Part shown: positions 1 to 64,000 of the stretch, one piece after another
Layout: the number at the start of each line of letters is the position of its first letter
How positions within the stretch are numbered: position 1 is the first letter of the stretch
Assembly: GCF_016899935.1 (NCBI RefSeq)
Contig: NZ_JACJJK010000003.1
Span: forward strand, 62,001-126,000
Reading direction: 5' to 3'
DNA from: Olsenella uli
GTDB lineage: Bacteria; Actinomycetota; Coriobacteriia; Coriobacteriales; Atopobiaceae
Length of the DNA stretch: 64,000 nucleotides
The notes under the pieces: model-generated
Database searches by the model: none
The model's input: only the letters and a program-made list of their open reading frames with translations
Told to the model about the DNA's origin: nothing
Made by a program: the position numbers and the translations under genes

Positions 1-229
1 ACTCAGCCACAAAGAGCGCGACGGCAAAGGCGACGAGGCCAGCTGCGTACGGGAGGAGGTCAGGCAACGGCGCGCCCTCGGTGAGGTGCGCCACGAGCTC
101 GCTCATGAGCAAGTAGAGGGCGCCCACGCCGCCAAAGACCACGAGGTTTGCCGCAGCCGTCCACACGGCGCCGAGCTTTACGTTCTTCAGACCCTCGTCG
201 GTGAGGGCGTACTTCTCCTGGATGCTCAT
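1..229 (-). CDS. ABC transporter half-unit, N-terminal fragment (runs off window)
   Basis: The ATG at 227-229 abuts the TAG stop (230-232) of the upstream ABC transporter, so the two are translationally coupled. The visible 76 residues start MSIQEKYALTDEGLKNVK, then hydrophobic stretches around residues 18-42 and 55-75 interrupted by a charged loop. This is how the membrane domain of an exporter-type half-transporter begins. With the preceding gene it would form the usual heterodimeric pair of fused membrane and ATPase subunits. The ATPase part lies outside the window, so the assignment rests on context and on the two membrane segments. Confidence 0.7.
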   Translation of the reverse strand, partial: MSIQEKYALTDEGLKNVKLGAVWTAAANLVVFGGVGALYLLMSELVAHLTEGAPLPDLLPYAAGLVAFAVALFVAE

Positions 230-2065
230 CTACTCCACCTCCGCGGCGCTCGTGATGCGCCAGCTCACGGACTTCTCGTAGTCGGCCCACATGCGGGCGT
301 AGAGGCCGCCCGCCCCCAGCAGCTCGTCGTGCGTGCCCTGCTCGGCCACGCGACCGGCGTCAAGCACCACGATCTTGTCGGCGCTCCGCACCGTGGAGAG
401 GCGGTGCGCGATCATGAGGACGGTGCGCGGCGAGCCGTCGCGCCCTCGGGCGAGGCGCTTGAAGGCGGCCTGGATCTTGACCTCGTTCTCGGGGTCGGCG
501 AAGGCCGTCGCCTCGTCGAGCACCACCACCGGGGCATCCTTCAAGATGGCGCGGGCGATCATGAGGCGCTGCACCTCACCGCCGGAGAGGTGGGTGCCGC
601 CCGTCCCCACGAGCGTGTCGGCACCCTGGGGGAGCTTCTCCAGGATGTCCGCGCACTGGGCGGCCTCAAGCGCGGCGAGCGCCTCCTCGCGGGTGGCCTC
701 GGGGCGCGCGGCGCGCACGTTCTCCAGGATCGTCTGGCGGAAGGGCCGGTTGGCCTGGAAGACAAAGGCCACGCGGTCCATGAGGTCGTGCGGGTCCATC
801 TCGCGCACGTCCACGCCGCCGAGCGTCACGCGCCCGGCGTCCACGTCCCAGAAGCGCGGCACGAGGCTCGCCGCCGTGGTCTTGCCGCCGCCGGAGGGGC
901 CCACGAGCGCCACCGTCGCGCCGGCCGGCACCTCAAAGCTCACGTGGTCGAGCGCCGGAGCGTCCGCGCCCTCGTAGGTAAAGGTCACGTCCTCGAAGCG
1001 GATGGCGTTGCCCGCGGGCATGCGGGGCGCGACGGGGGCGGAGATCACGGGCGCGGCCAGCACCTCCTCGACGCGCGAGACCGCATCTGCGGCGGACTGG
1101 AACGCCTCGGACATGAACATCACGCGCGTCATGGCGGTGGGAATCACGGCCGAGAAGATCGCGTAGAACGCGAAGTTGGCCAGAAAGCGCGCGAAGTCGC
1201 CCTCGCCGGGTGCAACGAGGATGGCCACCGGCACGAGGAAGATCGCGACGCCGTTGATGATGGTGAGCGAGAGCGACTGCGGCGTCTGGCACCACGTGAC
1301 GGCGTAGTCCTGCGCGAGCCGTGTGAACTCCTCGATGGCGTCGTGGAACGCACGGAAGCTGTAGACCGTCTGCTGGAACACCTTGACCACGGGAATGCCG
1401 CGCACGTACTCGGTGCCGGTCTTGTTCATCTTGACGAGCGACTCCATGTAGCGCGTCATGAAGTCCATGCCACGCCCGCCCATCATGTAGAACATGCAGC
1501 CGAGCGAGATGATCACCGCGACAAGACACGCGAGCCCGAGTCGCCAGTCAAAGACGAAGAACAGGACGAGCATGCCAACGATCATGGCGATGCTGCCTGC
1601 GGTGTCCGGGAGCTTGTGGGCGAGAAGCCCCTCGGTCTCGGCGGCGCAGCCGTCCACCACGCGGCGAAGCGCGCCGCTCGCGTGCGTGTCGAAGTAGCCC
1701 AGGCTCGCGTGCATGAGGTGGTCCGTGGTGCGCTTACGCATGTTGGACGCGCAGCGGAAGGCCGCGAGGTGCGTGCACATGAGGCCTGCGAAGTAGAGCA
1801 GGATGCTCGTGGCCGCAAGGCCGAACGCCCACCAGCCGTACGTGGCGATTCCGGTGGCGGCACCCCAGGCGGGCGCCACGGCGATGAGGTCGCGCGCAAC
1901 GAGCCAGACGCAGACGTACGGACCAAAGCTCACGAACATCGAGACGGCCGAGAGCACGCAGCCCAGGTACGTGAGCGCCTTGCGCGGACCGGCGAAGGCG
2001 AGCAGTCGGCTCACGGCGCCCTTGACGCGCGCGCCTCTCGCCTTGTTTGCTTGAGAGTCAGACAT
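230..2065 (-). CDS. ABC transporter, fused transmembrane and ATP-binding domains
   Basis: A 611-residue half-transporter with about six membrane helices in residues 25-310 and a nucleotide-binding domain from about 350. Walker A reads LVGPSGGGKTT, the signature is LSGGEVQRL and Walker B VVVLDEATA, followed by a switch histidine in IAHRLST. All catalytic elements are intact, so it should hydrolyse ATP. It is the first gene of a pair and is divergent from an AraC regulator. In Gram-positives this layout (AraC plus two exporter-type half-transporters) is often linked to siderophore or iron uptake (YbtPQ/IrtAB type) or peptide export. Substrate cannot be read from the sequence. Confidence 0.9.
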   Translation of the reverse strand: MSDSQANKARGARVKGAVSRLLAFAGPRKALTYLGCVLSAVSMFVSFGPYVCVWLVARDLIAVAPAWGAATGIATYGWWAFGLAATSILLYFAGLMCTHLAAFRCASNMRKRTTDHLMHASLGYFDTHASGALRRVVDGCAAETEGLLAHKLPDTAGSIAMIVGMLVLFFVFDWRLGLACLVAVIISLGCMFYMMGGRGMDFMTRYMESLVKMNKTGTEYVRGIPVVKVFQQTVYSFRAFHDAIEEFTRLAQDYAVTWCQTPQSLSLTIINGVAIFLVPVAILVAPGEGDFARFLANFAFYAIFSAVIPTAMTRVMFMSEAFQSAADAVSRVEEVLAAPVISAPVAPRMPAGNAIRFEDVTFTYEGADAPALDHVSFEVPAGATVALVGPSGGGKTTAASLVPRFWDVDAGRVTLGGVDVREMDPHDLMDRVAFVFQANRPFRQTILENVRAARPEATREEALAALEAAQCADILEKLPQGADTLVGTGGTHLSGGEVQRLMIARAILKDAPVVVLDEATAFADPENEVKIQAAFKRLARGRDGSPRTVLMIAHRLSTVRSADKIVVLDAGRVAEQGTHDELLGAGGLYARMWADYEKSVSWRITSAAEVE

Positions 2066-2190
2066 CGAAGCCTCCTTGCCCTCGTGTCTTGATTGGCATT
2101 CCGCCGCACCGTATCATGGGAACTGTTACTTGTTAGCTATGGTTAACTAACCTTGGACGATTCCTCAAGGGAGATGGACGAACCCTCAAA
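2066..2190. promoter_or_regulatory. Divergent promoter region with inverted repeat
   Basis: This 125-bp gap separates the ABC pair (-) from the AraC gene (+) and is clearly AT-richer than its surroundings. At 2132-2151 there is an inverted repeat, GTTAG at 2132-2136 and CTAAC at 2147-2151, with a further GTTA just upstream. It is a plausible site for the neighbouring AraC protein. No clean -35/-10 pair is unambiguous. Confidence 0.45.
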
Positions 2191-3204
2191 ATGACGGGCA
2201 TGGGTGACATTCCCCGCGAGCTCGTTGCGCTCTTCGAGCCGCAGGTCGAGCAGCTTGGCGTGCGCCTCGAGCGTCGGGGCGGCATCTGGGTGGGCGAGAC
2301 GCGCGGCTCCGTGGCGACAGGCTCGATGTGGCTTTGTGCGCCTATGCCGTACTGCCTCGTGCTCTGTCACGACGTCACTTCGCTTGAGGACATGCCGCTC
2401 TTCGAGGGGTCGCTCGGGCCGTATGCCTGCGCCTGCACGATGGGGGACGATGCGGTTTCGTGCTCGCGGGACTGCGGACTTCCGATCAGGTTCGTCGGCG
2501 CCGGGGGCGGCGCGCGCCGTCCGCATGACGAAGTGGCCACGTTCGTCGAGCGCGGCCCCCGCTCGCTCTCAAGTCGCCTGCTCGCCGGCCACGTCTACCG
2601 CTCTCGCTCAGTCATCTGTCTGCCCGACTTCTTCGACGAGCTGGACCGTAGCTATCCGGGGGAGTTCAGCGGGCTCTTCTCGGCGTTTGACGGCTCCTGG
2701 GGTCCCGAGGCCAAGGGGGCGATTCGCCATGCGCTCGGCAACATACCCGCGGGCCCGCCGCTCGGTCCCGGCGGTTCACTCGGGCTTCTCTCGACCGTCA
2801 CCTCCCTCATGGCGTCTCTGGCGGCGGACGGGAGGGGCGTTGACAAAGATGAGGGCGCGCTGGTGAGCCATGCGAGGAAGCTCTTGTCGGCTGCCGTAGA
2901 GGAGGGTGGCGCGCCACCTTCCGTAGACGACCTCGCGCGCAAGCTCTATGTGAGCCGGTCACGACTATGCGATGCCTTCAAGCGCGAGACGGGGCAGAGC
3001 GTGGGCGCGTACGCGCGGCGGTTGCGACTGGAGCGCGCGTGCCGGCTTCTGGTGGCCGGCGATCTCACCGTCGCCGAGGTTGCCGACCTTCTTGGATACC
3101 CGAGTCCCTCAGCCTTCTGCCATGCCTTTTCCGACTTTACAGGCAAGCCTCCTCGCGTATGGAGAGAACGTGCTGCGATGGCGGATGGTGCGCCCATCCG
3201 ATGA
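2191..3204 (+). CDS. AraC-family transcriptional regulator
   Basis: 337 residues. The last 85 or so form the double helix-turn-helix AraC domain: VDDLARKLYVSRSRLCDAFK is the first HTH and LTVAEVADLLGYPSPSAFCH the second, ending in the usual FTGKPPRVWR. The N-terminal 230 residues have no family I can name and probably bind the effector. Starts at 2191 or 2200 (in-frame ATGs) are both possible; a GGGAG lies at 2170-2174. Divergent from the ABC transporter pair, so most likely its activator in response to the transported ligand, as YbtA-like regulators are. Role inferred from domain and position. Confidence 0.88.
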   Translation: MTGMGDIPRELVALFEPQVEQLGVRLERRGGIWVGETRGSVATGSMWLCAPMPYCLVLCHDVTSLEDMPLFEGSLGPYACACTMGDDAVSCSRDCGLPIRFVGAGGGARRPHDEVATFVERGPRSLSSRLLAGHVYRSRSVICLPDFFDELDRSYPGEFSGLFSAFDGSWGPEAKGAIRHALGNIPAGPPLGPGGSLGLLSTVTSLMASLAADGRGVDKDEGALVSHARKLLSAAVEEGGAPPSVDDLARKLYVSRSRLCDAFKRETGQSVGAYARRLRLERACRLLVAGDLTVAEVADLLGYPSPSAFCHAFSDFTGKPPRVWRERAAMADGAPIR

Positions 3205-3304
3205 ACGTTTCCACGGGTTAGGTTGTGCCGCCGCCGAAGACCCTCGTCGTTGCACGGGCTTCGTTCGGTTCGGACGTGTTCTCGAGGGGCTTGTTCGCGA
3301 GGAA

Positions 3305-3460
3305 CCTGCCCTCAAAACCGACTTGTGAACATAAATGCACGTCTCACGTCCCAAATGGCCGGCTCACGGCGATCGGCAACTGGGGTTTTATGGCCAGAGA
3401 ATCAGCCCTTGGCTCCCCATGCACTAGAAAACTGTTCACAAGTCGGTTTTGAAGGCAGGT
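3305..3460. repeat. 156-bp element with 27-bp terminal inverted repeats
   Basis: The left arm 3305-3331 and right arm 3434-3460 are inverted copies matching at 26 of 27 bases; the inner 19 bp (3313-3331 and 3434-3452) are perfect. The 102-bp middle has no credible ORF. Size and long terminal repeats are MITE-like. No obvious target duplication was seen. It lies in the 628-bp gene-free stretch 3205-3832, which otherwise holds only the 97-bp element and tandem repeats listed next. Confidence 0.7.
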
Positions 3461-3574
3461 GCTCTCTAAAGTATCGATTGGTGCTCGGCTTGCGGCGGTT
3501 AGGCGACGGCTGGGCGGTGCTAGGCGCCCGATCCGTCCTACCCGTCCCATCCTGGTGCGTAACCCCATCCTGGT

Positions 3575-3671
3575 GTGTACGTAGTTTCTAGATCGATATT
3601 CTCCTCGCCAAGCCTTCTACCTGCGGGTCTTTGATTTCTCGGTACCGTATTAATTTTGCAACTTCGTACAC
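3575..3671 (-). repeat. 97-bp dispersed element, copy 1
   Basis: Aligns without gaps over 97 bp with the reverse complement of 8313-8409, by eye about 80 percent identical, with the segment 3641-3671 nearly perfect. The right end reads TTGCAACTTCGTACAC; in copy 2 the opposite end is its exact inverse, so the intact element has 16-bp terminal inverted repeats, while here the left end has decayed (GTGTACGTAGTTTCTA). It sits about 160 bp upstream of the permease genes. The strand given is opposite to copy 2. Confidence 0.8.
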
Positions 3672-3745
3672 ATCCGGAAAGAGGGGTACACACCCGGAGA
3701 CGGGGTGCACGCTCGGGGGTGGGGCGTACACACCCGGAAGGGGGC
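3665..3745 (+). repeat. Degenerate tandem GTACACACCCGGA units
   Basis: Immediately outside the right end of the 97-bp element the words GTACACATCCGGA, GTACACACCCGGA, GTGCACGCTCGGG and GTACACACCCGGA follow each other at about 20-bp spacing with G-rich spacers. Related units (CATCCTGGTGCGTA, CATCCTGGTGTGTAC) occur on the other side at 3548-3580. Copy 2 has the same kind of flank. Confidence 0.65.
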
Positions 3746-3832
3746 GTCGCTGCCGTCTGCCGACGTATCGGCCGGGCGCGCGGCGCGCTCGGCCTATCAT
3801 CATCCAAAGCTCTCTCAGATCGGGAGGATGAC

Positions 3833-5282
3833 ATGGCAGGGCGGGCAAGAAGGACGGCGCTCACGGTGCTCACGCGACCGCTCGTTATGCTGCTCGTTCT
3901 CACGGCGGCCCTTCTCTATGCGCGCCCCGCACTCAGCGGTGCGGCCCCGCGCGCGGACGTGCTTGCAGCGGTCCTGCCTGCCGGCCAGTACGAGGCCCTC
4001 GCGCGCGTCTACGAGAGCCAACGCTCCGCGCTTGCCCTCCTCGATGCTCAGGTCGGGCGCTCCGGCGGAGATCCGGTGCTCGAGCGCCAGCGCGACCTGC
4101 TCGCGGAGGACGCCGCCCTGCTCGGTCGCACCTGCGAGGCCAAGGACGCCCGGGAGCTCCTCCGCACCGTGGCGGCCTACGACGAGCGGCTCGCGCACCG
4201 GGGCCAGACCGCTCACAACGGCGCCTATCTCACCGCCGAGGCTACCCTCTACCGCGCCCTCGCGGAGCTCGACGAGCCCCGCGTGATCGAGGCGCCCGGG
4301 GAGATGCCCGCCGTCGTCTACCTGGCGACCAACCAGTTCGCCCTCGCGCCCGTCGTCGTTGCTGCGTCGGAGGCACTGGGTCTTGCATCCGCCGCGACCT
4401 ACGACGGCTCGCTCGAGTTCCTCCTGTGGGCGGTGCCGCTCGCCGCGACGAGCTTTGCGGGCGTGTACCAGCTGACGCGCGTCGCTGCTCCGGGGCGCCG
4501 CCGCCCGGGCCGCGCCGTCGCGGTCGGGGTCGCGTGCGGATGTGTCGCCGCGTCCGCCGTCACCCTGCCCGCTGCGCTCGTCGCCATCCTGCGCAATGGA
4601 GTGGGCGACCTCGCCTATCCGCTCGCCTACCTGGACGGAGCGGGCGGCTACGTCGTCTCCGCCGCGGGCGTCCTGCTCGCCCAGCGCGCCCTGATGCTCG
4701 TTGCGAGCGCGCTGTTCTTCTCGGCCCTGGCTCATCTCTCGCTGCAGCTGTCCGGCCGTGCCGCCCCGGGCGGCATCGTGGCAGCTGGGGCCGTCGCCCT
4801 TGCCGCGCAGCCGTGGTGGTTCTTGCGGGGCAACCCCCTCCTGGACGCGGCGCGCCTCATCCCCGTGACGTACCTTGACCCGCTCCGGACCACGGGTGGG
4901 GGAGCCCCGAGCCTGGTCTCCACCCCGGCCTCGCTGGTCCCGGGGGCGGACGCGGCAATCGGCGCGCTCGTGCTCGCGCTCTCGGCCGCCCTGGTCGCGG
5001 CGACCCCGCAGCTGGTCGCCCTTCTCGCCTCCGCGACCTGCCGCTGGCGCGTGGCGGCCCAGCGTGCTCTGGCGTCGCGTCCGCCCGACCTCCTCCGCGC
5101 CGTGTGGCACCGCCTTGCCGCAGGGCTCTCCCGCAGCGTGCCCGCCCTGCTCGCCGGCGACCACCTGGCCCACGGCCCGCCGCCGATCACCGCAACGACC
5201 CCGTGCGCCGGCGCCCACCGACGCGCCCCAGGTGCTCGACTCCCCTCGCGCATCCGCGGACCTCCCGCCCGCCTTGGCATAG
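3833..5282 (+). CDS. ABC-type permease, module copy A (apparent 3' frameshift)
   Basis: The ATG at 3833 follows a GGGAGG (3822-3827). The protein has an N-terminal membrane helix (residues 8-30), an extracytoplasmic helical segment of about 125 residues, then about six membrane helices. The motif LRNGVGDLAYPL recurs in the next gene. The reading frame used at the start stays open until 5767, overlapping the next gene by 440 bp, whereas a +1 frame ends at a TAG at 5280-5282 with a sensible tail and a 42-bp gap to the next start. I therefore place the natural end at 5282 and suspect a frameshift between about 5170 and 5240. Function: probable permease working with the ATPase at 7564; substrate unknown. 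Confidence 0.65.
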
Positions 5283-5324
5283 GCCGAGAAGGACGGGGAC
5301 GCAGCTGTGTGAAGGGAGTCGAAC

Positions 5325-7577
5325 ATGCAGGCAAACAGGGGAGGGATGCGTCCGGCGGAGCTCGTGTTCGCCGCGCGGATCGCGCGCTGGACGGTGCGCA
5401 CGCGGTGGCTGGGGCTGCTCGTGGCCGCGGTTGCGGCGTGCCTTGCGGCGTCGCTCGAGGCACCGGGCTTCTCCACGCTCGTGGGCGGTACGTACCACCC
5501 GGACACCATGGCGATGAACGCGGAGGTCGCCGGCCAGGTGTCCCAGGAGTGGCTGGACGCGCCCTCGCAGAGCGCCGCGGAGGAGCGCGCGAAGGAGGAC
5601 GCGCGGCTGCGGGCGGCGGCGTATGCGGACTACCTCGCCGCCGCGGACGACCGTGGTCGCATAGGGGCGGCGATCAGGCTGATGGAGCTCTCGCTCGCCA
5701 ATCCGCCGGTAGGGCAGGTGCGCGCCGAGGCGGAGCTCGAGCTCGCGTTCTACCGGCGGCTGCTTGAGACGGACGACCCGCGCCTCTACGGGAGCCTGGG
5801 CGAGATGCCGGCGCTCGTGCTGCTGGCCAGCCGCTGGCAGGACCACCTGTACGTCCCGCTCCTGAGCGACACGCTGGCCGCCCTCGCGCCGCCTGCGGGC
5901 GCCACGACCGGCGGCGACACCGGGCGCGAGGCCTACGTGCTCGCCCTCGCCCCCATGATCACGGCCATTGCGTGCGCGGCGCGCTGGCGTGCGGGCGAGC
6001 GCCTGCTCGGAGTCGTTCCCGTGGCCCGCGGCCTTGCCTCGGCGCTCGGCGTGGGCGCGTCCACCGTCGCTGGCTGGCTCGCGGTGGCGCTGACGCAGCT
6101 GCCGCTCGCCCTCGTGGCCGCGGTGCGCAACGGCGTGGGCGACCCGTCCTATCCGGTGGCCTTCTTTCGCGAGGGGGAACCGGTGCTCACCACCGCCGGC
6201 GCCGCGCTCGCGTCCATGGCGGCGTTCTACCTGCTCGTGGCGCTCTTCCTCGCGCTGGTGGCGGAGCTCGGCCTCGTGCTGACCCGCCGCCTGGCTCCCG
6301 GTGTGGCCGCGTGCGCGCTGCTCGCCCTCGTGCCGCTCGTGCCGGGCCATTACGGAAGTCTCTCGCCGCTGGGCGACCTGCTGCCCTGGCTGCCGAGCAC
6401 CTACCTCGACGTCCCGCGCGTCGTGGGAGGTTGGGGCTACCAGGTGAACATGCTGAACAGCCCCGTCCCGGACGCACGCGTCAACCCCGCCACGGGCGCC
6501 GCGGTGCTCGGGGCGTGCGCGGCGGCGCTCGTGACGGTGCTGGCCGTGGCCCTTCTCGTCCGTAACCGGAGCGCTGGCCCACACGGCGGGGGAGCGCCTG
6601 GCGAGAAGAACGCGCACCCGGGGCCCCGCGCCCGCGGCGCCCACTTCGCAGGTGGCCGCAGCCGCGCGGCGGAGCACAAGGGCACCGGGCTTCTCGGCGT
6701 CTGCCTGCTCGTCCTGCGGCGCGGGCCGCTTCTGCCGTGCCTTGCGGCGCTGACGCTGGCGGCGTGCCTCGCGCCGGGCGCGCTGGGCTTCAGGACCGGG
6801 ACGGACTCCTTCACGCGAGAGGCGTACGGGACCCGCTACCAGCAGCGCAGCCGAGCGCTGGGCGCGGACGGCGCGGTCCTCACCGCCGCCGAGGAGGAAG
6901 AGCTCGCGTGGCTGCGGGAGGTGGCCTTTGCGCCCGACGACGCCGCGTTCGCCTGGGCGGCGGCCGCCTTCGAGGCATGGCGGGCCGAGCGCGTCCGGGC
7001 GGGGGAGCTGGGGGACGGTGGCCCCCGTGAAGAGGGGGAGGCCGAGGCGCGCGCTGCGTACTTCTCGGCCCTGGCGTCCTCGGGCGACCCGCGCGTGCTG
7101 CTGAGTGCGGCCGAGCTGGCGCCGCTCTCGTACCTGGGATTTGTCTCGGTCCTGGCGCCTCCCGCCGTCATGGCCGCGCCGACCGTCGCCGCGGGTGCGG
7201 TGCTCGTCCGGCGCGTCTGCCGCGGGCTGCTCGCGCAGGTGCCGGCGTCCGGGCGCCGCCGCTTCTACGCGGTCGCGGCCGCCGTGGCACTCCCGGGCGC
7301 GGCTGTCTGCGGCGGCGCCTGGGCTGCCGCCGTGCTTGCGGCGTTCGTCCGCAACGGCACGGGTGACCCGGCCTACCCCTGCCTCTTCGTTCGCGGCGGC
7401 GCGCTCGTGGTCACGAGTTCATTCGATGCCGCCTGTGCCTACGTGCTCTGGAGCCTCGCCCTCTGCCTGGTCTGCTCGCTCGTCTGCGCACTTCTCGCCG
7501 TATTTCTCTGCCGCGACACCCGTCCTGCCCGCGTCCGCGGCGTCCTTGGAAAGGAGCCCCGTCATGCTCAGCGCTGA
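5325..7577 (+). CDS. ABC-type permease with two fused modules (copies B and C)
   Basis: 750 residues; start ATG 5325 after GAAGGGAG. Residues 1-415 repeat the plan of the upstream permease: N-terminal helix, extracytoplasmic helical region containing a GEMPALVLLAS segment (upstream gene: GEMPAVVYLAT), then helices with VRNGVGDPSYPV. After a Pro/Gly-rich linker (about 420-450) a third module begins (LRRGPLLPCLAALTL) and again carries an RNG-GD-YP motif, VRNGTGDPAYPC, near residue 680. So the gene is an in-frame fusion of two permease modules. The ATG of the ATPase gene overlaps its 3' end by 14 bp, indicating coupling. Export of a peptide or antimicrobial is a guess only. Confidence 0.7.
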   Translation: MQANRGGMRPAELVFAARIARWTVRTRWLGLLVAAVAACLAASLEAPGFSTLVGGTYHPDTMAMNAEVAGQVSQEWLDAPSQSAAEERAKEDARLRAAAYADYLAAADDRGRIGAAIRLMELSLANPPVGQVRAEAELELAFYRRLLETDDPRLYGSLGEMPALVLLASRWQDHLYVPLLSDTLAALAPPAGATTGGDTGREAYVLALAPMITAIACAARWRAGERLLGVVPVARGLASALGVGASTVAGWLAVALTQLPLALVAAVRNGVGDPSYPVAFFREGEPVLTTAGAALASMAAFYLLVALFLALVAELGLVLTRRLAPGVAACALLALVPLVPGHYGSLSPLGDLLPWLPSTYLDVPRVVGGWGYQVNMLNSPVPDARVNPATGAAVLGACAAALVTVLAVALLVRNRSAGPHGGGAPGEKNAHPGPRARGAHFAGGRSRAAEHKGTGLLGVCLLVLRRGPLLPCLAALTLAACLAPGALGFRTGTDSFTREAYGTRYQQRSRALGADGAVLTAAEEEELAWLREVAFAPDDAAFAWAAAAFEAWRAERVRAGELGDGGPREEGEAEARAAYFSALASSGDPRVLLSAAELAPLSYLGFVSVLAPPAVMAAPTVAAGAVLVRRVCRGLLAQVPASGRRRFYAVAAAVALPGAAVCGGAWAAAVLAAFVRNGTGDPAYPCLFVRGGALVVTSSFDAACAYVLWSLALCLVCSLVCALLAVFLCRDTRPARVRGVLGKEPRHAQR

Positions 7578-8235
7578 GAGCCTCACCCTCGGCTACGGAA
7601 GCCGCGTTCTACTCGACCACGTGTCCCTGGAGGTGCGCCCTGGCGTGATCACGGGCCTCATTGCGCCCAACGGGTACGGCAAGACCACGCTGCTGCGCGC
7701 CCTTGCGGGTCTGGGTACGGGCCGCGTGCGCGGCACGGTGCGCGTGGACGGCATCGCGCCGCGCGACACCCCGGCGCTACGCCGTGTGGTCTTCTACGCG
7801 CCCGGCGACGCCTCGCTGCTGTATCCCTCGCTCACGGTGCGCGAGCACCTCCGCGCCGCCGCCGACCTCTGGGGCTCGGGGATGGACGTGGACGCCCTGG
7901 CGCGCCGCTGCGGCGTGGACGGCTTTGCGGGAAAGCGCGTGCGGGCGCTCTCGCAGGGCATGAAGCAGCAGGTCACGCTGGCCGTAGCCTATCTCACGGG
8001 CGCGCGCTACCTGCTGCTGGACGAGCCCATGAACGCGCTCGACCCCACGAACGTGGGCATCAATACGCGGCTCCTGCGCGAGCTTGCGCGCGCGGGTCGC
8101 GGCGCGGTGCTGAGCTCGCACATCCTGGCCAACGTGGACGAGGTGGCCGACGAGGTGATCTTCATCAAGGACCGTCGCCTGCTCCTGGGCCACGGCGATT
8201 CGGCCGAGCTCTACCGGCGGCTCTACGAGACCTGA
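7564..8235 (+). CDS. ABC transporter ATP-binding protein
   Basis: 223 residues; ATG at 7564 overlaps the permease stop and follows AAGGAG. Walker A is IAPNGYGKTT (the usual first Gly is Ala and the residue before GKT is Tyr, mildly unusual), Q-loop region around residue 78, signature LSQGMKQQ instead of LSGGQ, Walker B YLLLDEP, H-loop LSSHI. Short single-domain ATPases of this kind energise ABC-2 type permeases, here the A/B/C modules upstream. Last gene of the operon; 78 bp downstream the second 97-bp element starts. Confidence 0.9.
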   Translation: MLSAESLTLGYGSRVLLDHVSLEVRPGVITGLIAPNGYGKTTLLRALAGLGTGRVRGTVRVDGIAPRDTPALRRVVFYAPGDASLLYPSLTVREHLRAAADLWGSGMDVDALARRCGVDGFAGKRVRALSQGMKQQVTLAVAYLTGARYLLLDEPMNALDPTNVGINTRLLRELARAGRGAVLSSHILANVDEVADEVIFIKDRRLLLGHGDSAELYRRLYET

Positions 8236-8312
8236 CGCATCCCCGCCGTCGTCCGGCCGCGCCGTCCTTCTCGCCCGTGCCCAGCTCCCGCGTCCGCCCC
8301 TCCCTTCCGGGT

Positions 8313-8409
8313 GTGTACGAAGTTGCAAAATTAATACGGTACCTAGCGATCAAAGATCCGCAGGTAGACGCCTTGCCGAGAAGAACATCAGACTTGCAAC
8401 TTCGTACAC
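8313..8409 (+). repeat. 97-bp dispersed element, copy 2
   Basis: Inverted relative to copy 1 at 3575-3671. Both ends carry the 16-bp inverted repeat GTGTACGAAGTTGCAA, one end flanked by CCGG. The two copies bracket the permease-ATPase operon exactly (3833-8235). It lies in the 311-bp non-coding gap between the ATPase gene and prfC. Confidence 0.8.
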
Positions 8410-8512
8410 ATCCGGAGGGGGAGGGGGCGCTCACATCCAGAGGGGGCATCCACGCCCCGGAAGGGCACCCGCGCCCGGGGCGTGCACACCGGAGAGAGGC
8501 ATCCGCTACAAT
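8410..8512 (+). promoter_or_regulatory. Degenerate repeat flank and probable prfC promoter
   Basis: 8410-8490 holds worn copies of the CACAYCCGGA-type unit that also flanks copy 1. At its end TGCACA (8483-8488) and TACAAT (8507-8512), 18 bp apart, form a reasonable promoter 35 bp ahead of the prfC start. The promoter is a prediction from the two hexamers. Confidence 0.45.
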
Positions 8513-8546
8513 ACGTGGGCTACACCATCGCCGCACAGGAGGACCC

Positions 8547-10160
8547 ATGCCAAGCCTCGAAGAGGAGATCTCTTCTCGCCGCACCTTTGCCATCATCTCG
8601 CACCCGGACGCGGGCAAGACCACGCTCACGGAGAAGCTGCTGCTCTACACCGGCACCATCCAGAGCGCCGGCTCGGTCAAGGGCAAGGCCAGCGCCAAGC
8701 ACGCGGTCTCTGACTGGATGGACATCGAGAAGGCGCGCGGCATCTCCGTCACCTCCTCCGTCCTGCAGTTCACCTACGAGGGTCACTGCGTGAACATCCT
8801 TGACACCCCCGGCCACCAGGACTTCTCCGAGGACACCTACCGCACGCTCATGGCCGCGGACTCCGCCGTCATGGTGATTGACGGCGCCAAGGGCGTGGAG
8901 GCCCAGACCGTCAAGCTCTTCAAGGTGTGCGCGCTGCGTGGCATCCCGATCTTCACCTTCGTGAACAAGCTCGACCACGAGACGCGCGATCCCTTCGATC
9001 TCATGGAGGAGATCGAGAGCGTCCTGGGCATCGGCACCTACCCCATGAACTGGCCGATCGGCAACGGGCGCACGTTCCGTGGCGTCTTTGACCGCGCGAG
9101 CCGCCACGTGCTCGCCTTCGAGGGCGACGGCCGAGCCAACGCCACCAAGAAGGTGGCCGAGGTGGAGGCGGAGCTCGGCGACGCCGCCCTCGACGAGCTC
9201 ATCGGCGAGGAGAACCACCGCACCCTCATGGACGACATCGAGCTCCTGGACGGCGCGGACCACGAGTTTGACCTCGAGGCCGTGCGCACGGGCAAGCTCA
9301 CGCCGGTCTTCTTTGGCTCGGCGCTCACCAACTTTGGCGTGGAGCCGTTCCTGCGCGACTTCCTGCGCCTGGCGCCCGCGCCGGGGCCGCACACGGACGC
9401 CCTCACGGGCGAGGAGGTCCCTGCGACCGACCCGTCCTTCTCGGGCTTCGTCTTCAAGATCCAGGCCAACATGGACAAGAACCACCGCGACCGCGTGGCG
9501 TTTCTGCGCGTGTGCTCGGGGCGCTTCGAGCGCGGCATGGACGCCTGGCACGTGCAGGGCGAGCGCAAGCTCAAGCTGGCCACGGGCACGGCGATGATGG
9601 CGGACGACCGCGCCACGGTGGACGAGGCGTGCGCGGGCGACATCGTGGGCCTCTTCGACCCGGGGATCTTCTCGATCGGCGACACGCTGTGCGTGCCCGG
9701 ACGCCGCGTCCGCTACGCCGGCATCCCCACCTTCGCGCCGGAGCACTTTGCGCGCGTCTCGCAGGTTGACACGCTCAAGCGCAAGCAGTTCGTGAAGGGC
9801 ATGGAGGAGCTCGCCCAGGAGGGCGCCATCCAGATCTTCCGCGAGCTGGGCGCCGGCATGGAGAGCGTGATCGTGGGCGTGGTGGGTGTGCTGCAGTTCG
9901 AGGTGCTGGAGCAGCGCCTCAAGAGCGAGTACCACGTGGACGTCTACCGCCAGGCCCTGCCCTACACCGAGGTCCGCTGGATTGACAACTCGCCCGACGA
10001 GCTGGACGTTCGCTCGCTCAACCTCACGCGCGACACGCTGCGCGTCGAGGACATGCGCGGTGGGCGCCTGCTTTTGTTCACGAGCCCGTGGAACCTGGAC
10101 TGGGCCACGGAGCGCAACCCCGACCTGCGGCTCTCCGAGTTTGGCAACGTCACGTTCTAG
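8547..10160 (+). CDS. prfC: Peptide chain release factor 3
   Basis: 537 residues, the usual length. ATG at 8547 behind AGGAGGACCC. The GTPase motifs are all present: G1 SHPDAGKTT, switch I RGISVT, G3 DTPGHQDF and G4 NKLD. Domain II and the C-terminal RF3 region (GVVGVLQFEVLEQRL) follow, which separates RF3 from EF-G. RF3 is a cytoplasmic translational GTPase that recycles RF1/RF2 from ribosomes after termination. It stands alone: the next gene is convergent, separated by a strong hairpin. Nothing unusual in the key residues. Confidence 0.97.
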   Translation: MPSLEEEISSRRTFAIISHPDAGKTTLTEKLLLYTGTIQSAGSVKGKASAKHAVSDWMDIEKARGISVTSSVLQFTYEGHCVNILDTPGHQDFSEDTYRTLMAADSAVMVIDGAKGVEAQTVKLFKVCALRGIPIFTFVNKLDHETRDPFDLMEEIESVLGIGTYPMNWPIGNGRTFRGVFDRASRHVLAFEGDGRANATKKVAEVEAELGDAALDELIGEENHRTLMDDIELLDGADHEFDLEAVRTGKLTPVFFGSALTNFGVEPFLRDFLRLAPAPGPHTDALTGEEVPATDPSFSGFVFKIQANMDKNHRDRVAFLRVCSGRFERGMDAWHVQGERKLKLATGTAMMADDRATVDEACAGDIVGLFDPGIFSIGDTLCVPGRRVRYAGIPTFAPEHFARVSQVDTLKRKQFVKGMEELAQEGAIQIFRELGAGMESVIVGVVGVLQFEVLEQRLKSEYHVDVYRQALPYTEVRWIDNSPDELDVRSLNLTRDTLRVEDMRGGRLLLFTSPWNLDWATERNPDLRLSEFGNVTF

Positions 10161-10202
10161 CGTGTTCTTCTCGCCCGCCCGCTGCGGCCAACCTCGCCGA
10201 GA

Positions 10203-10258
10203 CAGAGAAACGGCACAGAATCGGCCTCTCGGAGGGGCTATTCTGTGCCGTTTCTCTG
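10203..10258. terminator. 19-bp perfect inverted repeat between convergent genes
   Basis: Arms 10203-10221 and 10240-10258 (CAGAGAAACGGCACAGAAT and its inverse) with an 18-nt loop. It lies between prfC (+) and the membrane-protein gene (-), so a bidirectional terminator is likely, though the U-tract is weak. Copies of GGCGAGAAG-type words sit on both sides (10165-10173 and 10272-10280). Confidence 0.6.
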
Positions 10259-10297
10259 TTTCGGCGGTTTTGGCGAGAAGAACGCGTGGGTTCCGGA

Positions 10298-10690
10298 TCA
10301 GCGGTTGCGTAGCGACGTGGCCCAGCCGACGGCAAGGCCGATCGCGGCAGGGACGAGGCCGTACACGAAGGTGACCAGGTCGGCAGCCGCGATGTTGGTG
10401 AGACCGAGGGCGTTTGAGAGGCTGAACGTCGCCACGGTGTGGAGCACGTAGAGCGCGGCGATCGCGACCGGCGCGGCGAGGCGCCACCGGCCCAGTTCAG
10501 CCGTGCGGCCGACCAGGAGCGCCGCCACGATACCGGTGATCGGCAGGGCAATGCCGAGCGCCAGGATCACGTAGCCCATGATGCCGCCCCCGCCGAGGGC
10601 GCCCGTCGCGAGGCACCCCCAGTAGAGGACAAGGCAGGCGAGCCAGACTGCGCCGTAGACGATTACGGCCCTGGTGAGACGCTTCTCCAT
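10298..10690 (-). CDS. Small four-helix membrane protein
   Basis: 130 residues starting MEKRLTRAVIVYG, with the Shine-Dalgarno GGAGGT eight bases upstream. Four hydrophobic segments at about 8-30, 38-60, 72-92 and 100-122, ending SLRNR, so mainly lipid-embedded with a basic start and end. No family recognised. It is divergent from an AraC-GyrI regulator 146 bp away. In such pairs the regulator commonly controls the membrane protein, often a drug-response gene; that is inference. Confidence 0.75.
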   Translation of the reverse strand: MEKRLTRAVIVYGAVWLACLVLYWGCLATGALGGGGIMGYVILALGIALPITGIVAALLVGRTAELGRWRLAAPVAIAALYVLHTVATFSLSNALGLTNIAAADLVTFVYGLVPAAIGLAVGWATSLRNR

Positions 10691-10835
10691 GGGGTACCTC
10701 CTCGGTCGTGCCGTTACCGTCAGTCTACCCAGGAGAAAAAAGTAGTCCGTCTCAGGGCAGCCGACAAAGTTCCCGACAAACCGTCGGGTGCAGCTGGGTG
10801 CTGCAACGTACAATTTCGCAGGAGGGGGTGAGGGG

Positions 10836-11696
10836 ATGCCGGGTTCGTATCTTGAGCACGCGCTCGACTACATTGAGCGCCATCTTGCCGAGACACCAAC
10901 GACTGAGGAGGTCGCCCGGGCGACCGGTGTCACCGCCGAGCAGCTTCGCGCGGCATTTCTGCTGATTGCCGGCATGACGCCATCGCGCTACATCCGCGAG
11001 CGGCGCCTCTCCGCGGCGGCGTCCGATCTCATGGCCGGTGGCTCCGTCACCGAGGTCGCGTTTCGCTATGGCTACGATTCGGTCGAGGGCTTCTCTCGAG
11101 CGTTTCGCTCTTGGTGCGGCACACTTCCTTCGGACGTCGCACAGCTTGGTTCGCACATGCGCTCACCTCTACATATTGCGGTTGACGTAAAGGGAGGTCA
11201 TCTCATGGAGTATCGAATCGTCGAGAAGGGCGAGTTCCGCCTTGCCGGCGTCATCGCTCGTGTCCCCATGCAGTTCGAGGGCGAGAACCCCGCGATTGCG
11301 GAGCTCGCGCGCAGCATCACGGAGGCGCAGCGCGCCGAGATGCACCGTCTGATGAACACGGAGCCACGTCGCGTGGTGAACGCCTCTTGGAACTCGGACA
11401 CCAACTTCCAGGAGGAAGCGGGCGAGCTTACGCACCTCATCGGCGTGCCGACCATGGCACATGAGGCGGGGGAGAACCTCGCACTCGTGGAAGTGCCGAC
11501 GCTCACCTGGGCGGTCTTCCCCAATGACGGCCCCCATCCAGAGACCATGCAGCAGACGACTGCCCGCATCTATGCCGAGTGGCTTGCCGAGGCGCCCTAC
11601 GAGCTTGATGGGTTCCGCATGCTGTCGTTCAGTGACGTCCGCGACAACGGTACCGCCTACAGCGAGATTTGGGTGCCCGTGCGCCGCAAGTCGTGA
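10836..11696 (+). CDS. AraC-type regulator with GyrI-like ligand domain
   Basis: 286 residues; the ATG at 10836 follows GGAGGGGGTGAGG, which decides it over the earlier in-frame start at 10788. Residues 5-105 carry two AraC helix-turn-helix motifs (TTEEVARATGVTAEQLRAAF and VTEVAFRYGYDSVEGFSRAF). Residues 125-286 are a GyrI-like/effector-binding domain starting MEYRIVEKGEFRLAGV and ending in the typical YSEIWVPV. This is the Rob/BmrR-like layout that senses small amphipathic ligands. Likely regulates itself and the divergent membrane protein. Confidence 0.9.
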   Translation: MPGSYLEHALDYIERHLAETPTTEEVARATGVTAEQLRAAFLLIAGMTPSRYIRERRLSAAASDLMAGGSVTEVAFRYGYDSVEGFSRAFRSWCGTLPSDVAQLGSHMRSPLHIAVDVKGGHLMEYRIVEKGEFRLAGVIARVPMQFEGENPAIAELARSITEAQRAEMHRLMNTEPRRVVNASWNSDTNFQEEAGELTHLIGVPTMAHEAGENLALVEVPTLTWAVFPNDGPHPETMQQTTARIYAEWLAEAPYELDGFRMLSFSDVRDNGTAYSEIWVPVRRKS

Positions 11697-11713
11697 GTGA
11701 GGCGATTTCTTTC

Positions 11714-11821
11714 TCATTGGTACCGTCGACTGCTCGAGCATAGAGCAAAAATCGTCAAAGTGTCGATGAGCTCGATTGCCTCGTCTACCATTTCCTGCGT
11801 CAGCTTCGGAAGACTCGCCAT
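11714..11821 (-). pseudogene. Short remnant ORF, 35 codons
   Basis: ATG at 11821 after GGGGGTGATGCGC, reading MASLPKLTQEMVDEAIELID and ending after 35 residues. The first 22 residues look like a true protein N-terminus, after which the frame degrades, so it may be the stump of a deleted gene. The rest of 11697-11927 holds nothing I can identify. Confidence 0.3.
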
Positions 11822-11927
11822 GCGCATCACCCCCGTGATAGTCAATAGATCTCATCACGGTGGATTGTCCGGTCGCATCATAAAAGGCAGGGAAAGGGCG
11901 CCCGAAGACATCCCGTCTCCGAATCCC

Positions 11928-12689
11928 TTACAGCCTCACGTCCGCCGGTGCGGGATACTCCTCGCAGAACAGCTCGATAGGCGTCCTCTCGCCGTCACCG
12001 TAAAGCCGCTCGGCGGCCTCGGGACACAGGTTGCGCAGCAGGCGAACGGCGTCGCCGTCGGCCCGGAGCGGAGAGCGGTCGGCCTGGCCCGGGTCGAACA
12101 GGCGCTCCGCGTGCGCCACTCGGTTGCGGACGCGGAGAATCGTCGTCAGCTGGGATTGCAACTCTCGACGGCTCGTGCCCCTCGGCCACGCCCGGTAGAG
12201 CGCGGTACGCCAGATCGTCGCCTCGCGGGAGCGGTCGGAGAGGTGGACCCAGAAGCCCAGCGTGAGGTTTGCGATGATGGAGCCGGGCGCGGAGCCCTCG
12301 GGGAGCTGGCGAACCACCGCGTCGATCGTCCTGCGGTTGATGCGGTTGACGTCGAGCTCGCCGCGCCCCGCCCTCCTCATGACCGGTTTGCGGACGGGCG
12401 AGGCGTCGTCTAGGAGCCAGTGCGCGCCGCCGTCCCAGTATTCGCGCAGCGCACGGTCGTAGGAGTTTCGAAGCGCCACCTCGAAATGGGATATGTCGCG
12501 CATGAGCACCTGGCCGAGCGATATGTTCCACTCGTAGAGCTCGAGCGCCCGCTCGATGTCGCCGCCGCACGCGGCGAGGTAGGGTGCGAGGCGCTCGGGC
12601 GAGAGCCAGCGCTCGGCCCACTCCCTCGCGGAGCCGCTTCGTTCGTTGTTGACGCTTTGGGGAAGAGACTGCTCGGGCGTTGTTGCCAT
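11928..12689 (-). CDS. Abi-family (HEPN-like) abortive infection protein
   Basis: 253 residues, ATG behind AGGAGGTGTTCG. Contains the Abi pattern: an N-terminal WLSPERLAPYLAACGGDIERAL segment, ISHFEVALRNSYDRAL, NLTLGFWVHL and near residue 190 RVRNRVAHAERLF. The last holds R-x4-H, the catalytic motif of HEPN ribonucleases, and matches the phage-resistance Abi (AbiD/AbiF) family. Such proteins act in the cytoplasm as RNases that halt growth on infection. A single-gene unit next to a RelB-PIN pair, so the locus is accessory and defence-like. Activity inferred from family. Confidence 0.82.
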   Translation of the reverse strand: MATTPEQSLPQSVNNERSGSAREWAERWLSPERLAPYLAACGGDIERALELYEWNISLGQVLMRDISHFEVALRNSYDRALREYWDGGAHWLLDDASPVRKPVMRRAGRGELDVNRINRRTIDAVVRQLPEGSAPGSIIANLTLGFWVHLSDRSREATIWRTALYRAWPRGTSRRELQSQLTTILRVRNRVAHAERLFDPGQADRSPLRADGDAVRLLRNLCPEAAERLYGDGERTPIELFCEEYPAPADVRL

Positions 12690-12818
12690 CGAACACCTCC
12701 TACAGACATGATTGAGGCCCGGTGACTTGAATCAGAGGTCATTCCCGGGCCCATCGATATGTATCGTACCCGCTTTCGCGGGATATAACAAGGGGTTCAC
12801 CGGGCTGCCATCATACCA

Positions 12819-12962
12819 TCAGCCCGTCCGCTCTCGTCGTGCCTTGAGCCCGTACTTTTTGTACAGACGGCTGTTCCGCTGTCGCATCATGTTCCGCTCT
12901 CGCCGCACCTCATCGAGTTCGGCGGACTCTTTCCGAACGCCGTCCGTGTTGTTGTCTGGCAT
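12819..12962 (-). CDS. Possible 47-residue basic protein
   Basis: Reads MPDNNTDGVRKESAELDEV and continues highly charged to LYKKYGLKARRERTG, with the look of a short coiled, nucleic-acid-binding peptide. It is divergent from the relB-like gene and its start lies within that promoter. Upstream GAGATGAG is a weak Shine-Dalgarno. Recorded because the composition is protein-like; it may be chance. The rest of 12690-13005 holds only the TA promoter. Confidence 0.28.
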   Translation of the reverse strand: MPDNNTDGVRKESAELDEVRRERNMMRQRNSRLYKKYGLKARRERTG

Positions 12963-12993
12963 CTCATCTCTGTTAGTATGTAGACAGGTCTAC
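12952..12993 (+). promoter_or_regulatory. TA promoter and palindromic operator
   Basis: TTGTCT (12952-12957) and TAGTAT (12974-12979) are 16 bp apart, directly followed by the perfect palindrome GTAGACAGGTCTAC (12980-12993), 13 bp ahead of the antitoxin start. The placement is that of an autorepression operator for a ribbon-helix-helix antitoxin. Confidence 0.7.
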
Positions 12994-13005
12994 GAAGGAG
13001 GCAGC

Positions 13006-13287
13006 ATGGCAACGGCGGTCGTCTCTGGGCGCGTGGACGAGAAGGTCCGTCAGCGCGCGGACGCCTACATCCGCGCGGCGGGGTCCACGCCGGCCGAGGT
13101 CATCAAGGTGGTCTGGGAGAACATCGCGCGCACGGGCGAGGTGCCGGAGGAGGCGCCGGCGGCAGAGCCACGTGACGCCTGGGAGCGCTTCATGGAGTTC
13201 AGGGAGAGGCTTCCCGAGGCCGAGCCGTGGCTGGTGAACCTCACCAAGAAGCAGATGCGCGACATGATTGCGAGCCGCTATGCGTGA
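13006..13287 (+). CDS. RelB/DinJ-family antitoxin
   Basis: 93 residues, ATG behind GAAGGAGGCAGC. The N-terminus ATAVVSGRVDEKVRQRADAY followed by AGSTPAEVIKVVWENI and ARTGEVPEE is the ribbon-helix-helix DNA-binding fold of RelB/DinJ antitoxins. The acidic, helical C-terminus should wrap around the toxin. Its gene overlaps the PIN toxin start by eight bases. It should repress the operon through the palindrome at 12980-12993. RelB-type antitoxins usually pair with RelE/YafQ toxins; here the partner is a PIN nuclease. Confidence 0.85.
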   Translation: MATAVVSGRVDEKVRQRADAYIRAAGSTPAEVIKVVWENIARTGEVPEEAPAAEPRDAWERFMEFRERLPEAEPWLVNLTKKQMRDMIASRYA

Positions 13288-13708
13288 CTTCAACAGCAGG
13301 AGACTGCTCTTTGACACCAACGTTCTTCTCGACGCGGTTTGCAGAGGGCGACCGCAGTCGGCGGAGGCGTGCGAGGTGCTTCGCCGGTGCAACGGTGGGG
13401 GAGACCTGGGGCTCGTTGTCGTTGGGTCGCTCAAGGATGCGTGTTACGTGTTGCAGCGGCAATATGGCGAGGCTCAGGCGAGAAGGGCGATTGAGTGGCT
13501 GCGCGAGCTGCTCGTGATAGCGCCGCTCGGGGCAGAGGAGTGCGAGCTCTCGCTGGCCTCCGGGGAGCCGGACTTCGAGGACGGGCTCATCCGCGCCTGC
13601 GCCGAGCTCAACGACGTCGACGTCATCCTCACGCGCGACGCGGGCGTCTTCAAGCGCTCCAAGGTCCGTGCCATGACCTGCGCGGAGTACCTGGAGCTGT
13701 TTGGGTAG
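13280..13708 (+). CDS. PIN-domain ribonuclease toxin
   Basis: 142 residues starting MRDFNSRR, overlapping the antitoxin stop (ATGCGTGA), which supports this start over 13268. The PIN signature is visible: LLFDTNVLLD with the first acidic residue, a glutamate in QSAEACEVL, the acidic pair in EPDFEDGLI and DVILTRD near residue 118. PIN toxins are Mg-dependent RNases that cut tRNA or rRNA when the antitoxin is degraded. Forms a two-gene TA operon with the RelB-like protein upstream. Confidence 0.85.
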   Translation: MRDFNSRRLLFDTNVLLDAVCRGRPQSAEACEVLRRCNGGGDLGLVVVGSLKDACYVLQRQYGEAQARRAIEWLRELLVIAPLGAEECELSLASGEPDFEDGLIRACAELNDVDVILTRDAGVFKRSKVRAMTCAEYLELFG

Positions 13709-13828
13709 GCCCGTGGCCCAGCACGGGGCCAACTCGTGTCTGCGTTCGTGCCGCCCGCACTCGTGACAAAACTCACTTCCGCCGCTGCGGGCGGCCTGTG
13801 ACAATGGCGCCAAGAGAAAGGGGCCGCC

Positions 13829-14815
13829 ATGTCACCAAACGCGCCGCACGCCATGTCGCACACGCAGACCGCACCATCACAAGACGTCGTCCGCGTCACC
13901 GGGCTCGTCAAGCGCTATCACGAGCTCGTCGCGCTCGACCACCTGGACCTCGCCGTGCTCAAGGGTGAGATTTTCGGCCTGCTGGGCCCCAACGGGTCGG
14001 GCAAGACCACAGCCATCAACTGCATCCTCCAGCTGCTCTCCTACGACCGCGGCACCATCGAGCTCTTCGGCGAGCCGATGGCGCCGAGCCGCTACGACCT
14101 CAAGGCGCGCGTGGGCGTGGTCCCGCAGCAGGTGGCCGTCTTCGACGAGCTCACCGTGCGCGAGAACGTGGACGCCTTCTGTGCGCTCTACGTGCGCGAC
14201 CGTCGTCGGCGCCGCCAGCTCGTGGACGAGGCGATCGACTTCGTGGGCCTCGGCGACTACGTCCGCTTCCGCCCGGCCAAGCTCTCCGGCGGCCTGGCGC
14301 GGCGGCTCAACATCGCCTGCGGCATCGCGCACCACCCCGAGCTCATCTTCTTCGACGAGCCCACCGTCGCCGTGGACCCGCAGAGCCGCGCGAGCATCCT
14401 GGACGGCATCTGCCGCCTGCGCGACGAGGGCGCCACGGTGGTCTACACGAGCCACTACATGGAGGAGGTCGAGCAGATCTGCGGTCGCATCATGATCTGC
14501 GACCGCGGCCGCGCCGTGGCGCAGGGTACCGCGGACGAGCTCAAGCGCATGATCAGCCTCGGCGAGAAGATCACGGTCGAGACGGACGCGCTGCCCGAGG
14601 GCACGCTCGAGCGCCTGCGCGGCCTCTCGCACGTGCTCTCGGCGGACTACGCGGACGGCACGCTGCGTCTGACCTGCGAGGCGAGCGCGCACAACCTCAC
14701 CGACGCGCTCTCCGTCCTCACCGCCGCCGGCGTGCGTCTGGGCCGCGTGTGGTCCGAGCCGCCCACCCTGAACGACGTCTTCCTCGAGCTCTGCGGCCGT
14801 GAGCTGCGCGACTAA
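13829..14815 (+). CDS. ABC transporter ATP-binding protein
   Basis: 328 residues. Walker A LLGPNGSGKTT, signature LSGGLARRL, Walker B LIFFDEP followed by VAVDPQSR, H-loop YTSHYMEE. The C-terminal 80 residues match the accessory region of drug-type ABC-2 ATPases (DrrA/CcmA-like). Start could be 13829 or 13853. First gene of a six-gene operon with two ABC-2 permeases, a two-component system and an MFS pump, all separated by at most 50 bp or overlapping. Likely powers export of a toxic compound sensed by the kinase. Confidence 0.93.
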   Translation: MSPNAPHAMSHTQTAPSQDVVRVTGLVKRYHELVALDHLDLAVLKGEIFGLLGPNGSGKTTAINCILQLLSYDRGTIELFGEPMAPSRYDLKARVGVVPQQVAVFDELTVRENVDAFCALYVRDRRRRRQLVDEAIDFVGLGDYVRFRPAKLSGGLARRLNIACGIAHHPELIFFDEPTVAVDPQSRASILDGICRLRDEGATVVYTSHYMEEVEQICGRIMICDRGRAVAQGTADELKRMISLGEKITVETDALPEGTLERLRGLSHVLSADYADGTLRLTCEASAHNLTDALSVLTAAGVRLGRVWSEPPTLNDVFLELCGRELRD

Positions 14816-14826
14816 GGGGCGACGAC

Positions 14827-16029
14827 ATGGGAACCTCGTTTCTGGTGAGCATCAAGAGCCTCGTGCGCACGCCCTCGGTGATCGTGTGGGTGCTGGCGTT
14901 TCCCCTCATCATGTCGGCCGTCTTCCTCTTCATGTTCTCCGGCATGCGCACGGACGGCGCGGTTGATCCGGTCCCGGTTGCGCTCGTGGCGCCGGCGGGC
15001 GAGAAGAACGACGCGCCTGCGGGCTCCTTCGAGCAGGTCACGGCCACCCTTGCGGAGCCGGGGGAGGACCAGCTGCTCGACCTGCGGCGCGTCGGGACCG
15101 CCGCCGAGGCCGCGGACCTTCTCGCCAGCGGCGAGGTTGACGGCTACTTTGAGCTCGCGCCCGACGGCACGCCCGCGCTCACGGTGGGCTCGGCCTACAC
15201 GCTTTCCAGCGCGGACGGCGCGACGGCCGTCAACCGCACGATCCTGGAGACCGTCGCCAGCTCCTACGTGCAGTCGCGCGCTCTCTTGGAGGAGGTGGCG
15301 CGGCGCGACCCGGCGGCGCTCGCGGAGCCCGCCGCCGTCGCGGACGCCCTGGGCATCCAGACTGCCGTGGAGCAGACGCAGATCACGCACGCCCGGCCGG
15401 AGGAGCTCGTGCGCTACTACTACGCCCTGCTCGGCATGTCCGCGCTCATGGCGACGCAGGCGGGCATGCTCGCCGTGGCACAGGCCCAGCCCGGCGTCTC
15501 CGCGCTCGGGGCACGCCGGGCGGTCTCGGGCACCTCGCGCCTGCGGCAGCTCGCCGGCTGCGTGCTCGGCGCGTGGGCGGTCTCGACCGTGGCGCTGACG
15601 CTGGCCTTTGCGTTCCTGCGCCTCGTGGTGGGCGTGGACTTTGGCGGCCGAGAAGGACTTGCCCTCGTGGCCGTCGCCGCCTGCGCGCTGCTCGCCACGG
15701 CGCTCGGTGCGTGCGTGGGCGCGCTGCCGATCTCTGCCGGCATCTCCGCGCGCTCGGGCATCCTCACGGCGCTGACCTGCGTGCTCTCGCTCTTCGCGGG
15801 CCTCTACGGCTCGTCGGCGATGGAGCTCGCGGACAACCTCGCCCGCGCGCTGCCGTGGACGAGCTGGGTGAACCCGACCAAGCTCGTGTGCGACACGTTC
15901 TATGCGCTCTACTACTACACCTCGCTCGCGCCGTTTGCCGCGCGCATCGCCGCCTGCATGGCGGGCGCGCTCGCCCTTCTCGCCGTGGCTGGCGCCATCT
16001 TTAGGAGGCAGCGCTATGAGCACCTTTAG
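14827..16029 (+). CDS. ABC-2 type permease subunit 1
   Basis: 400 residues. One N-terminal membrane helix (residues 17-38, VIVWVLAFPLIMSAVFLFMF), a large extracytoplasmic domain of about 150 residues, then five to six helices from about residue 195, typical of ABC2_membrane_3 exporters. Follows the ATPase by 11 bp and overlaps the next permease by 14 bp, so the two permeases probably form a heterodimer. The loop carries a GEKNDAP insertion encoded by the over-represented word GGCGAGAAGAACG. Confidence 0.88.
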   Translation: MGTSFLVSIKSLVRTPSVIVWVLAFPLIMSAVFLFMFSGMRTDGAVDPVPVALVAPAGEKNDAPAGSFEQVTATLAEPGEDQLLDLRRVGTAAEAADLLASGEVDGYFELAPDGTPALTVGSAYTLSSADGATAVNRTILETVASSYVQSRALLEEVARRDPAALAEPAAVADALGIQTAVEQTQITHARPEELVRYYYALLGMSALMATQAGMLAVAQAQPGVSALGARRAVSGTSRLRQLAGCVLGAWAVSTVALTLAFAFLRLVVGVDFGGREGLALVAVAACALLATALGACVGALPISAGISARSGILTALTCVLSLFAGLYGSSAMELADNLARALPWTSWVNPTKLVCDTFYALYYYTSLAPFAARIAACMAGALALLAVAGAIFRRQRYEHL

Positions 16030-17221
16030 GACCGCCCTGCGCGTGGTTGCCGGGCATCCCATCTACCTCGCGCTCTACGTGGCGTTTCTCTCCCTCATGG
16101 GCGTGCTCGTGGTGGGCGACATGGGCGTGGCCACCGCAGGCGAGAAGGACGGCTACGCCGCCTACGAGGCGCGCGTCGCCGTGGTCGATCGGGACGGCAC
16201 GGCGCTCTCGGGCGCGCTTGCGGCATGGGCGGGCGAGGCCTTCGAGCTCGTGGAGGTTGCGGACGAGCCGCTCGCGCTGCAGGACGCGGTGGCCACGGGC
16301 CGGGTGGACTGCCTGGTGGTGCTGCCGGAGGGCTTCGAGCGGGAGCTGCTTGCCGCTGCGCGATCGGGCGACGAGGTGCCGGCGCTCGAGGTGGCCTACG
16401 GGCAGGACGTGCAGGCGGGCGCCCTCGCGGCACAGGCGACGTCGCGCTGGGTCTCGCTCGCGGCGAGCGCGGCGGCCCTCGAGCCACAGGCGTCGGCGGC
16501 CGAGGTCGCGGGTCTCGTGCAGGTCGGCGCGACGCGGCGGGCCGAGGTGAGCGTGCGCGCGTCCGAGGGCGCGCTCGGTGGCGCGGACCGGCTTGCCACG
16601 TACCTGAACTTCTCGACGTATTCCGTCATGAGCTCCATCGTGGTGGTGGCCGGGGTCTCGCTCTCGGCGTTCCAGCAGCCGGAGCGCCGACGCCGCCTGG
16701 CGGCGGGGCCCGTCTCGCCCGCTCGACTCTCGGCGGGACAGGTCGCGGCGTGCCTCGTGCTCGTGGTGGGGGTGTGGGCGTGGACCTGCGCCGTGGCCCT
16801 CGCGGCCTGCGGGGGTGCCCTTGCGGGGACGGACCCGGCGCTCGTGGCCTGCGCGCTCGGGAGCGTGCTGCCCTTCGCCCTGGTGCCGCTCGCGCTGGCG
16901 TTCCTGCTCGCGCAGCTGGGCCTCAGCGAGGACGCGGTCAACGCGTGCGGCAACATCGGCGCCATGGTGCTCTCGTTTCTCGGCGGGGCGTGGGTGCCGC
17001 TCTCCATGCTGCCCGACGCCGTGCAGGCGGCGGCGCGCCTCTCGCCCTCGTATTGGGTGAGCCAGGCGGTCTCGTCGGCGCTGCACGCCGAGGCGCTCAC
17101 GCCCGATTTGGCTGCCGAGCTGGGGACCTGCCTGGGGATTGTCCTGCTCTTCGCGGTGACGCTCTTTGCCCTGGGACTCGCGCTCGGCCGCGCCCGGCGT
17201 CGCGCTGCCGGCGCGGCGTGA
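16016..17221 (+). CDS. ABC-2 type permease subunit 2
   Basis: 401 residues, ATG at 16016 behind AGGAGGCAGCGCT. Same plan as the preceding gene: an N-terminal helix (ALYVAFLSLMGVLVVGDM), an extracytoplasmic domain with a GFERELLAAA-type segment seen in YhgE/ABC-2 exporters, and six C-terminal helices including a WVPLSMLPDAVQAAARLSPSYWV loop typical of ABC-2 membrane proteins. Paralogous partner of the upstream permease. Ends 47 bp before the kinase gene. Confidence 0.87.
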   Translation: MSTFRTALRVVAGHPIYLALYVAFLSLMGVLVVGDMGVATAGEKDGYAAYEARVAVVDRDGTALSGALAAWAGEAFELVEVADEPLALQDAVATGRVDCLVVLPEGFERELLAAARSGDEVPALEVAYGQDVQAGALAAQATSRWVSLAASAAALEPQASAAEVAGLVQVGATRRAEVSVRASEGALGGADRLATYLNFSTYSVMSSIVVVAGVSLSAFQQPERRRRLAAGPVSPARLSAGQVAACLVLVVGVWAWTCAVALAACGGALAGTDPALVACALGSVLPFALVPLALAFLLAQLGLSEDAVNACGNIGAMVLSFLGGAWVPLSMLPDAVQAAARLSPSYWVSQAVSSALHAEALTPDLAAELGTCLGIVLLFAVTLFALGLALGRARRRAAGAA

Positions 17222-17268
17222 GTGACGTTCCGCGCGTTGTTGTCCAGCCGCGCTGCTAGAATCGCCCC

Positions 17269-18390
17269 ATGAAGAGACTTGCCGACAAGCTCGTGGTGTT
17301 CGTCGTCTGCCTGCCCGCGCTCGTCGCGGCGTCGGGCGGGACGGCCGGCGCCGGTCTGGTGGTGGCGCTGTTGGCGGCGGTGGCCCTGGCGGCCCTCTGC
17401 GAGCTCGCCCGCGACCGGGCGGTCCTCGTGCCGCCGCTTGCCCTCTGCGCCCTCGCGTGCGTCCTGCCCGAGGCAGTGGCCCTGCTCGGCGTGGCCACCT
17501 ACGACCTGTGCCGCGTTGCCGTTGGGGAGCGAGGGTGCGCGCGAGCCGTGCCCGCCGCCGTGCTCGTGCCGATCGCCTGGGGCGCGGCGCGGGGCGTGCC
17601 GGACGGGCTCGCGGTTCTTCTCGCCGTGATGGGGGTCGTCGTGGGAGGCTGGCTCGGCCTGCGCGTCGGGGCATCCGAGCTGCGGCGCCGTGACGCCCTC
17701 CGCATACGGGACGACCTCGCGGCCGCGCGCCTCGCCCTGGCCCAGAAGAACCGTGAGCTCCTGGACGCCCAGGACTACGAGGTGCGTCTGGCCACACTCT
17801 CCGAGCGAGCGCGCATCGCCCGCGAGATTCACGACAACGTGGGTCACCTGCTCACGCGCGCCGTCGTGCAGGCGGAGGCGTACCGCGTGGCGCACGACGG
17901 CGAGCCGGTCGCCCGGGACCTCGCCGCCGTGGCGGGCACCGTGCGCGAGGCGCTGGACGAGGTGCGCGCGAGCGTCCACGACCTGCGGGACGACGCGGCG
18001 GACCTCTCGGTGCAGGTGCGCGCCGTCGTGGAGCGCGCCTGCGAGGGGACGGAGCTCGCGCCTGCGGTGCGCGTGGAGGCAGGTGAGGCGCCGGCCGCCG
18101 TGGCGAGCTGCCTCACGGCGGTCGTGCGCGAGGCCGTCTCCAACGTGCTGCGCCACTCGGACGCGCGCCACGTGAGCGTGGAACTGGTGGAGCACCCGGG
18201 ACTCTGGCGACTCACGGTGGTTGATGACGGGACGGCGGCCGGGCCCGGAGACGGCTCCGGCATGGGGCTCGCCTCGATGGAGGAGCGCGTGCGGGCGCTC
18301 GGCGGGACGTTTCGCGCCGGCCCCGGCGAGCAGGGCGGATGGACGGTCTTTGCGAGCGTGCCGCGCGCCGGCGGAGAGGGGAGCGCATGA
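17269..18390 (+). CDS. Two-component sensor histidine kinase (NarL/DesK class)
   Basis: 373 residues. About five membrane helices fill residues 8-135 with almost no extracytoplasmic loop, suggesting membrane-intrinsic sensing of the transported compound or envelope stress. The dimerisation-phosphotransfer helix has ERARIAREIHDNVGH with the phosphorylated His. The ATPase domain has VREAVSNVLRHSDA (N box) and DDGTAAGPGDGSGMGL (G boxes). The stop overlaps the regulator start (ATGA). Genetic linkage implies it controls this transporter operon. Confidence 0.93.
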   Translation: MKRLADKLVVFVVCLPALVAASGGTAGAGLVVALLAAVALAALCELARDRAVLVPPLALCALACVLPEAVALLGVATYDLCRVAVGERGCARAVPAAVLVPIAWGAARGVPDGLAVLLAVMGVVVGGWLGLRVGASELRRRDALRIRDDLAAARLALAQKNRELLDAQDYEVRLATLSERARIAREIHDNVGHLLTRAVVQAEAYRVAHDGEPVARDLAAVAGTVREALDEVRASVHDLRDDAADLSVQVRAVVERACEGTELAPAVRVEAGEAPAAVASCLTAVVREAVSNVLRHSDARHVSVELVEHPGLWRLTVVDDGTAAGPGDGSGMGLASMEERVRALGGTFRAGPGEQGGWTVFASVPRAGGEGSA

Positions 18391-19031
18391 GGGTGATCAT
18401 CGCGGACGACGACGCCGTGGTGGTGGAGTCGCTCAGGATCGTGCTGGACGCGCAGCCGGACATCGAGGTCGTGGGCTGCGGGACGGACGGGGCCGAGGCT
18501 GTGCGCCTGGCGGGACAGGTTGCGCCCGACGTGGTCCTTCTCGACATTCAGATGCCCGGCATGGACGGCCTGGCCGCTGCCGAGAGGATCCTTGCCGCGC
18601 CGCAGCCGCCGCGCGTGGTCTTTCTCACCACGTTCTCCGATGACGAGTACATCGTGCGGGCGCTCGCGCTGGGCGCGGCCGGCTACCTCATCAAGCAGGA
18701 CGTGGCGGGCGTGGCGCCGGCGCTGCGCGCGGTCATGGCGGGGCGGAGCGTGCTGGAGGGCGAGGTGCTCGAGCGTGCGGTCGCGCTTGGTGCGAGCGGG
18801 GCGTCGGCCCCGGCCGAGAAGCCGGACCTCGCGACGCTCTTCCCGCAGCTCACGGACCGCGAGCGCGAGGTCGTGGCGCTCATCGCCGAGGGCCTCGACA
18901 ACCGCGAGGTCGCCGCAGCAGCCTACATGGGCGAGGGCACCGTCCGCAACCACATCAGCTCGATTCTGGCCAAGCTGGGCCTGCGCAACCGCACCCAGAT
19001 CGCCGTCGCCTACTGGAGGGCGCTCAGATGA
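18387..19031 (+). CDS. LuxR/NarL-family response regulator
   Basis: 214 residues. Receiver domain starts MRVIIADDDAVVVESL with the acidic pair, phospho-acceptor Asp in VVLLDIQMPGMDG (about residue 54), Thr in FLTTFSDDEY and Lys in LIKQDV. The C-terminal LuxR HTH reads LTDREREVVALIAEGLDNRE through GTVRNHISSILAKLGLRNRT. Partner of the kinase immediately upstream; ATGA overlaps on both sides with the kinase and the MFS gene show tight co-translation. Confidence 0.95.
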   Translation: MRVIIADDDAVVVESLRIVLDAQPDIEVVGCGTDGAEAVRLAGQVAPDVVLLDIQMPGMDGLAAAERILAAPQPPRVVFLTTFSDDEYIVRALALGAAGYLIKQDVAGVAPALRAVMAGRSVLEGEVLERAVALGASGASAPAEKPDLATLFPQLTDREREVVALIAEGLDNREVAAAAYMGEGTVRNHISSILAKLGLRNRTQIAVAYWRALR

Positions 19032-20275
19032 ACGACGAGAACCACTGGAAGCTCAAGCTCGCCTGCGTGTGGGGCGGCGAGCTCATCTCCGTGCTCACGA
19101 GCTCCATCCTGCAGATGGGCTTTGTCTGGCACATCACGCTCACGACAAACTCGGCGAGCATGCTCTCGCTGGCCTCGCTCGCTGGCTTCCTGCCGCTGGC
19201 GCTCTTTGGCACCTTCGCGGGAACCATCGTTGACCGCCTGCCGCTCAAGGTCTCGCTCGTCGGCGCGGACCTCTTCATCGCGGCGGTGAGCGCCGTCGTG
19301 GCGGCGGTCTCGCTCATGGGCGCGCTTCCCGTATGGGTGGTCATGGTCGCGCTCTTCGTGCGGGCCATCGGCAGCTCCCTGCACACGCCCGCCTTCCAGG
19401 CGCTCACGCCGCACCTGGCGCCGGCCGAGCACCTCACGCGTCTCGCGGGCGTGACGCAGGCCGTCCAGTCCGGCGGCTACATCCTCGGCACGGCGATCGC
19501 GGCGGTGATCTACCCGCTCTGGGGGCTCACGGCGATGATCGCGCTCGACGTGGTCGGGGCGCTTGTGGCCTCGGTGGCGGTGCTGGCGGCGCGGCTCGAC
19601 GTGGGCGGCTCGCGCGGTACGTCGGGCGAGCGGGGCCTCGGCATCGCGGCCCAGGCGCGCGCCCTCGCCGCAGAGACCGCCGACGGCTACCGCGTCCTGC
19701 GCGGCTATCGGGGCCTCTTTGCGCTCCTGTGGTGCGGCTTCGTCTTTACGCTGGTCTTCTCGCCCATCTCGGCGCTCTTCCCGCTCATGACGCTCGATCA
19801 CTTCAGCGGCACCACGGGTGACGCGGCCACGGCGGAGATCGTGTTCTCGGTGGGTATGATCGTGGGCTCGGCGCTGCTCACGGCGACGGGCGGCTTCAAG
19901 AACCGTGCGTACACCGTCTGCTTTGCCACGGCGCTCTACGGCTTTGCGACGCTGGTTGCGGGTTGCGCAGGGCCGAACGCCGGCGGCATGCAGCTCTTCT
20001 TTGTGATGAGCTTCCTCATGGGTCTGAGCTCGCCGTTCTATTCCGGTCCGCAGACAGCCCTCATGCAGGAGAAGATCCCGCCCGAGTACCTGGGGCGCGT
20101 CTTCGGCCTCTACGGGGCAATCATGTCTTGGGCGATGCCGCTTGGGCTGGCGTTCTCGTCGCTCTTCGCGGATGCCGTGGGCGCGCCGGCGTGGTTCTTC
20201 GGCGCGGGCGTCGCGATGGTCATTCTCGCCTGCGTGACCTGGGCGATTCCCGCCATCCGAAACGTGGAGCGGTAA
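19028..20275 (+). CDS. Major facilitator superfamily efflux protein
   Basis: 415 residues with about twelve membrane helices and no signal peptide. The loop between helices 2 and 3 has GTIVDRLPLK, the MFS motif A region (G-x-x-x-D-R). The middle loop (about 190-215) is cytoplasmic. It belongs with MFS_3/enterobactin-exporter-like drug or siderophore exporters. Starts in an ATGA overlap with the response regulator, so it is the last gene of the operon. A palindromic hairpin follows 16 bp after the stop. Confidence 0.9.
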   Translation: MNDENHWKLKLACVWGGELISVLTSSILQMGFVWHITLTTNSASMLSLASLAGFLPLALFGTFAGTIVDRLPLKVSLVGADLFIAAVSAVVAAVSLMGALPVWVVMVALFVRAIGSSLHTPAFQALTPHLAPAEHLTRLAGVTQAVQSGGYILGTAIAAVIYPLWGLTAMIALDVVGALVASVAVLAARLDVGGSRGTSGERGLGIAAQARALAAETADGYRVLRGYRGLFALLWCGFVFTLVFSPISALFPLMTLDHFSGTTGDAATAEIVFSVGMIVGSALLTATGGFKNRAYTVCFATALYGFATLVAGCAGPNAGGMQLFFVMSFLMGLSSPFYSGPQTALMQEKIPPEYLGRVFGLYGAIMSWAMPLGLAFSSLFADAVGAPAWFFGAGVAMVILACVTWAIPAIRNVER

Positions 20276-20290
20276 CCCCTCATGACGTCG

Positions 20291-20345
20291 CGTTCACCGA
20301 GTCTGTACTTTTTTCGATACCCAGGAAGTACAGACTCGGTGAACG
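20291..20345. terminator. 20-bp perfect inverted repeat
   Basis: Arms 20291-20310 and 20326-20345 (CGTTCACCGAGTCTGTACTT and its inverse) with a 15-nt loop beginning TTTT. It lies directly behind the MFS stop codon and is probably the operon terminator. Confidence 0.6.
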
Positions 20346-20378
20346 CTCGTGAATTCGCAGGTAGAGCGTTTGCCCGTT

Positions 20379-20417
20379 GAGTCTGTATTCGTGTCAGACG
20401 CGAAAAACTACAGACTC
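20379..20417. repeat. Second, related hairpin (GAGTCTGTA arms)
   Basis: GAGTCTGTA (20379-20387) and TACAGACTC (20409-20417) repeat the core of the neighbouring hairpin 20291-20345, including the following GATGAAC resembling GGTGAAC. Looks like a duplicated, partly decayed copy. The remainder up to 20561 holds no ORF I would support. Confidence 0.55.
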
Positions 20418-20561
20418 GATGAACATGGGGCGCGCGCAGCCGCTATCCGACCTCTTGCGTTACGCGCGGGCGACGATGGCGTCGCGGAGCCGCTGAGCGC
20501 AGCCGGGTCACTCGCGATTGCTTGCGTTGGCAGCGGTGCGCTGCGGCTCGCAAAGGATTCG

Positions 20562-21008
20562 TCACTTATGGCCACAACCCCAGACCTCGCTCACGATTCG
20601 CAGCGTGAGCTCGTCGCGGCTGCCGGCGTAATACTTGTCCAGCACGGCGCCGAAGACGGGGTCCGCCCCCGTGAGCTCGAAGAGCGTCATCGACGAGCGG
20701 ACCTTGAGCGCGTCGATGTCCCCCAGCACGGCCACGGGGTCGCTCCCCGGCAGGGCGAGAAGCGCGTGCGAAATCTCAATCAGTCGCGCCCCGAGCAGGG
20801 GATGGTTGACGTATGCGTCCAGCTCCTCGCGGCTGCCGATGCCGTAGCGCTCCGCCATGGGGCTGTGGCCGAGCCCGTGCGCCTGCGGGAAGACGAACCA
20901 GATCCAGTGGCTCCGCTTGCGCCCCGTGCGAATCTCGGCGAGCGCCCGTTCGTAGACGTTGCCGTCCTGCGCTCGGACGAAGCGCTCGATGTCAAAGCTC
21001 GCGGTCAT
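20562..21008 (-). CDS. DUF1810 family protein
   Basis: 148 residues starting MTASFDIERFVRAQ, Shine-Dalgarno AGGGAGGAG. The conserved DUF1810 blocks are present: the N-terminal FVRAQ-x3-YERALAEI, SHWIWFVFPQ, GLGHSPMAERYGI, LLGARLIEI and DALKVRSSMTLFE. The family is widespread and small, and its biochemical role is not established to my knowledge. Divergent from the tag gene with 61 bp between the starts. Soluble, no signal. Confidence 0.9.
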   Translation of the reverse strand: MTASFDIERFVRAQDGNVYERALAEIRTGRKRSHWIWFVFPQAHGLGHSPMAERYGIGSREELDAYVNHPLLGARLIEISHALLALPGSDPVAVLGDIDALKVRSSMTLFELTGADPVFGAVLDKYYAGSRDELTLRIVSEVWGCGHK

Positions 21009-21069
21009 GTGATGCTCCTCCCTTTTGTCAGATAATAGACCCGTCAAGTCGAGAAGCGCGGAGGCCTGC

Positions 21070-21690
21070 ATGTCGTACTGCGACTGGGATATCACCGATG
21101 AGCTCTGCCTGCGCTACCACGACGAGGAGTGGGGCGTGCCGCTGCACGACAACCGCGGGCAGTTCGAGTTCCTCTCGCTCGAGGTCATGCAGTGCGGGCT
21201 CAACTGGACCATGATGCTGCACAGGCGTGAGGTGTTCCGCGCGTGCTTCGCGGGCTTCGACTTCGATGCCGTGGCGGCGTTTGGCCCGGATGACGTCGAA
21301 CGCATTCTGGAGACTCCGGGTATGATCCACTCCCGCCGCAAGGTCGAGGCAATCATCAACAACGCGCGCTGCTTCCAGCGGGTGCGCGAGGAGTCTGGCA
21401 GCTTTGACGCGTACCTCTGGGGCTTCTCGGACGGCAAGACGATCCTCTACAACAAGCACGCCGACGGGTGGATCCCCGTGAGCAACGGCCTCTCGGCGCG
21501 CGTGGCGGCGGACCTGCGAAAGCGCGGCTTCAAGTACCTGGGTCCCACGACGGTCTATTCACACCTCCAAGCCTGCGGCATCATCAACGACCACGGTCGC
21601 GACTGCCCGCGCTACGCCGCGATAAACGCCCTGGGCCCCACGATCGAAAAGCGCCGCTACCTCGAGAAGGACGTCCACCACTACGAGTGA
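21070..21690 (+). CDS. tag: DNA-3-methyladenine glycosylase I
   Basis: 206 residues from MSYCDWDI; GGAGG at 21060-21064 lies just upstream. The hallmarks of Tag are visible: CDW near the N-terminus, YHDEEWGVPLHDNRGQFEFLSLE with the catalytic-pocket Glu, GLNWTMML, and YSHLQACGIINDH-x3-C, which together with the first Cys and a His gives the Tag zinc site. It removes 3-methyladenine from alkylated DNA in base-excision repair. The stop codon is part of a palindrome (21688-21720). Confidence 0.95.
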   Translation: MSYCDWDITDELCLRYHDEEWGVPLHDNRGQFEFLSLEVMQCGLNWTMMLHRREVFRACFAGFDFDAVAAFGPDDVERILETPGMIHSRRKVEAIINNARCFQRVREESGSFDAYLWGFSDGKTILYNKHADGWIPVSNGLSARVAADLRKRGFKYLGPTTVYSHLQACGIINDHGRDCPRYAAINALGPTIEKRRYLEKDVHHYE

Positions 21691-21720
21691 TTCAAAAGGG
21701 GACAGACCCCTTTTGAATCA
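21688..21720. terminator. 14-bp palindrome with GGGGACAGACCCC core
   Basis: Arms 21688-21701 and 21707-21720 (TGATTCAAAAGGGG and its inverse), 5-nt loop ACAGA. Begins with the tag stop codon and ends in A/T-rich DNA; probable terminator. Same core as the palindromes at 45923, 54026 and 60420. Confidence 0.6.
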
Positions 21721-21832
21721 TCATATTGATGGTGATGGGTAGTTTTCTCGCCATATCTTTTTGTACTTCTCGCTTGTAGACTGAGAGAAACACTTGTCAG
21801 GCGTACGACGAACGGGAGTCCAAGGAATGAAG

Positions 21833-24800
21833 ATGACCGATGAGCTCCAGACTGCGTTGGAGAAGCTCAACCCCGAGCAGCGCCGTGCCGTGGAGTGCCT
21901 GGACGGCCCGCTGATGGTGATTGCCGGCCCCGGCACGGGCAAGACTCAGCTTCTGAGCCTGAGGGCAGCCAACATCCTCATCAAGCGCGACGCCGCCCCC
22001 AAGAACATCCTCTGCCTCACGTATACCGAGGCCGGTGCCGAGGCCATGCGTTCTCGCCTGATCGAGCTCATCGGCAGAGAGGCGTACGGCATCCAGGTGA
22101 GCACCTTCCACGGGTTTGCCAGTAGCGTTCGCGCGGCTCATCCGGAAAGCTTTCCCCGTCCTGCCTCCGACCAGCTTGTCACGAGCCTGCGACAGGCAAA
22201 GATCATGGATGAGCTGCTCAAGACGCTGCCGTTTGGCTCTCCGCTCTCAAGCATTGGCAGGGGAGACGTCGCGCGCTTCTCGCGGGAGATGCTCGCCTTT
22301 GTCTCAAATGTCAAGCGCAGCGGCATCTCCTACGAGGCGCTTTCAAAGATCGCCGAGCAGAACATCCATGCCGCGGACTGGCTTGAGCAAAACACCTCGC
22401 TTTGCGACATCGCTGCCATGACGGCGAGCTCGCGCGTCGTGGAACGCTTTGAGACCGAGGTCGAGCGGGCCAGCGCGAACGCCCCTGACGAGCTCAAGCT
22501 TCCCGTGGTCTCCACTCCGGGAATCTACGTACCCTTTATCACAAGCCTTCGCGATACCGTCCGACGCACCGAGCTCGTGGACGAGAACGGAAAGACTGCA
22601 GGCTACAGAAACATCCGAGACGCGTTCTTCGAGGGAAGCAACAAGGAGGGCAGGCGCCTCCGAACCCGAAAGGAAGGCGAGCGGCTTCTTGCCGCCTGCT
22701 CGGTTGCCCAGCGCTACCAGGAAAACCTCGACAACCAGCACCTCTACGACTACGACGACATGATCGCCGACTTCGTAAGGTCGGTCGAGGAGGACGACGA
22801 ACTGCGCCAGGAGCTCCAGGACACCTACACCTACATTCAGGTCGACGAGTTCCAGGACACCAACGGCGCTCAGATGAGGATCGTCGAGCTCCTCTGCGAG
22901 GGACTCGAGCGCCCCAACGTCATGGCGGTGGGCGATGACGACCAGGCCATCATGCGCTTCCAGGGCGCGACCATCGAGTGCATCAACCAGTTCGTCGACC
23001 GCTACCACCCGCAGAGCGTCGTGCTCATGACCAACTACCGCTCCACTCCGGGCATCGTCGAGCTTGGTCAGCGGGTGTCGGCGCAGGTCGAGCGCCGCCT
23101 CGCCGCATGCGACGACAAGGCGATCCGGGCCAACTGCCCCCGAGGAGACCAGACCGAGTTCTCCGAGACCGTCTTTCAGGGCAAGGCGGAGGAGTATGCC
23201 GCCCTGGCGCGTGACATCCGTGAGCGCATCGATGGTGGCTACCTCAATACCTGCAAGGATCCTGACGAGGCAATCGCGGTTATCTCACCCAAACACACCG
23301 TTCTGAAGGCGCTCATCCCGCATCTCGTTGCGGAGGGCGTTCCCTTCTCGTACCGCCAGACTCAGGATCTCTTTGCATCCGAGCGCATGCAGACCATGCT
23401 TGCGCTGATTTGCTGCGTCTGTGCGCTCTCGCAGGGGCGGGCGCAGGTTGCCTCGAGCTGTCTGCCTCAGATCGTGTGCGCGCCCGAGCTGGGTGGCGAC
23501 CATCCAAGCTCAGTGCGCTTTGCCCTCGCCGCGCACAGGGAGTTCCATGGAGACTGGCTGCTCGCCATGGAGCACACGCAAAACGAGCGCATCCGTGGCA
23601 TACTCGACAGTCTCATGACCTGGGCCGCGGAGGCGCCAAGCTCGCCGGTGCGCGAGCTGCTCTTCAAGATGGCGGCGCGTTCGATGACGCACTACCGTCA
23701 CCAGGGCGAGAAGGACCCGCTTGCGGCGGCGGAGTTCAACGCCGGCATGCGAGCCCTGCTCAACTTTGTGGAGGGAGAGCTCGCGCAGGCAGGCGGTCTC
23801 GGCCGAGCGCTTCGCCTGCCCGACGTTGAGGATCTGCTCGAATCGGCTCAAAAGTATGGCGTGGCCATCGAGGCAAGCGTCAGCCTCGGTGCCCCCGGGG
23901 CCGTGCGGCTGACGTCTGCCCACAGCTCCAAGGGTCTTGAGTTCGATTGCGTCTATCTTGTCGACGCCGACGACGCCACCTGGCACAAAGGAGCCAACGG
24001 AGGCAGCCTCTACCCCTCCAACCTGCTCATTGGTGACGAGAAGGACGAGGATGACGCACGGCGCCTTCTCTTCGTTGCCCTGACGCGCGCAAAGCGCCAT
24101 CTGGAACTCTACCGCGCCGCCGGGTCAACCGTGCGCGAGCTCTCGGGCGTGGTCGAGACCCGCGAGGTCGACCCAGACCCGATCGCCCTTGACGCGGCCG
24201 TCGCAACCGAGTGGCACGACAGCTACCGGCTGGACACACCTGAGCTCGTTGCCCTGCTCGACGCCAACAAGGACGTGAGGCACCTCTCGGCCTCTGCCCT
24301 CAATGCCTTTGTCTGCTACAAGGAGGGCTGCACGAACAGCCTCTCGTTCCCTGAGCGCCAGGTTCTGCGACTGCCCGAGGCTCCCCAGATTCAGCTTGAG
24401 TTTGGCAGCATTGTGCACGCGATGTTGGAGGACATAGCGAATCGGGTCATGGGGCCAGAGGGAGCCTCGCTGGATGAGGTCATGGCGGCCCATCGCCAGA
24501 GGGTCCGCTGGATGGACTTCCCCGTCGCGGACGTCTCTCGCTACGAGCAGCGCTTCGAGCGAATCTGCACGAGCTTTGTGCCGTGGCTCCTTGAGAGCGC
24601 AAGGGGCTACAGAAGGGTCACGGAGGCTAAGCTATCCGCCTCAACCGCTGCGGGAACCCCGCTCTTTGGCTACCTTGACCTGCTGCTCATTGATGATGCC
24701 GCAAGGACCGTGCGCATCGTCGACTACAAGACCGGCTTTAGCTACAAGGTCTCCGATGACTATGAGCGCCAGCTGAGGTTCTACAAGCTGCTCGTGGAAT

Positions 24801-25111
24801 CCTCGCCCCAGTTCGAGGGCTACGAGGTCGTCTCCATGGGCGACTTCTACGTGGAGCCTGAGAAGGATAGCGGCGAGCTTCACCCTCCGCTCTCCGTTAC
24901 GGCATCAGACGAGGAGGTTCGCTCTCTTGAAAGGCTCGCTGACGTCGTGTGGGCGCGTATCCAGGCGGGGCAGTGGGACACGAGTGCCTTCGAGCAAAGC
25001 GAGCTCTACGAGCGTGCGTTGACCCAGCAGGAGAGCGAGCGCTCCAAGGCGGACAAGGCTCGCGTCATGCAGCGGGCGTACGAGGCGTGGCTGGTCCAGT
25101 CCGCCTCCTGA
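21833..25111 (+). CDS. UvrD-like helicase fused to PD-(D/E)XK nuclease
   Basis: About 1,092 residues. The ATG at 21833 lies 6 bp after AAGGA; 21827 is an alternative. Superfamily 1 helicase motifs: Q-motif LNPEQRRAVE, Walker A AGPGTGKTQ, Ia TYTEAGAEAM, II YIQVDEFQDTN, III GDDDQAI, IV MTNYRST, V LTSAHSSKGLEF and VI LLFVALTRAKRHL. The C-terminal 250 residues carry a RecB-type nuclease: GSIVHAMLED, GYLDLLLIDD and IVDYKTG supply the His, Asp and Asp-x-Lys. So it unwinds and cuts DNA, like AddA/AdnAB relatives, but stands alone with no partner gene. First gene of the accessory island; convergent with an unknown gene. Confidence 0.9.
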   Translation: MTDELQTALEKLNPEQRRAVECLDGPLMVIAGPGTGKTQLLSLRAANILIKRDAAPKNILCLTYTEAGAEAMRSRLIELIGREAYGIQVSTFHGFASSVRAAHPESFPRPASDQLVTSLRQAKIMDELLKTLPFGSPLSSIGRGDVARFSREMLAFVSNVKRSGISYEALSKIAEQNIHAADWLEQNTSLCDIAAMTASSRVVERFETEVERASANAPDELKLPVVSTPGIYVPFITSLRDTVRRTELVDENGKTAGYRNIRDAFFEGSNKEGRRLRTRKEGERLLAACSVAQRYQENLDNQHLYDYDDMIADFVRSVEEDDELRQELQDTYTYIQVDEFQDTNGAQMRIVELLCEGLERPNVMAVGDDDQAIMRFQGATIECINQFVDRYHPQSVVLMTNYRSTPGIVELGQRVSAQVERRLAACDDKAIRANCPRGDQTEFSETVFQGKAEEYAALARDIRERIDGGYLNTCKDPDEAIAVISPKHTVLKALIPHLVAEGVPFSYRQTQDLFASERMQTMLALICCVCALSQGRAQVASSCLPQIVCAPELGGDHPSSVRFALAAHREFHGDWLLAMEHTQNERIRGILDSLMTWAAEAPSSPVRELLFKMAARSMTHYRHQGEKDPLAAAEFNAGMRALLNFVEGELAQAGGLGRALRLPDVEDLLESAQKYGVAIEASVSLGAPGAVRLTSAHSSKGLEFDCVYLVDADDATWHKGANGGSLYPSNLLIGDEKDEDDARRLLFVALTRAKRHLELYRAAGSTVRELSGVVETREVDPDPIALDAAVATEWHDSYRLDTPELVALLDANKDVRHLSASALNAFVCYKEGCTNSLSFPERQVLRLPEAPQIQLEFGSIVHAMLEDIANRVMGPEGASLDEVMAAHRQRVRWMDFPVADVSRYEQRFERICTSFVPWLLESARGYRRVTEAKLSASTAAGTPLFGYLDLLLIDDAARTVRIVDYKTGFSYKVSDDYERQLRFYKLLVESSPQFEGYEVVSMGDFYVEPEKDSGELHPPLSVTASDEEVRSLERLADVVWARIQAGQWDTSAFEQSELYERALTQQESERSKADKARVMQRAYEAWLVQSAS

Positions 25112-25129
25112 CCAGCTGCGTCTGGGCAA

Positions 25130-26269
25130 TTACCTGAGAAGGTCGAGAAGCTCGGGCGGCAGCACGGCATCGCGCAGCTCGGGCGACCACGTCCCGTACA
25201 TGCATCGAACCTCCTCGAGCTGGGCCTTCCTGCGCTCGGCTTCGAGCTCCTCGCGCGCCTGAGCGTCCAGCACCTCGCACTCCCGCAGGCAGCGCCTGAG
25301 GCCGATCTCCCCGCGGGAGAAGCGGCTCAGCGGCTTGAGCTTTCGCTCAAAGCCCCTGAGATCCCCGTCATACGGCTCCAGCGAGAGAAGGTCGTGAAAG
25401 TCGCTGCGGAACCACACGACGCCGCTCTCCTCGTCAACCGTGTGCCCGTAGACCAACATGTCCGTGTAGTCGCCGTGCTCCTCCCGGAGCCGGAGGGTCC
25501 TCGCGTCGTCATCCCGCGCCGGGTCGAGCGTCGCATCGTGATCGAGGACAAAGCGGCTCTCGTCACCGTAGATGCCAGGATGGTGCACAAGGATGTCGCC
25601 CCGCTTGAACGGAAGCGGGAAGTTGAACCACATATCCTCAAAGCCCGGCCAGAGTACGTCCTTCTCCTCTTGGGTCAGACGGGGCGATCGGTCATCGACA
25701 AAGGCAACGGGCTCCAGGCCCGGCGAGACCAGCACGCTCACGTCGCTGTCGTAGTCCTCTTCGTCGGAGTCGTCGGCAAAGTAGCGCTTGGTGAGGATGA
25801 ACCGGTCATCTTTGAGCCCCCAGTCCTCCTCGTCGATGCAGTCGCGCAGCTTACGGACCGCGCGCTCGAACGACGGACGCACGTACGCGTCACCTCTATA
25901 GCTGACCTCGCGCTTCTGGACGATCCAGCAACAGGCCTCTCCGGGTTTCGACGAGCGGAGGTCATCCAGGAGCTGCTCCTGGATTCTCATGTATGCCTCA
26001 AGGAACGCATGGAGGCTCCTGCCTGCGAGATACGACATGTGCTTGGGAAAGATGGCGTCCGGCGTGGTCTCGATGAGGTTGCGCCATGCGGCGTGCTTCT
26101 CGGCAATCGTGCGCTTGTGACTGTTCCAGATGATGAAGGACGCTTCGATGGGAGGCGGGTTCCAGCCAATCTTCTCCCAGTGAGCGCGAACGGCGAGGGA
26201 GTCGACAAAGTCGAGGACGTCGAGGGGCTGCTCGCTCTCCGCAAAAGCTGCCGGGCTGAACGAGTCCAT
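25130..26269 (-). CDS. Unknown protein, island paralogue 1
   Basis: 379 residues, acidic, soluble, Shine-Dalgarno AAAGGAG. No known family recognised. It shares blocks with the products at 31622 and 32727: KHAAWRNLIETTPD (residues 58-72; second copy KLVAWQEIVDTMPD), LPFKRGDILVHHPG near residue 222 (IPFKRGDIVIDRT), and FSRGEIGLRRCLRE near 315 (WARGEMDLDFAIG). The central K-R-G-D-I block looks like a small beta-barrel strand pair within an alpha/beta protein. Convergent with the helicase-nuclease, 18 bp apart. Function unknown. Confidence 0.75.
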   Translation of the reverse strand: MDSFSPAAFAESEQPLDVLDFVDSLAVRAHWEKIGWNPPPIEASFIIWNSHKRTIAEKHAAWRNLIETTPDAIFPKHMSYLAGRSLHAFLEAYMRIQEQLLDDLRSSKPGEACCWIVQKREVSYRGDAYVRPSFERAVRKLRDCIDEEDWGLKDDRFILTKRYFADDSDEEDYDSDVSVLVSPGLEPVAFVDDRSPRLTQEEKDVLWPGFEDMWFNFPLPFKRGDILVHHPGIYGDESRFVLDHDATLDPARDDDARTLRLREEHGDYTDMLVYGHTVDEESGVVWFRSDFHDLLSLEPYDGDLRGFERKLKPLSRFSRGEIGLRRCLRECEVLDAQAREELEAERRKAQLEEVRCMYGTWSPELRDAVLPPELLDLLR

Positions 26270-26395
26270 GTCTGCTCCTTTGTGCAGAGGCTTGCTATCT
26301 ACAGCTCAGGATATGGGGCTATATGAGTCGTTTCTGTCCCATGGCCCTTAGTAGCTTTCTTTTGGACTTCATTGAGCTGGTGAGAAGGACGGGCG

Positions 26396-26494
26396 ATGGG
26401 CGACGCAGACGCTGAGAAGGACTTCGATTACATCGAGGCCGCAGACGAGTTCATGGACGAGTACGCGGACGTCTTTGAGGAGCTCGCCGGATGA
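26396..26494 (+). CDS. 32-residue acidic peptide, putative mini-antitoxin of Doc
   Basis: Starts MGDADAEKDFDYIEAADEF and ends VFEELAG; about half its residues are Asp or Glu and it should be a single amphipathic helix. Its stop codon overlaps the start of doc (ATGA), so translation is coupled. Phd antitoxins neutralise Doc with a C-terminal helical tail; this peptide is about the size of that tail and lacks the N-terminal DNA-binding domain. Antitoxin function is inferred from position and composition. GAGAAGGACGGGCG precedes it as a possible ribosome site. Confidence 0.6.
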   Translation: MGDADAEKDFDYIEAADEFMDEYADVFEELAG

Positions 26495-26877
26495 CGGGGC
26501 CGCTCTCCAGAGACGTTGCCTTGGCACTGCACGGGCGCGCCGTCGAGCGGTTTGGCGGCGCGCGGGGCGTACGCGATGCGGGTCTGCTCGACGCCGCGCT
26601 CGCACAACCCTGGCAAACCTTCGGCGGGGTCGAGCTTTATCCGACCCCAGAGGAGAAGGTGGCGCGCCTGTGCTTTGAGGTCGTGACCCAGCACCCGTTC
26701 GTTGACGGAAACAAGCGTGCCGGAGCGCTTCTTCTCGGTGTGCTTCTCCGCAGGGAGGGTTACGTGTTCAGGCCCACTGCGAGCGACCTTCTCAACGTCA
26801 TCATGGGCGTCGCCGCTGGGTCGAAGAGCTATCGGGAGCTCCTCGGTTTTGTACAGCAAGAGACGGGTGAAAGGTGA
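26491..26877 (+). CDS. doc: Doc-type Fic-fold toxin (death on curing)
   Basis: 128 residues. The Fic motif is clear: HPFVDGNKRAGALLLGVLL, matching H-x-F-x-D/A-G-N-K-R. The N-terminal block LHGRAVERFGGARGVRDAGLLDAAL is the typical Doc opening. Doc phosphorylates EF-Tu and stops translation; its partner antitoxin keeps it silent. Here the upstream partner is only a 32-residue acidic peptide, and four bases downstream begins a phosphoribosyltransferase-like gene, so the transcript likely carries three genes. Confidence 0.9.
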   Translation: MTGPLSRDVALALHGRAVERFGGARGVRDAGLLDAALAQPWQTFGGVELYPTPEEKVARLCFEVVTQHPFVDGNKRAGALLLGVLLRREGYVFRPTASDLLNVIMGVAAGSKSYRELLGFVQQETGER

Positions 26878-26881
26878 GCTC

Positions 26882-27706
26882 ATGGCTGCTCAGGGGAACA
26901 ACTATCGCATCGCTGCTCGCGTGACGGTGGAAAACGGCGTCAAACAGTACCACTGGGACACCGAGAGCCTCATGAGCGTCGTTGACCTTTGCGCGCCGAC
27001 GCTGGTGCAGGACGTGTTCAAGGGAAGGGCCTACTGGTTTGGCTATGAGTTCAGGCCAGACTCCCATCCCCTCGACCGCCGGGCATTTCTCGAGGACATA
27101 AAAGGGCTAGGGCAAAACGTCATTCCGGAGGGCTATCTCAGGAAGTTCATCAATGCGCCGCTTGTACTGCTGAACAAGCAGGTAAACCTGGCAACGATCG
27201 GCTTCTTTGTGTACCCCGTCTCGGGGCGGAGTCCGCTCGTCAACAGGATGATCGAGCAGATTGACGAGTGGACCTCTCATGAGGTCGAGGGCGTTTCGCT
27301 GGAGCTTGTGAAGCGACCTCCCTCGGAGATTGGCTTTGACTGGGAGAAGTTCGACCGGCGCTACGCGCCCACGAGCAATCGCGGCTATGACAACCGGTAC
27401 CACCAGATGAGGACCTACGTTGAGAACGAGCTTCTCCCGTCGATTCGTGCGGGGAAGTATTTCTCGCTGTCAAAGGCGGTCAAGATGAGGTACCGACCGT
27501 ACATCATGAACTTCCTCGAGTTCAATAAAGAGCAGGTCAAACAGTATGAGAGGCTGCGCGACGCGCATGGGGCCAACGTGTTGGTGGTCGATGACGTCAA
27601 CACATCCGGCTCGACGCTGAACGAGATTCTCCGCATGCTTGGCAAGCTCAACCCGAGCCTCGAGGTGTACGTATTCACGCTGGTCGGGAGGCCGGAGGCG
27701 GGGTAG
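26882..27706 (+). CDS. Phosphoribosyltransferase-like protein
   Basis: 274 residues starting MAAQGNNYRIAARV, four bases after doc. The PRPP-binding loop VLVVDDVNTSGSTLNEI near residues 235-252 is diagnostic of type I phosphoribosyltransferases (ComF/Apt class), with a short hydrophobic strand before the acidic pair. The N-terminal 200 residues do not resemble the usual ComF zinc finger or a nucleobase hood I know. Co-transcribed with Doc, it may be an accessory or immunity enzyme in a toxin or defence unit, but that is inference. Confidence 0.78.
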   Translation: MAAQGNNYRIAARVTVENGVKQYHWDTESLMSVVDLCAPTLVQDVFKGRAYWFGYEFRPDSHPLDRRAFLEDIKGLGQNVIPEGYLRKFINAPLVLLNKQVNLATIGFFVYPVSGRSPLVNRMIEQIDEWTSHEVEGVSLELVKRPPSEIGFDWEKFDRRYAPTSNRGYDNRYHQMRTYVENELLPSIRAGKYFSLSKAVKMRYRPYIMNFLEFNKEQVKQYERLRDAHGANVLVVDDVNTSGSTLNEILRMLGKLNPSLEVYVFTLVGRPEAG

Positions 27707-27728
27707 AGCTGTGGCAATTGATGTGATA

Positions 27729-27758
27729 CTATACACATGAAAATATACATGTGTATAG
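27729..27758 (+). promoter_or_regulatory. Operator palindrome of the Phd-YafQ operon
   Basis: Perfect 11-bp arms CTATACACATG (27729-27739) and CATGTGTATAG (27748-27758) around an 8-bp AT spacer, ending 10 bp before the antitoxin start. It overlaps the expected -10 area (TTGATG at 27718-27723 may be the -35). Phd/YefM antitoxins bind palindromes of this kind. Confidence 0.75.
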
Positions 27759-27768
27759 GAGGCATCAA

Positions 27769-28047
27769 ATGAGTCAGATCACCGTTCCCCTCGACACCAT
27801 GGTTCCCATCAGCAAGTTCAGCAGGGGAGGTGCCAGCGCCGAGTTTGCAAAGGTCGCCGACGGCGTTCCCGTCACCGTGCTGAAGAACAGTGAGCCGACG
27901 TACTTCATCATCAGCGTTCACGATTACCGCGAGTTCTGCGAGGCGGAGAAGCGTCTGGCGAACCTTGAGGCGCGCTATGAGGCGGAACATGGGATAGGCG
28001 AGAAGTTCGAGAGTGTCGAAGACCTCATGGCGGATCTCAATGATTAA
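27769..28047 (+). CDS. Phd/YefM-family antitoxin
   Basis: 92 residues from MSQITVPLDTMVPISKF, ATG seven bases after AGGAGG. The PISKFSRGGASAEFAKVADG and VPVTVLKNSEPTYFIISVHDY blocks are the Phd/YefM DNA-binding fold, which binds its operator as a dimer. The acidic C-terminus (GIGEKFESVEDLMADLND) is the toxin-binding tail. The gene overlaps the toxin by eight bases. Second toxin-antitoxin unit within 1.5 kb of the island. Confidence 0.9.
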   Translation: MSQITVPLDTMVPISKFSRGGASAEFAKVADGVPVTVLKNSEPTYFIISVHDYREFCEAEKRLANLEARYEAEHGIGEKFESVEDLMADLND

Positions 28048-28321
28048 GTCCATCCTCCGTACTCCGCGCTTCAAACGCGACTACAAGGCGCTGGTCAAGA
28101 AGCACTACAACATGAGCCTCTTTGAGGCGGCGGTAAGGACGCTTGTCGCCCAAGATGCGGATGTGTTGATAACCCGATATCGCGATCACGCGCTCAAGGG
28201 AGAGTGGGGCGGGTATCGAGAGTTACACATCTCGGGCGATTGGCTTTTGGTCTACCGCATCAACGAGGATGAGCTTCAGCTCGTCCTTACCCGGACAGGC
28301 TCACATGACGAGTTGTTCTAG
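28040..28321 (+). CDS. yafQ: YafQ-type mRNA interferase toxin
   Basis: 93 residues starting MIKSILRTPRFKRDYKALVKK; the ATG overlaps the antitoxin stop (ATGATTAA). The RelE/ParE fold of YafQ is visible: RFKRDYK, ITRYRDHALKGEWGGYRELHISGDWLLVYRI and LVLTRTGSHDELF. His near 63 and 67 and Asp near 70 line up with the YafQ catalytic positions, and a near-C-terminal His (SHDELF) completes them. It cleaves mRNA on the ribosome when freed. YafQ normally pairs with a DinJ antitoxin; here the partner is Phd/YefM-like. Confidence 0.9.
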   Translation: MIKSILRTPRFKRDYKALVKKHYNMSLFEAAVRTLVAQDADVLITRYRDHALKGEWGGYRELHISGDWLLVYRINEDELQLVLTRTGSHDELF

Positions 28322-28345
28322 GTTGTTCCTCTGCGCTTATCGGTC

Positions 28346-29785
28346 TCACTGGGAACCTGCCTGTTCGTCATCCTTGCTCTGATATGCCGTGCCACCATTC
28401 ATAATGAGGTCGTCAACGAGTCGTGTGATGGTCAGGCAGTGGGGGAAAGGATTGGATTCCATCGGTCGCGGCTCGATGCTATTGAGCTGCCTGAGAAGAT
28501 TGGCATATTGCTGGCAGTTTGCATCTCGCAGTCGCTTGACGATAAAACGACTAAACGCTAGCTCTCGGGCGGCATGTTGGTAGTAGTTCTTGAATCCGTT
28601 TTCTTCCTTTTCGGTTGGGTAGACATCTTTCTGCTCGTAGGTGTTCCGCTTGTAGGTGCATAAAACGTCCTTGAGGCCTGCTTTTGTCATGACGCTTGCT
28701 GCTAGATAGGCCGATTCGGAAAACCCTTCAAAAGTGGTCGAGAGCTTGGGAGTTCTGCTTGCGGAGATGGAGTCATAGATGAAGAAGGCCTTCGGATAGT
28801 AGAAGTGGAGGAGCTTGCTTGAGAAGGAAACGTTCACGCTTGGAGCCCCCTCGATGAGGAGCTTAGCGCCCTTTGAGAACGCCGCCCATTGTTTGAGCTC
28901 GCTCTTTTTCAGAGCTTTCTCGGAGGAGCTGGCCTGTTCTTGAAGCCGACGTATCGTGCGGACGGTGACCGAGGCGTCCCTGAGCACACGTGCCGCGTTA
29001 AGCGCTTTGGCGAAGTGGATGACGCAAGCTGTCAAATCGCGAATATAATCCGAGTCCCCCTCGAATCGTTGTCCGAAGGTGACCTGATCTGCCCTGTCGG
29101 AGAGGGTTGTGAGCTTTGCAAAGAACCAGCTATCGTCACGGAAAAGGCTCTCATGAAAGAAGCGCAGCTGGTTACGCGCGGAGTTTATGACCTCTTTCTC
29201 CAGTCGTTCGATGTCTTTGACGAAATCTTTGGGACAAAGGTTTACATCGCTAAGCACAACCTTCTTCTTCGCTTTTTTGCTGTGGTTCTCAATCTGCTCG
29301 TTGAGGTTTTCGATTAACGCTTTCGTGCTCGCCGCATCCTTTTTTCTGAGAAAGTTAATCTCATTGTCAAGGTTTACGGCTTCACCCCTTAAATAGGTCG
29401 TTGCGCCCCCAGGTCTTTCCGGCCGAAACAGCATTCGCGCGATGTCCTGGAAAAAGCTCTCGTAACCTTCTGTTCCAAGGAAGCTCTCCCCTGGCTTGCC
29501 GGGATGATGGTCCTTATAATCCCTTTGCTTATCTTCGTGCAAAGTGTACGAGTATCGTTCGGGAGACGCTGCATAGGCGCGCCCAATGAGCCACATCTGA
29601 TTCGCAAAGATTGACTCTGCGGACGTCAGATACTTTGGATCCTTGAGGTCCTTTTTCTGTCGCTCAATTACCTCTATGTTTGGGAAGGGATTCTTCTTAC
29701 AGAAAAGATACAGAAGGTCATTTCCATTCCAAGAGCTATTCCGTTTCAGATACTCATCTATTTCGTTGAGCACGTTCTTTCCCAT
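28346..29785 (-). CDS. Unknown 479-residue protein, last gene of WYL operon
   Basis: Start taken at the second ATG (29785), eight bases after AAAGG; 29803 is the upstream alternative without a ribosome site. Mostly helical, basic, with a charged coil around residues 150-215, and AT-richer than the core genome. A block near residue 335 reads SKLLHFYYPKAFFIYDS, reminiscent of LHF-x-P-x-x-F-x-I-x-D motifs seen in several all-helical, mobile-element-associated families. I cannot name the family. It follows the WYL regulator by 51 bp on the same strand, so it is probably regulated by it. Confidence 0.72.
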   Translation of the reverse strand: MGKNVLNEIDEYLKRNSSWNGNDLLYLFCKKNPFPNIEVIERQKKDLKDPKYLTSAESIFANQMWLIGRAYAASPERYSYTLHEDKQRDYKDHHPGKPGESFLGTEGYESFFQDIARMLFRPERPGGATTYLRGEAVNLDNEINFLRKKDAASTKALIENLNEQIENHSKKAKKKVVLSDVNLCPKDFVKDIERLEKEVINSARNQLRFFHESLFRDDSWFFAKLTTLSDRADQVTFGQRFEGDSDYIRDLTACVIHFAKALNAARVLRDASVTVRTIRRLQEQASSSEKALKKSELKQWAAFSKGAKLLIEGAPSVNVSFSSKLLHFYYPKAFFIYDSISASRTPKLSTTFEGFSESAYLAASVMTKAGLKDVLCTYKRNTYEQKDVYPTEKEENGFKNYYQHAARELAFSRFIVKRLRDANCQQYANLLRQLNSIEPRPMESNPFPHCLTITRLVDDLIMNGGTAYQSKDDEQAGSQ

Positions 29786-29836
29786 TGTGCTGACCTTTCC
29801 CATTTGGATTGATTGTTTTCGCGCGGGCAGCCATTC

Positions 29837-30892
29837 CTATTCGTACGCCTCTGTGGCCGCATGCAGCTGTCGGCCGATCTCGTCCGCCAGGTGCTGCGGC
29901 GACAGCACAACCACGTCCGGGGCGTTGCTGCGGCCAAAGCGAATCATGGCGCTCTCGTTCACGTAGGCCTCAACATCCACGTGGTCATCCGTCTCGTTGA
30001 AGAAGCGCACGCCGTCACCGAAGATGTCGACGATGTCGCCGGCCATGCGCCGCACGATCCTAAACGTCACGCGCACGGTGCCGCCGGCGTACATGTGGAT
30101 GTGCTCGCGCATGTACTTGCCGAGGTCGAGGTTCTTGTCGCCTGCCTTGCCGAGGGAGCTGAACGGCTTGCCACGCTCGTCAAGGATCTCCAGGTCCATG
30201 ATGCGGTCGATTCGGTAGTTGGTGATGTCGTCGTACTTGTCGTAGTTGCAGATGAGGTAGTACTTCCCCTCGTTGACGGCCATCTGGTAGGGCGTGCACA
30301 CGTAGACGCGCTCGGTGCCGTCGGGGCGGCAGCGCGGGTGAGCCTTCTTGTCCGTTCCGATGGAGAGGTACTTGAAGGAGACCTTCCGCTTGCGGCTGAT
30401 GGCCTCGTCGAGCAGCTCGATGGTGTAGAAGAGCTGCTTGTTGTCCGTGCGGTCCTTGGGCATGGCGTTCACGTGCGTCATGTGCGACTTGAAGTACACG
30501 CTTGAAAGATTCTCGAGCTTGCCAATCAGGGCCTTGCGCTGCGAGGGAGAGATGTGACGGGAGAACAGCAGACCGTCGATGAGCAGGCGCAGCTCAGCAT
30601 CCGTGAATTCGCGCTCGAGGTAGTAGTCGGTGACGATGTTCGCCGAGCGCTCCTCGCCGGTCCTGGGGTCGCGTGTCGTGCGCGGAACCTCGCGGTAACC
30701 AATCGCGAAGCCCTCGTCGATGAGGTCGGCGATGTTGCGGGCAATGGCCTTGCGGTCAGCTTTCATGCCGAACTTGCTCTCCAGCAGGTCGATGATGTCC
30801 TTCTGGCTAAGCCGGTGGTCCGCGTCAGAGTACTTCCGCAAGATCTCGAGGATGTCCATGATGAGCATCTTCTTTGGCTGCTTTGGGTTCAT
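29837..30892 (-). CDS. WYL-domain transcriptional regulator
   Basis: 351 residues from MNPKQPKKMLIMDILEILRK. Residues 1-75 form a winged helix (RLSQKDIIDLLESKFGMKADRKAIARNIADL). The centre (about 150-230) is the WYL ligand-binding domain with VSFKYLSIG, VCTPYQMAVNEGKYYLICNY and NYRIDRIMDLEIL. The C-terminal WCX-type domain follows (TVRVTFRIVRRM). WYL proteins sense nucleic acid or nucleotide ligands and often repress defence operons (BrxR/CapW type). Middle gene of a three-gene unit with two unknown proteins. Confidence 0.88.
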   Translation of the reverse strand: MNPKQPKKMLIMDILEILRKYSDADHRLSQKDIIDLLESKFGMKADRKAIARNIADLIDEGFAIGYREVPRTTRDPRTGEERSANIVTDYYLEREFTDAELRLLIDGLLFSRHISPSQRKALIGKLENLSSVYFKSHMTHVNAMPKDRTDNKQLFYTIELLDEAISRKRKVSFKYLSIGTDKKAHPRCRPDGTERVYVCTPYQMAVNEGKYYLICNYDKYDDITNYRIDRIMDLEILDERGKPFSSLGKAGDKNLDLGKYMREHIHMYAGGTVRVTFRIVRRMAGDIVDIFGDGVRFFNETDDHVDVEAYVNESAMIRFGRSNAPDVVVLSPQHLADEIGRQLHAATEAYE

Positions 30893-30975
30893 GGCGTCCC
30901 CACTCTCCGAGAGGCCTGCTTTCCACAAGTATAGGAAGCGGCCATTGGGGGAGGGGGCGCCGTTCCTGAGCGGCC

Positions 30976-31500
30976 TCAGTCGAGGCTCCAATCGGCTGGA
31001 AGCAGTGGCATGAGCATGTCGTCAGGGTCGTAGAGGTCAATCGTGACCTCGTTGTTGTCCTGGTCGAGCACAACGATCTTCTTGTCGGAGATCTCGCCGT
31101 CAACCGGAACCCAGTTCGTGACGGCCTGCATGCAAATTGCCTCCGTGAGGAGCTGCGCGGCGCGGATGTACTCGGAGACCCTTCCGGAGAACTCGTCGAG
31201 CGGGGCGTCGGCAAACTCCCTCATCACGGCCACGAGATGGGCGCTCCTCTTGGGGAGGCTCTCCTCTTCTGCGTGTTCGATGAGCTCATCGATGGCAAAG
31301 AGGGCCATGTCCTCAAAGAGCGAGGAGTCAAAGCCGCCGCGGCGCAGGGAGTCGACCATCAAGCGCCAGTAGTTCCACCAGCCATGCCTATCCGCCTCTT
31401 CTTCGTAGCGGCCGGGCATCAGGACGAGGACACTGAGGGTGATGTCGTGGTCCTCGTTGTCTTCCGTGTGCTGGTCCGGTGTCTGCTTCTCATCGCACAT
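30976..31500 (-). CDS. Unknown acidic protein, first gene of WYL operon
   Basis: 174 residues if started at the ATG 31500; an in-frame GTG at 31530 would add ten. Strongly acidic, no membrane segment. Residues 35-60 (GWWNYWRLMVDSLRRGGFDS) and 65-110 look helical, and the end is a beta-rich acidic tail (KIVVLDQDNNEVTIDLYDPDD). No family recognised. Lies 83 bp upstream of the WYL regulator on the same strand and is divergent from island paralogue 2 (120 bp apart). Confidence 0.65.
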   Translation of the reverse strand: MCDEKQTPDQHTEDNEDHDITLSVLVLMPGRYEEEADRHGWWNYWRLMVDSLRRGGFDSSLFEDMALFAIDELIEHAEEESLPKRSAHLVAVMREFADAPLDEFSGRVSEYIRAAQLLTEAICMQAVTNWVPVDGEISDKKIVVLDQDNNEVTIDLYDPDDMLMPLLPADWSLD

Positions 31501-31621
31501 GTCCTTCTCGCTTTCCTTCGATGCCTGCACTTAGCCTGCAGGATAGAGGGCTATGTGCGTCAATTTCGACCCATGTCGGGCGATAGGCTGAGTGCAAGCA
31601 AGGCGTGAGGGAAGGAGCCCC

Positions 31622-32719
31622 ATGGATATCTATTCGTTCTTCAACTCGCGTGACGTCGCCGATTATCTGCGTGGCGAGAAGCACGAGTTTACCGCTGCCG
31701 AGGCGGCGTACATCGTCTATCTCTCGGATACGGCGACCCTCGACGAGAAGCTTGTGGCCTGGCAGGAGATCGTGGACACGATGCCCGACTGTCCGGTGTG
31801 CCACTCCGCATTGGATCCCTACTTCAAAAGGGACTACAAGAGCGAGCATCAGTTTCTGAGGGAGTACATCTTCACCATGAAGCTCATTCTGAGGAAGTTC
31901 ATGGACGGCGAGGGTTGCGTCTACATGCCGCATGAATTCCGGTTCACCCCTGAGACGGCTATTCGATATGGGAGGGACGAGCACTCGCTTTGGATTCAGG
32001 AGATGCCTGACCCGTTCTCGAGTTTCGACAAGTGCGTTGACAGCCTGCGACATGATGACGAGGGGGCGCCAGAGTTTGATCGCTATTGCATCGCGAAGCG
32101 CGCAATTGACGGAGGGGATTCGGGATATGTCACCCTTGACGAGCGGTTCCGCGTGCTAGACGTCACGTGGGCCAACCACGGCCCCTCCGATTACGATGAC
32201 GTTGACATGCATCTATGCTGTGCGTTTCTCGAGCTTCCCATTCCGTTCAAGCGCGGGGACATCGTCATCGACCGCACGGCGCGCGACCCGCGGCCGTTTG
32301 TGTTCGACTACCTGAAGTTCTGGGACTCTGCGACGCTTGCTGAGCATGGCCATGTGCTCAGCGCAGAGCGTGCCGAGAAGATCGACAGGTACGTTGCCAA
32401 CTGGCGCGCGGAGGGGTCCAAGGACGATTCGTACATGCCGGCGATGGGCTGGTCGCTGGCGCCCGGCTCTCTGCTTGCTGCAGAGGACCCTGCCCTTCTG
32501 GCCTACGACCCCTTTGGAGCCTGCCACAACTATCTGGATCTTGAGTATTACCGTGAGCCGCTCGAGGGCAAGCTGCGCCTGCTTGAGGTCGCATCCCGGT
32601 GGGCACGTGGCGAGATGGACCTCGACTTTGCGATTGGCAACGCAGCCCTGGTTGACGCTGAGGTCAGGGCGGCAAGGCTTCGCTCGGAGATGGAGACGGA
32701 GTACATTGGGGTTGTCTAG
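31622..32719 (+). CDS. Unknown protein, island paralogue 2
   Basis: 365 residues; ATG 31622 behind GAAGGAGCCCC. Related along its length to the product of 25130-26269: AAYIVYLSDTATLDEKLVAWQEIVDTMPD, IPFKRGDIVIDRTARDPRPFVFD and RWARGEMDLDFAIGNAALVDAEVR align with that protein, as does a C-terminal charged helix. An insertion with MPAMGWSLAPGS occupies the place of the YGHTVDEESGVVW block. Tail-to-tail with paralogue 3 with 7 bp between stops. No known family or catalytic motif seen. Confidence 0.75.
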   Translation: MDIYSFFNSRDVADYLRGEKHEFTAAEAAYIVYLSDTATLDEKLVAWQEIVDTMPDCPVCHSALDPYFKRDYKSEHQFLREYIFTMKLILRKFMDGEGCVYMPHEFRFTPETAIRYGRDEHSLWIQEMPDPFSSFDKCVDSLRHDDEGAPEFDRYCIAKRAIDGGDSGYVTLDERFRVLDVTWANHGPSDYDDVDMHLCCAFLELPIPFKRGDIVIDRTARDPRPFVFDYLKFWDSATLAEHGHVLSAERAEKIDRYVANWRAEGSKDDSYMPAMGWSLAPGSLLAAEDPALLAYDPFGACHNYLDLEYYREPLEGKLRLLEVASRWARGEMDLDFAIGNAALVDAEVRAARLRSEMETEYIGVV

Positions 32720-32726
32720 CAGGGGT

Positions 32727-33752
32727 TCATTCGGCTCTGCGGCAAAAGCTGAGCGTCTGGCGCAGTGCCTCGGCACTGATGCGGCCATCCTCACGCGTCT
32801 GCACGTCGTTGAGTGCGTTCCAGAGCTCGCGGCCCCTCTCGGCGCTTCCGTTGAGAAGGGCCGCAGTCTCGAGAAGCGCGGGATCGACCTTGGCCTCGGC
32901 TTCGTTGGCTGGAGCCTCGAGCCTTCTGATGTTGTATAGCGGGGAGTAGCGGTGGAGCGCGGCCTCGCCTCTGGCCAGGTGCTTGAGGGCGCATAGATCG
33001 AAGTGACCCTTGGCGTTACGGTAGAGAACCTGGGGCCAGCAGCAGTCTGTGACGTCCCCTCGCTCCGGCTCCACGACCACGGCGACGTACTCCTCGGTGA
33101 AGGGCCTGCAGTGGAAGACAACGATGTCGCCTGCCGCGTACGGGGTGCGAAGGTTGAGGTCACCGAATGGCTCGTGCTCGCGTCGCCAGCAGTGGCAGGC
33201 GTCGTCAAAGTGGTTCTTCTCGAAGTAGCAGACCTCGCCGTCTATGAGGTAGAACGTGTAGGGGTTGGAGAAGCTGCGCCCGTTGTTGTTGCTGCGCTCC
33301 TGACGCCACTTCTCGAGGACGAACCAGTGGGGGATGCTGGGGTCGAGGTCGTCTGGCTGGTTGTAGTATGCGGAGATCCAGGCGAGGGCGTCATTGATCG
33401 AGGCGAACACGCCCGAGAAGTCCTCGTCCCACTCGTCGTCGGGGGTGAGCTCGCCGCAGTCGAGCAGGCAGAGGAACTCGTCGTCGCCGATTGTGGTTGC
33501 CTCTTCGAGGGCGCGACGGTGCTCCGCTAGTTGATGGGCGGCCGAGCGAACGTCTCCTGGCAGGCTTGGATCGTAGGGGCCTAGTGCCTCGAAGGCTTCG
33601 ACTTTGGTGCGCAGCGGGACGGGAGCGTCTCGAATAAGCTCGACGAGTGCCTGCGGCGACGGGGGATTGTCTGTAAGGAAGCGAGCCATGTCCTCCGATG
33701 GCATGCACGTGTTGAGAATCTTGGCGAGCGCGGCGCTGTCGATGGTCTTCAT
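32727..33752 (-). CDS. Unknown protein, island paralogue 3
   Basis: 341 residues starting MKTIDSAALAKILN, Shine-Dalgarno AGGAAC. It is the most divergent member of the local family: RTKVEAFEAL corresponds to the AW-x-E block, TPYAAGDIVVFHCRP to the K-R-G-D-I block and KHLARGEAALHRYSPL to the R-G-E block. It adds a TFYLIDGEVCYFEKN strand pair and several Cys/His (HFDDACHCWRREH) that are not in the other two. Function unknown. Confidence 0.72.
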   Translation of the reverse strand: MKTIDSAALAKILNTCMPSEDMARFLTDNPPSPQALVELIRDAPVPLRTKVEAFEALGPYDPSLPGDVRSAAHQLAEHRRALEEATTIGDDEFLCLLDCGELTPDDEWDEDFSGVFASINDALAWISAYYNQPDDLDPSIPHWFVLEKWRQERSNNNGRSFSNPYTFYLIDGEVCYFEKNHFDDACHCWRREHEPFGDLNLRTPYAAGDIVVFHCRPFTEEYVAVVVEPERGDVTDCCWPQVLYRNAKGHFDLCALKHLARGEAALHRYSPLYNIRRLEAPANEAEAKVDPALLETAALLNGSAERGRELWNALNDVQTREDGRISAEALRQTLSFCRRAE

Positions 33753-33840
33753 GGTTGTTCCTGTCTGTTCATGCTGGATATGGCTGTTATACGAACTTGG
33801 ATGGGTTAGTTTTGCCACACTAAAATAAATTCGATTCTGG

Positions 33841-33869
33841 CGAACAAACGTTCTAAACTGTGCTATACT
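33841..33869 (+). promoter_or_regulatory. LexA-like SOS box overlapping a promoter
   Basis: CGAACAAACGTTCT at 33841-33854 fits the Gram-positive/actinobacterial LexA consensus CGAACRNRYGTTYC except its last base. TATACT at 33864-33869 is a strong -10, and a -35 spaced by 17 bp would fall on 33841-33846 inside the box, so LexA binding would block it. The surrounding 33780-33870 is AT-rich. Prediction from sequence; no other box was noticed in the window. Confidence 0.7.
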
Positions 33870-33873
33870 CTCA

Positions 33874-34030
33874 CCAAGGTACGAGGGCGACAAGAGCGGC
33901 ACGGAGGCCCCCGATGGTACGTGCCGGCGGGTGACCAGGGGCAACGGGGACTGGTCACACTTGGAGCTCCCGGGCGGGCACGCGCCCCCGTCTTCCGGCA
34001 CCCGCAAAGTCCGGAGCTCACAGTCTGTGC
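33874..34030 (+). ncRNA. Candidate structured RNA or leader upstream of the YhcG-type nuclease
   Basis: Starting a few bases after the -10 box, the transcript can form CCAAG/CUUGG (33874-33878 with 33960-33964) enclosing two perfect hairpins: CGGCACG/CGUGCCG (33897-33903, 33920-33926) and GUGACCAG/CUGGUCAC (33931-33938, 33951-33958). Further on, GGGCG/CGCCC (33972-33987), pairing GAGCUC motifs (33964-33969 and 34014-34019), and CACAG-U-CUGUG (34019-34029) follow. No ORF fits. Either a long 5' leader of the nuclease gene (starts 34067) or an independent small RNA; it may belong to a known Rfam class such as raiA that I cannot check here. Confidence 0.6.
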
Positions 34031-34066
34031 AGGTTGATTTGCCGTGGGTGAGACGGGGGTTCAGCT

Positions 34067-35113
34067 ATGGACAAGAAGTCTATTGAGCAGTTTGATGAGA
34101 AGAACGACGAGCAGGTCTACGTATCTGTTCGCGAGACGCTGGAGTCTGCGCGCGGGAAGGTGGAGCGTGCTGTCAACAGCGCTATGGTCGAGGCGTACTG
34201 GGAGATTGGTCGCCAGATCGTGGAGGCAACGGGCGGGCGCGCTGAGTACGGGAAGCACTTGGTGCAGTATCTGGCGGAGAGACTGACAGCAGAGTATGGG
34301 AAGGGGTTTACTCAAAGGAACCTTTACCAGATGCAGCAGTTCTATCTGACGTTTCCAAAAGTGCACGCACTGCGTGCACGATTGAGCTGGACGCATTACC
34401 GCAGGTTGATGCGCATTCCTAACCAGGAGCAGCGTGAGTTCTACATGAACGCTGCGGCTGACGAGCACTGGACTTCTCGTCAGCTCGACCATCAGATTGC
34501 GACGTTCTACCGCGAGCGCCTGCTCTCCTCGCAGGGCGAGAAGCGCGAGCTTATCCGCTCCGAGATTCAGCGCACAGAGCCGGTGACGGCAGCGGACGAC
34601 TTCATCAAGGACCCATACGTCCTGGACTTCCTTGATTTGGGCGGTCGGACAGATTTTGACGAGCATCAGCTTGAGCAGGCGCTCATGACGCGGCTTCAGG
34701 AGTTCATGCTTGAGTTGGGGCGCGGGTTCGCCTTCGTTGGCCGCCAGTACCGGCTCGACGGCGAGCAGGCGAGCTACTACGTTGAGCTTGTCTTCTATAA
34801 CATCAAGCTCAAGTGCTACGTGCTCATCGAGCTCAAGACTCGCCCGCTCAATTCCAAGGACGTGGGCCAGATGGACTTCTACGTCCGGCTGTTCAACGAG
34901 AAGTACGCGGGTACTGACGATAACCCGACCATCGGTCTCATACTCTGCTCGAGCTCCGACCGGACGGTGGCCAAGTACTCCGCGCTTGCGGATGGCAAGG
35001 GGCTCTTCGCGTCGAGCTACGTCACGTGCCTGCCCACCGAGGAGGAGCTGACCGACGCCCTCGAGCCAACGCGCCGTGCGATCGCGGAGGCCCGCGCGGA
35101 GCGAGAGGAGTGA
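34067..35113 (+). CDS. YhcG/DUF1016-type PD-(D/E)XK nuclease
   Basis: 348 residues, ATG after GGGGGTTCAGCT. Residues 15-150 are the DUF1016 N-terminal domain (VERAVNSAMVEAYWEIGRQIVE, LTAEYGKGFTQRNLYQMQQFY, LSWTHYRRLMRI). The C-terminal nuclease has SYYVELVFYNIKLKCYVLIELK, i.e. an acidic residue followed by E-x-K, and the QMDFYVRLFNE helix. The family occurs in restriction-modification and defence islands and in phage-related DNA repair. Behind a LexA-like box and a structured leader, so probably DNA-damage induced. Confidence 0.9.
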   Translation: MDKKSIEQFDEKNDEQVYVSVRETLESARGKVERAVNSAMVEAYWEIGRQIVEATGGRAEYGKHLVQYLAERLTAEYGKGFTQRNLYQMQQFYLTFPKVHALRARLSWTHYRRLMRIPNQEQREFYMNAAADEHWTSRQLDHQIATFYRERLLSSQGEKRELIRSEIQRTEPVTAADDFIKDPYVLDFLDLGGRTDFDEHQLEQALMTRLQEFMLELGRGFAFVGRQYRLDGEQASYYVELVFYNIKLKCYVLIELKTRPLNSKDVGQMDFYVRLFNEKYAGTDDNPTIGLILCSSSDRTVAKYSALADGKGLFASSYVTCLPTEEELTDALEPTRRAIAEARAEREE

Positions 35114-35119
35114 GGGGGA

Positions 35120-35608
35120 CTACAGGTCCACCACGCGGACATCGTGGCCGTGCCCGTGCAGAAGCCCGATTAGGTCAGCCGTGGCCAGAAGGACCGTCGC
35201 GGTGTTGTCGCAGGGGTGCACGGTCAGTCGTCCCGCGTCAACGAGCGCCTGGTCCAGCACGAACTCCACGCGCCCCTCGGCGTCGTTCAGCGCGCCGAGT
35301 GGCGTGACGGAGCCCGGCACCAGGCCGAGCATCGCCCGCAGGTCCTGCTCGCTCGCAAACGAGAGCCGCCGCGAACCCAGCCGCTCCTGGATCTCCCGCA
35401 GCGGGACGTTCTTCTCGTCCGGAAGGCACACGAGGTAGTACGCACGGTGCTTGTCGTCCCGCAGGAAGAGGTTCTTGGCGCCCAGTTCGCGGTGGGGGAT
35501 GCCCGCGGCCACGGCCTCCGCCACGGTGAAGACCGCCTCGTGCTCGTAGAGCTCGTAGGCAATCCCCGCGCGGTCCAGCAGCTCCAGCGTCTCGACCTTC
35601 CCGTACAT
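35120..35608 (-). CDS. YbaK/ProX-type aminoacyl-tRNA editing protein
   Basis: 162 residues from MYGKVETLELLDRAGIAYELYEHEAVFTVAEA, Shine-Dalgarno GGGAGGACACT. The family blocks HRELGAKNLFLRDDKHRAYYLVCLP, KNVPLREIQERLGSRRLSFAS and LGLVPGSVTPLGALND are all present, including the Lys and the GxxxP loop of the editing site. Such free-standing proteins hydrolyse mischarged Ala/Cys-tRNA(Pro) in the cytoplasm. Convergent with the nuclease gene, six bases apart; the island ends here. Confidence 0.92.
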   Translation of the reverse strand: MYGKVETLELLDRAGIAYELYEHEAVFTVAEAVAAGIPHRELGAKNLFLRDDKHRAYYLVCLPDEKNVPLREIQERLGSRRLSFASEQDLRAMLGLVPGSVTPLGALNDAEGRVEFVLDQALVDAGRLTVHPCDNTATVLLATADLIGLLHGHGHDVRVVDL

Positions 35609-35662
35609 AGTGTCCTCCCGCAGCGCTACCATGTGGCCAGGCAAACGACGTCAGGAGACAGT

Positions 35663-37168
35663 ATGGCAGACGAGCAGAACGTCCAGCAGCAGGCAGCCAA
35701 GACGGCGGACGAGGTGATCACCGTCCCGGCCGAGGGGCGCCCGGACCTCCCGGCGTCTGCCAGCAAGGACCTCACCTGGAAGGCAGCCGGCCAGCGCATC
35801 GACTACACGGCCACGGCCGCCTACCTCGACGTCCGCACGGACACCGGCTCGCTCATCGGTAAGATGTTCAGCCTCTCCTACGTGGCCAAGTCCGAGGGCG
35901 AGAACGCCACCGAAGCCGCCGCCCGCCCCGTGACCTTCTGCTACAACGGTGGGCCGGGCAGCTCGTCCGTGCCCGTGAACCTGGGTGGAATCGGCCCGCG
36001 CCGCGTGGCCACGGACGGCACCGCGCACCTCGGCCTGCCCGCGCACGTGGAGGACAGCCCCCACACGCTCCTGCGCCAGAGCGACCTCGTCTTCCTGGAC
36101 GCGCTCGGCACCGGCTACTCCGCCATCGCCGAGGGCGTGGACCCCAAGACCGTCTGGGGCGTGGACGGCGACGCGGACGCCTTTGCCCGCGCGATCGTGG
36201 CGTGGCTCACGGCCAACCACCGCTGGGGCTCGCCGGTCTACCTCTTTGGCGAGTCCTACGGCACCATCCGCAACGCCGTTCTCATGCGCGTCCTGGGCGA
36301 GAAGAGCGTGCCCGTGCGCGGCGTCATCATGCTCTCCGCGATTTTCGACTGGGTGCAGACCCTCCCCGGCGAGGACCTCTACTACCTGGGCATGCTGCCC
36401 ACCTTTGCGGCGACGGCCCGCTACTTCGGCCGTGCCGGCACGGGCACGGCCGAGGTCCAGTGGTTCGAGGACGCGATGGACTTCACCGAGCGCGTCTACG
36501 CCCCGGCCCTCCTGCGCGGCGACCGCCTGCCCGCGCGCGAGAAGGCCTCCGTGGCGCGGCGCATCTCCAAGCTGATCGGTCTTCCCGCCGAGCAGATCGA
36601 GCGCGCCAACCTGCGCATTGACCTGGACACCTTCCGCCGGAGCCTGCTCGCGGACGAGGGCCTGGTCACGGGGCGCCTGGACATGCGCTTCACCTCGGCC
36701 GCGCCGCTGCCGGTCCAGGGCTCCACGGCCTTCTTCGCCGCGGAGGACCCGGCCGACGACGCGGTGGAGAGTGTCTGGCACGCCGCCTTCCGCGCGCACC
36801 TCGACGAGATCGGCTTTGCCGGTGCGCCCACCTACCTCGTGAGCAACTACGGCAAGGTGGGTGTGGCCTGGAACTGGACGCACGAGGAGCCCGGCACGGA
36901 GGAGCCCGCCACCGCGCCCAACGTCACCTACGACATCGCCGTGGCCATGAAGCGCAACCCCACGATGCGCCTGCTCATCCTCGGCGGCCGCTACGACGCG
37001 GCGACCACCTACTGGAACGTGGTGCACGACATGTCCTGCCTGTTCCTGCCGCCCGCCCTCAAGGAGCGCGTGAGCTACAAGCTCTATGGCTGCGGACACA
37101 TGGCCTACGTCGACGTGCCCACGCTCGAGGCCATGGGCGCCGACCTTGCGGAGTTCTACGCGCTGTAG
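35663..37168 (+). CDS. S10-family serine carboxypeptidase-like protein
   Basis: 501 residues; ATG 35663 after AGGAGACAGT. S10 hallmarks: FCYNGGPGSSSVPVNLG (oxyanion region), LDALGTGYS, YLFGESYGT with the nucleophile Ser near residue 200, then LLILGGRYDAATT with the catalytic Asp and GCGHMAYVD with the His. There is no signal peptide, so the enzyme is expected in the cytoplasm, unlike eukaryotic S10 enzymes. Probably degrades peptides from the C-terminus. A single-gene unit followed by a hairpin at 37195-37264. Confidence 0.9.
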   Translation: MADEQNVQQQAAKTADEVITVPAEGRPDLPASASKDLTWKAAGQRIDYTATAAYLDVRTDTGSLIGKMFSLSYVAKSEGENATEAAARPVTFCYNGGPGSSSVPVNLGGIGPRRVATDGTAHLGLPAHVEDSPHTLLRQSDLVFLDALGTGYSAIAEGVDPKTVWGVDGDADAFARAIVAWLTANHRWGSPVYLFGESYGTIRNAVLMRVLGEKSVPVRGVIMLSAIFDWVQTLPGEDLYYLGMLPTFAATARYFGRAGTGTAEVQWFEDAMDFTERVYAPALLRGDRLPAREKASVARRISKLIGLPAEQIERANLRIDLDTFRRSLLADEGLVTGRLDMRFTSAAPLPVQGSTAFFAAEDPADDAVESVWHAAFRAHLDEIGFAGAPTYLVSNYGKVGVAWNWTHEEPGTEEPATAPNVTYDIAVAMKRNPTMRLLILGGRYDAATTYWNVVHDMSCLFLPPALKERVSYKLYGCGHMAYVDVPTLEAMGADLAEFYAL

Positions 37169-37194
37169 GACCGCTCTTCTCGGCTGGCTGGCTC

Positions 37195-37264
37195 GCTCAG
37201 GTGGAGCAGACAGACGTTTTGAGGCCCGCGGCAGGCCAAAAACGTCGGTTCGCTCCACTTGAGC
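37195..37264. terminator. Inverted repeat between convergent genes
   Basis: GCTCAGGTGGAGC (37195-37207) and GCTCCACTTGAGC (37252-37264) pair with one mismatch, enclosing inner arms ACGTTTT/AAAACGT and GGCC. Sits between the S10 gene (+) and the UPF0173 gene (-); likely a bidirectional terminator. A GGCGAGAAGAACG word lies at 37283-37295 in the same gap. Confidence 0.55.
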
Positions 37265-37307
37265 CGGGCGGCCCGGGCGGCGGGCGAGAAGAACGTCCCG
37301 TCGCAGG

Positions 37308-37970
37308 CTAGCGCTCGAGCTTCCTGACGACCGCGATCGCGGGGTCAACGGCGGCGGCAAAGGCGTCGAAGTCGGCGTAGGTGCCGACGATGCTGCCGTA
37401 GTGGGTGGGCACCACGGCGCGCGGGCGCAGCGCGTTCACGAAGGCCGCCGCCTGGCGCGCGTCCATCGTGTACGTCCCGCCGATCGGCACGAGCGCGACG
37501 TCGCAGCTCACGGCCTCGTTGTCGGCGTTCTGGTCCGTGTCGCCGGAGACGTAGTAGCGCGTGGGCTCGCCGTCGAGCGTGACCACGTAGCCCAGCCAGC
37601 CGTTGGCCTGCGGGTGCATGCCCAGGCGCTCGGGCTCCACGTTGTAGGCGGGCACGGCCTCCACGGTAAGTCCCGGCAGCTCGAGCTTCTCGCCCGCGCG
37701 CAGGAGGTGCGTCGCGGCGGCGCCCAGCCCCGCGACCTCGCCCGCCATGCTCGCCGGTGCCACGACCACGGTCTTCTCGCCCGCCACGCGCGCGTAGTCC
37801 TCGGGCGAGAGGTGGTCGTAGTGGGCGTGGGTGATCAGCACGTAGTCCGCGTCGTGCGCGGCCTCGGCGTCGGTGAGCGCAAACGGGTCGAAGTAGGCAA
37901 CGGTGCCCGCCGCGCCGACGATCCGGACGGCGCTCTGGGTGAACACGCGGACGTTCTCGAGGCTCTTCAT
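37308..37970 (-). CDS. UPF0173 metal-dependent hydrolase (metallo-beta-lactamase fold)
   Basis: 220 residues, Shine-Dalgarno GGAGGGGAG. The metal site reads THAHYDHLS, followed by later ligands in GDTDQN (Asp) and PTHYGSIVG (His). The family is annotated UPF0173, a small MBL-fold hydrolase found in most bacteria, with no settled substrate. Divergent from the flavin reductase gene 57 bp away; a TATAAT at 37985-37990 in the gap probably serves the latter. Confidence 0.9.
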   Translation of the reverse strand: MKSLENVRVFTQSAVRIVGAAGTVAYFDPFALTDAEAAHDADYVLITHAHYDHLSPEDYARVAGEKTVVVAPASMAGEVAGLGAAATHLLRAGEKLELPGLTVEAVPAYNVEPERLGMHPQANGWLGYVVTLDGEPTRYYVSGDTDQNADNEAVSCDVALVPIGGTYTMDARQAAAFVNALRPRAVVPTHYGSIVGTYADFDAFAAAVDPAIAVVRKLER

Positions 37971-38027
37971 GGCGGCTCCCCTCCTATAATCGGGTCAACC
38001 AGATTCTACGTTGAGCCGGAGGCCATC

Positions 38028-38555
38028 ATGCGCGAGAAGATCGACGTCACCGAGTACGCGCCCACCATCCTGCGCGAGCTGCCGCGCGGCGTGCTGCTCA
38101 CCGCCCGGGCGGACGGCCGTGCCAACCCGATGACCATAGGCTGGGGCACGCTGGGCGTCGAGTGGGGCACGCAGCTCTTCGTGGCGTACGTCCGCAGCAG
38201 CCGCTTCACCTACGGCCTGCTGGAGCGCTCCGGCGAGTTCACGGTCAGCGTGCCCCTGTTCACGGGCGAGAAGGACCACGACCAGCGTGTCCGCCAGATC
38301 CTCGCCGTGTGCGGGTCCAAGAGCGGCCGCGACCTGGACAAGGTGGCCGAGCTCGGCCTCACGCTCGTGGAGGGCGAGAAGGTCGGTGCGCCTGCCGTCG
38401 CGGAGCTGCCGCTCACCCTGGAGTGCCGCGTGCTCTACGAGCGGGAGCAGGAACCGGCCCTGCTGCGGGACGACCTGTGCGACCGCTACTACGCCGACGA
38501 CGCCCCGCACACCGCCTACTACGCGGAGATCGTGAGCGCCTACGTCCTGAGGTAG
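38028..38555 (+). CDS. Flavin reductase family protein
   Basis: 175 residues from MREKIDVTEYAPTIL, start supported by GAGCCGGAGG eight bases ahead. GVLLTARADGRANPMTIGWGTLG is the FMN-binding start of the flavin-reductase-like (FMN-binding split barrel) fold, and RFTYGLLERSGEFTVSVP a second conserved block. A TATAAT at 37985-37990 fits its promoter. Related in fold to the protein at 60473. Electron partner unknown. Confidence 0.87.
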   Translation: MREKIDVTEYAPTILRELPRGVLLTARADGRANPMTIGWGTLGVEWGTQLFVAYVRSSRFTYGLLERSGEFTVSVPLFTGEKDHDQRVRQILAVCGSKSGRDLDKVAELGLTLVEGEKVGAPAVAELPLTLECRVLYEREQEPALLRDDLCDRYYADDAPHTAYYAEIVSAYVLR

Positions 38556-38584
38556 CCGGGACGCGACGCCCGGGCGCGCGCCCG

Positions 38585-39574
38585 TCAGGCCATCCGCGCC
38601 CGGATGTCGGCGAGGAGCCTCGCGCAGCGCAGCGAGGTCGCGTGCGGCATGACGGGGGACTCGGCCGCGCCCGCGAGCACGAGTCCCACGAAGTGCTCGA
38701 GCTCGCCGTAGAGGTCGTCCACGGGATAGGGGAGGTCCAGCTCGACGGGCTTCTCGCCCGCGCGCTCGAGCCGCGCGTGCTGGGGCCGGTGCATCTCGTC
38801 CACGACGATGCGGCCCTCCGTGCCCACGAGGACGGTGTCCCTCGGGCTGCCCTGGTCGCAGGCGGTGAGCAGCCGCGCGGTCACGTCGCCCGCGCGCAGC
38901 TCGGCGTCCGCGAACGTGTCCACGCCGTGCGACCAGCGCGCCCGCGCGACCACAACCTCGATGGGGCTCGTCAGATAGTCGTCCAGCCATGCGGCGCCGT
39001 AGATGCCCGAGTCGAGCAGGTTGCCGCCGCCCACGGGGTCGGACATATAGTCCACGCCGCTCGCCACGCGGTCCCCCATGTCGCTGCAGAGCCGGGTCTC
39101 CACGCGCGTCAGACGCCCGATCGCGCTGGCGTCCACCAGCTCGCGGACGCGCCGGTAAAGCGGCTCAAAGCGCGTCTTGGTCCCCTCCATGAGGAGCGAC
39201 CCCGTCTCGGCGGCAACGCGGACCAGCCGCTCCGTCTCCGTCACGTTTGTGCACAGGGGCTTCTCGCAGAGCACGGCCCTGCCGGCGCGCAGGGCCGCGA
39301 CGGACCACTCGAGGTGCAGGGCCGGCGGCAGCGCCACGTAGACCGCGTCCACGTCCGGCCGGGCGAGAAGCGCGGCGTGCGCGGAGCCGGCCACGCCGCC
39401 GAGCGCCTCGTCGGAGAGAGTGCCGTCCTCTTCCACGCCGTGCGCGGCCGCGAACGCCTCCGCCTTGGCGGCGCTCCGGCAGCTGATCGCCACGAGCTCG
39501 GAGCGCGGCTCGCGCGCGAGACTGCGCGCGAAGCGCTGCGCGATCCTGCCCGCCCCGACGATTCCCCAGCGCAC
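38585..39574 (-). CDS. Gfo/Idh/MocA-family NAD(P)-dependent oxidoreductase
   Basis: 329 residues beginning with GTG at 39574 (VRWGIVGAGRIAQRF), the only start that places the dinucleotide-binding GxGxxA at the N-terminus; GAGAGGG precedes it. VLCEKPLCTNVTE carries the EKP motif typical of the family, and VGGGNLLDSGIYGA its substrate-domain counterpart with the usual D-x-G. Probably oxidises a sugar, inositol or dihydrodiol-like substrate. 110 bp from the convergent-orientated LysR stop; no clear operon partners. Confidence 0.9.
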   Translation of the reverse strand: MRWGIVGAGRIAQRFARSLAREPRSELVAISCRSAAKAEAFAAAHGVEEDGTLSDEALGGVAGSAHAALLARPDVDAVYVALPPALHLEWSVAALRAGRAVLCEKPLCTNVTETERLVRVAAETGSLLMEGTKTRFEPLYRRVRELVDASAIGRLTRVETRLCSDMGDRVASGVDYMSDPVGGGNLLDSGIYGAAWLDDYLTSPIEVVVARARWSHGVDTFADAELRAGDVTARLLTACDQGSPRDTVLVGTEGRIVVDEMHRPQHARLERAGEKPVELDLPYPVDDLYGELEHFVGLVLAGAAESPVMPHATSLRCARLLADIRARMA

Positions 39575-39684
39575 GACCCTCTCTCCCACGGCACCCTCCC
39601 CACGACCGGCCGTCGGGGACCATTGTCGCACGTGCCCGTGACGTGCGGCGGGACAAACGGGTCCGCCCTCGTGCCGCCTCCGTC

Positions 39685-40608
39685 TCAGGCGGCGTCCTCG
39701 GAGCTCAGGATGTGCTTCATGCGCGAGAACTCGTTGCGGCAGAACTGGTCGAGCCGCTCCGCCTCCGGTCGGCGCGCCCCCTCGGGCATCACCAGGCACA
39801 CGGGGATCGGCGGGGCGTCGTCGGGGTCGAGGTCGTGCATCATGGCGAAGGGCTTGATGCTGAGCGCCTTGAGGTTGACGCCCATGATGAACCCGTCCCG
39901 ATTCTCCAGGAAGTCGACGACTCCCTCGTTCGTCTCGACTCGGGCGAGCGGCGACGCCAGCCCGCGCCGGCGACAGGTGACGAGGATCGTGTCGTTGAAG
40001 CCGTCGATTGCGTCGGACCAGAGCACGGGGTAGGGGGCAAGGTCGTCGAAGGAGAGTCGCCGTCTGTCGCGCAGGGGATGGTGGCGCCCCATGAAGACGC
40101 CCGGGGTCACGGTGCCGATCGGGGCGCAGACGCAGCCGGGCGCGTCGAGCCGCCCGATCGTGAACAGGGCGTCGATGCGCCCCGTCCGGAGGTCGGCGAG
40201 CGCCCGGTCTCCCAGCTCGAGGGAGAGGCGCGTGTTCACCTTGAGCGCGTGCGTCATGAGGCGGGAGACGACCCCGCAGATGAATCCGTGCTTGGAGAAG
40301 GGTGGCGCCACGAGGGCGACCCTGAGGTCGTCGCGCGCCGGGGGCTTCTCCTGCGGGGACGCGGCGAGCAGACGGAACGACTCGAAGCTCGCAACCGTCT
40401 CGCTCGCCGGCCCGAGCAGACGCTCGCCGAGGGGCGTGAGATGGATGCCCCGACCGTCGCGCACGAAGAGCTCCCCGCCGAGCTCCTCCTCGAGCTCGTG
40501 GATGGACTTGGAGACCGCCTGGACCGTCACGCCCTCCTCGCGTGCCGCCGCGGAGAAGCTTCCCATGCTCGCGGAACGGTAGAAGAACGTGAGCTGGCGG
40601 ATGTTCAT
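39685..40608 (-). CDS. LysR-family transcriptional regulator
   Basis: 307 residues, Shine-Dalgarno GGAGGACCG. The N-terminal winged helix MNIRQLTFFYRSASMGSFSAAAREEGVTVQAVSKSIHELEEELG is canonical (A-A-x-x-x-x-V-T-x-x-A-V-S). The effector domain follows from about residue 95. It lies between an oxidoreductase gene (downstream, same strand) and a small membrane protein (upstream, same strand, 31 bp from its stop), so co-transcription with the membrane protein is likely. Ligand unknown. Confidence 0.92.
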   Translation of the reverse strand: MNIRQLTFFYRSASMGSFSAAAREEGVTVQAVSKSIHELEEELGGELFVRDGRGIHLTPLGERLLGPASETVASFESFRLLAASPQEKPPARDDLRVALVAPPFSKHGFICGVVSRLMTHALKVNTRLSLELGDRALADLRTGRIDALFTIGRLDAPGCVCAPIGTVTPGVFMGRHHPLRDRRRLSFDDLAPYPVLWSDAIDGFNDTILVTCRRRGLASPLARVETNEGVVDFLENRDGFIMGVNLKALSIKPFAMMHDLDPDDAPPIPVCLVMPEGARRPEAERLDQFCRNEFSRMKHILSSEDAA

Positions 40609-40639
40609 GGCGGTCCTCCCGGGTTCCCGAAGGGCGCGC

Positions 40640-41047
40640 CTACGCGTCCTGCGCCTGCTTCATGGCGCGGGACGCGCTGACGATCGCGGTGAAGGCCACG
40701 GCGACGTAGAGGAGGTTGACCCAGATCGGCCCGCCGGTGCCGTCGCCGATCTTGAGGTAGACCTCGAAGAGGTTGACGAGGGTGAGGATGGTCGCGGCGA
40801 CGATGAAGGGCATGAGGCGCTTGGGACGCCCGGCGAGGGCGACGCCGAGGATGCCACAGACCAGCTCGAGCGTGCCGATGGCGCACAGGATGGCGGCCGA
40901 CGCGGCGATCATGGCCGCCTCGTCCTCGATGCCAAGATCGACGGTGGGGCCGAAGAACCAGGCGATGGCGGCCATTGCCAGCGAGGCGAGGCCGATGACG
41001 GCGAGGAAGATGCCGGTGCCCTTGACGATGGCGCACTCCTTGGACAT
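40640..41047 (-). CDS. Four-helix membrane protein
   Basis: 135 residues starting MSKECAIVKGTGIFLAVIG, Shine-Dalgarno GGAAGGACCCC. Four hydrophobic segments at about 10-32, 45-68, 76-97 and 105-125. The helix 1-2 loop GPTVDLGIEDEAAM is acidic. No family recognised beyond a DoxX-like general shape. Stop lies 31 bp ahead of the LysR gene on the same strand. Confidence 0.72.
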   Translation of the reverse strand: MSKECAIVKGTGIFLAVIGLASLAMAAIAWFFGPTVDLGIEDEAAMIAASAAILCAIGTLELVCGILGVALAGRPKRLMPFIVAATILTLVNLFEVYLKIGDGTGGPIWVNLLYVAVAFTAIVSASRAMKQAQDA

Positions 41048-41256
41048 GTGGGGTCCTTCCGCTTGTTCTCTGGACAAAACCGGGGAAGTATAGGCACGTG
41101 ACCTGCGAGGCGTCAAACGCATGCCCGCTGCCGGGCGCGACTTTCAACCAAAGATTGAGCATGGGGGGCAGGGGGCCGTGCGGCCTCGGGCGCAGGCTTC
41201 GGCCGGTAGAATCGTGCTGCCTGTCCGACCATGTCTCGATCTTTCGAGGAGCCCCT

Positions 41257-42582
41257 ATGACAGCCGAGAAGAAGACCCGGTCCGCCGAGACCCCGACGGA
41301 TGCGTCGGGCGAGAAGAACGTGTCGCTCGCCTATCGCCTCTACGGCCTCTTCTGCGCCCTTCTCGGCGCGTACACGCTCTTTGCGGTCGTCATCTTTGGC
41401 GCCCTGATGCTGTGGGCGCTCCAGACCGACCCGTCGCTCATCATCGTGGGCACCGACCCCACGCTGCCCGTGGTCCTTCTCGCCCTCTCCTGCGCGCTCA
41501 CCTTCGTCGACGGCGTCGCGCTGATCGTCTTTGGGCGCTCGCTGCGCAAGAGCCGGCGCCGTAACGCGGCGCGCTGGTCGCACGTCCTCATCGCGACGTC
41601 CGTCGTCCAGATCTTGCTCAAAATCATGGTGCAGGGCGTGGACACGACCCTCGTCCCCGACGCCGTCCAGCTCCTCCTGCTGATTGCGGTCTCTGTTACC
41701 GTGGACCCGTCCCTGCGCGAGGAGCGCGCCCTCAGGCGCCACGTGCGCGACATGGTGGAGCGCGAGGCGGCCGAGGAGGGCCTGCTCGGTCGCGACGTGG
41801 AGGGCAAGGGCTACATCGAGCTCAACTTCTTCAACCTGTTCTGGGTCTTCGTGATCTGCTGCGTGCTGGGCCTCGTGATCGAGACCGTCTATCACTTCGT
41901 GGTGGTGGTCCCCGGGGAGATCCAGGATCGCGCGGGCCTGCTCTTTGGCCCGTTCTCGCCGATCTACGGCTTTGGTGCGGTGCTCATGACCGTCGCGCTC
42001 AACCGCTTCTACAAGGCCAACCCTGCGATCATCTTTGTGGTCTCCGCCGTGATCGGTGGGCTCTTCGAGGCGGCGACGTCGCTCTTCATGGAGTTCGGCT
42101 TTGGCGCCGTGGCCTGGGACTACTCGGGCTCCACGATCTTCGGGCTCTTCCCCGACCCGATCGCGGTTATCTTTGGCGGCCGCACCTCCACGCTCTTCAT
42201 GTGCATGTGGGGCGTCCTCGGCTTTGTCTGGATCAAGCTCTGCCTGCCGTGGATGCTGCGCCTGATCAACCTGATCCCGTGGAAGATCCGCTACTCGTTC
42301 ACCGCGCTCTGCGCCGTCCTCATGCTGGTGAACGGCGTCATGACGCTCGAGGCGCTGGACTGCTGGTTCGAGCGGCTCTCCGGCATCCCGCAGACCACGC
42401 CCGTCGAGCGGTTCTACGCCGAGCACTATGACGACGCCTACATGGCGCACCGCTTCGAGTCCATGACGATCACTCCTGACGACTCGGCGCGCGTGGACGG
42501 CTCCAAGCTCGCCGCGTCCGTGGAGGTCGACGAGACGTATCTCGAGGACGCCGCGCAGGACACGTTCGAGGATGCCGCATGA
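41257..42582 (+). CDS. Putative ABC transporter permease (CmpB type)
   Basis: 441 residues; ATG 41257 after CGAGGAGCCCC, TAGAAT at 41209-41214 a possible -10. Seven to eight membrane helices. The C-terminal half carries the CmpB-type block: FNLFWVFVICCVLGLVIET, GLLFGPFSPIYGFGAVLMT, GLFEAATSLFMEFGFGAVAWDYSG and PWKIRYSFTALCAV. Such proteins are common in Gram-positive gut bacteria and are labelled putative ABC permeases, yet no ATPase gene is near here, so the name may mislead. The N-terminal linker includes a GEKNVS insert encoded by GGCGAGAAGAACG. Overlaps the lipase gene by four bases. Confidence 0.85.
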   Translation: MTAEKKTRSAETPTDASGEKNVSLAYRLYGLFCALLGAYTLFAVVIFGALMLWALQTDPSLIIVGTDPTLPVVLLALSCALTFVDGVALIVFGRSLRKSRRRNAARWSHVLIATSVVQILLKIMVQGVDTTLVPDAVQLLLLIAVSVTVDPSLREERALRRHVRDMVEREAAEEGLLGRDVEGKGYIELNFFNLFWVFVICCVLGLVIETVYHFVVVVPGEIQDRAGLLFGPFSPIYGFGAVLMTVALNRFYKANPAIIFVVSAVIGGLFEAATSLFMEFGFGAVAWDYSGSTIFGLFPDPIAVIFGGRTSTLFMCMWGVLGFVWIKLCLPWMLRLINLIPWKIRYSFTALCAVLMLVNGVMTLEALDCWFERLSGIPQTTPVERFYAEHYDDAYMAHRFESMTITPDDSARVDGSKLAASVEVDETYLEDAAQDTFEDAA

Positions 42583-43886
42583 CGCGCCCCCGTCGGCCGC
42601 GCCGGGGGCTGCGCGTTCTTCTCGGCCTGCTGATCGTTGTGGTCGTGGCCGGCATCGCGCTGGCGATTGCCGTGTGGCACCGCCTCGACCAGCGCAGCCG
42701 CGGCGAGGGCGTGGTCCAGGCCCCGAGCGAGTTCGCGGCGCTCGAGGGCTCGACCGGGCGCACCGGCGCCTTCACCGCGAGCATCGACTTCACGAGCATG
42801 GCCACGGGCGCCGAGACCATCTCCACCGAGGTCGCCTGGGACGACGAGTGGTTCTTCCAGGACCCCACCATCTACAACCACGAGCTCGCCACCACGTGCT
42901 CGGTGCTCTCCGCCGTGGCCAACTCGGAGTCCGCGTACTACCAGGCGGGCTCGAACTCGCCGGCCTACATGGAGCAGGCACTGGCCGAGCTGGGCTTCGA
43001 GGAGATCTCCACGGCCTCCTACCAGTACCGGAGCGAAATCTTCGACGAGGTCGTGGACTTCATCACCGGCACGGACGACGTCGTTGCCTACTCGGTGGCC
43101 ACCAAGCGCGTGACCAGCGCGGATGGGGCCGAGAAGACCCTCTTTCTGGTGTCGATTCGCGGCAGCTACGGGTCCGAGTGGCTGAGCGACCTCAACATGG
43201 GCAGCGCCGCCTACGGCATGGAGGAGATCACGCACGAGGGCTTCTCGGAGGCCGCGCGCGAGATCGTGGACGAGCTCGCGGCGCGCATCACCGAGGAGGC
43301 CGGCCTCGACGGCACCGACGACATCTGCCTGCTCTTCACCGGGCATTCGCGCGGCGCCGCGACAGCCAACATCGCCGCCGCGTACGCCGACGAGATGAGC
43401 CAGGGCCTGCGGGTGCTGGCGCCGCTCTCGAGCATCTACTGCTACACCTTCGCCACGCCCACGGTCACGACCTTCGACAACGCGGGCGACGCGCTCTACG
43501 ACAACATCTTCAACGTCATGAACCCAAGCGACATGGTGCCGCGCCTGCCGCTCAACTCCTGGGGCTACGAGCGCTACGGAAATGACCTGTGGCTGCCCGG
43601 CTACGGAGACGAGGGCTTCGACGAGGCGCACGAGGCCATGTGCGAGGTCTTCGAGGCCAACACGGGCGTGGAGAGCCCCTACGTCCCCGAGGACCGCGAG
43701 CACGTGGACAAGCTGGTCGAAGACCTGGGGCGCGAGATCCCCACGGCCGACGACCTCGCGACGCTTGGCGGCGGCGCCAGCGTCGTGAAGGACCTTCTCG
43801 CCGACGTGAATCCCATGCAGGTTCTCTACGGCCACTACCCGAGCGTCTACATCGCCTGGATGCAGTCGCTCGACGCGCTTGGGTAG
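42579..43886 (+). CDS. Lipase class 3-like alpha/beta hydrolase, membrane-anchored
   Basis: 435 residues. A basic N-terminus then one hydrophobic helix (residues 10-33) without a lipobox suggests a signal anchor, with the enzyme outside. The nucleophile elbow LFTGHSRGAATANIAA at about residue 250 (G-H-S-R-G) is that of class 3 lipases; VVAYSVATKR and ISIRGSYG-type strands precede it. Probable catalytic Asp in MNPSDMVPRLP and His near the end (YGHYPSVY). Coupled to the CmpB-type gene through an ATGA overlap. Confidence 0.87.
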   Translation: MTRPRRPRRGLRVLLGLLIVVVVAGIALAIAVWHRLDQRSRGEGVVQAPSEFAALEGSTGRTGAFTASIDFTSMATGAETISTEVAWDDEWFFQDPTIYNHELATTCSVLSAVANSESAYYQAGSNSPAYMEQALAELGFEEISTASYQYRSEIFDEVVDFITGTDDVVAYSVATKRVTSADGAEKTLFLVSIRGSYGSEWLSDLNMGSAAYGMEEITHEGFSEAAREIVDELAARITEEAGLDGTDDICLLFTGHSRGAATANIAAAYADEMSQGLRVLAPLSSIYCYTFATPTVTTFDNAGDALYDNIFNVMNPSDMVPRLPLNSWGYERYGNDLWLPGYGDEGFDEAHEAMCEVFEANTGVESPYVPEDREHVDKLVEDLGREIPTADDLATLGGGASVVKDLLADVNPMQVLYGHYPSVYIAWMQSLDALG

Positions 43887-43928
43887 ACTTCCCTCAAGAC
43901 CGGCTCCGCCACGGCAAGGGAGGCTGCG

Positions 43929-44744
43929 ATGGGTGACGTTCGCAAGGAGCTCACGAGGGTTCTCGAGGACGCCTGCGAAGAGGTCGACCGACGGCTGGGC
44001 GCGTTTCTCGCCAAGCCGGACGATGTGGAGACCATTCACAAGCTGCGCATCTCCATCCGCACGCTGAGGAGCCTGCTGGCGTTTGTCTCTCCGCTGCTCA
44101 AGCGCCGCCGTCATCGGCTGCTGCAGGACGACCTGCGCTCGGTGGTGATAGAGACCTCGCGCCTGCGCGAGTACGACGTGATGCTACGCGACGTCCGGGC
44201 GCTGGGCTCCCCGAGCGGCGAGCTCGTCGCGAGGATCGGCGAGCTCCGCGAGCTCGAGCGCAATCGCGTGGTGGGCGTCATGGACGGGCGTCACACCCGT
44301 CGGGCGCTGAGGCGCGTCCGCAGGCGCGTGAAGGCGCTCCCCTGGAAGGACTCCGTGTGCAGGCGCGGCGTGACGCGCGCTGACGTGCTCGCAGTCTTTG
44401 ACGAGCTGGTGCGCACCGTGGACGAGGGATACGCCGCCGTTGACCGCACGGACGCCGACGCCGTGCACACCCTGCGCAAGCGGGCCAAGCGCGTGCGCTA
44501 CGTCGCGGAGGCCTTCTGCGCGCTCCTGGGCGAGCGGGCGGTCGCCGAGGGGGCCCGGATGAAAGGCGTCCAGGACGAGCTCGGTGACGTCTGCGACGCC
44601 CGCGTCAACGTGGAGATGGCGCGCGACCTTCTGGACCTGGGGCTCTCCAACGAGGCGCGCGCCGCGCTGGAGGCTCTGCTTGCCCGCAACCGAGTCCTCA
44701 TCGATGCGTTTGTGACGGGCGGGCGGTCCGGCGGCGTCAGATAA
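43929..44744 (+). CDS. CHAD domain protein
   Basis: 271 residues. The CHAD fold is seen as two repeats, each with conserved histidines and many Arg/Lys: TIHKLRISIRTLRSLLAFV (residues 34-53) and AVHTLRKRAKRVRYVAEAFC (about 178-197). CHAD domains bind inorganic polyphosphate through these basic helices and often accompany triphosphate tunnel enzymes; no CYTH partner is visible. Cytosolic. Its stop codon starts the terminator hairpin 44742-44814. Confidence 0.9.
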   Translation: MGDVRKELTRVLEDACEEVDRRLGAFLAKPDDVETIHKLRISIRTLRSLLAFVSPLLKRRRHRLLQDDLRSVVIETSRLREYDVMLRDVRALGSPSGELVARIGELRELERNRVVGVMDGRHTRRALRRVRRRVKALPWKDSVCRRGVTRADVLAVFDELVRTVDEGYAAVDRTDADAVHTLRKRAKRVRYVAEAFCALLGERAVAEGARMKGVQDELGDVCDARVNVEMARDLLDLGLSNEARAALEALLARNRVLIDAFVTGGRSGGVR

Positions 44745-44814
44745 CGCGCACAGTTTGCTTCGATAGCGTATATCTGCAGTTAAAAATAACGCACACGGCA
44801 ATCTGTGCGCGTTA
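44742..44814. terminator. Bidirectional terminator spanning both stop codons
   Basis: TAACGCGCACAG (44742-44753) and CTGTGCGCGTTA (44803-44814) are perfect inverse arms. The left arm begins with the CHAD stop TAA and the right arm ends with the stop of the convergent ABC ATPase. A third partial copy (TAACGCACAC, 44787-44796) lies inside the loop. Confidence 0.65.
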
Positions 44815-45954
44815 ATTGCGGCAGGAGCCCTCGCGGCGCACGGGGAGGTCGGCGGCGCGGGCGGCGGCGAGGAGCTCGGCGTTGCGGGCGTTGCCGGTTC
44901 CGAACGCGCTCACGCAGCAGATGACCTCGCGGCAGGCGAGAAGGACCTCACGGGCGCGGGCGACGGACTCGGCGCTCACGGGCTCGAAGTCGCGCTCGAA
45001 GACCGCCCGCGTGGCCAGGCTGCGCGCGAGTAGGCCGTCGGCGTCGTGCTCGTGCAGGACGCCCGTGGCAAATGGCGTGCCGGCGCGCGCGAGCCGCCGG
45101 AAGCACGCCGCGCCCGACCCGCCGCCGGCGATGACGAAGACCTCGGGCTCGCCGGCCGGTCGCGCGAGCTCCACGCTGCCGAAGGCGGGGTCATAGGCGC
45201 CCAGGGCCAGGTCGTAGAGCTCGGCCACGCGCTCGGCGGTGAAGACCTCGTCGGGCGTCCCCTGGCACATGACGCAACCGTCCTTGATGCAGATCACGTG
45301 GTCGGCCGCCTTCTGCGCGAGGTCGATCTCATGGAGCGAGGCCACGACGGCGACGTCGCGCTCGCGCGCCTCCCGACGCAGCAGCTGGAGCACGTCGAGC
45401 TGCGAGCGGACGTCCAGGTAGGACGTGGGCTCGTCGAGCAGCAGCACGCGCGGCTCCTGGCAGAGCGCCCGGGCGAGAAGGACGCGCTGCCGCTGCCCGT
45501 CGCTCACGTGGGCAAAGTCGCGCTCCGCGAGCCCCGCCACGCCCGTCGCCTCCATCGCGGCGGCGACGGCCTCCTCGTCCTTCTCGCCCAGCACGCCGAG
45601 GCGCCCGGTGAACGGGTAGCGCCCCGCCTCCGCCACGTCGCGGCAGGTGAGAAGCTCGGTCTGCGGCCGGCCGGTGAGCATGACGGAGAGGGTGCGGGCG
45701 CGCTCCGCCGCGGGGACGTCGGCGAGCGGGCGACCGAAGAGCTCCACGACGCCGCCGAGCGCGCGGAGCTGCCCGGCCACGGTGCGCAGGATCGTGGTCT
45801 TGCCGGAGCCGTTGGGGCCGATCAGCGCCACCACCTGCCCGGGCCGCACGGCGAGGCAGACGTCGCGCACGAGCGCCCGCTCGCCGTGCCCCACCTCGAG
45901 CCCCCGCAGCTCCAGCGCGAACGTGGAAAGGGGACTGTCCCCCTTCCACATCAT
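44812..45954 (-). CDS. FecE-type ABC ATPase with extra C-terminal domain
   Basis: 380 residues from the ATG 45954 (45951 alternative), overlapping the permease stop. Residues 10-245 are a metal-chelate ATPase: LIGPNGSGKTT, signature VSDGQRQRV (Ser-Asp-Gly-Gln rather than SGGQ), LLLDEPTSYLD, SLHEIDLAQ. Residues 265-380 form an additional Rossmann-like domain (EVFVIAGGGSGAACFRRLA, VLHEHDADGL, EVICCVSAFGTGNARN) absent from standard FecE/BtuD proteins. Its function is unknown. The first codons are part of a palindrome (45923-45949). Confidence 0.88.
   Translation of the reverse strand: MMWKGDSPLSTFALELRGLEVGHGERALVRDVCLAVRPGQVVALIGPNGSGKTTILRTVAGQLRALGGVVELFGRPLADVPAAERARTLSVMLTGRPQTELLTCRDVAEAGRYPFTGRLGVLGEKDEEAVAAAMEATGVAGLAERDFAHVSDGQRQRVLLARALCQEPRVLLLDEPTSYLDVRSQLDVLQLLRREARERDVAVVASLHEIDLAQKAADHVICIKDGCVMCQGTPDEVFTAERVAELYDLALGAYDPAFGSVELARPAGEPEVFVIAGGGSGAACFRRLARAGTPFATGVLHEHDADGLLARSLATRAVFERDFEPVSAESVARAREVLLACREVICCVSAFGTGNARNAELLAAARAADLPVRREGSCRN
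45923..45949. repeat. GGGGAC/GTCCCC palindrome inside the ATPase start
   Basis: GTGGAAAGGGGA and TCCCCCTTCCAC pair around a CTG centre with one mismatch. Same core as the palindromes at 21688, 54026 and 60420, but here it is read as the first codons of the ATPase gene (WKGDSPLSTF), so it may be an insertion at a gene junction. Confidence 0.6.
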
Positions 45955-46982
45955 CGGGAGCTCCGGCGGAGCATGAGGGCGATCACGATCGGCGCGCCAA
46001 AGACGGCGGTGACGGCGCTCACGGAGAGCTCGACGGGCGAGAAGAGCGTCCGCGCGATGAGGTCGCACCCGCAGCAGAAGGCCGCGCCCGTGAGCAGGCA
46101 CGCCGGCGTGACCAGCAGCGGCCTCGACGAGCCCACGCCGCGCTTGGCCAGGTGTGGCGCCGCGATGCCCACGAACGACACTGGCCCCGCGAAGGCGGCC
46201 ACGCAGGCGGAGAGCAGGCTGGACACGGCCACGATGAGCAGCCGCAGCGCGCCCACGTTGACGCCCACGCTCCTGGCGTAGGGCTCGCCGAGCTGGTAGG
46301 CACCGAGCGGCTTGGAGAGCGCGAAGACCGCCGCCCCCATGACGAGCACGACGACGGCGACGATCCCCACGTCAGACCACGTGGCGCCCGAGAAGCTCCC
46401 GCGCGACCAGTTGTCCAGGTTCACGATGGACTGGTCATCGGCGAAGGCCACGAGGAAGTTGGTCACGGCGGAGCAGATGTAGCCCACCATCACGCCGGCC
46501 ACGATGAGCATGCTCTGGGAGCGCACGCGCCGCGAGATGAGCAGCACGAGGCCCATCGTGAGCAGCGACCCCGCAAAGGCCGACGCCACGGACGCCGCTG
46601 GGCTCATGACCTGCCCCGCGCCCAGCACCACGATCATCACCACCGCAACCACGAGCTTGGCGCCCGAGGAGATGCCCAGCACGAAGGGGTCGGCGATGGG
46701 GTTGGCAAAGAACGTCTGCAGCAGGAACCCGGAGAGCGAGAGCGCCCCGCCCAGAAGCACCGCCTCGACGGCGCGCGGCAGGCGGATCTGCCAGATGACC
46801 TGCGCGGCGGTGGAGGCGTCGCCGGGCCCGCCGGCAAGGATGCGCGCCACCTCCGCCGGCGCGGTCTCCACGCTGCCGAGGCAGAGGTTCGCCACGAAGA
46901 GCGCTACAAGGCCGAGAAGAACGGCGAGGTCGAAGGCGATCGCCCGGCGCGCCCGCCCGCTCTTGTCGCCCGCCGCCCGCAC
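45951..46982 (-). CDS. FecCD-type metal-chelate ABC permease
   Basis: 343 residues with GTG start at 46982, one base after the binding-protein stop. About ten membrane helices. The FecCD hallmarks are QIRLPRAVEAVLLGGALSLSGFLLQTFFANPIADPFVLGISSGA and, near the end, GPVSFVGIAAPHLAKRGVGSSRPLLVTPACLLTGA. Imports iron-siderophore, haem or cobalamin. Middle gene of a binding protein-permease-ATPase operon. Confidence 0.95.
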   Translation of the reverse strand: MRAAGDKSGRARRAIAFDLAVLLGLVALFVANLCLGSVETAPAEVARILAGGPGDASTAAQVIWQIRLPRAVEAVLLGGALSLSGFLLQTFFANPIADPFVLGISSGAKLVVAVVMIVVLGAGQVMSPAASVASAFAGSLLTMGLVLLISRRVRSQSMLIVAGVMVGYICSAVTNFLVAFADDQSIVNLDNWSRGSFSGATWSDVGIVAVVVLVMGAAVFALSKPLGAYQLGEPYARSVGVNVGALRLLIVAVSSLLSACVAAFAGPVSFVGIAAPHLAKRGVGSSRPLLVTPACLLTGAAFCCGCDLIARTLFSPVELSVSAVTAVFGAPIVIALMLRRSSR

Positions 46983-46983
46983 G

Positions 46984-48117
46984 CTAGCCCAGCTTCCAGA
47001 CGTAGGTCGTGGGCTCAGAGGCGCCGGTGAAGGCCGTGCGCAGGTCCTCGATGATGTCCGCCATGCTGGTAATCTGCTGGTAGAGGTTGGCGTCGCAGGT
47101 CCAGACCTCGCCCGTCTGGACGGCGCGGAAGTCCGCGAGCAGCGCGTTCTTCTCGCACAGGGCCTCGAGGCTGGTCACGCCGTCGTCGATTGTGCCGTTG
47201 TAGATGATGACGTCCGCGTCCCGCGCTCCCTCGTAGAAGCGCTCCATCTCCACGGTGACCGTGGTGGGAGAGGAGTCGGTGGCGCCCTCCTCGGAGAAGC
47301 TCACGTACTCGCCGCCCGCAGCCTCGATCATCTGGCAGAAGTAGTCGCCGTCGCGGCGGGTCACGGCGGCGCCGTCCTCGTTGATGTAGAAGAAGGCGAC
47401 GGTCCTGCCCGTCGGCGCGCCCTGCGAGGCGGCCTCCACGCGGGCGGCCACGTCGTCGAAGACCTCCGTCGCCGCGTCCTCGCGCCCGAAGACGGCGCCT
47501 ATGAGCTTGATCCACTCCAGGCGGCCGAGCATGTCGTCCTCGCGGCTGGACTGCTCCATGAGGACGGTCACGCCGAGCTCCTCGAGCTTGGCGCGGACTT
47601 CGGGGACGTGGTCGATGTTGGTGTTCTCGATGGCGAGCGGGCAGCCGGTGGCGGTGATGAGCTCGTAGTCGGGCTCGCGGTAGAGGCCGCCGTAGGCGAT
47701 CGACCCGTCCTCCAGGCGCTCGGTGAAGGCGGGAACGGGGGAGTCCTCGGCCTTGACCGAGGAGACGGAGACCGCGTCCAACGCGCCGATCGCGTCCACG
47801 AGGCAGATCATGCCGGTGGAGACCAGGTAGACGTTCGCGAGCGGCTGCCGGATCACGCCCACGTCCCCGGGCAGGCCCGCTGGGGGCTCCGCGTCCTCGG
47901 GCACCACGAGCAGGCGGTCGCCGCTCGCGAGGGTCGCGAGCCGGAAGCCGCCGTCGTAGGCGTCGAGCGAGAACTGCGTGGCGTGGGTCAGCGCGACGGG
48001 CGTGGCGTCGCCGAGCGCGTCAAGGCCCGAGGAGGTGTCCTCCTCGGTCGAGCAGCCGGCCAGGGCGAGCGGCGCGAGGAGGCCGACGGTCAGGGCGGAC
48101 CTGCGGGTGAGAGACAT
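46984..48117 (-). CDS. Metal-chelate ABC transporter binding lipoprotein
   Basis: 377 residues. Signal MSLTRRSALTVGLLAPLALAGCSTEED contains twin arginines and a lipobox (ALAGC), so it is exported, perhaps by Tat, and lipid-anchored at Cys21. The rest resembles periplasmic-binding-protein fold type III used with FecCD permeases: two lobes joined by a long helix (VRAKLEELGVTVLMEQSSREDD region). Ligand cannot be read: iron chelates, haem or cobamides. Upstream gene of the operon. Confidence 0.9.
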   Translation of the reverse strand: MSLTRRSALTVGLLAPLALAGCSTEEDTSSGLDALGDATPVALTHATQFSLDAYDGGFRLATLASGDRLLVVPEDAEPPAGLPGDVGVIRQPLANVYLVSTGMICLVDAIGALDAVSVSSVKAEDSPVPAFTERLEDGSIAYGGLYREPDYELITATGCPLAIENTNIDHVPEVRAKLEELGVTVLMEQSSREDDMLGRLEWIKLIGAVFGREDAATEVFDDVAARVEAASQGAPTGRTVAFFYINEDGAAVTRRDGDYFCQMIEAAGGEYVSFSEEGATDSSPTTVTVEMERFYEGARDADVIIYNGTIDDGVTSLEALCEKNALLADFRAVQTGEVWTCDANLYQQITSMADIIEDLRTAFTGASEPTTYVWKLG

Positions 48118-48173
48118 GGCCCTCCAGTCGGACGAAGGTTGGACCCCATCATGATACGTCGAGACGGGGCGGT

Positions 48174-50114
48174 CTAGCGCCCGCAGAGCGCCTGGCGGAT
48201 GAGCTGCGCAAAGGCCGCCGCGCCCGCGTCCGTGAGGTGGATGCCGTCATCGACCAGGTACTCGCTGTGCCCCTCGCTGGCGCCGCACCAGTCGATGATG
48301 CCCACGTTGTCGTTCTCGGCGGCAAAGCGGCGCAGGACCTCGTTGTTCGCGTCCTGCAGCGGGTAGGGGCTTCGGATCGTGACAAAGTACACGGGCTTGC
48401 CGCCCACGGCGTCGATCAGCGCCTGCACCGTCGACTCGTCGCGGATGAGGCTGTTGCCGCCCAGCGCAAAGACTACGGCCTCGGGGTCAAAGCCGCCCGC
48501 GACGTCCGCCGCGTAGACGTCCTGCCCCTCGTAGAGCTGGCGGCTCACGGCGCCGTCGACGAGCGCCTCGGGCAGCGCGGCCTCGAGGGCGGGCGTGGCG
48601 CCTGCGGTCACGGAGTCGCCGATGACGAGGACGCGCGCGTCGCAGGAGCCCGTCGCCTCGTCGTAGCTCCACGACTCCCAGGGGAGGTTGTCGGGCACCT
48701 TCTCGGCGACGGGCCCCGCCGGCTCGTCGGTGTCCCCCTCGTCGCCGGCGCCCCCCTCGGCGTCCGTCACGACCGGCGTCCCCGTCCCCGCCGCGCCCGG
48801 CGAGGGGGCCAGCTCGGGCCGCAGCGCCACGGCGCGCTCGTCCGCGACCGCCTGCCAGTCGACGGGGGCAAAGGCGAGCGCCCCCACCGCGCAGGCACCG
48901 AGCGCCGCGAGGCAGACGGCCGCCGCCGCAGGCGCCGTGCCCGGCTCGCTCCTCCGACCCCGTCCCAGGAGACGCGCGCACGGCGCCTCGACCAGACGGT
49001 AGAACACCTCGGCCACGAGCAGGACCGCCGCGACCTGCAGCGCCTGCTCCCACCAGGCGACGGCCGTGGTGCGCGTGGCGGGGTTCATGAGGATGAGCAT
49101 CGGGTAGTGCACGAGGTAGACCGAGAAGGACCTCGTGCCGAGCCAGCGCAGCGGGGCCACGGCGAGCGCCCGTCCGAGCGGGCACCCGCTCACCTGGACG
49201 CAGGCGAGCAGCGCCGCCGTGACGAGGGCGAAGGCGAGGTAGCCGCCGCGATACATGAGCGCGCTCTCGCCGTCGGCGAGCACGAACCCCGCCACGAGCG
49301 CTGCGAGGCAGACGAGCCCGACGGCCGTGGCCGCCCCGCGCGCCGCCGCGCCCGCCCGGCGTCCCGCGCCCTCGTCGCGCGCGGCGGGCAGCGCCAGGGC
49401 GACGAGCGCGCCGGCCACGAGCTCGGCGGCGCGGGCGTCCGTGCCGTAGTAGACGCGGGCTGTGTCGCCCTGCGGGTTAAAGAGCAGCGCCATGATGACG
49501 GCCGAGCCCACCAGCACGCCCACGGCGACCGAGAGGGGGCGGATACTCCGCGCCCGCGCCGCCGCCATGAGCACGAGCGGCCAGACCACGTAGAACTGCA
49601 TGACCACGCCGAGGTACCACAGGTGCGTGAGCGGCGAGGGGAGTCCGGCCGCCTGGAAGTAGGAGACCTGCCGGAAGACGTACGACCAGTTGCCGATAAA
49701 GAGCGCCGCCGGCAGCGCGTCCGCCTGCACCTTGGGCAGCAGGCTCGGGGTCACGAGGTAGGTGGCGAGCGCGGCGAGCCCGACGGTCACGAGCACCGGC
49801 GGCAGCAGGCGGGCGACGCGTCGCGCCAGGTAGCGCCCGTAGCCGAACGTCCCGCGCCCGAGCGCACCCATCACCGAGCGCGTGGCGAGAAACCCCGTGA
49901 TGACGAGAAACACCGTGACGCCAAGAAACCCGCCCCGCAGCACGGAGGGGCGCAGGTGGTAGAGAACCACGCCGGCGATCGCGAGCGCGCGCAGCCCGTC
50001 CACGGCGTCGATGCGCCGCCCCGTCCCGGCGGGCTCGGCGGGGGTCCTGAGGTGCGCGGCCCTTCTCGGCGTGGGGCATCTGGCGGTCTGGGGCGCGGGC
50101 GAGCGGTCGGTCAT
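48174..50114 (-). CDS. OatA-like acyltransferase 3 with SGNH domain
   Basis: 646 residues, Shine-Dalgarno GAGGAGGACCC. Residues 35-390 form a ten- to eleven-helix acyltransferase-3 domain (IDAVDGLRALAIAGVVLYHL with the catalytic His, GFLGVTVFLVITGF, RFSVYLVHYP-like RSFSVYLVHYPML). Residues 470-646 are an extracellular SGNH esterase domain with VLVIGDSVTAGA, LGGNS and DDGIHLTDAG. This is the OatA layout that O-acetylates peptidoglycan or another surface glycan, giving lysozyme resistance. Divergent from an esterase gene. Confidence 0.92.
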   Translation of the reverse strand: MTDRSPAPQTARCPTPRRAAHLRTPAEPAGTGRRIDAVDGLRALAIAGVVLYHLRPSVLRGGFLGVTVFLVITGFLATRSVMGALGRGTFGYGRYLARRVARLLPPVLVTVGLAALATYLVTPSLLPKVQADALPAALFIGNWSYVFRQVSYFQAAGLPSPLTHLWYLGVVMQFYVVWPLVLMAAARARSIRPLSVAVGVLVGSAVIMALLFNPQGDTARVYYGTDARAAELVAGALVALALPAARDEGAGRRAGAAARGAATAVGLVCLAALVAGFVLADGESALMYRGGYLAFALVTAALLACVQVSGCPLGRALAVAPLRWLGTRSFSVYLVHYPMLILMNPATRTTAVAWWEQALQVAAVLLVAEVFYRLVEAPCARLLGRGRRSEPGTAPAAAAVCLAALGACAVGALAFAPVDWQAVADERAVALRPELAPSPGAAGTGTPVVTDAEGGAGDEGDTDEPAGPVAEKVPDNLPWESWSYDEATGSCDARVLVIGDSVTAGATPALEAALPEALVDGAVSRQLYEGQDVYAADVAGGFDPEAVVFALGGNSLIRDESTVQALIDAVGGKPVYFVTIRSPYPLQDANNEVLRRFAAENDNVGIIDWCGASEGHSEYLVDDGIHLTDAGAAAFAQLIRQALCGR

Positions 50115-50197
50115 GGGTCCTCCTCTGCCCGCCTATTGTACGTCCGGCGCCGGACACTATCTCGTATGATGGACGGACCCAACCAACGGAGGAGAAC

Positions 50198-51019
50198 ATG
50201 CGCGTCGAGAAGATCGAGCTGCCGGGGTCCGGCCACGGGGCCAAGGTCGCCACGCTCACGGCCTACGCGCAGGACAACGTGGCCGACCAGGCCGCGCGCC
50301 GACGTCCCGCCGCCGTGGTCTGCCCGGGCGGCGGCTACGCGTTCTGCTCGGACCGCGAGGCGGAGCCGGTGGCGCTCGCCCTTCTCGCCCGCGGGCTTCA
50401 GGCCTTCGTCCTGGACTACACCGTGCTCGATGACGCCGTGCCGGGACCGCTTCTGCCCGCGCCGCAGCTGGACCTCGCCCATGCGGTCGCGACGGTCCGC
50501 GCGCACGCGGACGCATGGCACGTGGACGAGAAGAACCTCGGGCTTCTCGGCTGCTCGGCAGGCGGGCACCTCTGTGCCACGTACACGGCGCTCTCACGGG
50601 ACGAGGCGTTTCTCGCCCGCGCCGGCGTGAGCGCGGACGCGGCGCGCGTGGCCTGGCAGATCCTCTGCTACCCGGTCATCGACCTCGGCGCCGGCTGGCC
50701 GGGCGATGCCGCCTACGCGGCGCGCCTCTGCCCGGCGGACGGGCCGCTCGCCCGCGCCCAGGACCTGGTGAGCGCCGCCACGCCGCCGACCTTCCTCTGG
50801 CACACGGCCACGGACGCCACGGTGCCGGTGAGAAACGCCTACCTCTACGCGGCCGCGCTCGCCACAGCGGGCGTGGACCACGAGTGCCATGCCTTCCACG
50901 AGGGGCGCCACGGCCTCTCGCTGGCCACGGAGCAGACGGCCCATCGCCCCGGCGACGCGCTCCCGCACGTGGCGCGCTGGCTGGACCTCGCCGTCGAGTG
51001 GCTGCGCGAGCTGTCCTGA
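50198..51019 (+). CDS. Alpha/beta hydrolase, acetyl-esterase type
   Basis: 273 residues, ATG after GGAGGAGAAC. CPGGGYAFCSDREAEPVA is the HGGG-like oxyanion loop of BD-FAE/acetyl xylan esterases, GLLGCSAGGHLCATY holds the nucleophile Ser near residue 131, LWHTATDATVPVRN the Asp, and EGRHGLSLAT the His. No signal peptide, so it acts in the cytoplasm, perhaps deacetylating imported sugars. Single gene; repeats lie downstream. Confidence 0.88.
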   Translation: MRVEKIELPGSGHGAKVATLTAYAQDNVADQAARRRPAAVVCPGGGYAFCSDREAEPVALALLARGLQAFVLDYTVLDDAVPGPLLPAPQLDLAHAVATVRAHADAWHVDEKNLGLLGCSAGGHLCATYTALSRDEAFLARAGVSADAARVAWQILCYPVIDLGAGWPGDAAYAARLCPADGPLARAQDLVSAATPPTFLWHTATDATVPVRNAYLYAAALATAGVDHECHAFHEGRHGLSLATEQTAHRPGDALPHVARWLDLAVEWLRELS

Positions 51020-51028
51020 CGCCGCCCT

Positions 51029-51186
51029 GCAGCGCGCGTAACACGGCTTTACCGGAAATCCCGATCTACGCACGGCGAGAAAATCGCGTAAGTCGGGATT
51101 CGTGTCCACGCGGACAGCAATCCCGACCTGCGCGCGCCCGGAGCGCAAACGCAGCGCGCGTAACGCGGCATTTCCGGAAATCCCGA
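51029..51186. repeat. Direct and inverted repeats between esterase and radical SAM genes
   Basis: Two 36-bp near-identical copies start at 51029 and 51151 (GCAGCGCGCGTAACACGG and GCAGCGCGCGTAACGCGG, both running to CCGGAAATCCCGA). AATCCCGA occurs three times (51057, 51119, 51179) and its inverse TCGGGATT once (51093). No ORF is supported here. Confidence 0.6.
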
Positions 51187-51218
51187 CTCGCGCGCGCCGC
51201 ACACCGGCCAAGAAGGGC

Positions 51219-52661
51219 TTACAGCTTCGGCTCCGTCTGCGTCGTCAGGTCGCGGCCCACGCGCGCGAGGCGCGTGACGTCCGTCTCGGCCTGGCCCTCG
51301 TGCCAGTCTGTGCGCTTGGCGTGCTCGGGGTCGGCCTCGTCCGCCCACAGGCGCTCGGCCACCGGCCTCCACGCGGCCGCGGCCGGCGCGGTCTTCTCGC
51401 GCAGCTGCTCGGGCGTCTCCTGTTCCACGAGGTCCGTGCAGCGCGCCCCGGTCTCGGCCACCATGCGCGGCAGGTCGTCCGGGTTCTCCAGCATCGGGCA
51501 GGGCCGCAGGTGGTTGGTGTTGAACGGCTGGGCCTCGTAGTACTTCATGAAGATGGGCGAGCGCAGCGCGTCGAGCAGGCTCACGTCGTGGATGTTGGCG
51601 TTGGCGTAGTGGATGAAGACGCACGGCTCCACGTCGCCCGCGGCGTTGATGTGCAGGTAGCGGCGGCCGCCGGCGATGCAGCCGCCCACGTACTCGCCGT
51701 CGTTCTGGAAGTCCAGCGTGAAGAGGGGCTTCTCGCTGCGCATCCGGCGCACGAAGCGGTACATCCGCTCGCGCTGCTCCGGCGTGGGCATGAGCTCGGC
51801 CGAGGCCCCGCGCCCCACGGGCATGAAGTGGAAGTACCAGCAGAAGAGCGCGCCCTTCTGAATCATCCAGTCCATGTTCTCCTCGGTGGCCACGGCATCG
51901 GCGTTGGCGCGCGTCCAGCAGCAGGAGATGCCGAAGGGCAGGCCGTGCTCGCGCAGGAGGTCCATCGCGTGCTCGATCTTGGCGTAGGTGCCCTCGCCGC
52001 GGCGGGCGTCCGTGGTGTGCTCGTTGCCCTCGGCGCTGATGGCGGGAACAAAGTTGGCCACACGGATCATCTCCTGGCAGAAGGCCTCGTCGATGAGGGT
52101 GGCGTTGGTGAAGCAGAGGAAGGCGCAGTCGGGGTACTTCTCGCAGATGCGGATGAGGTCCGCCTTGCGCACGAGCGGCTCGCCGCCGGTGTAGATGTAG
52201 ACGTGCACGCCCAGCTCGCGGCCCTGGTCGATGATTGAGCAGATGTCCTCGTAGGAGAGGTTGAGCGCGTGGCCGTACTCCGCCGCCCAGCAGCCGGTGC
52301 AGCGCAGGTTGCAGGCGCTCGTGGGGTCCAGAAGGATGGCCCACGGGATGTTGCACTGGTGCTTGTCGCGCATCTTCTCCTGCACGGGCCAGGCGAGGAT
52401 GTTGGCGTCCACGAGGAAGCTCTTGAGCAGGCGGCCGCGCACCTCGGGGTTCAGGCGGAAGACGCGCAGGATGAGCTCGTACCAGTTGCTGCGGCTGTCG
52501 ATGGCGTGGTGGAAGGCGGCGCGCTGCGTGGGGAAGACCTCCGACGGCACGTACTTGTCGACCGTGTCCATGAGCTTGGGGATGCGGGCCTCGGGGTCCT
52601 CGTCAACGTAGTCGATGAGCTTGCAGAGTGCGGCGCGCTCGGCGGCCTGGGTCAGCGACAT
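51219..52661 (-). CDS. Radical SAM protein with C-terminal SPASM-like region
   Basis: 480 residues. The Fe-S cluster motif is DPTSACNLRCTGCWAAEYG (C-x3-C-x2-C) near residue 117, followed by the VYIYTGGEPLV glycine-rich SAM motif. A later Cys-containing stretch YLHINAAGDVEPCVFIHYAN suggests an auxiliary SPASM/twitch cluster. An N-terminal alpha-helical region of 90 residues precedes the barrel. No peptide precursor gene is visible nearby, so a substrate cannot be suggested. Divergent from a TetR gene. Confidence 0.9.
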   Translation of the reverse strand: MSLTQAAERAALCKLIDYVDEDPEARIPKLMDTVDKYVPSEVFPTQRAAFHHAIDSRSNWYELILRVFRLNPEVRGRLLKSFLVDANILAWPVQEKMRDKHQCNIPWAILLDPTSACNLRCTGCWAAEYGHALNLSYEDICSIIDQGRELGVHVYIYTGGEPLVRKADLIRICEKYPDCAFLCFTNATLIDEAFCQEMIRVANFVPAISAEGNEHTTDARRGEGTYAKIEHAMDLLREHGLPFGISCCWTRANADAVATEENMDWMIQKGALFCWYFHFMPVGRGASAELMPTPEQRERMYRFVRRMRSEKPLFTLDFQNDGEYVGGCIAGGRRYLHINAAGDVEPCVFIHYANANIHDVSLLDALRSPIFMKYYEAQPFNTNHLRPCPMLENPDDLPRMVAETGARCTDLVEQETPEQLREKTAPAAAAWRPVAERLWADEADPEHAKRTDWHEGQAETDVTRLARVGRDLTTQTEPKL

Positions 52662-52796
52662 CTTGGATCCTTTCGCGAGGTGTTCGTGACGACCCGTTTA
52701 TACCCAGGTATGAGAAATCCCACATGTGTGGAATAATAAGAATGTCTCTTCCGTGAAAGGAAGGAATGTGGCGCCAAATCCACAGATGGGCGGAGC

Positions 52797-53468
52797 ATGA
52801 GGACTATGTCACAGACCGAGCAGAACCCGGGCGAGAAGAACCGGCGGGCCGATAAGGACGGCGAGCGCGTGGACCGCCGCGTGCGCCGGAGCCGCCGCGC
52901 CATCGTCGCGGCGTTTGACCGGCTGATCATGGACGAGCCGCTCGAGCGCATCACCGTGAGCCGGATCGCGCGTGAGGCGGACGTGGACCGCAAGACGTTC
53001 TACCAGCACTTCGGCTCCGTGGACGGGTTGCTCGACGCCATCGCGGAGGACGTGGTGACGGAGCTTCTCGACGAGGTGGAGCGCACGGCGGGCCCGCGCG
53101 CGGACGACTCGGACGCGGGGAGGCCGCTGCACGCCTTCTTTGCCGCGCTCGCCGAGTACCTGAGCGAGAACGTCGTGCTGCAGCAGCGCTACTGCGAGCA
53201 CGTACCCTCCGAGCTGCTCATCGACCACCTGACGCGCCCGCTCATGCGTCAGGTGGTCGACCGGGGACTTGTGAGCGGCGAGCTGTCGGACGAGGACCTC
53301 GAGCTGCTGCTCGCCTTTGGGCTCGGCGGGCTCTTCTCGCTCTACCGGTGGTGGCTGCTCTCGGACCGCGCGCTGCCGCTGGAGGAGCTGACGCGCCGCG
53401 CCTGCGAGCTGCTCGGGGAGGGCGTGACGCCGCTTCTGGACCGTCGGGGCGAGGGGCCCGCTACTTGA
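52797..53468 (+). CDS. TetR-family transcriptional regulator
   Basis: 223 residues; an in-frame ATG at 52806 is an alternative. The HTH reads ERITVSRIAREADVDRKTFYQHFGSVDGLLDAI. Upstream 13 residues (TEQNPGEKNRRADKDG) are disordered and contain a GEKN stretch encoded by the over-represented GGCGAGAAG word. The C-terminal domain resembles TetR_C_33-like forms (LLLAFGLGGLFSLYRWWLL). Probably represses the divergent radical SAM gene; effector unknown. Overlaps the uspA-like gene tail-to-tail by 8 bp. Confidence 0.9.
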   Translation: MRTMSQTEQNPGEKNRRADKDGERVDRRVRRSRRAIVAAFDRLIMDEPLERITVSRIAREADVDRKTFYQHFGSVDGLLDAIAEDVVTELLDEVERTAGPRADDSDAGRPLHAFFAALAEYLSENVVLQQRYCEHVPSELLIDHLTRPLMRQVVDRGLVSGELSDEDLELLLAFGLGGLFSLYRWWLLSDRALPLEELTRRACELLGEGVTPLLDRRGEGPAT

Positions 53469-53934
53469 CCGTGAGCACCGGCACGTCCACGGAGCGCAGC
53501 ACGCCAAAGCTCACGCTGCCGATCATGCCGCGCAGCGCGCCGAGGCCGCGACGGCCCATGACCACGAGGTCGATGTCGTGGCTCTTCACGTAGTCGGCGA
53601 TGCCCTCGACCGGGGAGCTCGCGATGACCGCGTCCGCCACGATCTGGCACTGCGCGTCGTCGCGCGTCTGGTCGATGAGCTCGCGCGCGTCGGCGCAGGC
53701 GTTGTCCGCCACGGACTGCATGATGCGCTCGTAGCTCGTGGGGTCGACCATGGCGTACGGCGTGTCGAGCGTGCCCGCCATGAGCGTGGGGTCGGGCAGC
53801 GTCGAGGAGGGGATGACGGTCATCACGTGGACCTTCGCCTCGGGGTAGGGGCCCGCCAGGCTGAGCGCGATGTGCAGGGCGCTCCGGGCGTGCTCGGACT
53901 CGTCGTAGGGAACCAGGATGTTTCTGAAGTACAT
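53461..53934 (-). CDS. Universal stress protein (UspA family)
   Basis: 157 residues from MYFRNILVPYDESEHARSAL. The ATP-binding signature G-x2-G-x9-G-S is visible in VVMGRRGLGALRGMIGSVSFGVLRSVDVPVLTVK, so it belongs to the ATP-binding UspA subclass. Cytosolic stress protein. Its 3' end overlaps that of the TetR gene. Confidence 0.93.
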   Translation of the reverse strand: MYFRNILVPYDESEHARSALHIALSLAGPYPEAKVHVMTVIPSSTLPDPTLMAGTLDTPYAMVDPTSYERIMQSVADNACADARELIDQTRDDAQCQIVADAVIASSPVEGIADYVKSHDIDLVVMGRRGLGALRGMIGSVSFGVLRSVDVPVLTVK

Positions 53935-54025
53935 GGTTGCCTCCCTCGTCTGAGACGTGCCGTTTACCTGCGTTATACCCCTCACTCGGCGAGAAGCGCG
54001 CCCGCTCGGCGAGCGTTGCCGAAAA

Positions 54026-54060
54026 CTTGCCTAAAAGGGGTCAGACCCCTTTTAGGCAAG
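54026..54060. terminator. 15-bp perfect palindrome with GGGGTCAGACCCC core
   Basis: Arms 54026-54040 and 54046-54060 (CTTGCCTAAAAGGGG and inverse) with loop TCAGA, between the divergent uspA-like and MBL genes. It ends only 11 bp before the MBL start, so it may also sequester or shape that leader rather than terminate. Confidence 0.55.
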
Positions 54061-54071
54061 GGAGGGGTGCA

Positions 54072-54911
54072 ATGCGGGTCACGGTGCTGATGGAAAACGG
54101 TACGCCCTCGAGCCGGCTCGCCGCGCGGCACGGGCTCAGCCTGTGGCTGGAGCTCGCGGACGGCCGGCGCGTCCTCTTTGACATGGGGCCGGACGAGGCG
54201 TTTCTCGCCAACGCGCGGACGCTGGGCGTGGACGTGACCACGGCGGACGCGGCGGTGCTCTCCCACGGGCACTACGACCACGGCGGCGGGTTGCCCGCGT
54301 TTCTCGCCGCGTGCTCGGACGCCGGGCGCGACGTGCCCGTCTACGTGCGCGAGCACGCCTTCGAGCCGCACGTCTCCGGCACGCTCGAGCGCCATCACGC
54401 CATCGGGCTGGACCCGGCGCTCGCCGCCGACCCGCGCGTGGTCACGGTGGGCGAGAAGCACGACCTGGGCAGCGGGCTCATGCTCTTCTCGACCGCGCGG
54501 CGCGCCCATCCCGTCGCCCGCTCCAACGCGCGCCTGCTCATGCGGGGCGCGGACGGCGCGCTCGTGCCTGACACGTTCACGCACGAACAGAGCCTGCTCG
54601 TGGAGGAGGACGGCCGGCACGTCCTGGTCTCCGGCTGCTCGCACGGCGGCATCCTCAATCTCATGGACGCTGCGGAGGAGCTCGCGGGCGCCCCGCTCGA
54701 CGCGGTGGTGGCCGGCTTCCACCTCATGGACCCGAGCGGCGGCACGGTCGAGGACGCCCGGCTCACGCGCGCGCTCGCCCGGGAGCTGGCCGTCCGGCCC
54801 GCGCGCTACCTCACGTGCCACTGCACCGGCACCGACGCCTTTGCCCTGCTGCGCGACGAGCTCGGCGAGCGCGTGCGCTATCTCCACGTCGGCAGCCGCG
54901 CGGACGTGTAA
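54072..54911 (+). CDS. Metallo-beta-lactamase fold hydrolase
   Basis: 279 residues; ATG 54072 behind GGAGGGGTGCA. Metal ligands in LSHGHYDHGGGLPAF, then VSGCSHGGILNLM and the C-terminal YLTCHCTGTDAF. GHYDHGGG plus CSHGG and CHCTG are typical of the subgroup annotated as 7,8-dihydropterin-6-methyl-4-(beta-D-ribofuranosyl)aminobenzene-5'-phosphate synthase-like hydrolases. Substrate in bacteria is not settled. Followed 56 bp later by a surface-type protein gene. Confidence 0.88.
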   Translation: MRVTVLMENGTPSSRLAARHGLSLWLELADGRRVLFDMGPDEAFLANARTLGVDVTTADAAVLSHGHYDHGGGLPAFLAACSDAGRDVPVYVREHAFEPHVSGTLERHHAIGLDPALAADPRVVTVGEKHDLGSGLMLFSTARRAHPVARSNARLLMRGADGALVPDTFTHEQSLLVEEDGRHVLVSGCSHGGILNLMDAAEELAGAPLDAVVAGFHLMDPSGGTVEDARLTRALARELAVRPARYLTCHCTGTDAFALLRDELGERVRYLHVGSRADV

Positions 54912-54967
54912 AGTTGGGGGAGGCCACGGACGGCCACGGGAGACCACGGGCGATCAAAGGAGCGACC

Positions 54968-56485
54968 ATGTCACGGACGTGTCCCAGCTGCGGATCTCCG
55001 CTCTCCGACGCCGCGAGGTTCTGCACCGCGTGCGGCGCGAGGCTCGACGTCCCCGCTTCGTCGGGGGCCGCGGGTCCTGCCCCGCGCCGGCGCGGGCGCG
55101 GAATCGTCGTCCTTATCGTCTGCTGCGTGGTCGTCATCGTCTGCGCCGTGGCCGTGGGGTGCCTGTGGCACTTCAGGGTGGGGCCGTTCGCGCCCGCCGA
55201 GGTGGTCGTGGCCCGGCTGGAGGACATCCCCGACGAGGCGTTTCGCGCCTACCTCGCCGAGCGCGTCGACACCAACGAGAGCGGGGCGATCTCCGAGGAG
55301 GAGGTTGCCGCCACGACGTCGCTCGGCTCGCCCGACGCGCCCGACGAGGTGGGAAACGGGCTCTGCGACCTGGGGATCACCGACCTCACGGGCATCGAGC
55401 ACCTCACGAGCCTCCAGAGCCTGGCCTGCTCCGGCAACGCGCTCGCCTCGCTTGACCTCTCCGCGAACACGCAGCTCGCCGACGTGGCTTGCAACGACTG
55501 CGGCCTGACCGAGCTCACCCTGCCCTCCTCGGACGCGCTGCGGGCCGTGCACGCGACCGGCAACCCGGACCTCGGGACGCTCGACCTCTCGGGGTGCCCG
55601 TCGGTGAGCGACGTCCTTCTCGACGAGGCCACCCAGGTCGTTGGCACGGCGCCGGACGAGGGCTTTGACGCAGTGCCCGTGGAGGACCTGGCGCTCGTCT
55701 ATCTGGCTGCGGACGCGTTTGGGCAGACCGACCAGACCCTCGGGGCCGTTGGCCCGTCCGCGCCGGGCGAAGATCCCGACTTCGACGCCGCCCTCGTCTT
55801 CCTCATGGTCTACCCGCACCAGTTCGGCGACCGCCCGACGCTCGCGCCCGGCTCGAACTCCTACGGCCTGACCTACGAGAGCGCGGACGTCTCCACGTAC
55901 CTCGTTCCCGAGGCGACGGTGCGGCGGATCATCTCGTCCTTCTACGGGAGCTGTCCCGACGACCTGGGCTATCTGAACGGGACCCTGCTCGAGCCCGCCG
56001 AGGGCGGCTGGTCGCTGAGCGCCGCCGACGGGCCCTTCGCCCGGACCATCCAGACGGACGGCTGGCAGGCCTACGGCAGCTACGTCACCTGCTCCGCCAC
56101 GGTCACGTACGCGGACGGCGTCGCCGACAACGTGGTGGCGACCTACGACGTGACCGCGCGCCGCGACGAGGGCAGCGTCTTTGGCTACAGCCTCTGCGAG
56201 CGGCCCGTTCGCACGAGTTCGGAGGTGCAGGAGGGCACGGGCCTGGACCCGACCGGAGGGTCGGGGGGCGAGCCGCTCGACTACTACGCCTACGCGGTCG
56301 TGCAGCTGGACGCAGCGGGGCTCATCCCCGAGGACGCGGTCGTCATGCTGGACTCCGAGACCGAGGACACCCTCTTGATCCACGTCTTTGCCGACATGGG
56401 CGACCACGTGGCGACCTACGGCTGGTACGAGCTCGACAAGAGCACACTCGAGATTACCGACACCATCTTTGGCACGACGATCTGA
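54968..56485 (+). CDS. Zinc-ribbon membrane protein with EF-hand-like loop and leucine-rich repeats
   Basis: 505 residues. Residues 4-26 are a zinc ribbon (CPSCG and CTACG), then one membrane helix (45-68) placing the rest outside. A calcium-loop-like DTNESGAISEEE sits at about residue 98, followed by several leucine-rich repeat units (ITDLTGIEHLTSLQSLACSG). The C-terminal 250 residues are an unrecognised, probably beta-rich domain. Similar tripartite proteins occur in gut actinobacteria and firmicutes; ligand binding at the surface is an inference. Confidence 0.8.
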   Translation: MSRTCPSCGSPLSDAARFCTACGARLDVPASSGAAGPAPRRRGRGIVVLIVCCVVVIVCAVAVGCLWHFRVGPFAPAEVVVARLEDIPDEAFRAYLAERVDTNESGAISEEEVAATTSLGSPDAPDEVGNGLCDLGITDLTGIEHLTSLQSLACSGNALASLDLSANTQLADVACNDCGLTELTLPSSDALRAVHATGNPDLGTLDLSGCPSVSDVLLDEATQVVGTAPDEGFDAVPVEDLALVYLAADAFGQTDQTLGAVGPSAPGEDPDFDAALVFLMVYPHQFGDRPTLAPGSNSYGLTYESADVSTYLVPEATVRRIISSFYGSCPDDLGYLNGTLLEPAEGGWSLSAADGPFARTIQTDGWQAYGSYVTCSATVTYADGVADNVVATYDVTARRDEGSVFGYSLCERPVRTSSEVQEGTGLDPTGGSGGEPLDYYAYAVVQLDAAGLIPEDAVVMLDSETEDTLLIHVFADMGDHVATYGWYELDKSTLEITDTIFGTTI

Positions 56486-56499
56486 GGGGCGAGAAGACC

Positions 56500-57003
56500 A
56501 TGGCGACACCTGAGTTCATCCTGCGTCTGCGCGAGAAGATCGGCCATGATCTGCTGTGGCTTATCGGGGTCTCCGCCTATGTGGTGGACGACGCCGGGCG
56601 CGTGCTGCTGGGCCGGCGCGCGGACACGGGCGAGTGGGCGCTCGTCTACGGCATCAACGAGCCGGGAGAGGAGCCGGCGGACACCGTGATCCGCGAGGTC
56701 GCGGAGGAGACGGGCGTGGACGTGGTGCCCACGGACCTGGTGCGCGTGGCCGCCCAGCACTACGAGACCGTCTACGCCAACGGTGACTGCACGCAGTACC
56801 TGGACCTGCTGTTCGTCTGCCGGGTCGCCGAGGGCGGCAGCGCCGACCCGCGCGTGGGCGACGACGAGAGCCTGGCGGTGGGCTGGTTCGCGCCGGACGC
56901 GCTGCCCGAGCCGCTGGCCGCGTCCACGACGGAGCGCCTCGCCGCTCTCGCCGCTTGGCGCGAAGCGGGTGCGAGCGCGGCGCTCTTCTCGTTTGGGGCG
57001 TGA
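56500..57003 (+). CDS. Nudix hydrolase
   Basis: 167 residues, 14 bp after the zinc-ribbon gene. The Nudix box GINEPGEEPADTVIREVAEETGVD fits G-x5-E-x7-R-E-U-x-E-E-x-G-U. N-terminal helix EFILRLREKIGHDLLWLIG resembles ADP-ribose or NUDT-like variants acting on nucleoside diphosphates. Cytosolic, probably house-cleaning. Shine-Dalgarno GGGGCGAGAAGACC includes another GGCGAGAAG word. Confidence 0.92.
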   Translation: MATPEFILRLREKIGHDLLWLIGVSAYVVDDAGRVLLGRRADTGEWALVYGINEPGEEPADTVIREVAEETGVDVVPTDLVRVAAQHYETVYANGDCTQYLDLLFVCRVAEGGSADPRVGDDESLAVGWFAPDALPEPLAASTTERLAALAAWREAGASAALFSFGA

Positions 57004-57012
57004 CGCTGGCCG

Positions 57013-57411
57013 CTACCAGCGGATCGTGTAGGGGTCCCTGGTGAACGAGCAGAACGTGGCGGTCACGTTCTCCAGCGCAAAGACCTCGCAGTTGCCGTCG
57101 TCCGCCGCGTACAGGGGCTGCAGGTCGGGATACTCGGCGAGCACGGCCTCGCGGGCCTCCAGACGGTCGTCGAGCACGGCGTCGGCCTCGAGGCGCAGCC
57201 ACGTGCCGTCGGCGCCCGTCGCGCAGATCGCCACGCGCGGGTGGGCGAGCATCTGGTCGGAGACGGCCTTGACCTTTCCGGTCTGGATGTAGAGCCTGCC
57301 CTCGAACTTGGCGATGGTGCCAAAGGGACGCACCTGCGGGTCGCCCTTCTCGTCCACGGTCGCCAGGAAGTACGTGGGATTGGCCTTGAGGTAGGCGAGA
57401 ACCTCGTCCAT
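57013..57411 (-). CDS. Pyridoxamine 5'-phosphate oxidase-related protein
   Basis: 132 residues from MDEVLAYLKANPTYFLATVDEKGDPQVRPFG, Shine-Dalgarno GGGAGCACCC. The split-barrel FMN-binding fold is seen in YFLATVDEKGDPQVRPFG and RLYIQTGKVKAVSDQMLAHPRVAICA. Small proteins of this family reduce or bind flavins or act as NimA-like nitroreductases; here the exact activity is unknown. Convergent with the Nudix gene, nine bases apart. Confidence 0.88.
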   Translation of the reverse strand: MDEVLAYLKANPTYFLATVDEKGDPQVRPFGTIAKFEGRLYIQTGKVKAVSDQMLAHPRVAICATGADGTWLRLEADAVLDDRLEAREAVLAEYPDLQPLYAADDGNCEVFALENVTATFCSFTRDPYTIRW

Positions 57412-57450
57412 GGGTGCTCCCTTCGCGCGAAAACGGCTGTTGGCGCTACT

Positions 57451-57945
57451 TTACTCCGCTGCGGGAGCGGCGAGGCGCTGCTTGTAGTAGATCTTCACGG
57501 CGAGCAGGACGAGCGCGAGAAATACCAGCGTGGCCGCCACGGAGACCATGGACTCAAAGCCCACGAGCGCCCCGACGAAGACGGCCACCACGGCGAGCGC
57601 TGGTAGCAGCCGGACGTAGGCGCGCGCGACCTCGCGCTCGAGGTGGGCCTGGAGCTCGTCGTTCTCGCGGGCGAGGAAGCGTCGCAGCTCGGTCTCGTCT
57701 TGGAGGGCGCGGCGCAGGTTGAGGACCTGTCGTGCGGTGATGCCGGCGGCGACAGTAAACATGCCCACCATGAACCCCGAGAGAAAGCCTGAGGCGCGCA
57801 CGTCTCCGCGCAGGGCGGGGAGCGCGTCGGTCGTGATGAGTGCGACCAGGGATACCCATGCGACGAACATGACGGCGAGCAGGATTCTCTCGCGACGCAG
57901 GCGGCGGCGGATGGCGGTGCGCAGCGCTTCGGCGGTGTTCTTCAT
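57451..57945 (-). CDS. Membrane protein with cytoplasmic coiled coil, paired with XRE regulator
   Basis: 164 residues; the ATG 57945 is preferred over the GTG at 57954 because GAGGAG sits about 11 bases ahead. Two membrane helices (25-45, 57-78), a charged helical segment (RRALQDETELRRFLARENDELQAHLEREV), then two more helices (110-130, 135-155). No named family, but the four-helix/coiled-coil plan is common for partners of small XRE regulators. The XRE gene ends six bases upstream; the two form an operon. Confidence 0.78.
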   Translation of the reverse strand: MKNTAEALRTAIRRRLRRERILLAVMFVAWVSLVALITTDALPALRGDVRASGFLSGFMVGMFTVAAGITARQVLNLRRALQDETELRRFLARENDELQAHLEREVARAYVRLLPALAVVAVFVGALVGFESMVSVAATLVFLALVLLAVKIYYKQRLAAPAAE

Positions 57946-57950
57946 GGTGA

Positions 57951-58160
57951 TCACAGCTCCTCGTCTATCTCGGAAAAGTCAAAGACGTCCTCGATCGTGA
58001 GGCCAAAGTGCCGGGCGATCTTGTAGGCGAGCGGCAGGGAGGCGGTGTATTTGCCCACCTCGATGGACGTGATGGTCTGCCGCGTGGTGCCCACGGCGTC
58101 GGCGAGCTCGGCCTGGCTCATCTTGCGCGCGCGGCGCAGCTCCTTGATGCGCGTTCGCAT
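57951..58160 (-). CDS. Small XRE-type DNA-binding regulator
   Basis: 69 residues, Shine-Dalgarno GAGAGGAGGCCC. The HTH MRTRIKELRRARKMSQAELADAVGTTRQTITSIEVGKYTASLPLAYKIARHFG is typical of the YgzD/YozG class. The C-terminus FDFSEIDEEL is short. Its promoter carries several TTGCAAAGC half-sites (58185-58249), so autoregulation is likely. Confidence 0.92.
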   Translation of the reverse strand: MRTRIKELRRARKMSQAELADAVGTTRQTITSIEVGKYTASLPLAYKIARHFGLTIEDVFDFSEIDEEL

Positions 58161-58184
58161 GGGCCTCCTCTCGTGCCGGAGTTA

Positions 58185-58249
58185 TGCAAAGCTTGCTTTG
58201 CAATATAAGCATAGTACGCTTTGCAAGAAATGACAAGCAGGCTTTGCAA
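58185..58249 (-). promoter_or_regulatory. Promoter with operator array of the XRE operon
   Basis: On the minus strand TTGTCA (58231-58236) and TATGCT (58208-58213) are separated by 17 bp. The word GCTTTGCAA, or its inverse, occurs at 58241-58249, 58218-58226 and as a full palindrome TGCAAAGCTTGCTTTGCA at 58185-58202, so sites lie upstream of the -35, between the hexamers and downstream of the -10. Confidence 0.75.
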
Positions 58250-58294
58250 AGAGTCGGTAAGGTCACGCATGGGGCCGCTGGGCGAGAAGTACCT

Positions 58295-58353
58295 GGTGCC
58301 GGAATTGGGACGTATGCGTGTGCGCGGCACGCATACGTCCCAATTCCGGCACC
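58295..58353. terminator. 26-bp perfect hairpin
   Basis: Arms 58295-58320 and 58328-58353 (containing CCGGAATTGGGACGTATGCG) around a 7-nt loop. Lies between the TetR gene end and the XRE promoter in a 304-bp non-coding stretch; probably terminates the TetR transcript. A decayed CGCACGCATA follows at 58357. Nothing else supported in 58354-58464. Confidence 0.55.
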
Positions 58354-58464
58354 ATTCGCACGCATATGAGGCTATTTCGGCACCGCGGCACGCAGATGCC
58401 AGAAATCAGGCGCCAGGGGTTTTCTCGCGCGGGGCCCAGGCCCCGGGTTCTTCTCGACAGCGTG

Positions 58465-59106
58465 CTACCGTGCGTAGTGCCCGAGGCACATCCCTATGAA
58501 ATCGCGCATCTCGGCGCGGAAGTTGGTCTCGGGACGCTCGATCTCAAGCCGCGAGAGCGCCTCCGCGATGAGCGGGTTGCTCCAGCAGGAGCTGACGAGG
58601 CCCGTGGCGTGGTAATAGACGGCCAGCAGCAGGGGCTCCACGCGCTCCGGCGCGATTCCGGCGACCTGCGGCAGGCGCTCGCGCATCTCGGCCACGCGAT
58701 CGTAGTAGCCGCGCTTGAAGACCATGAGGCGCTCGACGGTGACGTTGGTCTCCACGATGGTCGTGAGCAGGTCGCCCAGGCGGAAGTACTCCTGGTGCGC
58801 GTCGGCGACGTCGGCCCAGGCGTCGGCGACGGCGGCCGCGTCGGGCGTGCGGCCCTCGTCCAGCGCGGCGAGAAGGGCATCGAAGTAGGCGTTGCACTCG
58901 TCCCCGGTGAGCAGGAGGAAGATCTCCTCCTTGGTGGTCACGTACTTGTAGAGGTTGGCGCGCGACCAGCCGAGCTCCTCGGCGATCGTGGTGAGCGTGA
59001 TCTCGTGGTAGGGGCGCTCGGCGAACTGCCGGCGCACGGCGCCCTTGATCTCGTCGAGGCGCTGCCCCTTCTGCTCGGGGCTTCTCGCCCTGATGAACTC
59101 GGCCAT
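58465..59106 (-). CDS. TetR-family regulator divergent from alcohol dehydrogenase
   Basis: 213 residues from MAEFIRARSPEQKGQR; GGAGGATCC precedes this ATG, so the upstream 21 codons are not used. HTH: HEITLTTIAEELGWSRANLYKYVTTKEEIF. The C-terminal domain has the QEYFRLGDLLTTIVETNVTVERLMVFKRGYY pattern of TetR_C regulators. Divergent from the iron alcohol dehydrogenase with an operator between them; it most likely represses both, responding to an aldehyde, alcohol or redox signal (inference). Confidence 0.92.
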   Translation of the reverse strand: MAEFIRARSPEQKGQRLDEIKGAVRRQFAERPYHEITLTTIAEELGWSRANLYKYVTTKEEIFLLLTGDECNAYFDALLAALDEGRTPDAAAVADAWADVADAHQEYFRLGDLLTTIVETNVTVERLMVFKRGYYDRVAEMRERLPQVAGIAPERVEPLLLAVYYHATGLVSSCWSNPLIAEALSRLEIERPETNFRAEMRDFIGMCLGHYAR

Positions 59107-59169
59107 GGATCCTCCGTACGGTTGCTGGGGGAAGTATACCGCAGGCGGATGCAGAATAAGTGAAGCCAT

Positions 59170-59210
59170 GTCACTTATTACTTTACAAGTGACGAAGTGT
59201 CACTTACTAT
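59170..59210 (+). promoter_or_regulatory. Alcohol dehydrogenase promoter with TetR operator
   Basis: TTTACA (59182-59187) and TACTAT (59205-59210) with a 17-bp spacer. The spacer contains AAGTG-T-CACTT (59195-59205), and GTCACTT/AAGTGAC (59170-59176, 59187-59193) is a second inverted pair. The overlap predicts repression. A TATACT for the TetR gene may lie at 59133-59138 on the other strand. Confidence 0.75.
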
Positions 59211-59238
59211 GAGGCCACGCCACAGCGAAAGGAGACCC

Positions 59239-60420
59239 ATGCTCGGCAACTTCACCTATCACAACCCCACCAAGCTCATCTTTGGCACGGACGCGATGGA
59301 CGCCCTCGCGGCGGAGCTCGCGAACTACGGCCAGAACGTCCAGCTCATCTACGGCGGTGGCTCCATCAAGAGGAACGGCATCTACGACCAGGTGATCTCG
59401 GCGCTTGCGGCGGCCGGCAAGACCGTCGTGGAGGACGCGGGCGTCATGCCCAATCCCACGGTCGAGAAGCTCCGCGAGGGCGTGCGCATCGCGCGCGAGA
59501 ACCATGTGGACTTCCTGCTCGCCGTGGGCGGCGGCTCCTGCATCGACTACGCCAAGGCCGTGGCCGTCTCCGCGAACCTGCCGGAGGGCGTGGACCCCTG
59601 GCAGAAGTACTGGGTAGACTTCGACGAGCCGTCGGCGGACCTTGACGTGCTGCCCGTGGGCTCGGTCCTCACGATGGTGGGCACGGGATCGGAGATGAAC
59701 TGCGGCTCGGTCATCACCAACCACGAGACCAAGATGAAGGTCGGCCACGTCTTCGCGGACGACCGCGTGTTCCCGCGCTTTGCCGTGCTGAACCCCGAGT
59801 TCACCTACTCGCTGCCGAAGTACCAGATGGTGTCCGGCATCTTCGACGTCATGAACCACATCACCGAGCAGTACTTCTCGGGCACGGACGACAACACGTC
59901 CGACTACCTCTCCGAGGGCCTCATGCGGTCGCTCGTTACCGCCAGCCGCGCCGCCGTGGCCGATTCGCAGGACTACGAGGCTCGCTCCAACATCATGTGG
60001 TGTGCCACCTGGGCGCTCAACACGCTCGTCTCGCGCGGCAAGTCCACGGACTGGGAGGTCCACATGCTCGGCCAGGCCGTGGGTGCCCACACCGACGCCA
60101 CGCACGGCATGACGCTCGCCGCCGTGGCGCTGCCGTACTACCGTCTGGTCATGCCGTATGGGGTCGAGAAGTTCGCGCGCTTCGCGATCAACGTCTGGGG
60201 CATCGCGCCCGAGGGCCGCACGACCGAGGAGCTCGCTGCCGCCGGCCTCGACGCCATGGAGGCCTGGATGCGCGAGATCGGCTGCGTCATGAACATCACC
60301 GAGCTCGGCGCCACCGAGGACATGGTCGAGGCCATCGCCGACTCCACCCTCGTCATGCAGGGCGGCTACCACGTGCTCACCCGCGATGAGATCGTCCAGG
60401 TCCTCCGCGCCAGTCTGTAA
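59239..60420 (+). CDS. Iron-containing alcohol dehydrogenase (BdhA/YqhD type)
   Basis: 393 residues; ATG after GAAAGGAGACCC. The N-terminal Rossmann domain carries YGGGSIKRNGIYDQV and the NAD(P) motif AVGGGSCIDYAKAV. Metal ligands are Asp in GIFDVMNHITEQY and later His in GAHTDATHGMTLA. The NFTYHNPTKLIFG start is typical of butanol dehydrogenase/YqhD. Reduces aldehydes with NAD(P)H in fermentation or detoxification. Regulated by the divergent TetR; followed by a flavin reductase gene. Confidence 0.95.
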   Translation: MLGNFTYHNPTKLIFGTDAMDALAAELANYGQNVQLIYGGGSIKRNGIYDQVISALAAAGKTVVEDAGVMPNPTVEKLREGVRIARENHVDFLLAVGGGSCIDYAKAVAVSANLPEGVDPWQKYWVDFDEPSADLDVLPVGSVLTMVGTGSEMNCGSVITNHETKMKVGHVFADDRVFPRFAVLNPEFTYSLPKYQMVSGIFDVMNHITEQYFSGTDDNTSDYLSEGLMRSLVTASRAAVADSQDYEARSNIMWCATWALNTLVSRGKSTDWEVHMLGQAVGAHTDATHGMTLAAVALPYYRLVMPYGVEKFARFAINVWGIAPEGRTTEELAAAGLDAMEAWMREIGCVMNITELGATEDMVEAIADSTLVMQGGYHVLTRDEIVQVLRASL

Positions 60421-60440
60421 ATTGGGGACAGTCCCCAATT
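60420..60440. repeat. Palindrome with GGGGACAGTCCCC core
   Basis: Arms AATTGGGGAC (60420-60429) and GTCCCCAATT (60431-60440) around a single A. The first base is the last base of the alcohol dehydrogenase stop codon. It separates the dehydrogenase from the flavin reductase gene. Confidence 0.6.
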
Positions 60441-60472
60441 CGCACAAAAGTTTGATATTAAAGAGAATTGAC

Positions 60473-61048
60473 GTGAAGAAGAACATCGGGTCCAAGCCCG
60501 CCCTCTACCCCGTGCCCGTGATCGTGGTGGGTGCCATGAACGGCGACGAGCCAACCTGGACGCTCGTGGCACACACAGGCATCCCGAGCCACAGCAAGAT
60601 TATGGTGAGCCTCGCCGGCGCACACTTCATCAACGGCTGCATCAAGCAGACCGGCGTGCTCTCCGTGAACGTGGTCGACGAGTCCTGGCTCGACCACGCG
60701 GACCTCTGCGGCAGCGTGAGTGGTGCGCGCCAGAGCAAGGCCGACGTCTTCGCCTGGACGGCGGGCGAGGCCGGCGCCCCGCTCATCGACGACGCCAAGC
60801 TCTCCATGGAGTGCCGCGTGGAGGACGTCTACGAGATTGACCACTTCGAGAACTTCATCTGCTCGATCGCGGGCACCTACGCGGACGACTCCATCGTGAC
60901 CGAGGACGGCAAGGTGAACGTGGCCGCCCTGCGCCCCGTGCTCTTTGAGATGCCCACCTACACCTACCTCGCCACGGGCGAGAAGATCGCCGACTGCCTG
61001 AGCTTCGCCCGCACGCGTAAGGCGCCGGCCGAGGTGACGCGCAGCTAG
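60473..61048 (+). CDS. Flavin reductase family protein (FMN-binding split barrel)
   Basis: 191 residues starting at GTG 60473 (KKNIGSKPALYPVPVIVVGAM); an AAGAGA lies eight to ten bases ahead. The conserved PALYPVPVIVVGAM and THTGIPSHSKIMVSLA-like blocks mark the FMN-binding split-barrel flavoproteins. Fold-related to the protein at 38028. The pair dehydrogenase-flavin reductase may share a transcript despite the intervening palindrome. It is the last gene before the abrupt compositional change near 61060. Confidence 0.87.
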   Translation: MKKNIGSKPALYPVPVIVVGAMNGDEPTWTLVAHTGIPSHSKIMVSLAGAHFINGCIKQTGVLSVNVVDESWLDHADLCGSVSGARQSKADVFAWTAGEAGAPLIDDAKLSMECRVEDVYEIDHFENFICSIAGTYADDSIVTEDGKVNVAALRPVLFEMPTYTYLATGEKIADCLSFARTRKAPAEVTRS

Positions 61049-61068
61049 CGGGGCCGCTTGGGTATCCG

Positions 61069-62829
61069 TTGTCTCGGCCATTTAGGGAAGGCAAGTATCT
61101 GGACTACAACGAGCGTCTAAGCCTGTTCAGCAACCTGCGTTACCTGTCTTACAACACAAAGGCAAGAACGGTGCTGGAAGACGTTCTTTCTTGGTTCAAC
61201 CCGCAGACATACGCAGGGCATACCTGCGACGAAGGGCAGATAAGGGCAAAGTTCAGGGATTGCACGTTGAAGCCCGTCCCGATTGTGCGGGGCAGGGGCG
61301 GCAAGCTGGTTACAGTTCCAGAGTTCTTCGGGGACGATATAGACATACCGATTACGCCGCAGTGCTCGAAAGTGACAATGCAAGAGCTGGACGCTTGGAT
61401 GGATGAAGCAGTGCCCGCCTTCCTGAACGACAGAACGGGTAACGTCCGCATACTAAAGAGCCAAACTGGAAGTGGGAAGACAAAGAGAGTAATCGACTGG
61501 TTGCTAGCCCTTCCAGACCTGTATGAGAAAAAGATAATCTACTCGGCACCAAAGCACGACAACTTGAAGGAGTTCGAAGAGCGTTTCTTGGCTAAGGCGA
61601 GCTTCAACCAAACGGGACTGATTCACAGGTGCCCGCCAAAGGAAGTGAGTCAAGAGGACGTCTTCTATCTACAGCTAGGGTTGCCCGCAAAGACTAAGAG
61701 TGCGGAACGAAAGGGCTTCATAGACAAGCTGTTCAACGAAGAGGATAAGGGCATTTTCCTGATAACGCACAGCCTTCTAACCGCTTTGAGCGGCTTAGGC
61801 CCTGACATGATAATTATTGACGAAGAGATAGATTCCTCTCTTGTCAAAGAGACGAAGATAGAACTCGCCAACTTAGCTAGCGTCATTCCGTTCTTGGATA
61901 CCGATACAGCTAAGAAGCTTCTTGACTTCATAGACGAAATCAAGAGCCGCGACAGGGCAGACGGCATAGAAATAGACCTGTCATTCCTGCGGCAGGAAGT
62001 AGCACCGCAGCTGAGAGAGCAGGTAGACGCTTATCTAGCCACGACGAACGCCGCAAATATAGCCGCAGGGTTCTTTTACTGTATGGAGAACGACGGCAAG
62101 CTATCCAAGGGAAAGGCTGGTACTAACTGTATCCGTATCGTTAGAAAGAGCACGCTGATTGAAGAGTGCTCGAACAGGCTAATACCCGTGCGGATATTCA
62201 CGGCAACGCCGATGAACAAGCGTACTGAGAAGTACTACGACGTACAGATAGAGGTTCTTGAAGCCCCTTTAGCCGCTAACATAGGCCGCATAATCCAGTA
62301 TCGCGGCTGTAGTGGTGCCAAGGGCAAGAACAATGAAAAGCTACCAGCACTAGCCGAATACATGAAGTCCGTCCTGCCCGCAGACGTGATAGAGAACTCG
62401 CCGCTTCTAACGTTCAAGTGCGACAGTGAGCAAGAAAGGGACTTCTGGAAAGAACAGGGATTCAACCTTGCCAATGACGGAAGCAAGCAGATTCACTTTG
62501 CCAACAACAGCGGCTTAGACCTGTTCAAAGGAAGAACAATCATAGTTGCTGGAAAGTTCGACCTGCCGCTACAGTCATACCAAGATTTGTGGGATGACAT
62601 AGGAGACGGCTCAGAGCTTGAGCGGCAGAACCAGAACGTACCGCTAAACGGCGTTGAACAAACGCTGTATCTCTACACTGAACCAGAGATGCGGGATATG
62701 CAGATAGAGCGGCTTGAAAACGCCGTAGAACAGGCCGCAGGAAGAGCAAGGACGCTCAGGGAAGAGGGGGCTACTGTCTACCTCTTCTGCAACTTTGTCA
62801 TTGCGGATGCGGACGAAGTACACGACTAG
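61069..62829 (+). CDS. Primase-helicase remnant: superfamily 2-like helicase, 5'-truncated
   Basis: 586 residues if read from the TTG at 61069, but there is no ribosome site and the frame is open further upstream, across the composition break, so the 5' end is probably lost. Helicase motifs: KSQTGSGKTKRV (Walker A, about residue 131), IIIDEEID (motif II), FTATPM (III) and EQAAGRARTLREEG (VI-like). The first 80 residues (YLDYNERLSLFSNLRYL, NPQTYAGHTCDEGQIRAKF) resemble the Cys/Tyr-rich tail of archaeo-eukaryotic-type primases. Codon use is AT-richer (AGA, ATA, TTA). Likely replication protein of a mobile element. Confidence 0.7.
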   Translation: MSRPFREGKYLDYNERLSLFSNLRYLSYNTKARTVLEDVLSWFNPQTYAGHTCDEGQIRAKFRDCTLKPVPIVRGRGGKLVTVPEFFGDDIDIPITPQCSKVTMQELDAWMDEAVPAFLNDRTGNVRILKSQTGSGKTKRVIDWLLALPDLYEKKIIYSAPKHDNLKEFEERFLAKASFNQTGLIHRCPPKEVSQEDVFYLQLGLPAKTKSAERKGFIDKLFNEEDKGIFLITHSLLTALSGLGPDMIIIDEEIDSSLVKETKIELANLASVIPFLDTDTAKKLLDFIDEIKSRDRADGIEIDLSFLRQEVAPQLREQVDAYLATTNAANIAAGFFYCMENDGKLSKGKAGTNCIRIVRKSTLIEECSNRLIPVRIFTATPMNKRTEKYYDVQIEVLEAPLAANIGRIIQYRGCSGAKGKNNEKLPALAEYMKSVLPADVIENSPLLTFKCDSEQERDFWKEQGFNLANDGSKQIHFANNSGLDLFKGRTIIVAGKFDLPLQSYQDLWDDIGDGSELERQNQNVPLNGVEQTLYLYTEPEMRDMQIERLENAVEQAAGRARTLREEGATVYLFCNFVIADADEVHD

Positions 62830-62949
62830 CTAACCGCGAATGGAGTATGGGCGGAGGTAGGGGGGTGGTTTTATGATTTTTAGCTTTTCGAGCTGAAAAA
62901 ACGCTCTTCCCCCGTCCAACGCACACTCCCAAGGAGAAAGGGGAAAGGT

Positions 62950-63342
62950 ATGAGCATAGTAAATGATTATTTCCTTTGGTACCGCGTTTGGAACAGGCAC
63001 GAGCTGCTAAAGAACGCTCAGCGACAGATAATGATTGACGCAGTGCCGCACGCAAGCAGCAAGCAGATGGCTGAGTATCTGTTGAATGCCTTGGATTTCG
63101 ACAGCCGAATAAGCAAGAGAACAAGGCAGTTGAAGCAACAGACGGACAAGGGCGGCTATCAGGCGGACTACGTAGGGGACGCACAGATAGAGAAGGTTCA
63201 CGAGTTTTGTAGTGAGCAGATACGTTCTGACTGGGACGCTCCAATAAGCCAAGAGCAGTTCGAAGAGACGCTTTTCTTTGAAGCTGTACAGGACGAACTA
63301 AAGAAGTTCCCTGAGAAGGTAGACGTAAAGTTGCGGCTGTAG
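62950..63342 (+). CDS. Unknown 130-residue protein of foreign segment
   Basis: Starts MSIVNDYFLWYRVWNRHELL after GGAGAAAGGGGAAAGGT. Helical, with RISKRTRQLKQQTDKGGYQADYVGDAQIEKV in the centre and charged ends. No family recognised. AT-rich codon use like the preceding gene. A weak hairpin with a T-run (62877-62900) separates it from the helicase; a bidirectional terminator follows at 63486. Confidence 0.65.
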   Translation: MSIVNDYFLWYRVWNRHELLKNAQRQIMIDAVPHASSKQMAEYLLNALDFDSRISKRTRQLKQQTDKGGYQADYVGDAQIEKVHEFCSEQIRSDWDAPISQEQFEETLFFEAVQDELKKFPEKVDVKLRL

Positions 63343-63360
63343 GCGAAAAACGAGACACTT

Positions 63361-63459
63361 TAGCCTGATAAATCAAGCTTATTTGGTAACGTATCGTATG
63401 TTAGGTGCTGAACGTTTTTCATATCTATAACGTCGAAAAACAACCTAACATTCAGGCTA
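63361..63459. repeat. Nested inverted repeats in foreign intergenic DNA
   Basis: TAGCCTGA (63361-63368) with TCAGGCTA (63452-63459), inside them TGTTAGGT (63399-63406) with ACCTAACA (63443-63450), and GTTTTTC with GAAAAAC innermost. An extended cruciform or RNA fold is possible. No ORF is supported here; the arms could be recombination or regulatory sites. Confidence 0.5.
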
Positions 63460-63485
63460 TTTCACGATATATCGGCACAAAACAG

Positions 63486-63520
63486 ATACGGGCACCTACC
63501 TTTGCGGCGGGTGCCCGTAT
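63486..63520. terminator. Bidirectional Rho-independent terminator
   Basis: ATACGGGCACC (63486-63496) and GGTGCCCGTAT (63510-63520), 13-nt loop, followed by TTTTCGTTTGG and preceded by an A-rich run. It lies between convergent genes and fits a two-way terminator. Confidence 0.8.
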
Positions 63521-63541
63521 TTTCGTTTGGTTATTCGACTT

Positions 63542-64000
63542 TTATGCTCCGCCGTATGTACCCGTCCACTGTAGGTTCCATGTACCGTAACTGCACTCAA
63601 TGACGATATAGTACATATTCCCCTCCTGCACGGGAACGCTCGTGTCTACCGCATAACTTCCGATTTCGTTTGCCACAAGCGAATAGTGGTTCTGGTTTGA
63701 GTCCAAGATTCTGACGATGAAGTTGCCGGTACCCTCGTACGACCCAGAGAAATCAAACGAATCTGAGCAGGCATAGACCCGGTACATTGATTTGCCGTCT
63801 TCGTTTACCAATAACTCGTCCTTCTTCGAGCTGTCACCAGAAATTGAATCTTGCGACCCGCCTGTATCATCTTGTTCGACAGCAGGTTCATCGAAGGTAA
63901 ACTCAAGGTGTGGCTCAGAATCAAATTGACCAGCATCTATTGGCTCTTTTTCCGCGAGTGATAAAAGAATAAACTCTAGGTTTAGCCCAAACCCGCTCCA
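63542..64000 (-). CDS. Probable surface protein, C-terminal part (runs off window)
   Basis: The frame is open from the stop at 63542-63544 to the window end, so this is the last 150 or so residues of a longer protein. The stretch up to about 63815 is acidic and Ser/Gly-rich (linker-like: EPAVEQDDTGGSQDSISGDS). The end is a beta-rich domain with YACSDSFDFSGSYEGTGNF and YYIVIECSYGTWNLQWTG. It resembles small beta-sandwich tails on Gram-positive surface or lipoprotein-like proteins; no named family. Confidence 0.65.
   Translation of the reverse strand, partial: WSGFGLNLEFILLSLAEKEPIDAGQFDSEPHLEFTFDEPAVEQDDTGGSQDSISGDSSKKDELLVNEDGKSMYRVYACSDSFDFSGSYEGTGNFIVRILDSNQNHYSLVANEIGSYAVDTSVPVQEGNMYYIVIECSYGTWNLQWTGTYGGA

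Follow-up and report, generated by a model that had tools for sequence, protein, structure and literature searches.

A short word scattered through Atopobiaceae genomes bears the signature of a DNA uptake sequence

A short word, GGCGAGAAG-nn-C with G often as the next base, was found scattered by hundreds per genome over both strands and in sense as well as antisense frames; it was strong in several Atopobiaceae genera and in one genus from another family of the same order. The word GGCGAGAAGnnC(G) is most plausibly explained as a DNA uptake sequence (DUS), a reading to which we assign a probability of roughly two in three. This reading relies on a genomic signature only: the uptake bias is inferred, and no uptake or transformation data support it. 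More cautiously, we incline to the view that this DUS of Gram-positive Actinomycetota is read by a Tad/Flp-type competence pilus and had an origin separate from the systems of Neisseria and Pasteurellaceae. No report of such a word was found for this bacterial group in the open-access literature searched.

The source genome is Thermophilibacter-like and belongs to Atopobiaceae. The word was first noticed in a 64,000-nucleotide stretch of it (hereafter the window), where the original prediction took as its unit the 9-mer GGCGAGAAG and a 13-mer, GGCGAGAAGAACG. Both are indeed over-represented. The 9-mer, described as occurring dozens of times in both orientations, ranked first among 9-mers by frequency (28 copies on the + strand, 17 on the - strand), and all nine positions quoted for the longer form were correct, five being exact and on the + strand (6600, 10272, 14998, 37283 and 41308) and four near-exact (10164 and 17614 on the - strand, 46908 and 52830 on the + strand). 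The informative unit is, however, another one: a non-palindromic word with ten fixed positions over 12 bases, in which position 2 may be C (the C variant, e.g. GCCGAGAAGnnC). Position 12 was C in 44 of the 45 9-mers of the window and in 234 of 243 sites of a 464 kb sample of the source genome. The columns flanking the word carried no more than 0.23 bits in the source-genome sample. Sites of the window are listed below in coordinates of the whole stretch; conservation is given for the relatives G086, G289 and G345 where aligned.

1149..1160, +, C variant GCCGAGAAGnnC, within a called gene, antisense
1619..1630, +, site GGCGAGAAGnnC, within a called gene, antisense
2673..2684, -, C variant, in a long stretch without called genes
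4714..4725, -, C variant, in a long stretch without called genes
5018..5029, -, site GGCGAGAAGnnC, in a long stretch without called genes
5283..5294, +, C variant, outside called genes
6600..6612, +, exact 13-mer GGCGAGAAGAACG, sense GEKN frame
6687..6698, -, C variant, antisense
7058..7069, -, C variant, antisense
7488..7499, -, site GGCGAGAAGnnC, antisense
8264..8275, -, site GGCGAGAAGGAC, outside called genes
8375..8386, +, C variant, outside called genes
10164..10175, -, site GGCGAGAAGAAC, 3 bp past called-gene end
10272..10284, +, exact 13-mer, between called genes
13477..13488, +, site, retained by G086 and G289, nn bases changing from GG to AT
14561..14572, +, site, sense frame
14998..15010, +, exact 13-mer, sense frame
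15115..15126, -, site, antisense
15647..15658, +, C variant, other sense frame
15973..15984, -, site, antisense
16139..16150, +, site, sense frame
17614..17625, -, site GGCGAGAAGAAC, antisense
19753..19764, -, site, antisense, G086 and G289 identical
20754..20765, +, site, antisense, retained by G086 and G289
23705..23716, +, site, sense frame, UvrD/PD-(D/E)XK gene
26093..26104, -, C variant, sense frame
27997..28008, +, site, sense frame
31673..31684, +, site, sense frame
32372..32383, +, C variant, sense frame
34535..34546, +, site, sense frame, G289 with one change
36296..36307, +, site, sense frame, GGCGAGAAGAACG in G086 and G289
37173..37184, -, C variant, 4 bp past called-gene end
37283..37295, +, exact 13-mer, between convergent called genes
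37683..37694, -, site, sense frame, retained by G086, G289 changed
37770..37781, -, site, sense frame, retained by G086 and G289
38265..38276, +, site, sense frame, retained by G086 and G289
38373..38384, +, site, sense frame, both aligned relatives changed
38747..38758, -, site, sense frame, retained by G086, G289 changed
39362..39373, +, site, antisense, retained by G086 and G289
41308..41320, +, exact 13-mer, sense frame, not retained by G086 over the part aligned
41356..41367, -, C variant, antisense, G086 changed
41473..41484, -, site, antisense, G086 with one change
42615..42626, -, C variant, outside called genes, retained by 3/3 relatives
43128..43139, +, C variant, sense frame, identical in 3/3 relatives
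43791..43802, -, site, antisense, retained by G086 and G345, G289 with one change
44935..44946, +, site, antisense, retained by G289, G345 with the C variant, G086 changed
45472..45483, +, site, antisense, 12-mer identical in 3/3 relatives
45577..45588, -, site, sense frame, retained by 3/3 relatives
46036..46047, +, site, antisense, retained by G345 and G289, G086 with one change
46911..46922, +, C variant, antisense, retained by 3/3 relatives (GGC in G289)
50059..50070, -, C variant, outside called genes, not retained by G086
50378..50389, -, site, antisense, retained by G345 and G289, G086 changed
50540..50551, -, C variant, antisense, retained by G086, G345 and G289 both changed
52830..52841, +, site GGCGAGAAGAAC, sense frame, retained by G086 and G345
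53988..53999, +, site, outside called genes, retained only by G086
54450..54461, +, site, sense frame, retained by G289, G345 with one change, G086 changed
56488..56499, +, site, between called genes, G086 and G345 both changed
58281..58292, +, site, outside called genes, G086 identical
58867..58878, +, site, antisense, retained by G086 and G289, G345 with one change
59078..59089, -, site, other sense frame, retained only by G345
60977..60988, +, site, sense frame, last of the window

The absence of the word from the foreign segment after 61060, offered earlier as evidence, fell short of significance (zero sites against 2.8 expected, P about 0.06), and the window contains three longer site-free gaps elsewhere. 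Scarcity in recently acquired DNA would be a trait of a DUS; against it, low-GC3 genes of the source genome were not poor in sites.

Over the whole source genome (2.13 Mb), GGCGAGAAGNNCG was present in 619 copies, against 14 for a reversed control and 3.2 (3.15) expected from base composition. The 13-mer was found 162 times (80 and 82 by strand), with about 0.08 copies predicted by base composition and none for its reversed control. Most singly substituted forms were rare: the source-genome sample held 147 perfect words and only 0-15 copies of each singly substituted form, apart from five better-tolerated substitutions (27-78 copies) at positions 2, 7 and 9. The perfect word likewise outnumbered each one-mismatch form in G194, G199 and G042, with partial tolerance at the same positions. 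G169, from the same genus as the source genome, deviated in that words with C at position 2 (49 copies) were commoner than the perfect word (39); it has the uptake machinery but few sites, including six copies of the 13-mer, which speaks against a DUS.

Within proteins, the word had been described as encoding GEKN-type inserts. This applied to 19 of the 45 9-mers of the window, which lay in the sense GEK frame, and not to the remaining ones, of which 16 were antisense, one was in another sense frame and nine were outside called genes. In the 464 kb sample, one antisense frame contained 69 sites where synonymous shuffling gave 4.4, a second one 18 against 5.2, and another sense frame eight against 0, the GEK frame itself holding only 83 against 62. 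Position 12 was C at 60 of 62 sites outside genes and at all 18 in one antisense frame. Gaps of 20-400 bp between genes held 47 sites against 0.5 expected in the source genome (30 against 0.6 in G194, 29 against 0.5 in G199, 7 against 0.1 in G042), and site density in short gaps was about three times that in genes; no comparable excess was seen in the gaps of G169 (2 sites in 28 kb). A sample of 52.6% GC shared the word, with 47 in-gene sites against 6.4 expected.

It could be argued that the word is a by-product of codon usage and of a common GEK peptide. Ranked by z, GEK was the most enriched tripeptide of the 464 kb sample (87 against 37), its sense frame was the largest class of sites (83/243), and in a motif-poor Collinsella sample (G140) all five sites lay in this frame, so that such an origin does explain the background level. 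As an account of the source genome it is hardly tenable, since the excess is not confined to the sense frame: the two antisense frames exceed their shuffle values of about 4 and 5, and short gaps are rich in sites. Counts at the level of codon usage, or a single amino-acid motif behind the enrichment, would have refuted the original prediction, and neither condition held when tested. In the source genome, the GEK excess is better understood as a consequence of the DNA word.

Comparison with relatives demonstrated that the word is kept across species at codon positions free to vary. Summed over three relatives, third codon positions were conserved in 193 of 211 cases within the word and in 15900 of 20954 elsewhere, and the rare leucine codon CTT was retained in 22 of 27 cases where it forms the word, against 33 of 105 elsewhere. 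Outside genes, conservation hardly exceeded that of the surroundings (103/121 against 3919/4801). Together with the synonymous shuffle, the gap excess and the scarcity of singly substituted forms, the retained CTT codons establish that the word acts at the DNA level, as had been proposed.

No strand polarity or bias was detected in samples of four genomes, adjacent sites sharing a strand in 217 of 437 cases. This bears on a polar chromosome-segregation word of the KOPS/SRS type. Words of this type point to the terminus, and the core of the present word resembles the SRS of B. subtilis, GAGAAGGG. However, strands alternate as if at random, which contradicts this explanation and leaves it next to no credit.

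The main rival to a DUS is a Chi-type site, at which an AddAB helicase-nuclease would stop degradation and start recombination. Chi sites are likewise over-represented words, and a cognate pair appears to be encoded in the source genome, an AddB-like open frame of 1085 aa close to an AddA-like one of 1551 aa on contig 91, distinct from the UvrD/PD-(D/E)XK protein of the window (21794-25111). These assignments come from partial sequences with weak family scores, far below full-length cut-offs. Chi sites are 5-8 bases long, shorter than ten fixed bases over 12, and their orientation bias with replication is not universal. Such a bias is nevertheless lacking here, both between adjacent sites and relative to genes (96/217 sites on the gene-rich strand in G194, 96/167 in G199), and the Chi model gives no role to the density in short gaps or to the inverted pairs described below. 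By the measure that gives an excess of 5.7 for E. coli Chi in the accessible part of PMC1939737, the present excess is about 196 (619 against 3.15), a ratio inflated by the longer word. We consider a Chi function improbable.

Inverted pairs of the word occurred in all eight genomes searched, 6-48 per genome with none in the control, the source genome having only six. Their spacing was preferred in some genomes: among the G216 pairs listed (32 of 48), 14 spanned 18 bp and 15 spanned 22 bp, and nine of 15 pairs in G042 spanned 18 bp. Moreover, 35 of 92 sites outside genes in the source-genome sample lay within 30 bp of a stop codon, and nine within that distance of a start. These observations could fit the binding site of an abundant, unidentified DNA-binding protein, a nucleoid organiser or dimeric regulator, with single words as half-sites and inverted pairs as full sites. 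Most sites are, however, single, within genes and on either strand, and spacings in G205 were spread. Overlapping dyads are also described for the Simonsiella DUS in the accessible part of PMC3630211. A binding site of this kind remains an unlikely alternative.

The absence of polarity, the intergenic excess, the inverted pairs and the competence-gene homologues together favour a DUS, the first of four candidates named in the original prediction (which also listed a methylation target), over Chi or a segregation motif. According to the accessible parts of PMC1939737 and PMC3630211, uptake sequences have no orientation bias, are commoner in non-coding DNA, lie in and out of genes and form inverted or overlapping pairs. 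The present word is over-represented, without orientation bias, found in genes in several frames and more densely in non-coding DNA, arranged in inverted pairs, and more abundant when perfect than with one mismatch; of the Chi features, an AddAB-like pair is present (weak scores) and orientation bias is not.

The machinery for uptake was identified by homology. Besides DprA, the source genome encodes comEA-comEC and a pilus locus of Tad/Flp-like type. Domain models for ComEA and ComEC passed their cut-offs, and several full-length NCBIfam models scored below curated ones (ComEC 163.6/190, ComEA 112.9/152, TadA 301.9/373 and CpaB 55.7/71 bits). The single PF00437 ATPase is of Tad type, hence no type IVa pilus was seen in this genome. 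ComEC was found in 379 of 396 genomes of the class, a PF00437 ATPase in every one of 39 genomes selected to cover both motif-rich and motif-poor genera, and DprA in nine of nine examined; this near-ubiquity, including motif-poor relatives as far as tested, indicates that the machinery does not track the word. No receptor for the word was identified. Under the DUS hypothesis, extracellular DNA would be taken up via the Tad/Flp pilus, ComEA and ComEC, and a DNA-binding part of this machine, probably a minor pilin or ComEA, would prefer the word. Fragments bearing it would be taken up and recombined more often, so that the word would build up wherever sequence can change freely, and its accumulation would bias uptake towards kin DNA.

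The DUS of Neisseriaceae is likewise a short, non-palindromic, over-represented word within and between genes, with inverted pairs, overlapping dyads and dialects among relatives (accessible part of PMC3630211). The present word differs in sequence, in phylum (Actinomycetota), in its ten fixed bases around a two-base gap and in its Tad-type ATPase; uptake is here only inferred. The uptake signal sequence (USS) of Pasteurellaceae likewise has a nine-base core, a non-coding excess and no orientation bias (accessible part of PMC1939737); its sequence is unrelated, and its extended consensus covers 29 bases, whereas the outer columns found here carry little information. A parallel in machinery is the actinobacterium Micrococcus luteus, where transformation requires tad genes (PMC4322843) and comEA and comEC are present (PMC6370729), as are their counterparts in the source genome. 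The accessible parts of both sources yielded no mention of sequence-specific uptake, and a tad role in Atopobiaceae is inferred. No paper on natural transformation in Atopobiaceae was found in the literature searched.

Sequence-specific DNA uptake is, to our knowledge, established for two proteobacterial families. Neisseria and Haemophilus recognise their own DNA by uptake tags, and the methylation-based selection of Campylobacter is a different case. If confirmed at the bench, a DUS would be unexpected in a group so distant from them. Self-recognition in transformation would seem to have evolved again, in single-membrane cells with a different pilus, with the word shifting in strength by genus and being lost in at least one lineage (G169). 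The finding would also point to natural transformability, so far unrecognised, in a group of gut and oral bacteria, would offer genera that lack genetic tools an easy way to gain them through word-tagged DNA, and would mean that natural competence can be predicted from sequence alone.

Within the window, the 9-mer GGCGAGAAG was the commonest of its length, with 45 copies (28 on the plus and 17 on the minus strand), and all nine positions quoted for the word in the original prediction were right. Alignment of these copies revealed a preference absent from that prediction, base 12 being C in 44 of them. A 464 kb sample of the host genome, composed of the window and the first 200 kb each of contigs 49 and 60, displayed this C in 234 of 243 copies, preceded by two free bases and with G favoured after it. 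The word is therefore best written GGCGAGAAG-nn-C(G), with C allowed at position 2 and T or A rarer there. Over the 2.13 Mb of this genome, the 13-mer GGCGAGAAGAACG occurred 162 times and its reversed control (the same letters reversed) never, while GGCGAGAAGNNCG occurred 619 times versus 14 for its control and about 3 predicted from base composition. At antisense and outside-gene sites of the sample, single-substitution forms numbered 0 to 15 each versus 147 perfect copies, the exceptions being position 2 (C 78, T 32, A 27), position 7 (C 40) and position 9 (A 32). This mismatch pattern was weaker in G169, a genome of the same genus, with 49 sites having C at position 2 versus 39 perfect copies.

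Analysis of the distribution of the word among reading frames was performed on genes called by a simple codon-bias caller. These calls are approximate, and some sites scored as outside genes may sit in missed genes, e.g. at window 2014-5346. About 23% of the genome was read as sequence and the remainder was searched by pattern.

Placement of the 243 9-mers of the 464 kb sample, with expectation from a synonymous-codon shuffle
Sense frame encoding the GEK peptide: 83 observed, 62 by shuffle
Other sense frame: 8 observed, 0 by shuffle
First (main) antisense frame: 69 observed, 4.4 by shuffle
Second antisense frame: 18 observed, 5.2 by shuffle
Third antisense frame: 1 observed, 0 by shuffle
Outside called genes: 64 observed

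The C at position 12 was present in 60 of 62 outside-gene sites and in all 18 sites of one antisense frame. Because some genes may be missed by the caller, counts between genes were limited to gaps of 20-400 bp; GGCGAGAAGnnC was found there 47 times versus 0.5 under a third-order Markov model of the gaps. Three other genomes of the class gave 30 versus 0.6 (G194), 29 versus 0.5 (G199) and 7 versus 0.1 (G042). In the sample of G042, of only 52.6% GC, GGCGAGAAG was the top 9-mer in genes (47 versus 6.4 expected), so that high GC content is not the cause of the word. Codon usage and a GEK peptide motif, either of which would have refuted the original prediction, are ruled out as causes, the synonymous shuffle and the gap counts contradicting both. 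The selected unit is a DNA word. A supporting argument of that prediction, the absence of the word from foreign DNA, received no support in this genome, either from comparison of gene classes based on GC3 or from a Poisson estimate for window 61060-64000. The raw site density of low-GC3 genes was slightly or unevenly lower in G194 and G199; their observed/expected ratio was not.

For the word, order-5 Markov z-scores were set aside; palindromic repeats of a different type dominated them. By this score, the 10- to 13-mers with the most extreme values in the 464 kb sample were words of REP-like palindromes, which lie at window 45930, 54027 and 60424, with centre GGGGACTGTCCCC / GGGGTCAGACCCC / GGGGACAGTCCCC and differing arms. 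Separately, a conserved core of about 45 bases with GCCGAGAAGnnC was found in genome G000 (contig C49 near 3123, 68358 and 112589; C60 near 40107) and at locus L101 near 14872. The arms around it vary by copy and, in four out of five by eye, are nearly mutually complementary, which resembles the insertion of an element into the loops of different palindromes.

Comparison with three close relatives (G086, G345 and G289) was based on counts summed over all three, one window site thus counting up to three times. The main antisense frame requires CTT, a codon that makes up 723 of the 13120 leucine codons of the sample (5.5%) but 103 of the 204 that stand before CTC-G[GC]C. CTT codons were conserved in 22 of 27 cases at the word and in 33 of 105 elsewhere, and third codon positions in 193 of 211 versus 15900 of 20954. 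Turnover of individual sites does occur, several of those in the window being altered in one or two relatives (e.g. 38373, 50059 and 53988), and the conservation gap outside called genes was small (103/121 at the word versus 3919/4801 elsewhere). Judging from these sequence comparisons, the word is kept by evolution inside genes.

The strand distribution was non-polar. Adjacent sites separated by 0.3-20 kb lay on the same strand in 217 of 437 cases (samples of four genomes; P 0.9). In two complete, evenly sampled genomes, the gene-rich strand held 96 of 217 sites (P 0.10) in one and 96 of 167 (P 0.06), a deviation of opposite sign, in the other. A polar segregation word is contradicted by these statistics. 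Apparent strand runs in G042 were judged to be an artefact of the forward-first order of the matches listed, the forward total of 63 being complete and the reverse one not. Inverted pairs with facing 3' ends, GCGAGAAG-N(2-14)-CTTCTCGC, were present in all eight genomes searched (reversed control 0), from 6 in the host genome to a maximum of 48 in G216. Among the pairs listed, none of them from the host genome, spacing was uneven in some genomes: of 32 pairs listed for G216, 14 had a span of 18 bp, 15 one of 22 bp and 3 some other length; the span was 18 bp in 9 of 15 pairs of G042 and 24 bp in 6 of 14 of G199, and the 14 pairs of G205 were spread across eight lengths. When the span is 18 bp, the central GnnC is common to both 12-mers. 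Close direct repeats of the word are also present, in G194 perhaps partly as repetitive coding sequence. Among the outside-gene sites of the host sample (G or C at position 2), 35 of 92 were at most 30 bp from a stop codon and 9 at most 30 bp from a start.

Published uptake sequences are described as non-palindromic, found in and out of genes with a non-coding excess over expectation, and devoid of orientation bias, about 10% forming inverted repeats (PMC1939737). Association with inverted pairs and, in Simonsiella, overlapping dyads are described as well (PMC3630211). The word matched these traits in kind. A Chi site remains the strongest rival, the host genome encoding an AddAB-like pair; the lack of polarity, the length of the word, its excess in intergenic gaps and the inverted pairs argue against it without excluding it. 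That pair, on contig 91, is distinct from a gene at window 21794-25111, next to a 3-methyladenine glycosylase gene, which encodes a protein joining a UvrD-type helicase to a PD-(D/E)XK nuclease domain and has relatives throughout Coriobacteriia and Saccharibacteria. Among the open-access papers listed, part of which were judged by title, none dealt with the word or, for these bacteria, with transformation or uptake sequences.

With regard to uptake as the preferred reading, the host genome encodes DprA, adjacent comEA- and comEC-like genes (locus L172, 5997-8898) and CpaB-, CpaE- and TadA-like proteins at a tad-like locus (L171). PF03772, PF02481 and the ComEA helix-hairpin-helix model scored above cut-offs. 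NCBIfam's full-length ComEC, ComEA, TadA and CpaB models scored below theirs, with E-values of 5e-15 or better. The putative TadB, TadC and Flp frames had no NCBIfam match and owe their names to position and appearance only; similar frames lie next to the ATPase in G169, G194, G199 and G042, as judged from translations by eye. In another actinobacterium, Micrococcus luteus, natural transformation requires tad genes, according to the abstract of PMC4322843. A second cluster in G194 (L177, C1 1932000-1950000) holds a PF00437 ATPase and small frames that look pilin-like; no second PF00437 match was found in the host genome. ComEC was present in 379 of 396 genomes of the class, and PF00437 ATPases in all 39 genomes picked from genera both rich and poor in the motif. 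The machinery (ComEC, PF00437, DprA) was rejected as an indicator of the word, no correlation being found across genomes. This parts list, inferred from gene content, is compatible with transformation without predicting the word.

The closest named match of a window protein was from Thermophilibacter provencensis (93%, L015), of the Atopobiaceae (Coriobacteriia, Actinomycetota), and the host is accordingly regarded as a Thermophilibacter-like bacterium of this family. A search of 396 genomes of the class found 49-191 exact 13-mers in 25 of 26 genomes of the host genus, the host included, and 6 in G169. GGCGAGAAGNNCG was counted in 246 genomes.

Copies of GGCGAGAAGNNCG per genome, by genus (g-handles denote other genera)
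Host genus: 125-702 in 13/13 genomes (125 in G169)
g8: 422-577 in 3/3
g18: 384, one genome
g12: 202-249 in 5/5
g44, other family of the same order: 182-216 in 3/3
g10: 98 and 187
g3: 64-142 in 5/5
Intermediate or mixed: g9, 44 and 183; g17, 86 and 25; g20, 78; g22, 68; g4, 60 and 44

The remaining genomes had about 0-54 copies versus 0-16 for the control, a background that is probably due to the GEK frame since all five sites in a sample of G140 were in that frame. No comparable top 8- or 9-mer suggestive of another dialect was found in the small samples of Collinsella (G140, 240 kb) or genus g14 (G229, 200 kb). Locus L009, labelled Collinsella tanakaei strain ET10, displayed 90% identity in the protein compared versus 63% for four other Collinsella loci, and its species label may be wrong.

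In the absence of uptake data, it is from signature to function that we infer a preferential uptake of DNA bearing the word. Despite its comEA-comEC genes, tad-like locus and dprA, G169 has few copies between genes (2 in 28 kb of gaps versus 47 genic sites in a 400 kb sample); we infer that the word is decaying there because the process that drove it has been lost, possibly through a recent loss of uptake specificity.

Follow-up and report, generated by a model that had tools for sequence, protein, structure and literature searches.

A conserved 32-residue open reading frame upstream of doc in Olsenella uli as a putative Phd-type antitoxin without a DNA-binding domain

Genomic organization of the doc locus

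The window analyzed here is a stretch of 64,000 nt from Olsenella uli (contig NZ_JACJJK010000003.1, positions 62,001 to 126,000), and all coordinates without a locus name refer to it. A gene for a Doc toxin is preceded in the window by a mini-ORF with its own ribosome-binding sequence and followed by a gene for a phosphoribosyltransferase (PRTase) domain protein; a short intergenic region separates the mini-ORF from a divergently transcribed gene (Table 1).

Table 1. Features of the doc locus in the window
Feature	Coordinates	Strand	Basis
Divergent gene, 379 aa, conserved neighbour	25130..26269	-	orthologues 72-87% identical
20-bp element ATGAGTCGTTTCTGTCCCAT, imperfect dyad ATGAGTC-N6-GTCCCAT; candidate operator or promoter element	26323..26342	.	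invariant run
Shine-Dalgarno sequence AGAAGGA, 6 nt 5' of the mini-ORF ATG	26383..26389	+	sequence; single changes among four genomes
Mini-ORF, 32-aa stand-alone Phd-type neutralising tail (putative antitoxin)	26396..26494	+	ORF, tail profile, conservation, selection
doc toxin, 128 aa, Fic/Doc fold, motif HPFVDGNKRAG intact	26491..26877	+	profiles, AF2, Foldseek
274-aa protein with C-terminal phosphoribosyltransferase domain	26882..27706	+	PF00156 E 1e-7; kept in four loci

The toxin is recognized by Pfam PF02661 (E 8e-17), by TIGR01550 (39.7 bits, cut-off 38.65) and by the PHROG profile of Doc-like toxins (E 8e-25), and it contains the HxFxDxNKR motif required of a Doc/Fic toxin. Its AF2 model has a pLDDT of 94, the closest PDB structure found by Foldseek being 3dd7, that of P1 Doc with the Phd C-terminal domain (TM 0.81). 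The protein is 88-90% identical to the Docs of two congeners (genomes G028 and G013); in viral contigs one distant Doc only was found.

The PRTase gene starts 4 nt past doc and likely belongs to the same operon. Its product matches the PRTase region of ShosT in PADLOC (E 5e-6), a resemblance noted for 26882-27706 and L086:8780-9370 together with a macro-domain gene that comes next in G028. Further downstream in the window there is a second toxin-antitoxin pair (27751-28321), consisting of a Phd/YefM-family antitoxin and a YafQ/RelE-type toxin. In G028 a tail similar to that of this antitoxin is found on a protein with an unrelated N-terminal domain; G013 encodes a related swapped protein, another case of N-terminal exchange.

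The product of the divergent gene has no match in Pfam, NCBIfam, PHROG or PADLOC, no DNA-binding domain was recognised in it, and its AF2 model is of low confidence (pLDDT 46). Being without a domain and poorly modelled, it was set aside as a candidate regulator. This gene and two others (31622-32719 and 32727-33758), whose products are about 17-28% identical to it, are three paralogues located in one island; their family, with proteins of about 340-380 aa, is unannotated. The G+C content of positions 20000-36000 is 52-63%, below that of most surrounding sequence, as in an island.

The mini-ORF product and the Phd tail

The mini-ORF is read from an ATG to a TGA, and its product (MGDADAEKDFDYIEAADEFMDEYADVFEELAG) contains 13 acidic residues (Asp and Glu) and a single basic one. 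The stop codon and the doc ATG share 4 nt (ggATGACG), which confirms the overlap described when the locus was read from sequence alone (below, the sequence-only reading). A longer form of the mini-ORF from an alternative start is ruled out in the window by an in-frame stop four codons 5' of the ATG.

The sequence-only reading had likened the peptide to a Phd neutralising tail on account of its size, and the resemblance extends beyond size. A tail HMM built from the last 24 residues of 175 full-length Doc antitoxins (at least 58 aa, no short ORFs in the build) matches the mini-ORF with 21.6 bits (E 5.6e-7), and the peptide shares 52-78% identity with the tails of the family's full-length antitoxins. 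Judging by these matches, it is homologous to the Phd tail, and not just similar in size. No PDB match was found for the peptide alone, which is probably too short for such a search and is probably disordered.

The proposed lack of a DNA-binding domain was borne out as well. The mini-ORF product has no Pfam or NCBIfam match, PF02604 (the N-terminal Phd/YefM DNA-binding domain) included, and profiles of Phd, RHH and AbrB N-terminal halves detect no remnant within 600 nt upstream in three frames. With the N-terminal HMMs, intact antitoxins score 1e-21 to 1e-28 and a true frameshift at locus L254 is detected at 4e-32, and a frameshifted or separate Phd, RHH or AbrB half upstream is, by these control-validated profiles, ruled out for the window clade. 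Moreover, the divergent gene and the mini-ORF are spaced by 126 bp, and this spacing is too short for a Phd N-terminal half together with a promoter. Because PF02604 was tested for and is absent, the peptide is, as far as its sequence tells, outside the Phd family as defined; the locus is best described as a variant of Phd-Doc, where the tail most likely acts as it does in Phd.

Published work on Salmonella bears on what such a tail could do. The bare 22-residue tail, Phd52-73, binds Doc with a Kd of 73 pM (61 pM for the full-length protein), blocks phosphorylation of EF-Tu by Doc and alone restores growth, but with a delay in comparison with full-length Phd (PMC9207808). The missing half of Phd therefore does matter in Salmonella. 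When Salmonella L70 is placed on L30 of the peptide as the alignment anchor, conserved bulky residues match four of the six hot spots (I59-F19, M60-M20, L67-F27, L70-L30), H63 aligns with Y23, and the gatekeeper F56 aligns with Ala16, Ala being present there also in full-length Phds of the clade. By analogy, the length of the peptide would be sufficient for neutralisation, judged by the published peptide work (PMC9207808), and plausibly it would act by folding upon binding, as the Salmonella tail does.

Conservation, selection and origin

Among 140 genomes of the family, Doc is present in 30 (E <= 1e-18), and most of these docs have a Phd of 65-80 residues directly upstream, with a tail such as VDFMDEYADVFEELAK. 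The 32-residue form is found, complete with start, stop and ATGA overlap, in four genomes of two families: that of the window, G028 and G013 from the same genus, and G257 from another family of the order. Conservation in relatives, which the sequence-only reading had suggested looking for, is thus observed at the same length and with the same overlap. The docs of the three other genomes are 82-90% identical to the window doc, and the four loci have in common the divergent gene of about 380 aa, an intact doc and the PRTase gene. Outside this clade the closest Doc (L032, 63%) is partnered by a full-length antitoxin with the Phd/YefM domain; the PF02604 cut-off is reached by the antitoxins of relatives L005 and L032.

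In the four genomes, codons 16-31, the part aligned with the Phd tail, contain 0, 1 and 8 variable sites at codon positions 1, 2 and 3, and are under purifying selection, while codons 2-15 (3, 6 and 5 variable sites, respectively) are little constrained. Over the whole mini-ORF the NG86 estimates are 0.03-0.17 for dN and 0.29-0.82 for dS, with dN lower than dS in every pair. When the same substitutions are placed randomly, the number of amino acid changes is equal to or lower than the observed one with P values of 0.017, 0.017 and 0.30 in the comparisons of the window with each of the other three genomes, so that this pairwise test alone is modest, and weak for the last pair; the pattern is stronger in the tail only. 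Since length, start, stop and ATGA overlap are kept in relatives, dN is below dS and the tail HMM matches, the mini-ORF is more than a chance open reading frame.

The mini-ORF is probably a descendant of a full-length Phd by truncation, and in the simplest history the N-terminal half was lost once, before the four genomes diverged or exchanged the island. As the truncated form is kept in four species of two families, the comparison of these loci indicates that it is not a one-off truncation. The sequence-only reading had named truncation of a Phd that is full-length in relatives as one of the outcomes that would speak against it: relatives do encode full-length Phds and the peptide is probably truncated, but the truncated form is itself conserved.

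The same observations bear on whether the mini-ORF is a decaying remnant, that is, a truncated Phd that no longer neutralises, next to a Doc that is inactive or silent. The full-length Phds of relatives are in line with decay, as are the occurrence of genuine frameshift remnants (L254) and the seeming lack of conservation at other tail-only loci, since the 28-aa form of L107 has no tail-only relative among 250 genomes of its family. Still, the identity of length and signals in four genomes, the third-position bias of the tail half and an intact Doc that is under constraint make decay an unlikely explanation.

The intergenic region

In the alignment of the four genomes, no invariant stretch is longer than the 20-bp element (20/20), which lies in the 126 bp between the divergent gene and the mini-ORF. 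At up to three mismatches it has a single copy in the genome, which rules it out as a regulon motif, and within the genus it occurs only at the three mini-ORF loci. It could serve as an operator or promoter element, or could mark the start of a small upstream ORF (MSRFCP...) that does not keep its frame further downstream. A sigma-70 scan from 26200 to 26500 gave no promoter-like site. No regulator gene of the paaR-paaA-parE type was found in the operon, the upstream gene being divergent and the downstream one encoding the PRTase protein.

Proposed mechanism and alternative explanations

We consider the mini-ORF to be a stand-alone Phd, free of a DNA-binding domain, that neutralises Doc by its tail, and give this reading a probability of roughly 0.8. 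It is supported directly by homology, conservation, the missing N-terminal domain, and the intact fold and motif of Doc. From these we infer its translation, coupling, binding, neutralisation and regulation. The peptide would be translated just ahead of doc, coupled to it via the ATGA overlap, and the acidic chain would fold as a helix into the groove of Doc. There it would keep the toxin off its target, possibly preventing phosphorylation of EF-Tu, by analogy with the P1 and Salmonella Docs. Having no DNA-binding half, the peptide would exert no autorepression, and the antitoxin to toxin ratio would be set by coupling, by turnover of the peptide and by a promoter controlled in some other way, with the 20-bp dyad as a candidate site.

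Doc could instead be neutralised in trans by another antitoxin, with the mini-ORF as an accessory; one candidate is the Phd/YefM-family antitoxin at 27751-28047, 0.9 kb 3' of doc. However, that antitoxin has a different tail and a YafQ/RelE-type toxin of its own, whose gene (28013-28321) it overlaps, and its counterpart carries another N-terminal domain in G028 and in G013. A search of the genome at E <= 0.05 gave no second Doc-type tail, the mini-ORF being the only copy, which agrees with the earlier description of the peptide as the sole partner of Doc and leaves neutralisation in trans very improbable. The ATGA overlap and the conserved Shine-Dalgarno sequence could also be those of a translational leader, setting Doc translation by stop-start coupling with a peptide that is irrelevant as such, but a pure leader needs no amino acid conservation, while here it is seen in the residues that match the Phd tail, though not in the first 15, so that we give this explanation little credit. 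Finally, it is hardly probable that Doc has been repurposed together with the PRTase protein, the tail being a regulatory subunit of the enzyme and not an antitoxin: the PRTase gene is next to doc in all four loci and its domain is distantly ShosT-like, but Doc retains the complete Fic motif and the fold of P1 Doc, and elsewhere in the wider clade docs are paired with ordinary Phds.

Tail-only antitoxins at other doc loci

In a non-random sample of 202 non-identical doc loci (class members, one clostridial order and the top-scoring hits in GTDB genomes), 12 have an upstream ORF of 28-50 residues that bears the tail and has no recognised N-terminal domain. These are the four mini-ORF loci and L042, L101, L103, L106, L107, L123, L167 and L256; L254 was left out as a frameshift, and L258, an ambiguous case, was not counted. 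At L101, L103 and L167 the tail profile is matched weakly (E 0.03-0.04), and the start codon of L042 is uncertain. Parsimony on the Doc tree requires 9 changes for the tail-only form, which thus seems, from the tree, to have arisen repeatedly, about 8-9 times among the 202 loci; of these origins only that of the window's four-genome form is shown to be conserved.

Other arrangements of the tail were also observed. In an Oscillospiraceae genome, the 28-residue ORF MDERTQTVLDTAEEIIDENMEAFLELAK before doc (L107:2903-2989) is shorter than that of the window. Directly upstream of another doc, L045:869-1480 (+) encodes a DUF1810 protein (Pfam E 6e-53) with a C-terminal Doc-antitoxin tail (..WDAAESFMEEYAEVFEELAK), an unusual domain fusion, and at L297 (G237:C10:166357-166428) a larger protein with a 360-codon open frame ends in the Doc-antitoxin tail VDVAVDFMDEYVDVFEELAK; both fusions fit a modular tail. 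The DNA-binding half has been widely exchanged, as seen in other families of the class, where many docs (L271-L295) are paired with AbrB-like antitoxins that carry a tail of this type.

The DNA-binding half of type II antitoxins is commonly regarded as necessary, serving autorepression and in many cases stability. Tentatively, and at somewhat less than even odds, tail-only Doc antitoxins may form a recurrent natural class (about 8-9 losses among 202 docs, 28-50 aa) of minimal peptide antitoxins, whose expression would depend on translational coupling and a separate operator and not on autorepression and conditional cooperativity. If the 32-residue tail is indeed selected as a stand-alone antitoxin, then in nature the inhibitory peptide would be enough by itself, and comparing it with the full-length Phds that accompany close Docs would reveal what autoregulation contributes. 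Moreover, Doc toxins annotated as solitary may have partners too short for gene calling. No description of a natural tail-only Doc antitoxin was found in the open-access literature, subscription papers being mostly outside that scope.

Comparison with known systems

The inhibitory motif and mechanism of FicTA modules such as VbhA-VbhT differ from those of the Phd-Doc tail. Common to them and the window locus are a small antitoxin and a helix that acts, or in the window would act, on a Fic-fold toxin (PMC3667792). In paaR2-paaA2-parE2 the antitoxin also has no DNA-binding domain and control is exerted by other factors (PMC8630535), but the toxin is of another family and the operon includes a regulator gene, none having been found at the window locus. 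Composite Doc modules, e.g. tasAB (PMC1626090), contain Doc antitoxins with exchanged N-terminal domains; there the domain is replaced, whereas in the window it is absent.

Among the closest systems are also Phd-Doc itself and the peptides derived from it. Phd-Doc of phage P1 and Salmonella (PDB 3dd7, 3k33) resembles the window locus in the Doc fold and motif, in the antitoxin gene coming first with an overlapping start, and, presumably, in a C-terminal helix that neutralises, 3dd7 being Doc with the Phd C-terminal domain only. The difference is in the antitoxin, which has 32 aa in the window versus about 70-80 and is without the Phd/YefM domain for DNA binding and dimerisation. The synthetic Phd52-73 peptides (PMC9207808, PMC10728895) likewise consist of the tail alone, with similar length and comparable spacing of hot spots, but they are laboratory constructs, while the window contains a natural, conserved gene.
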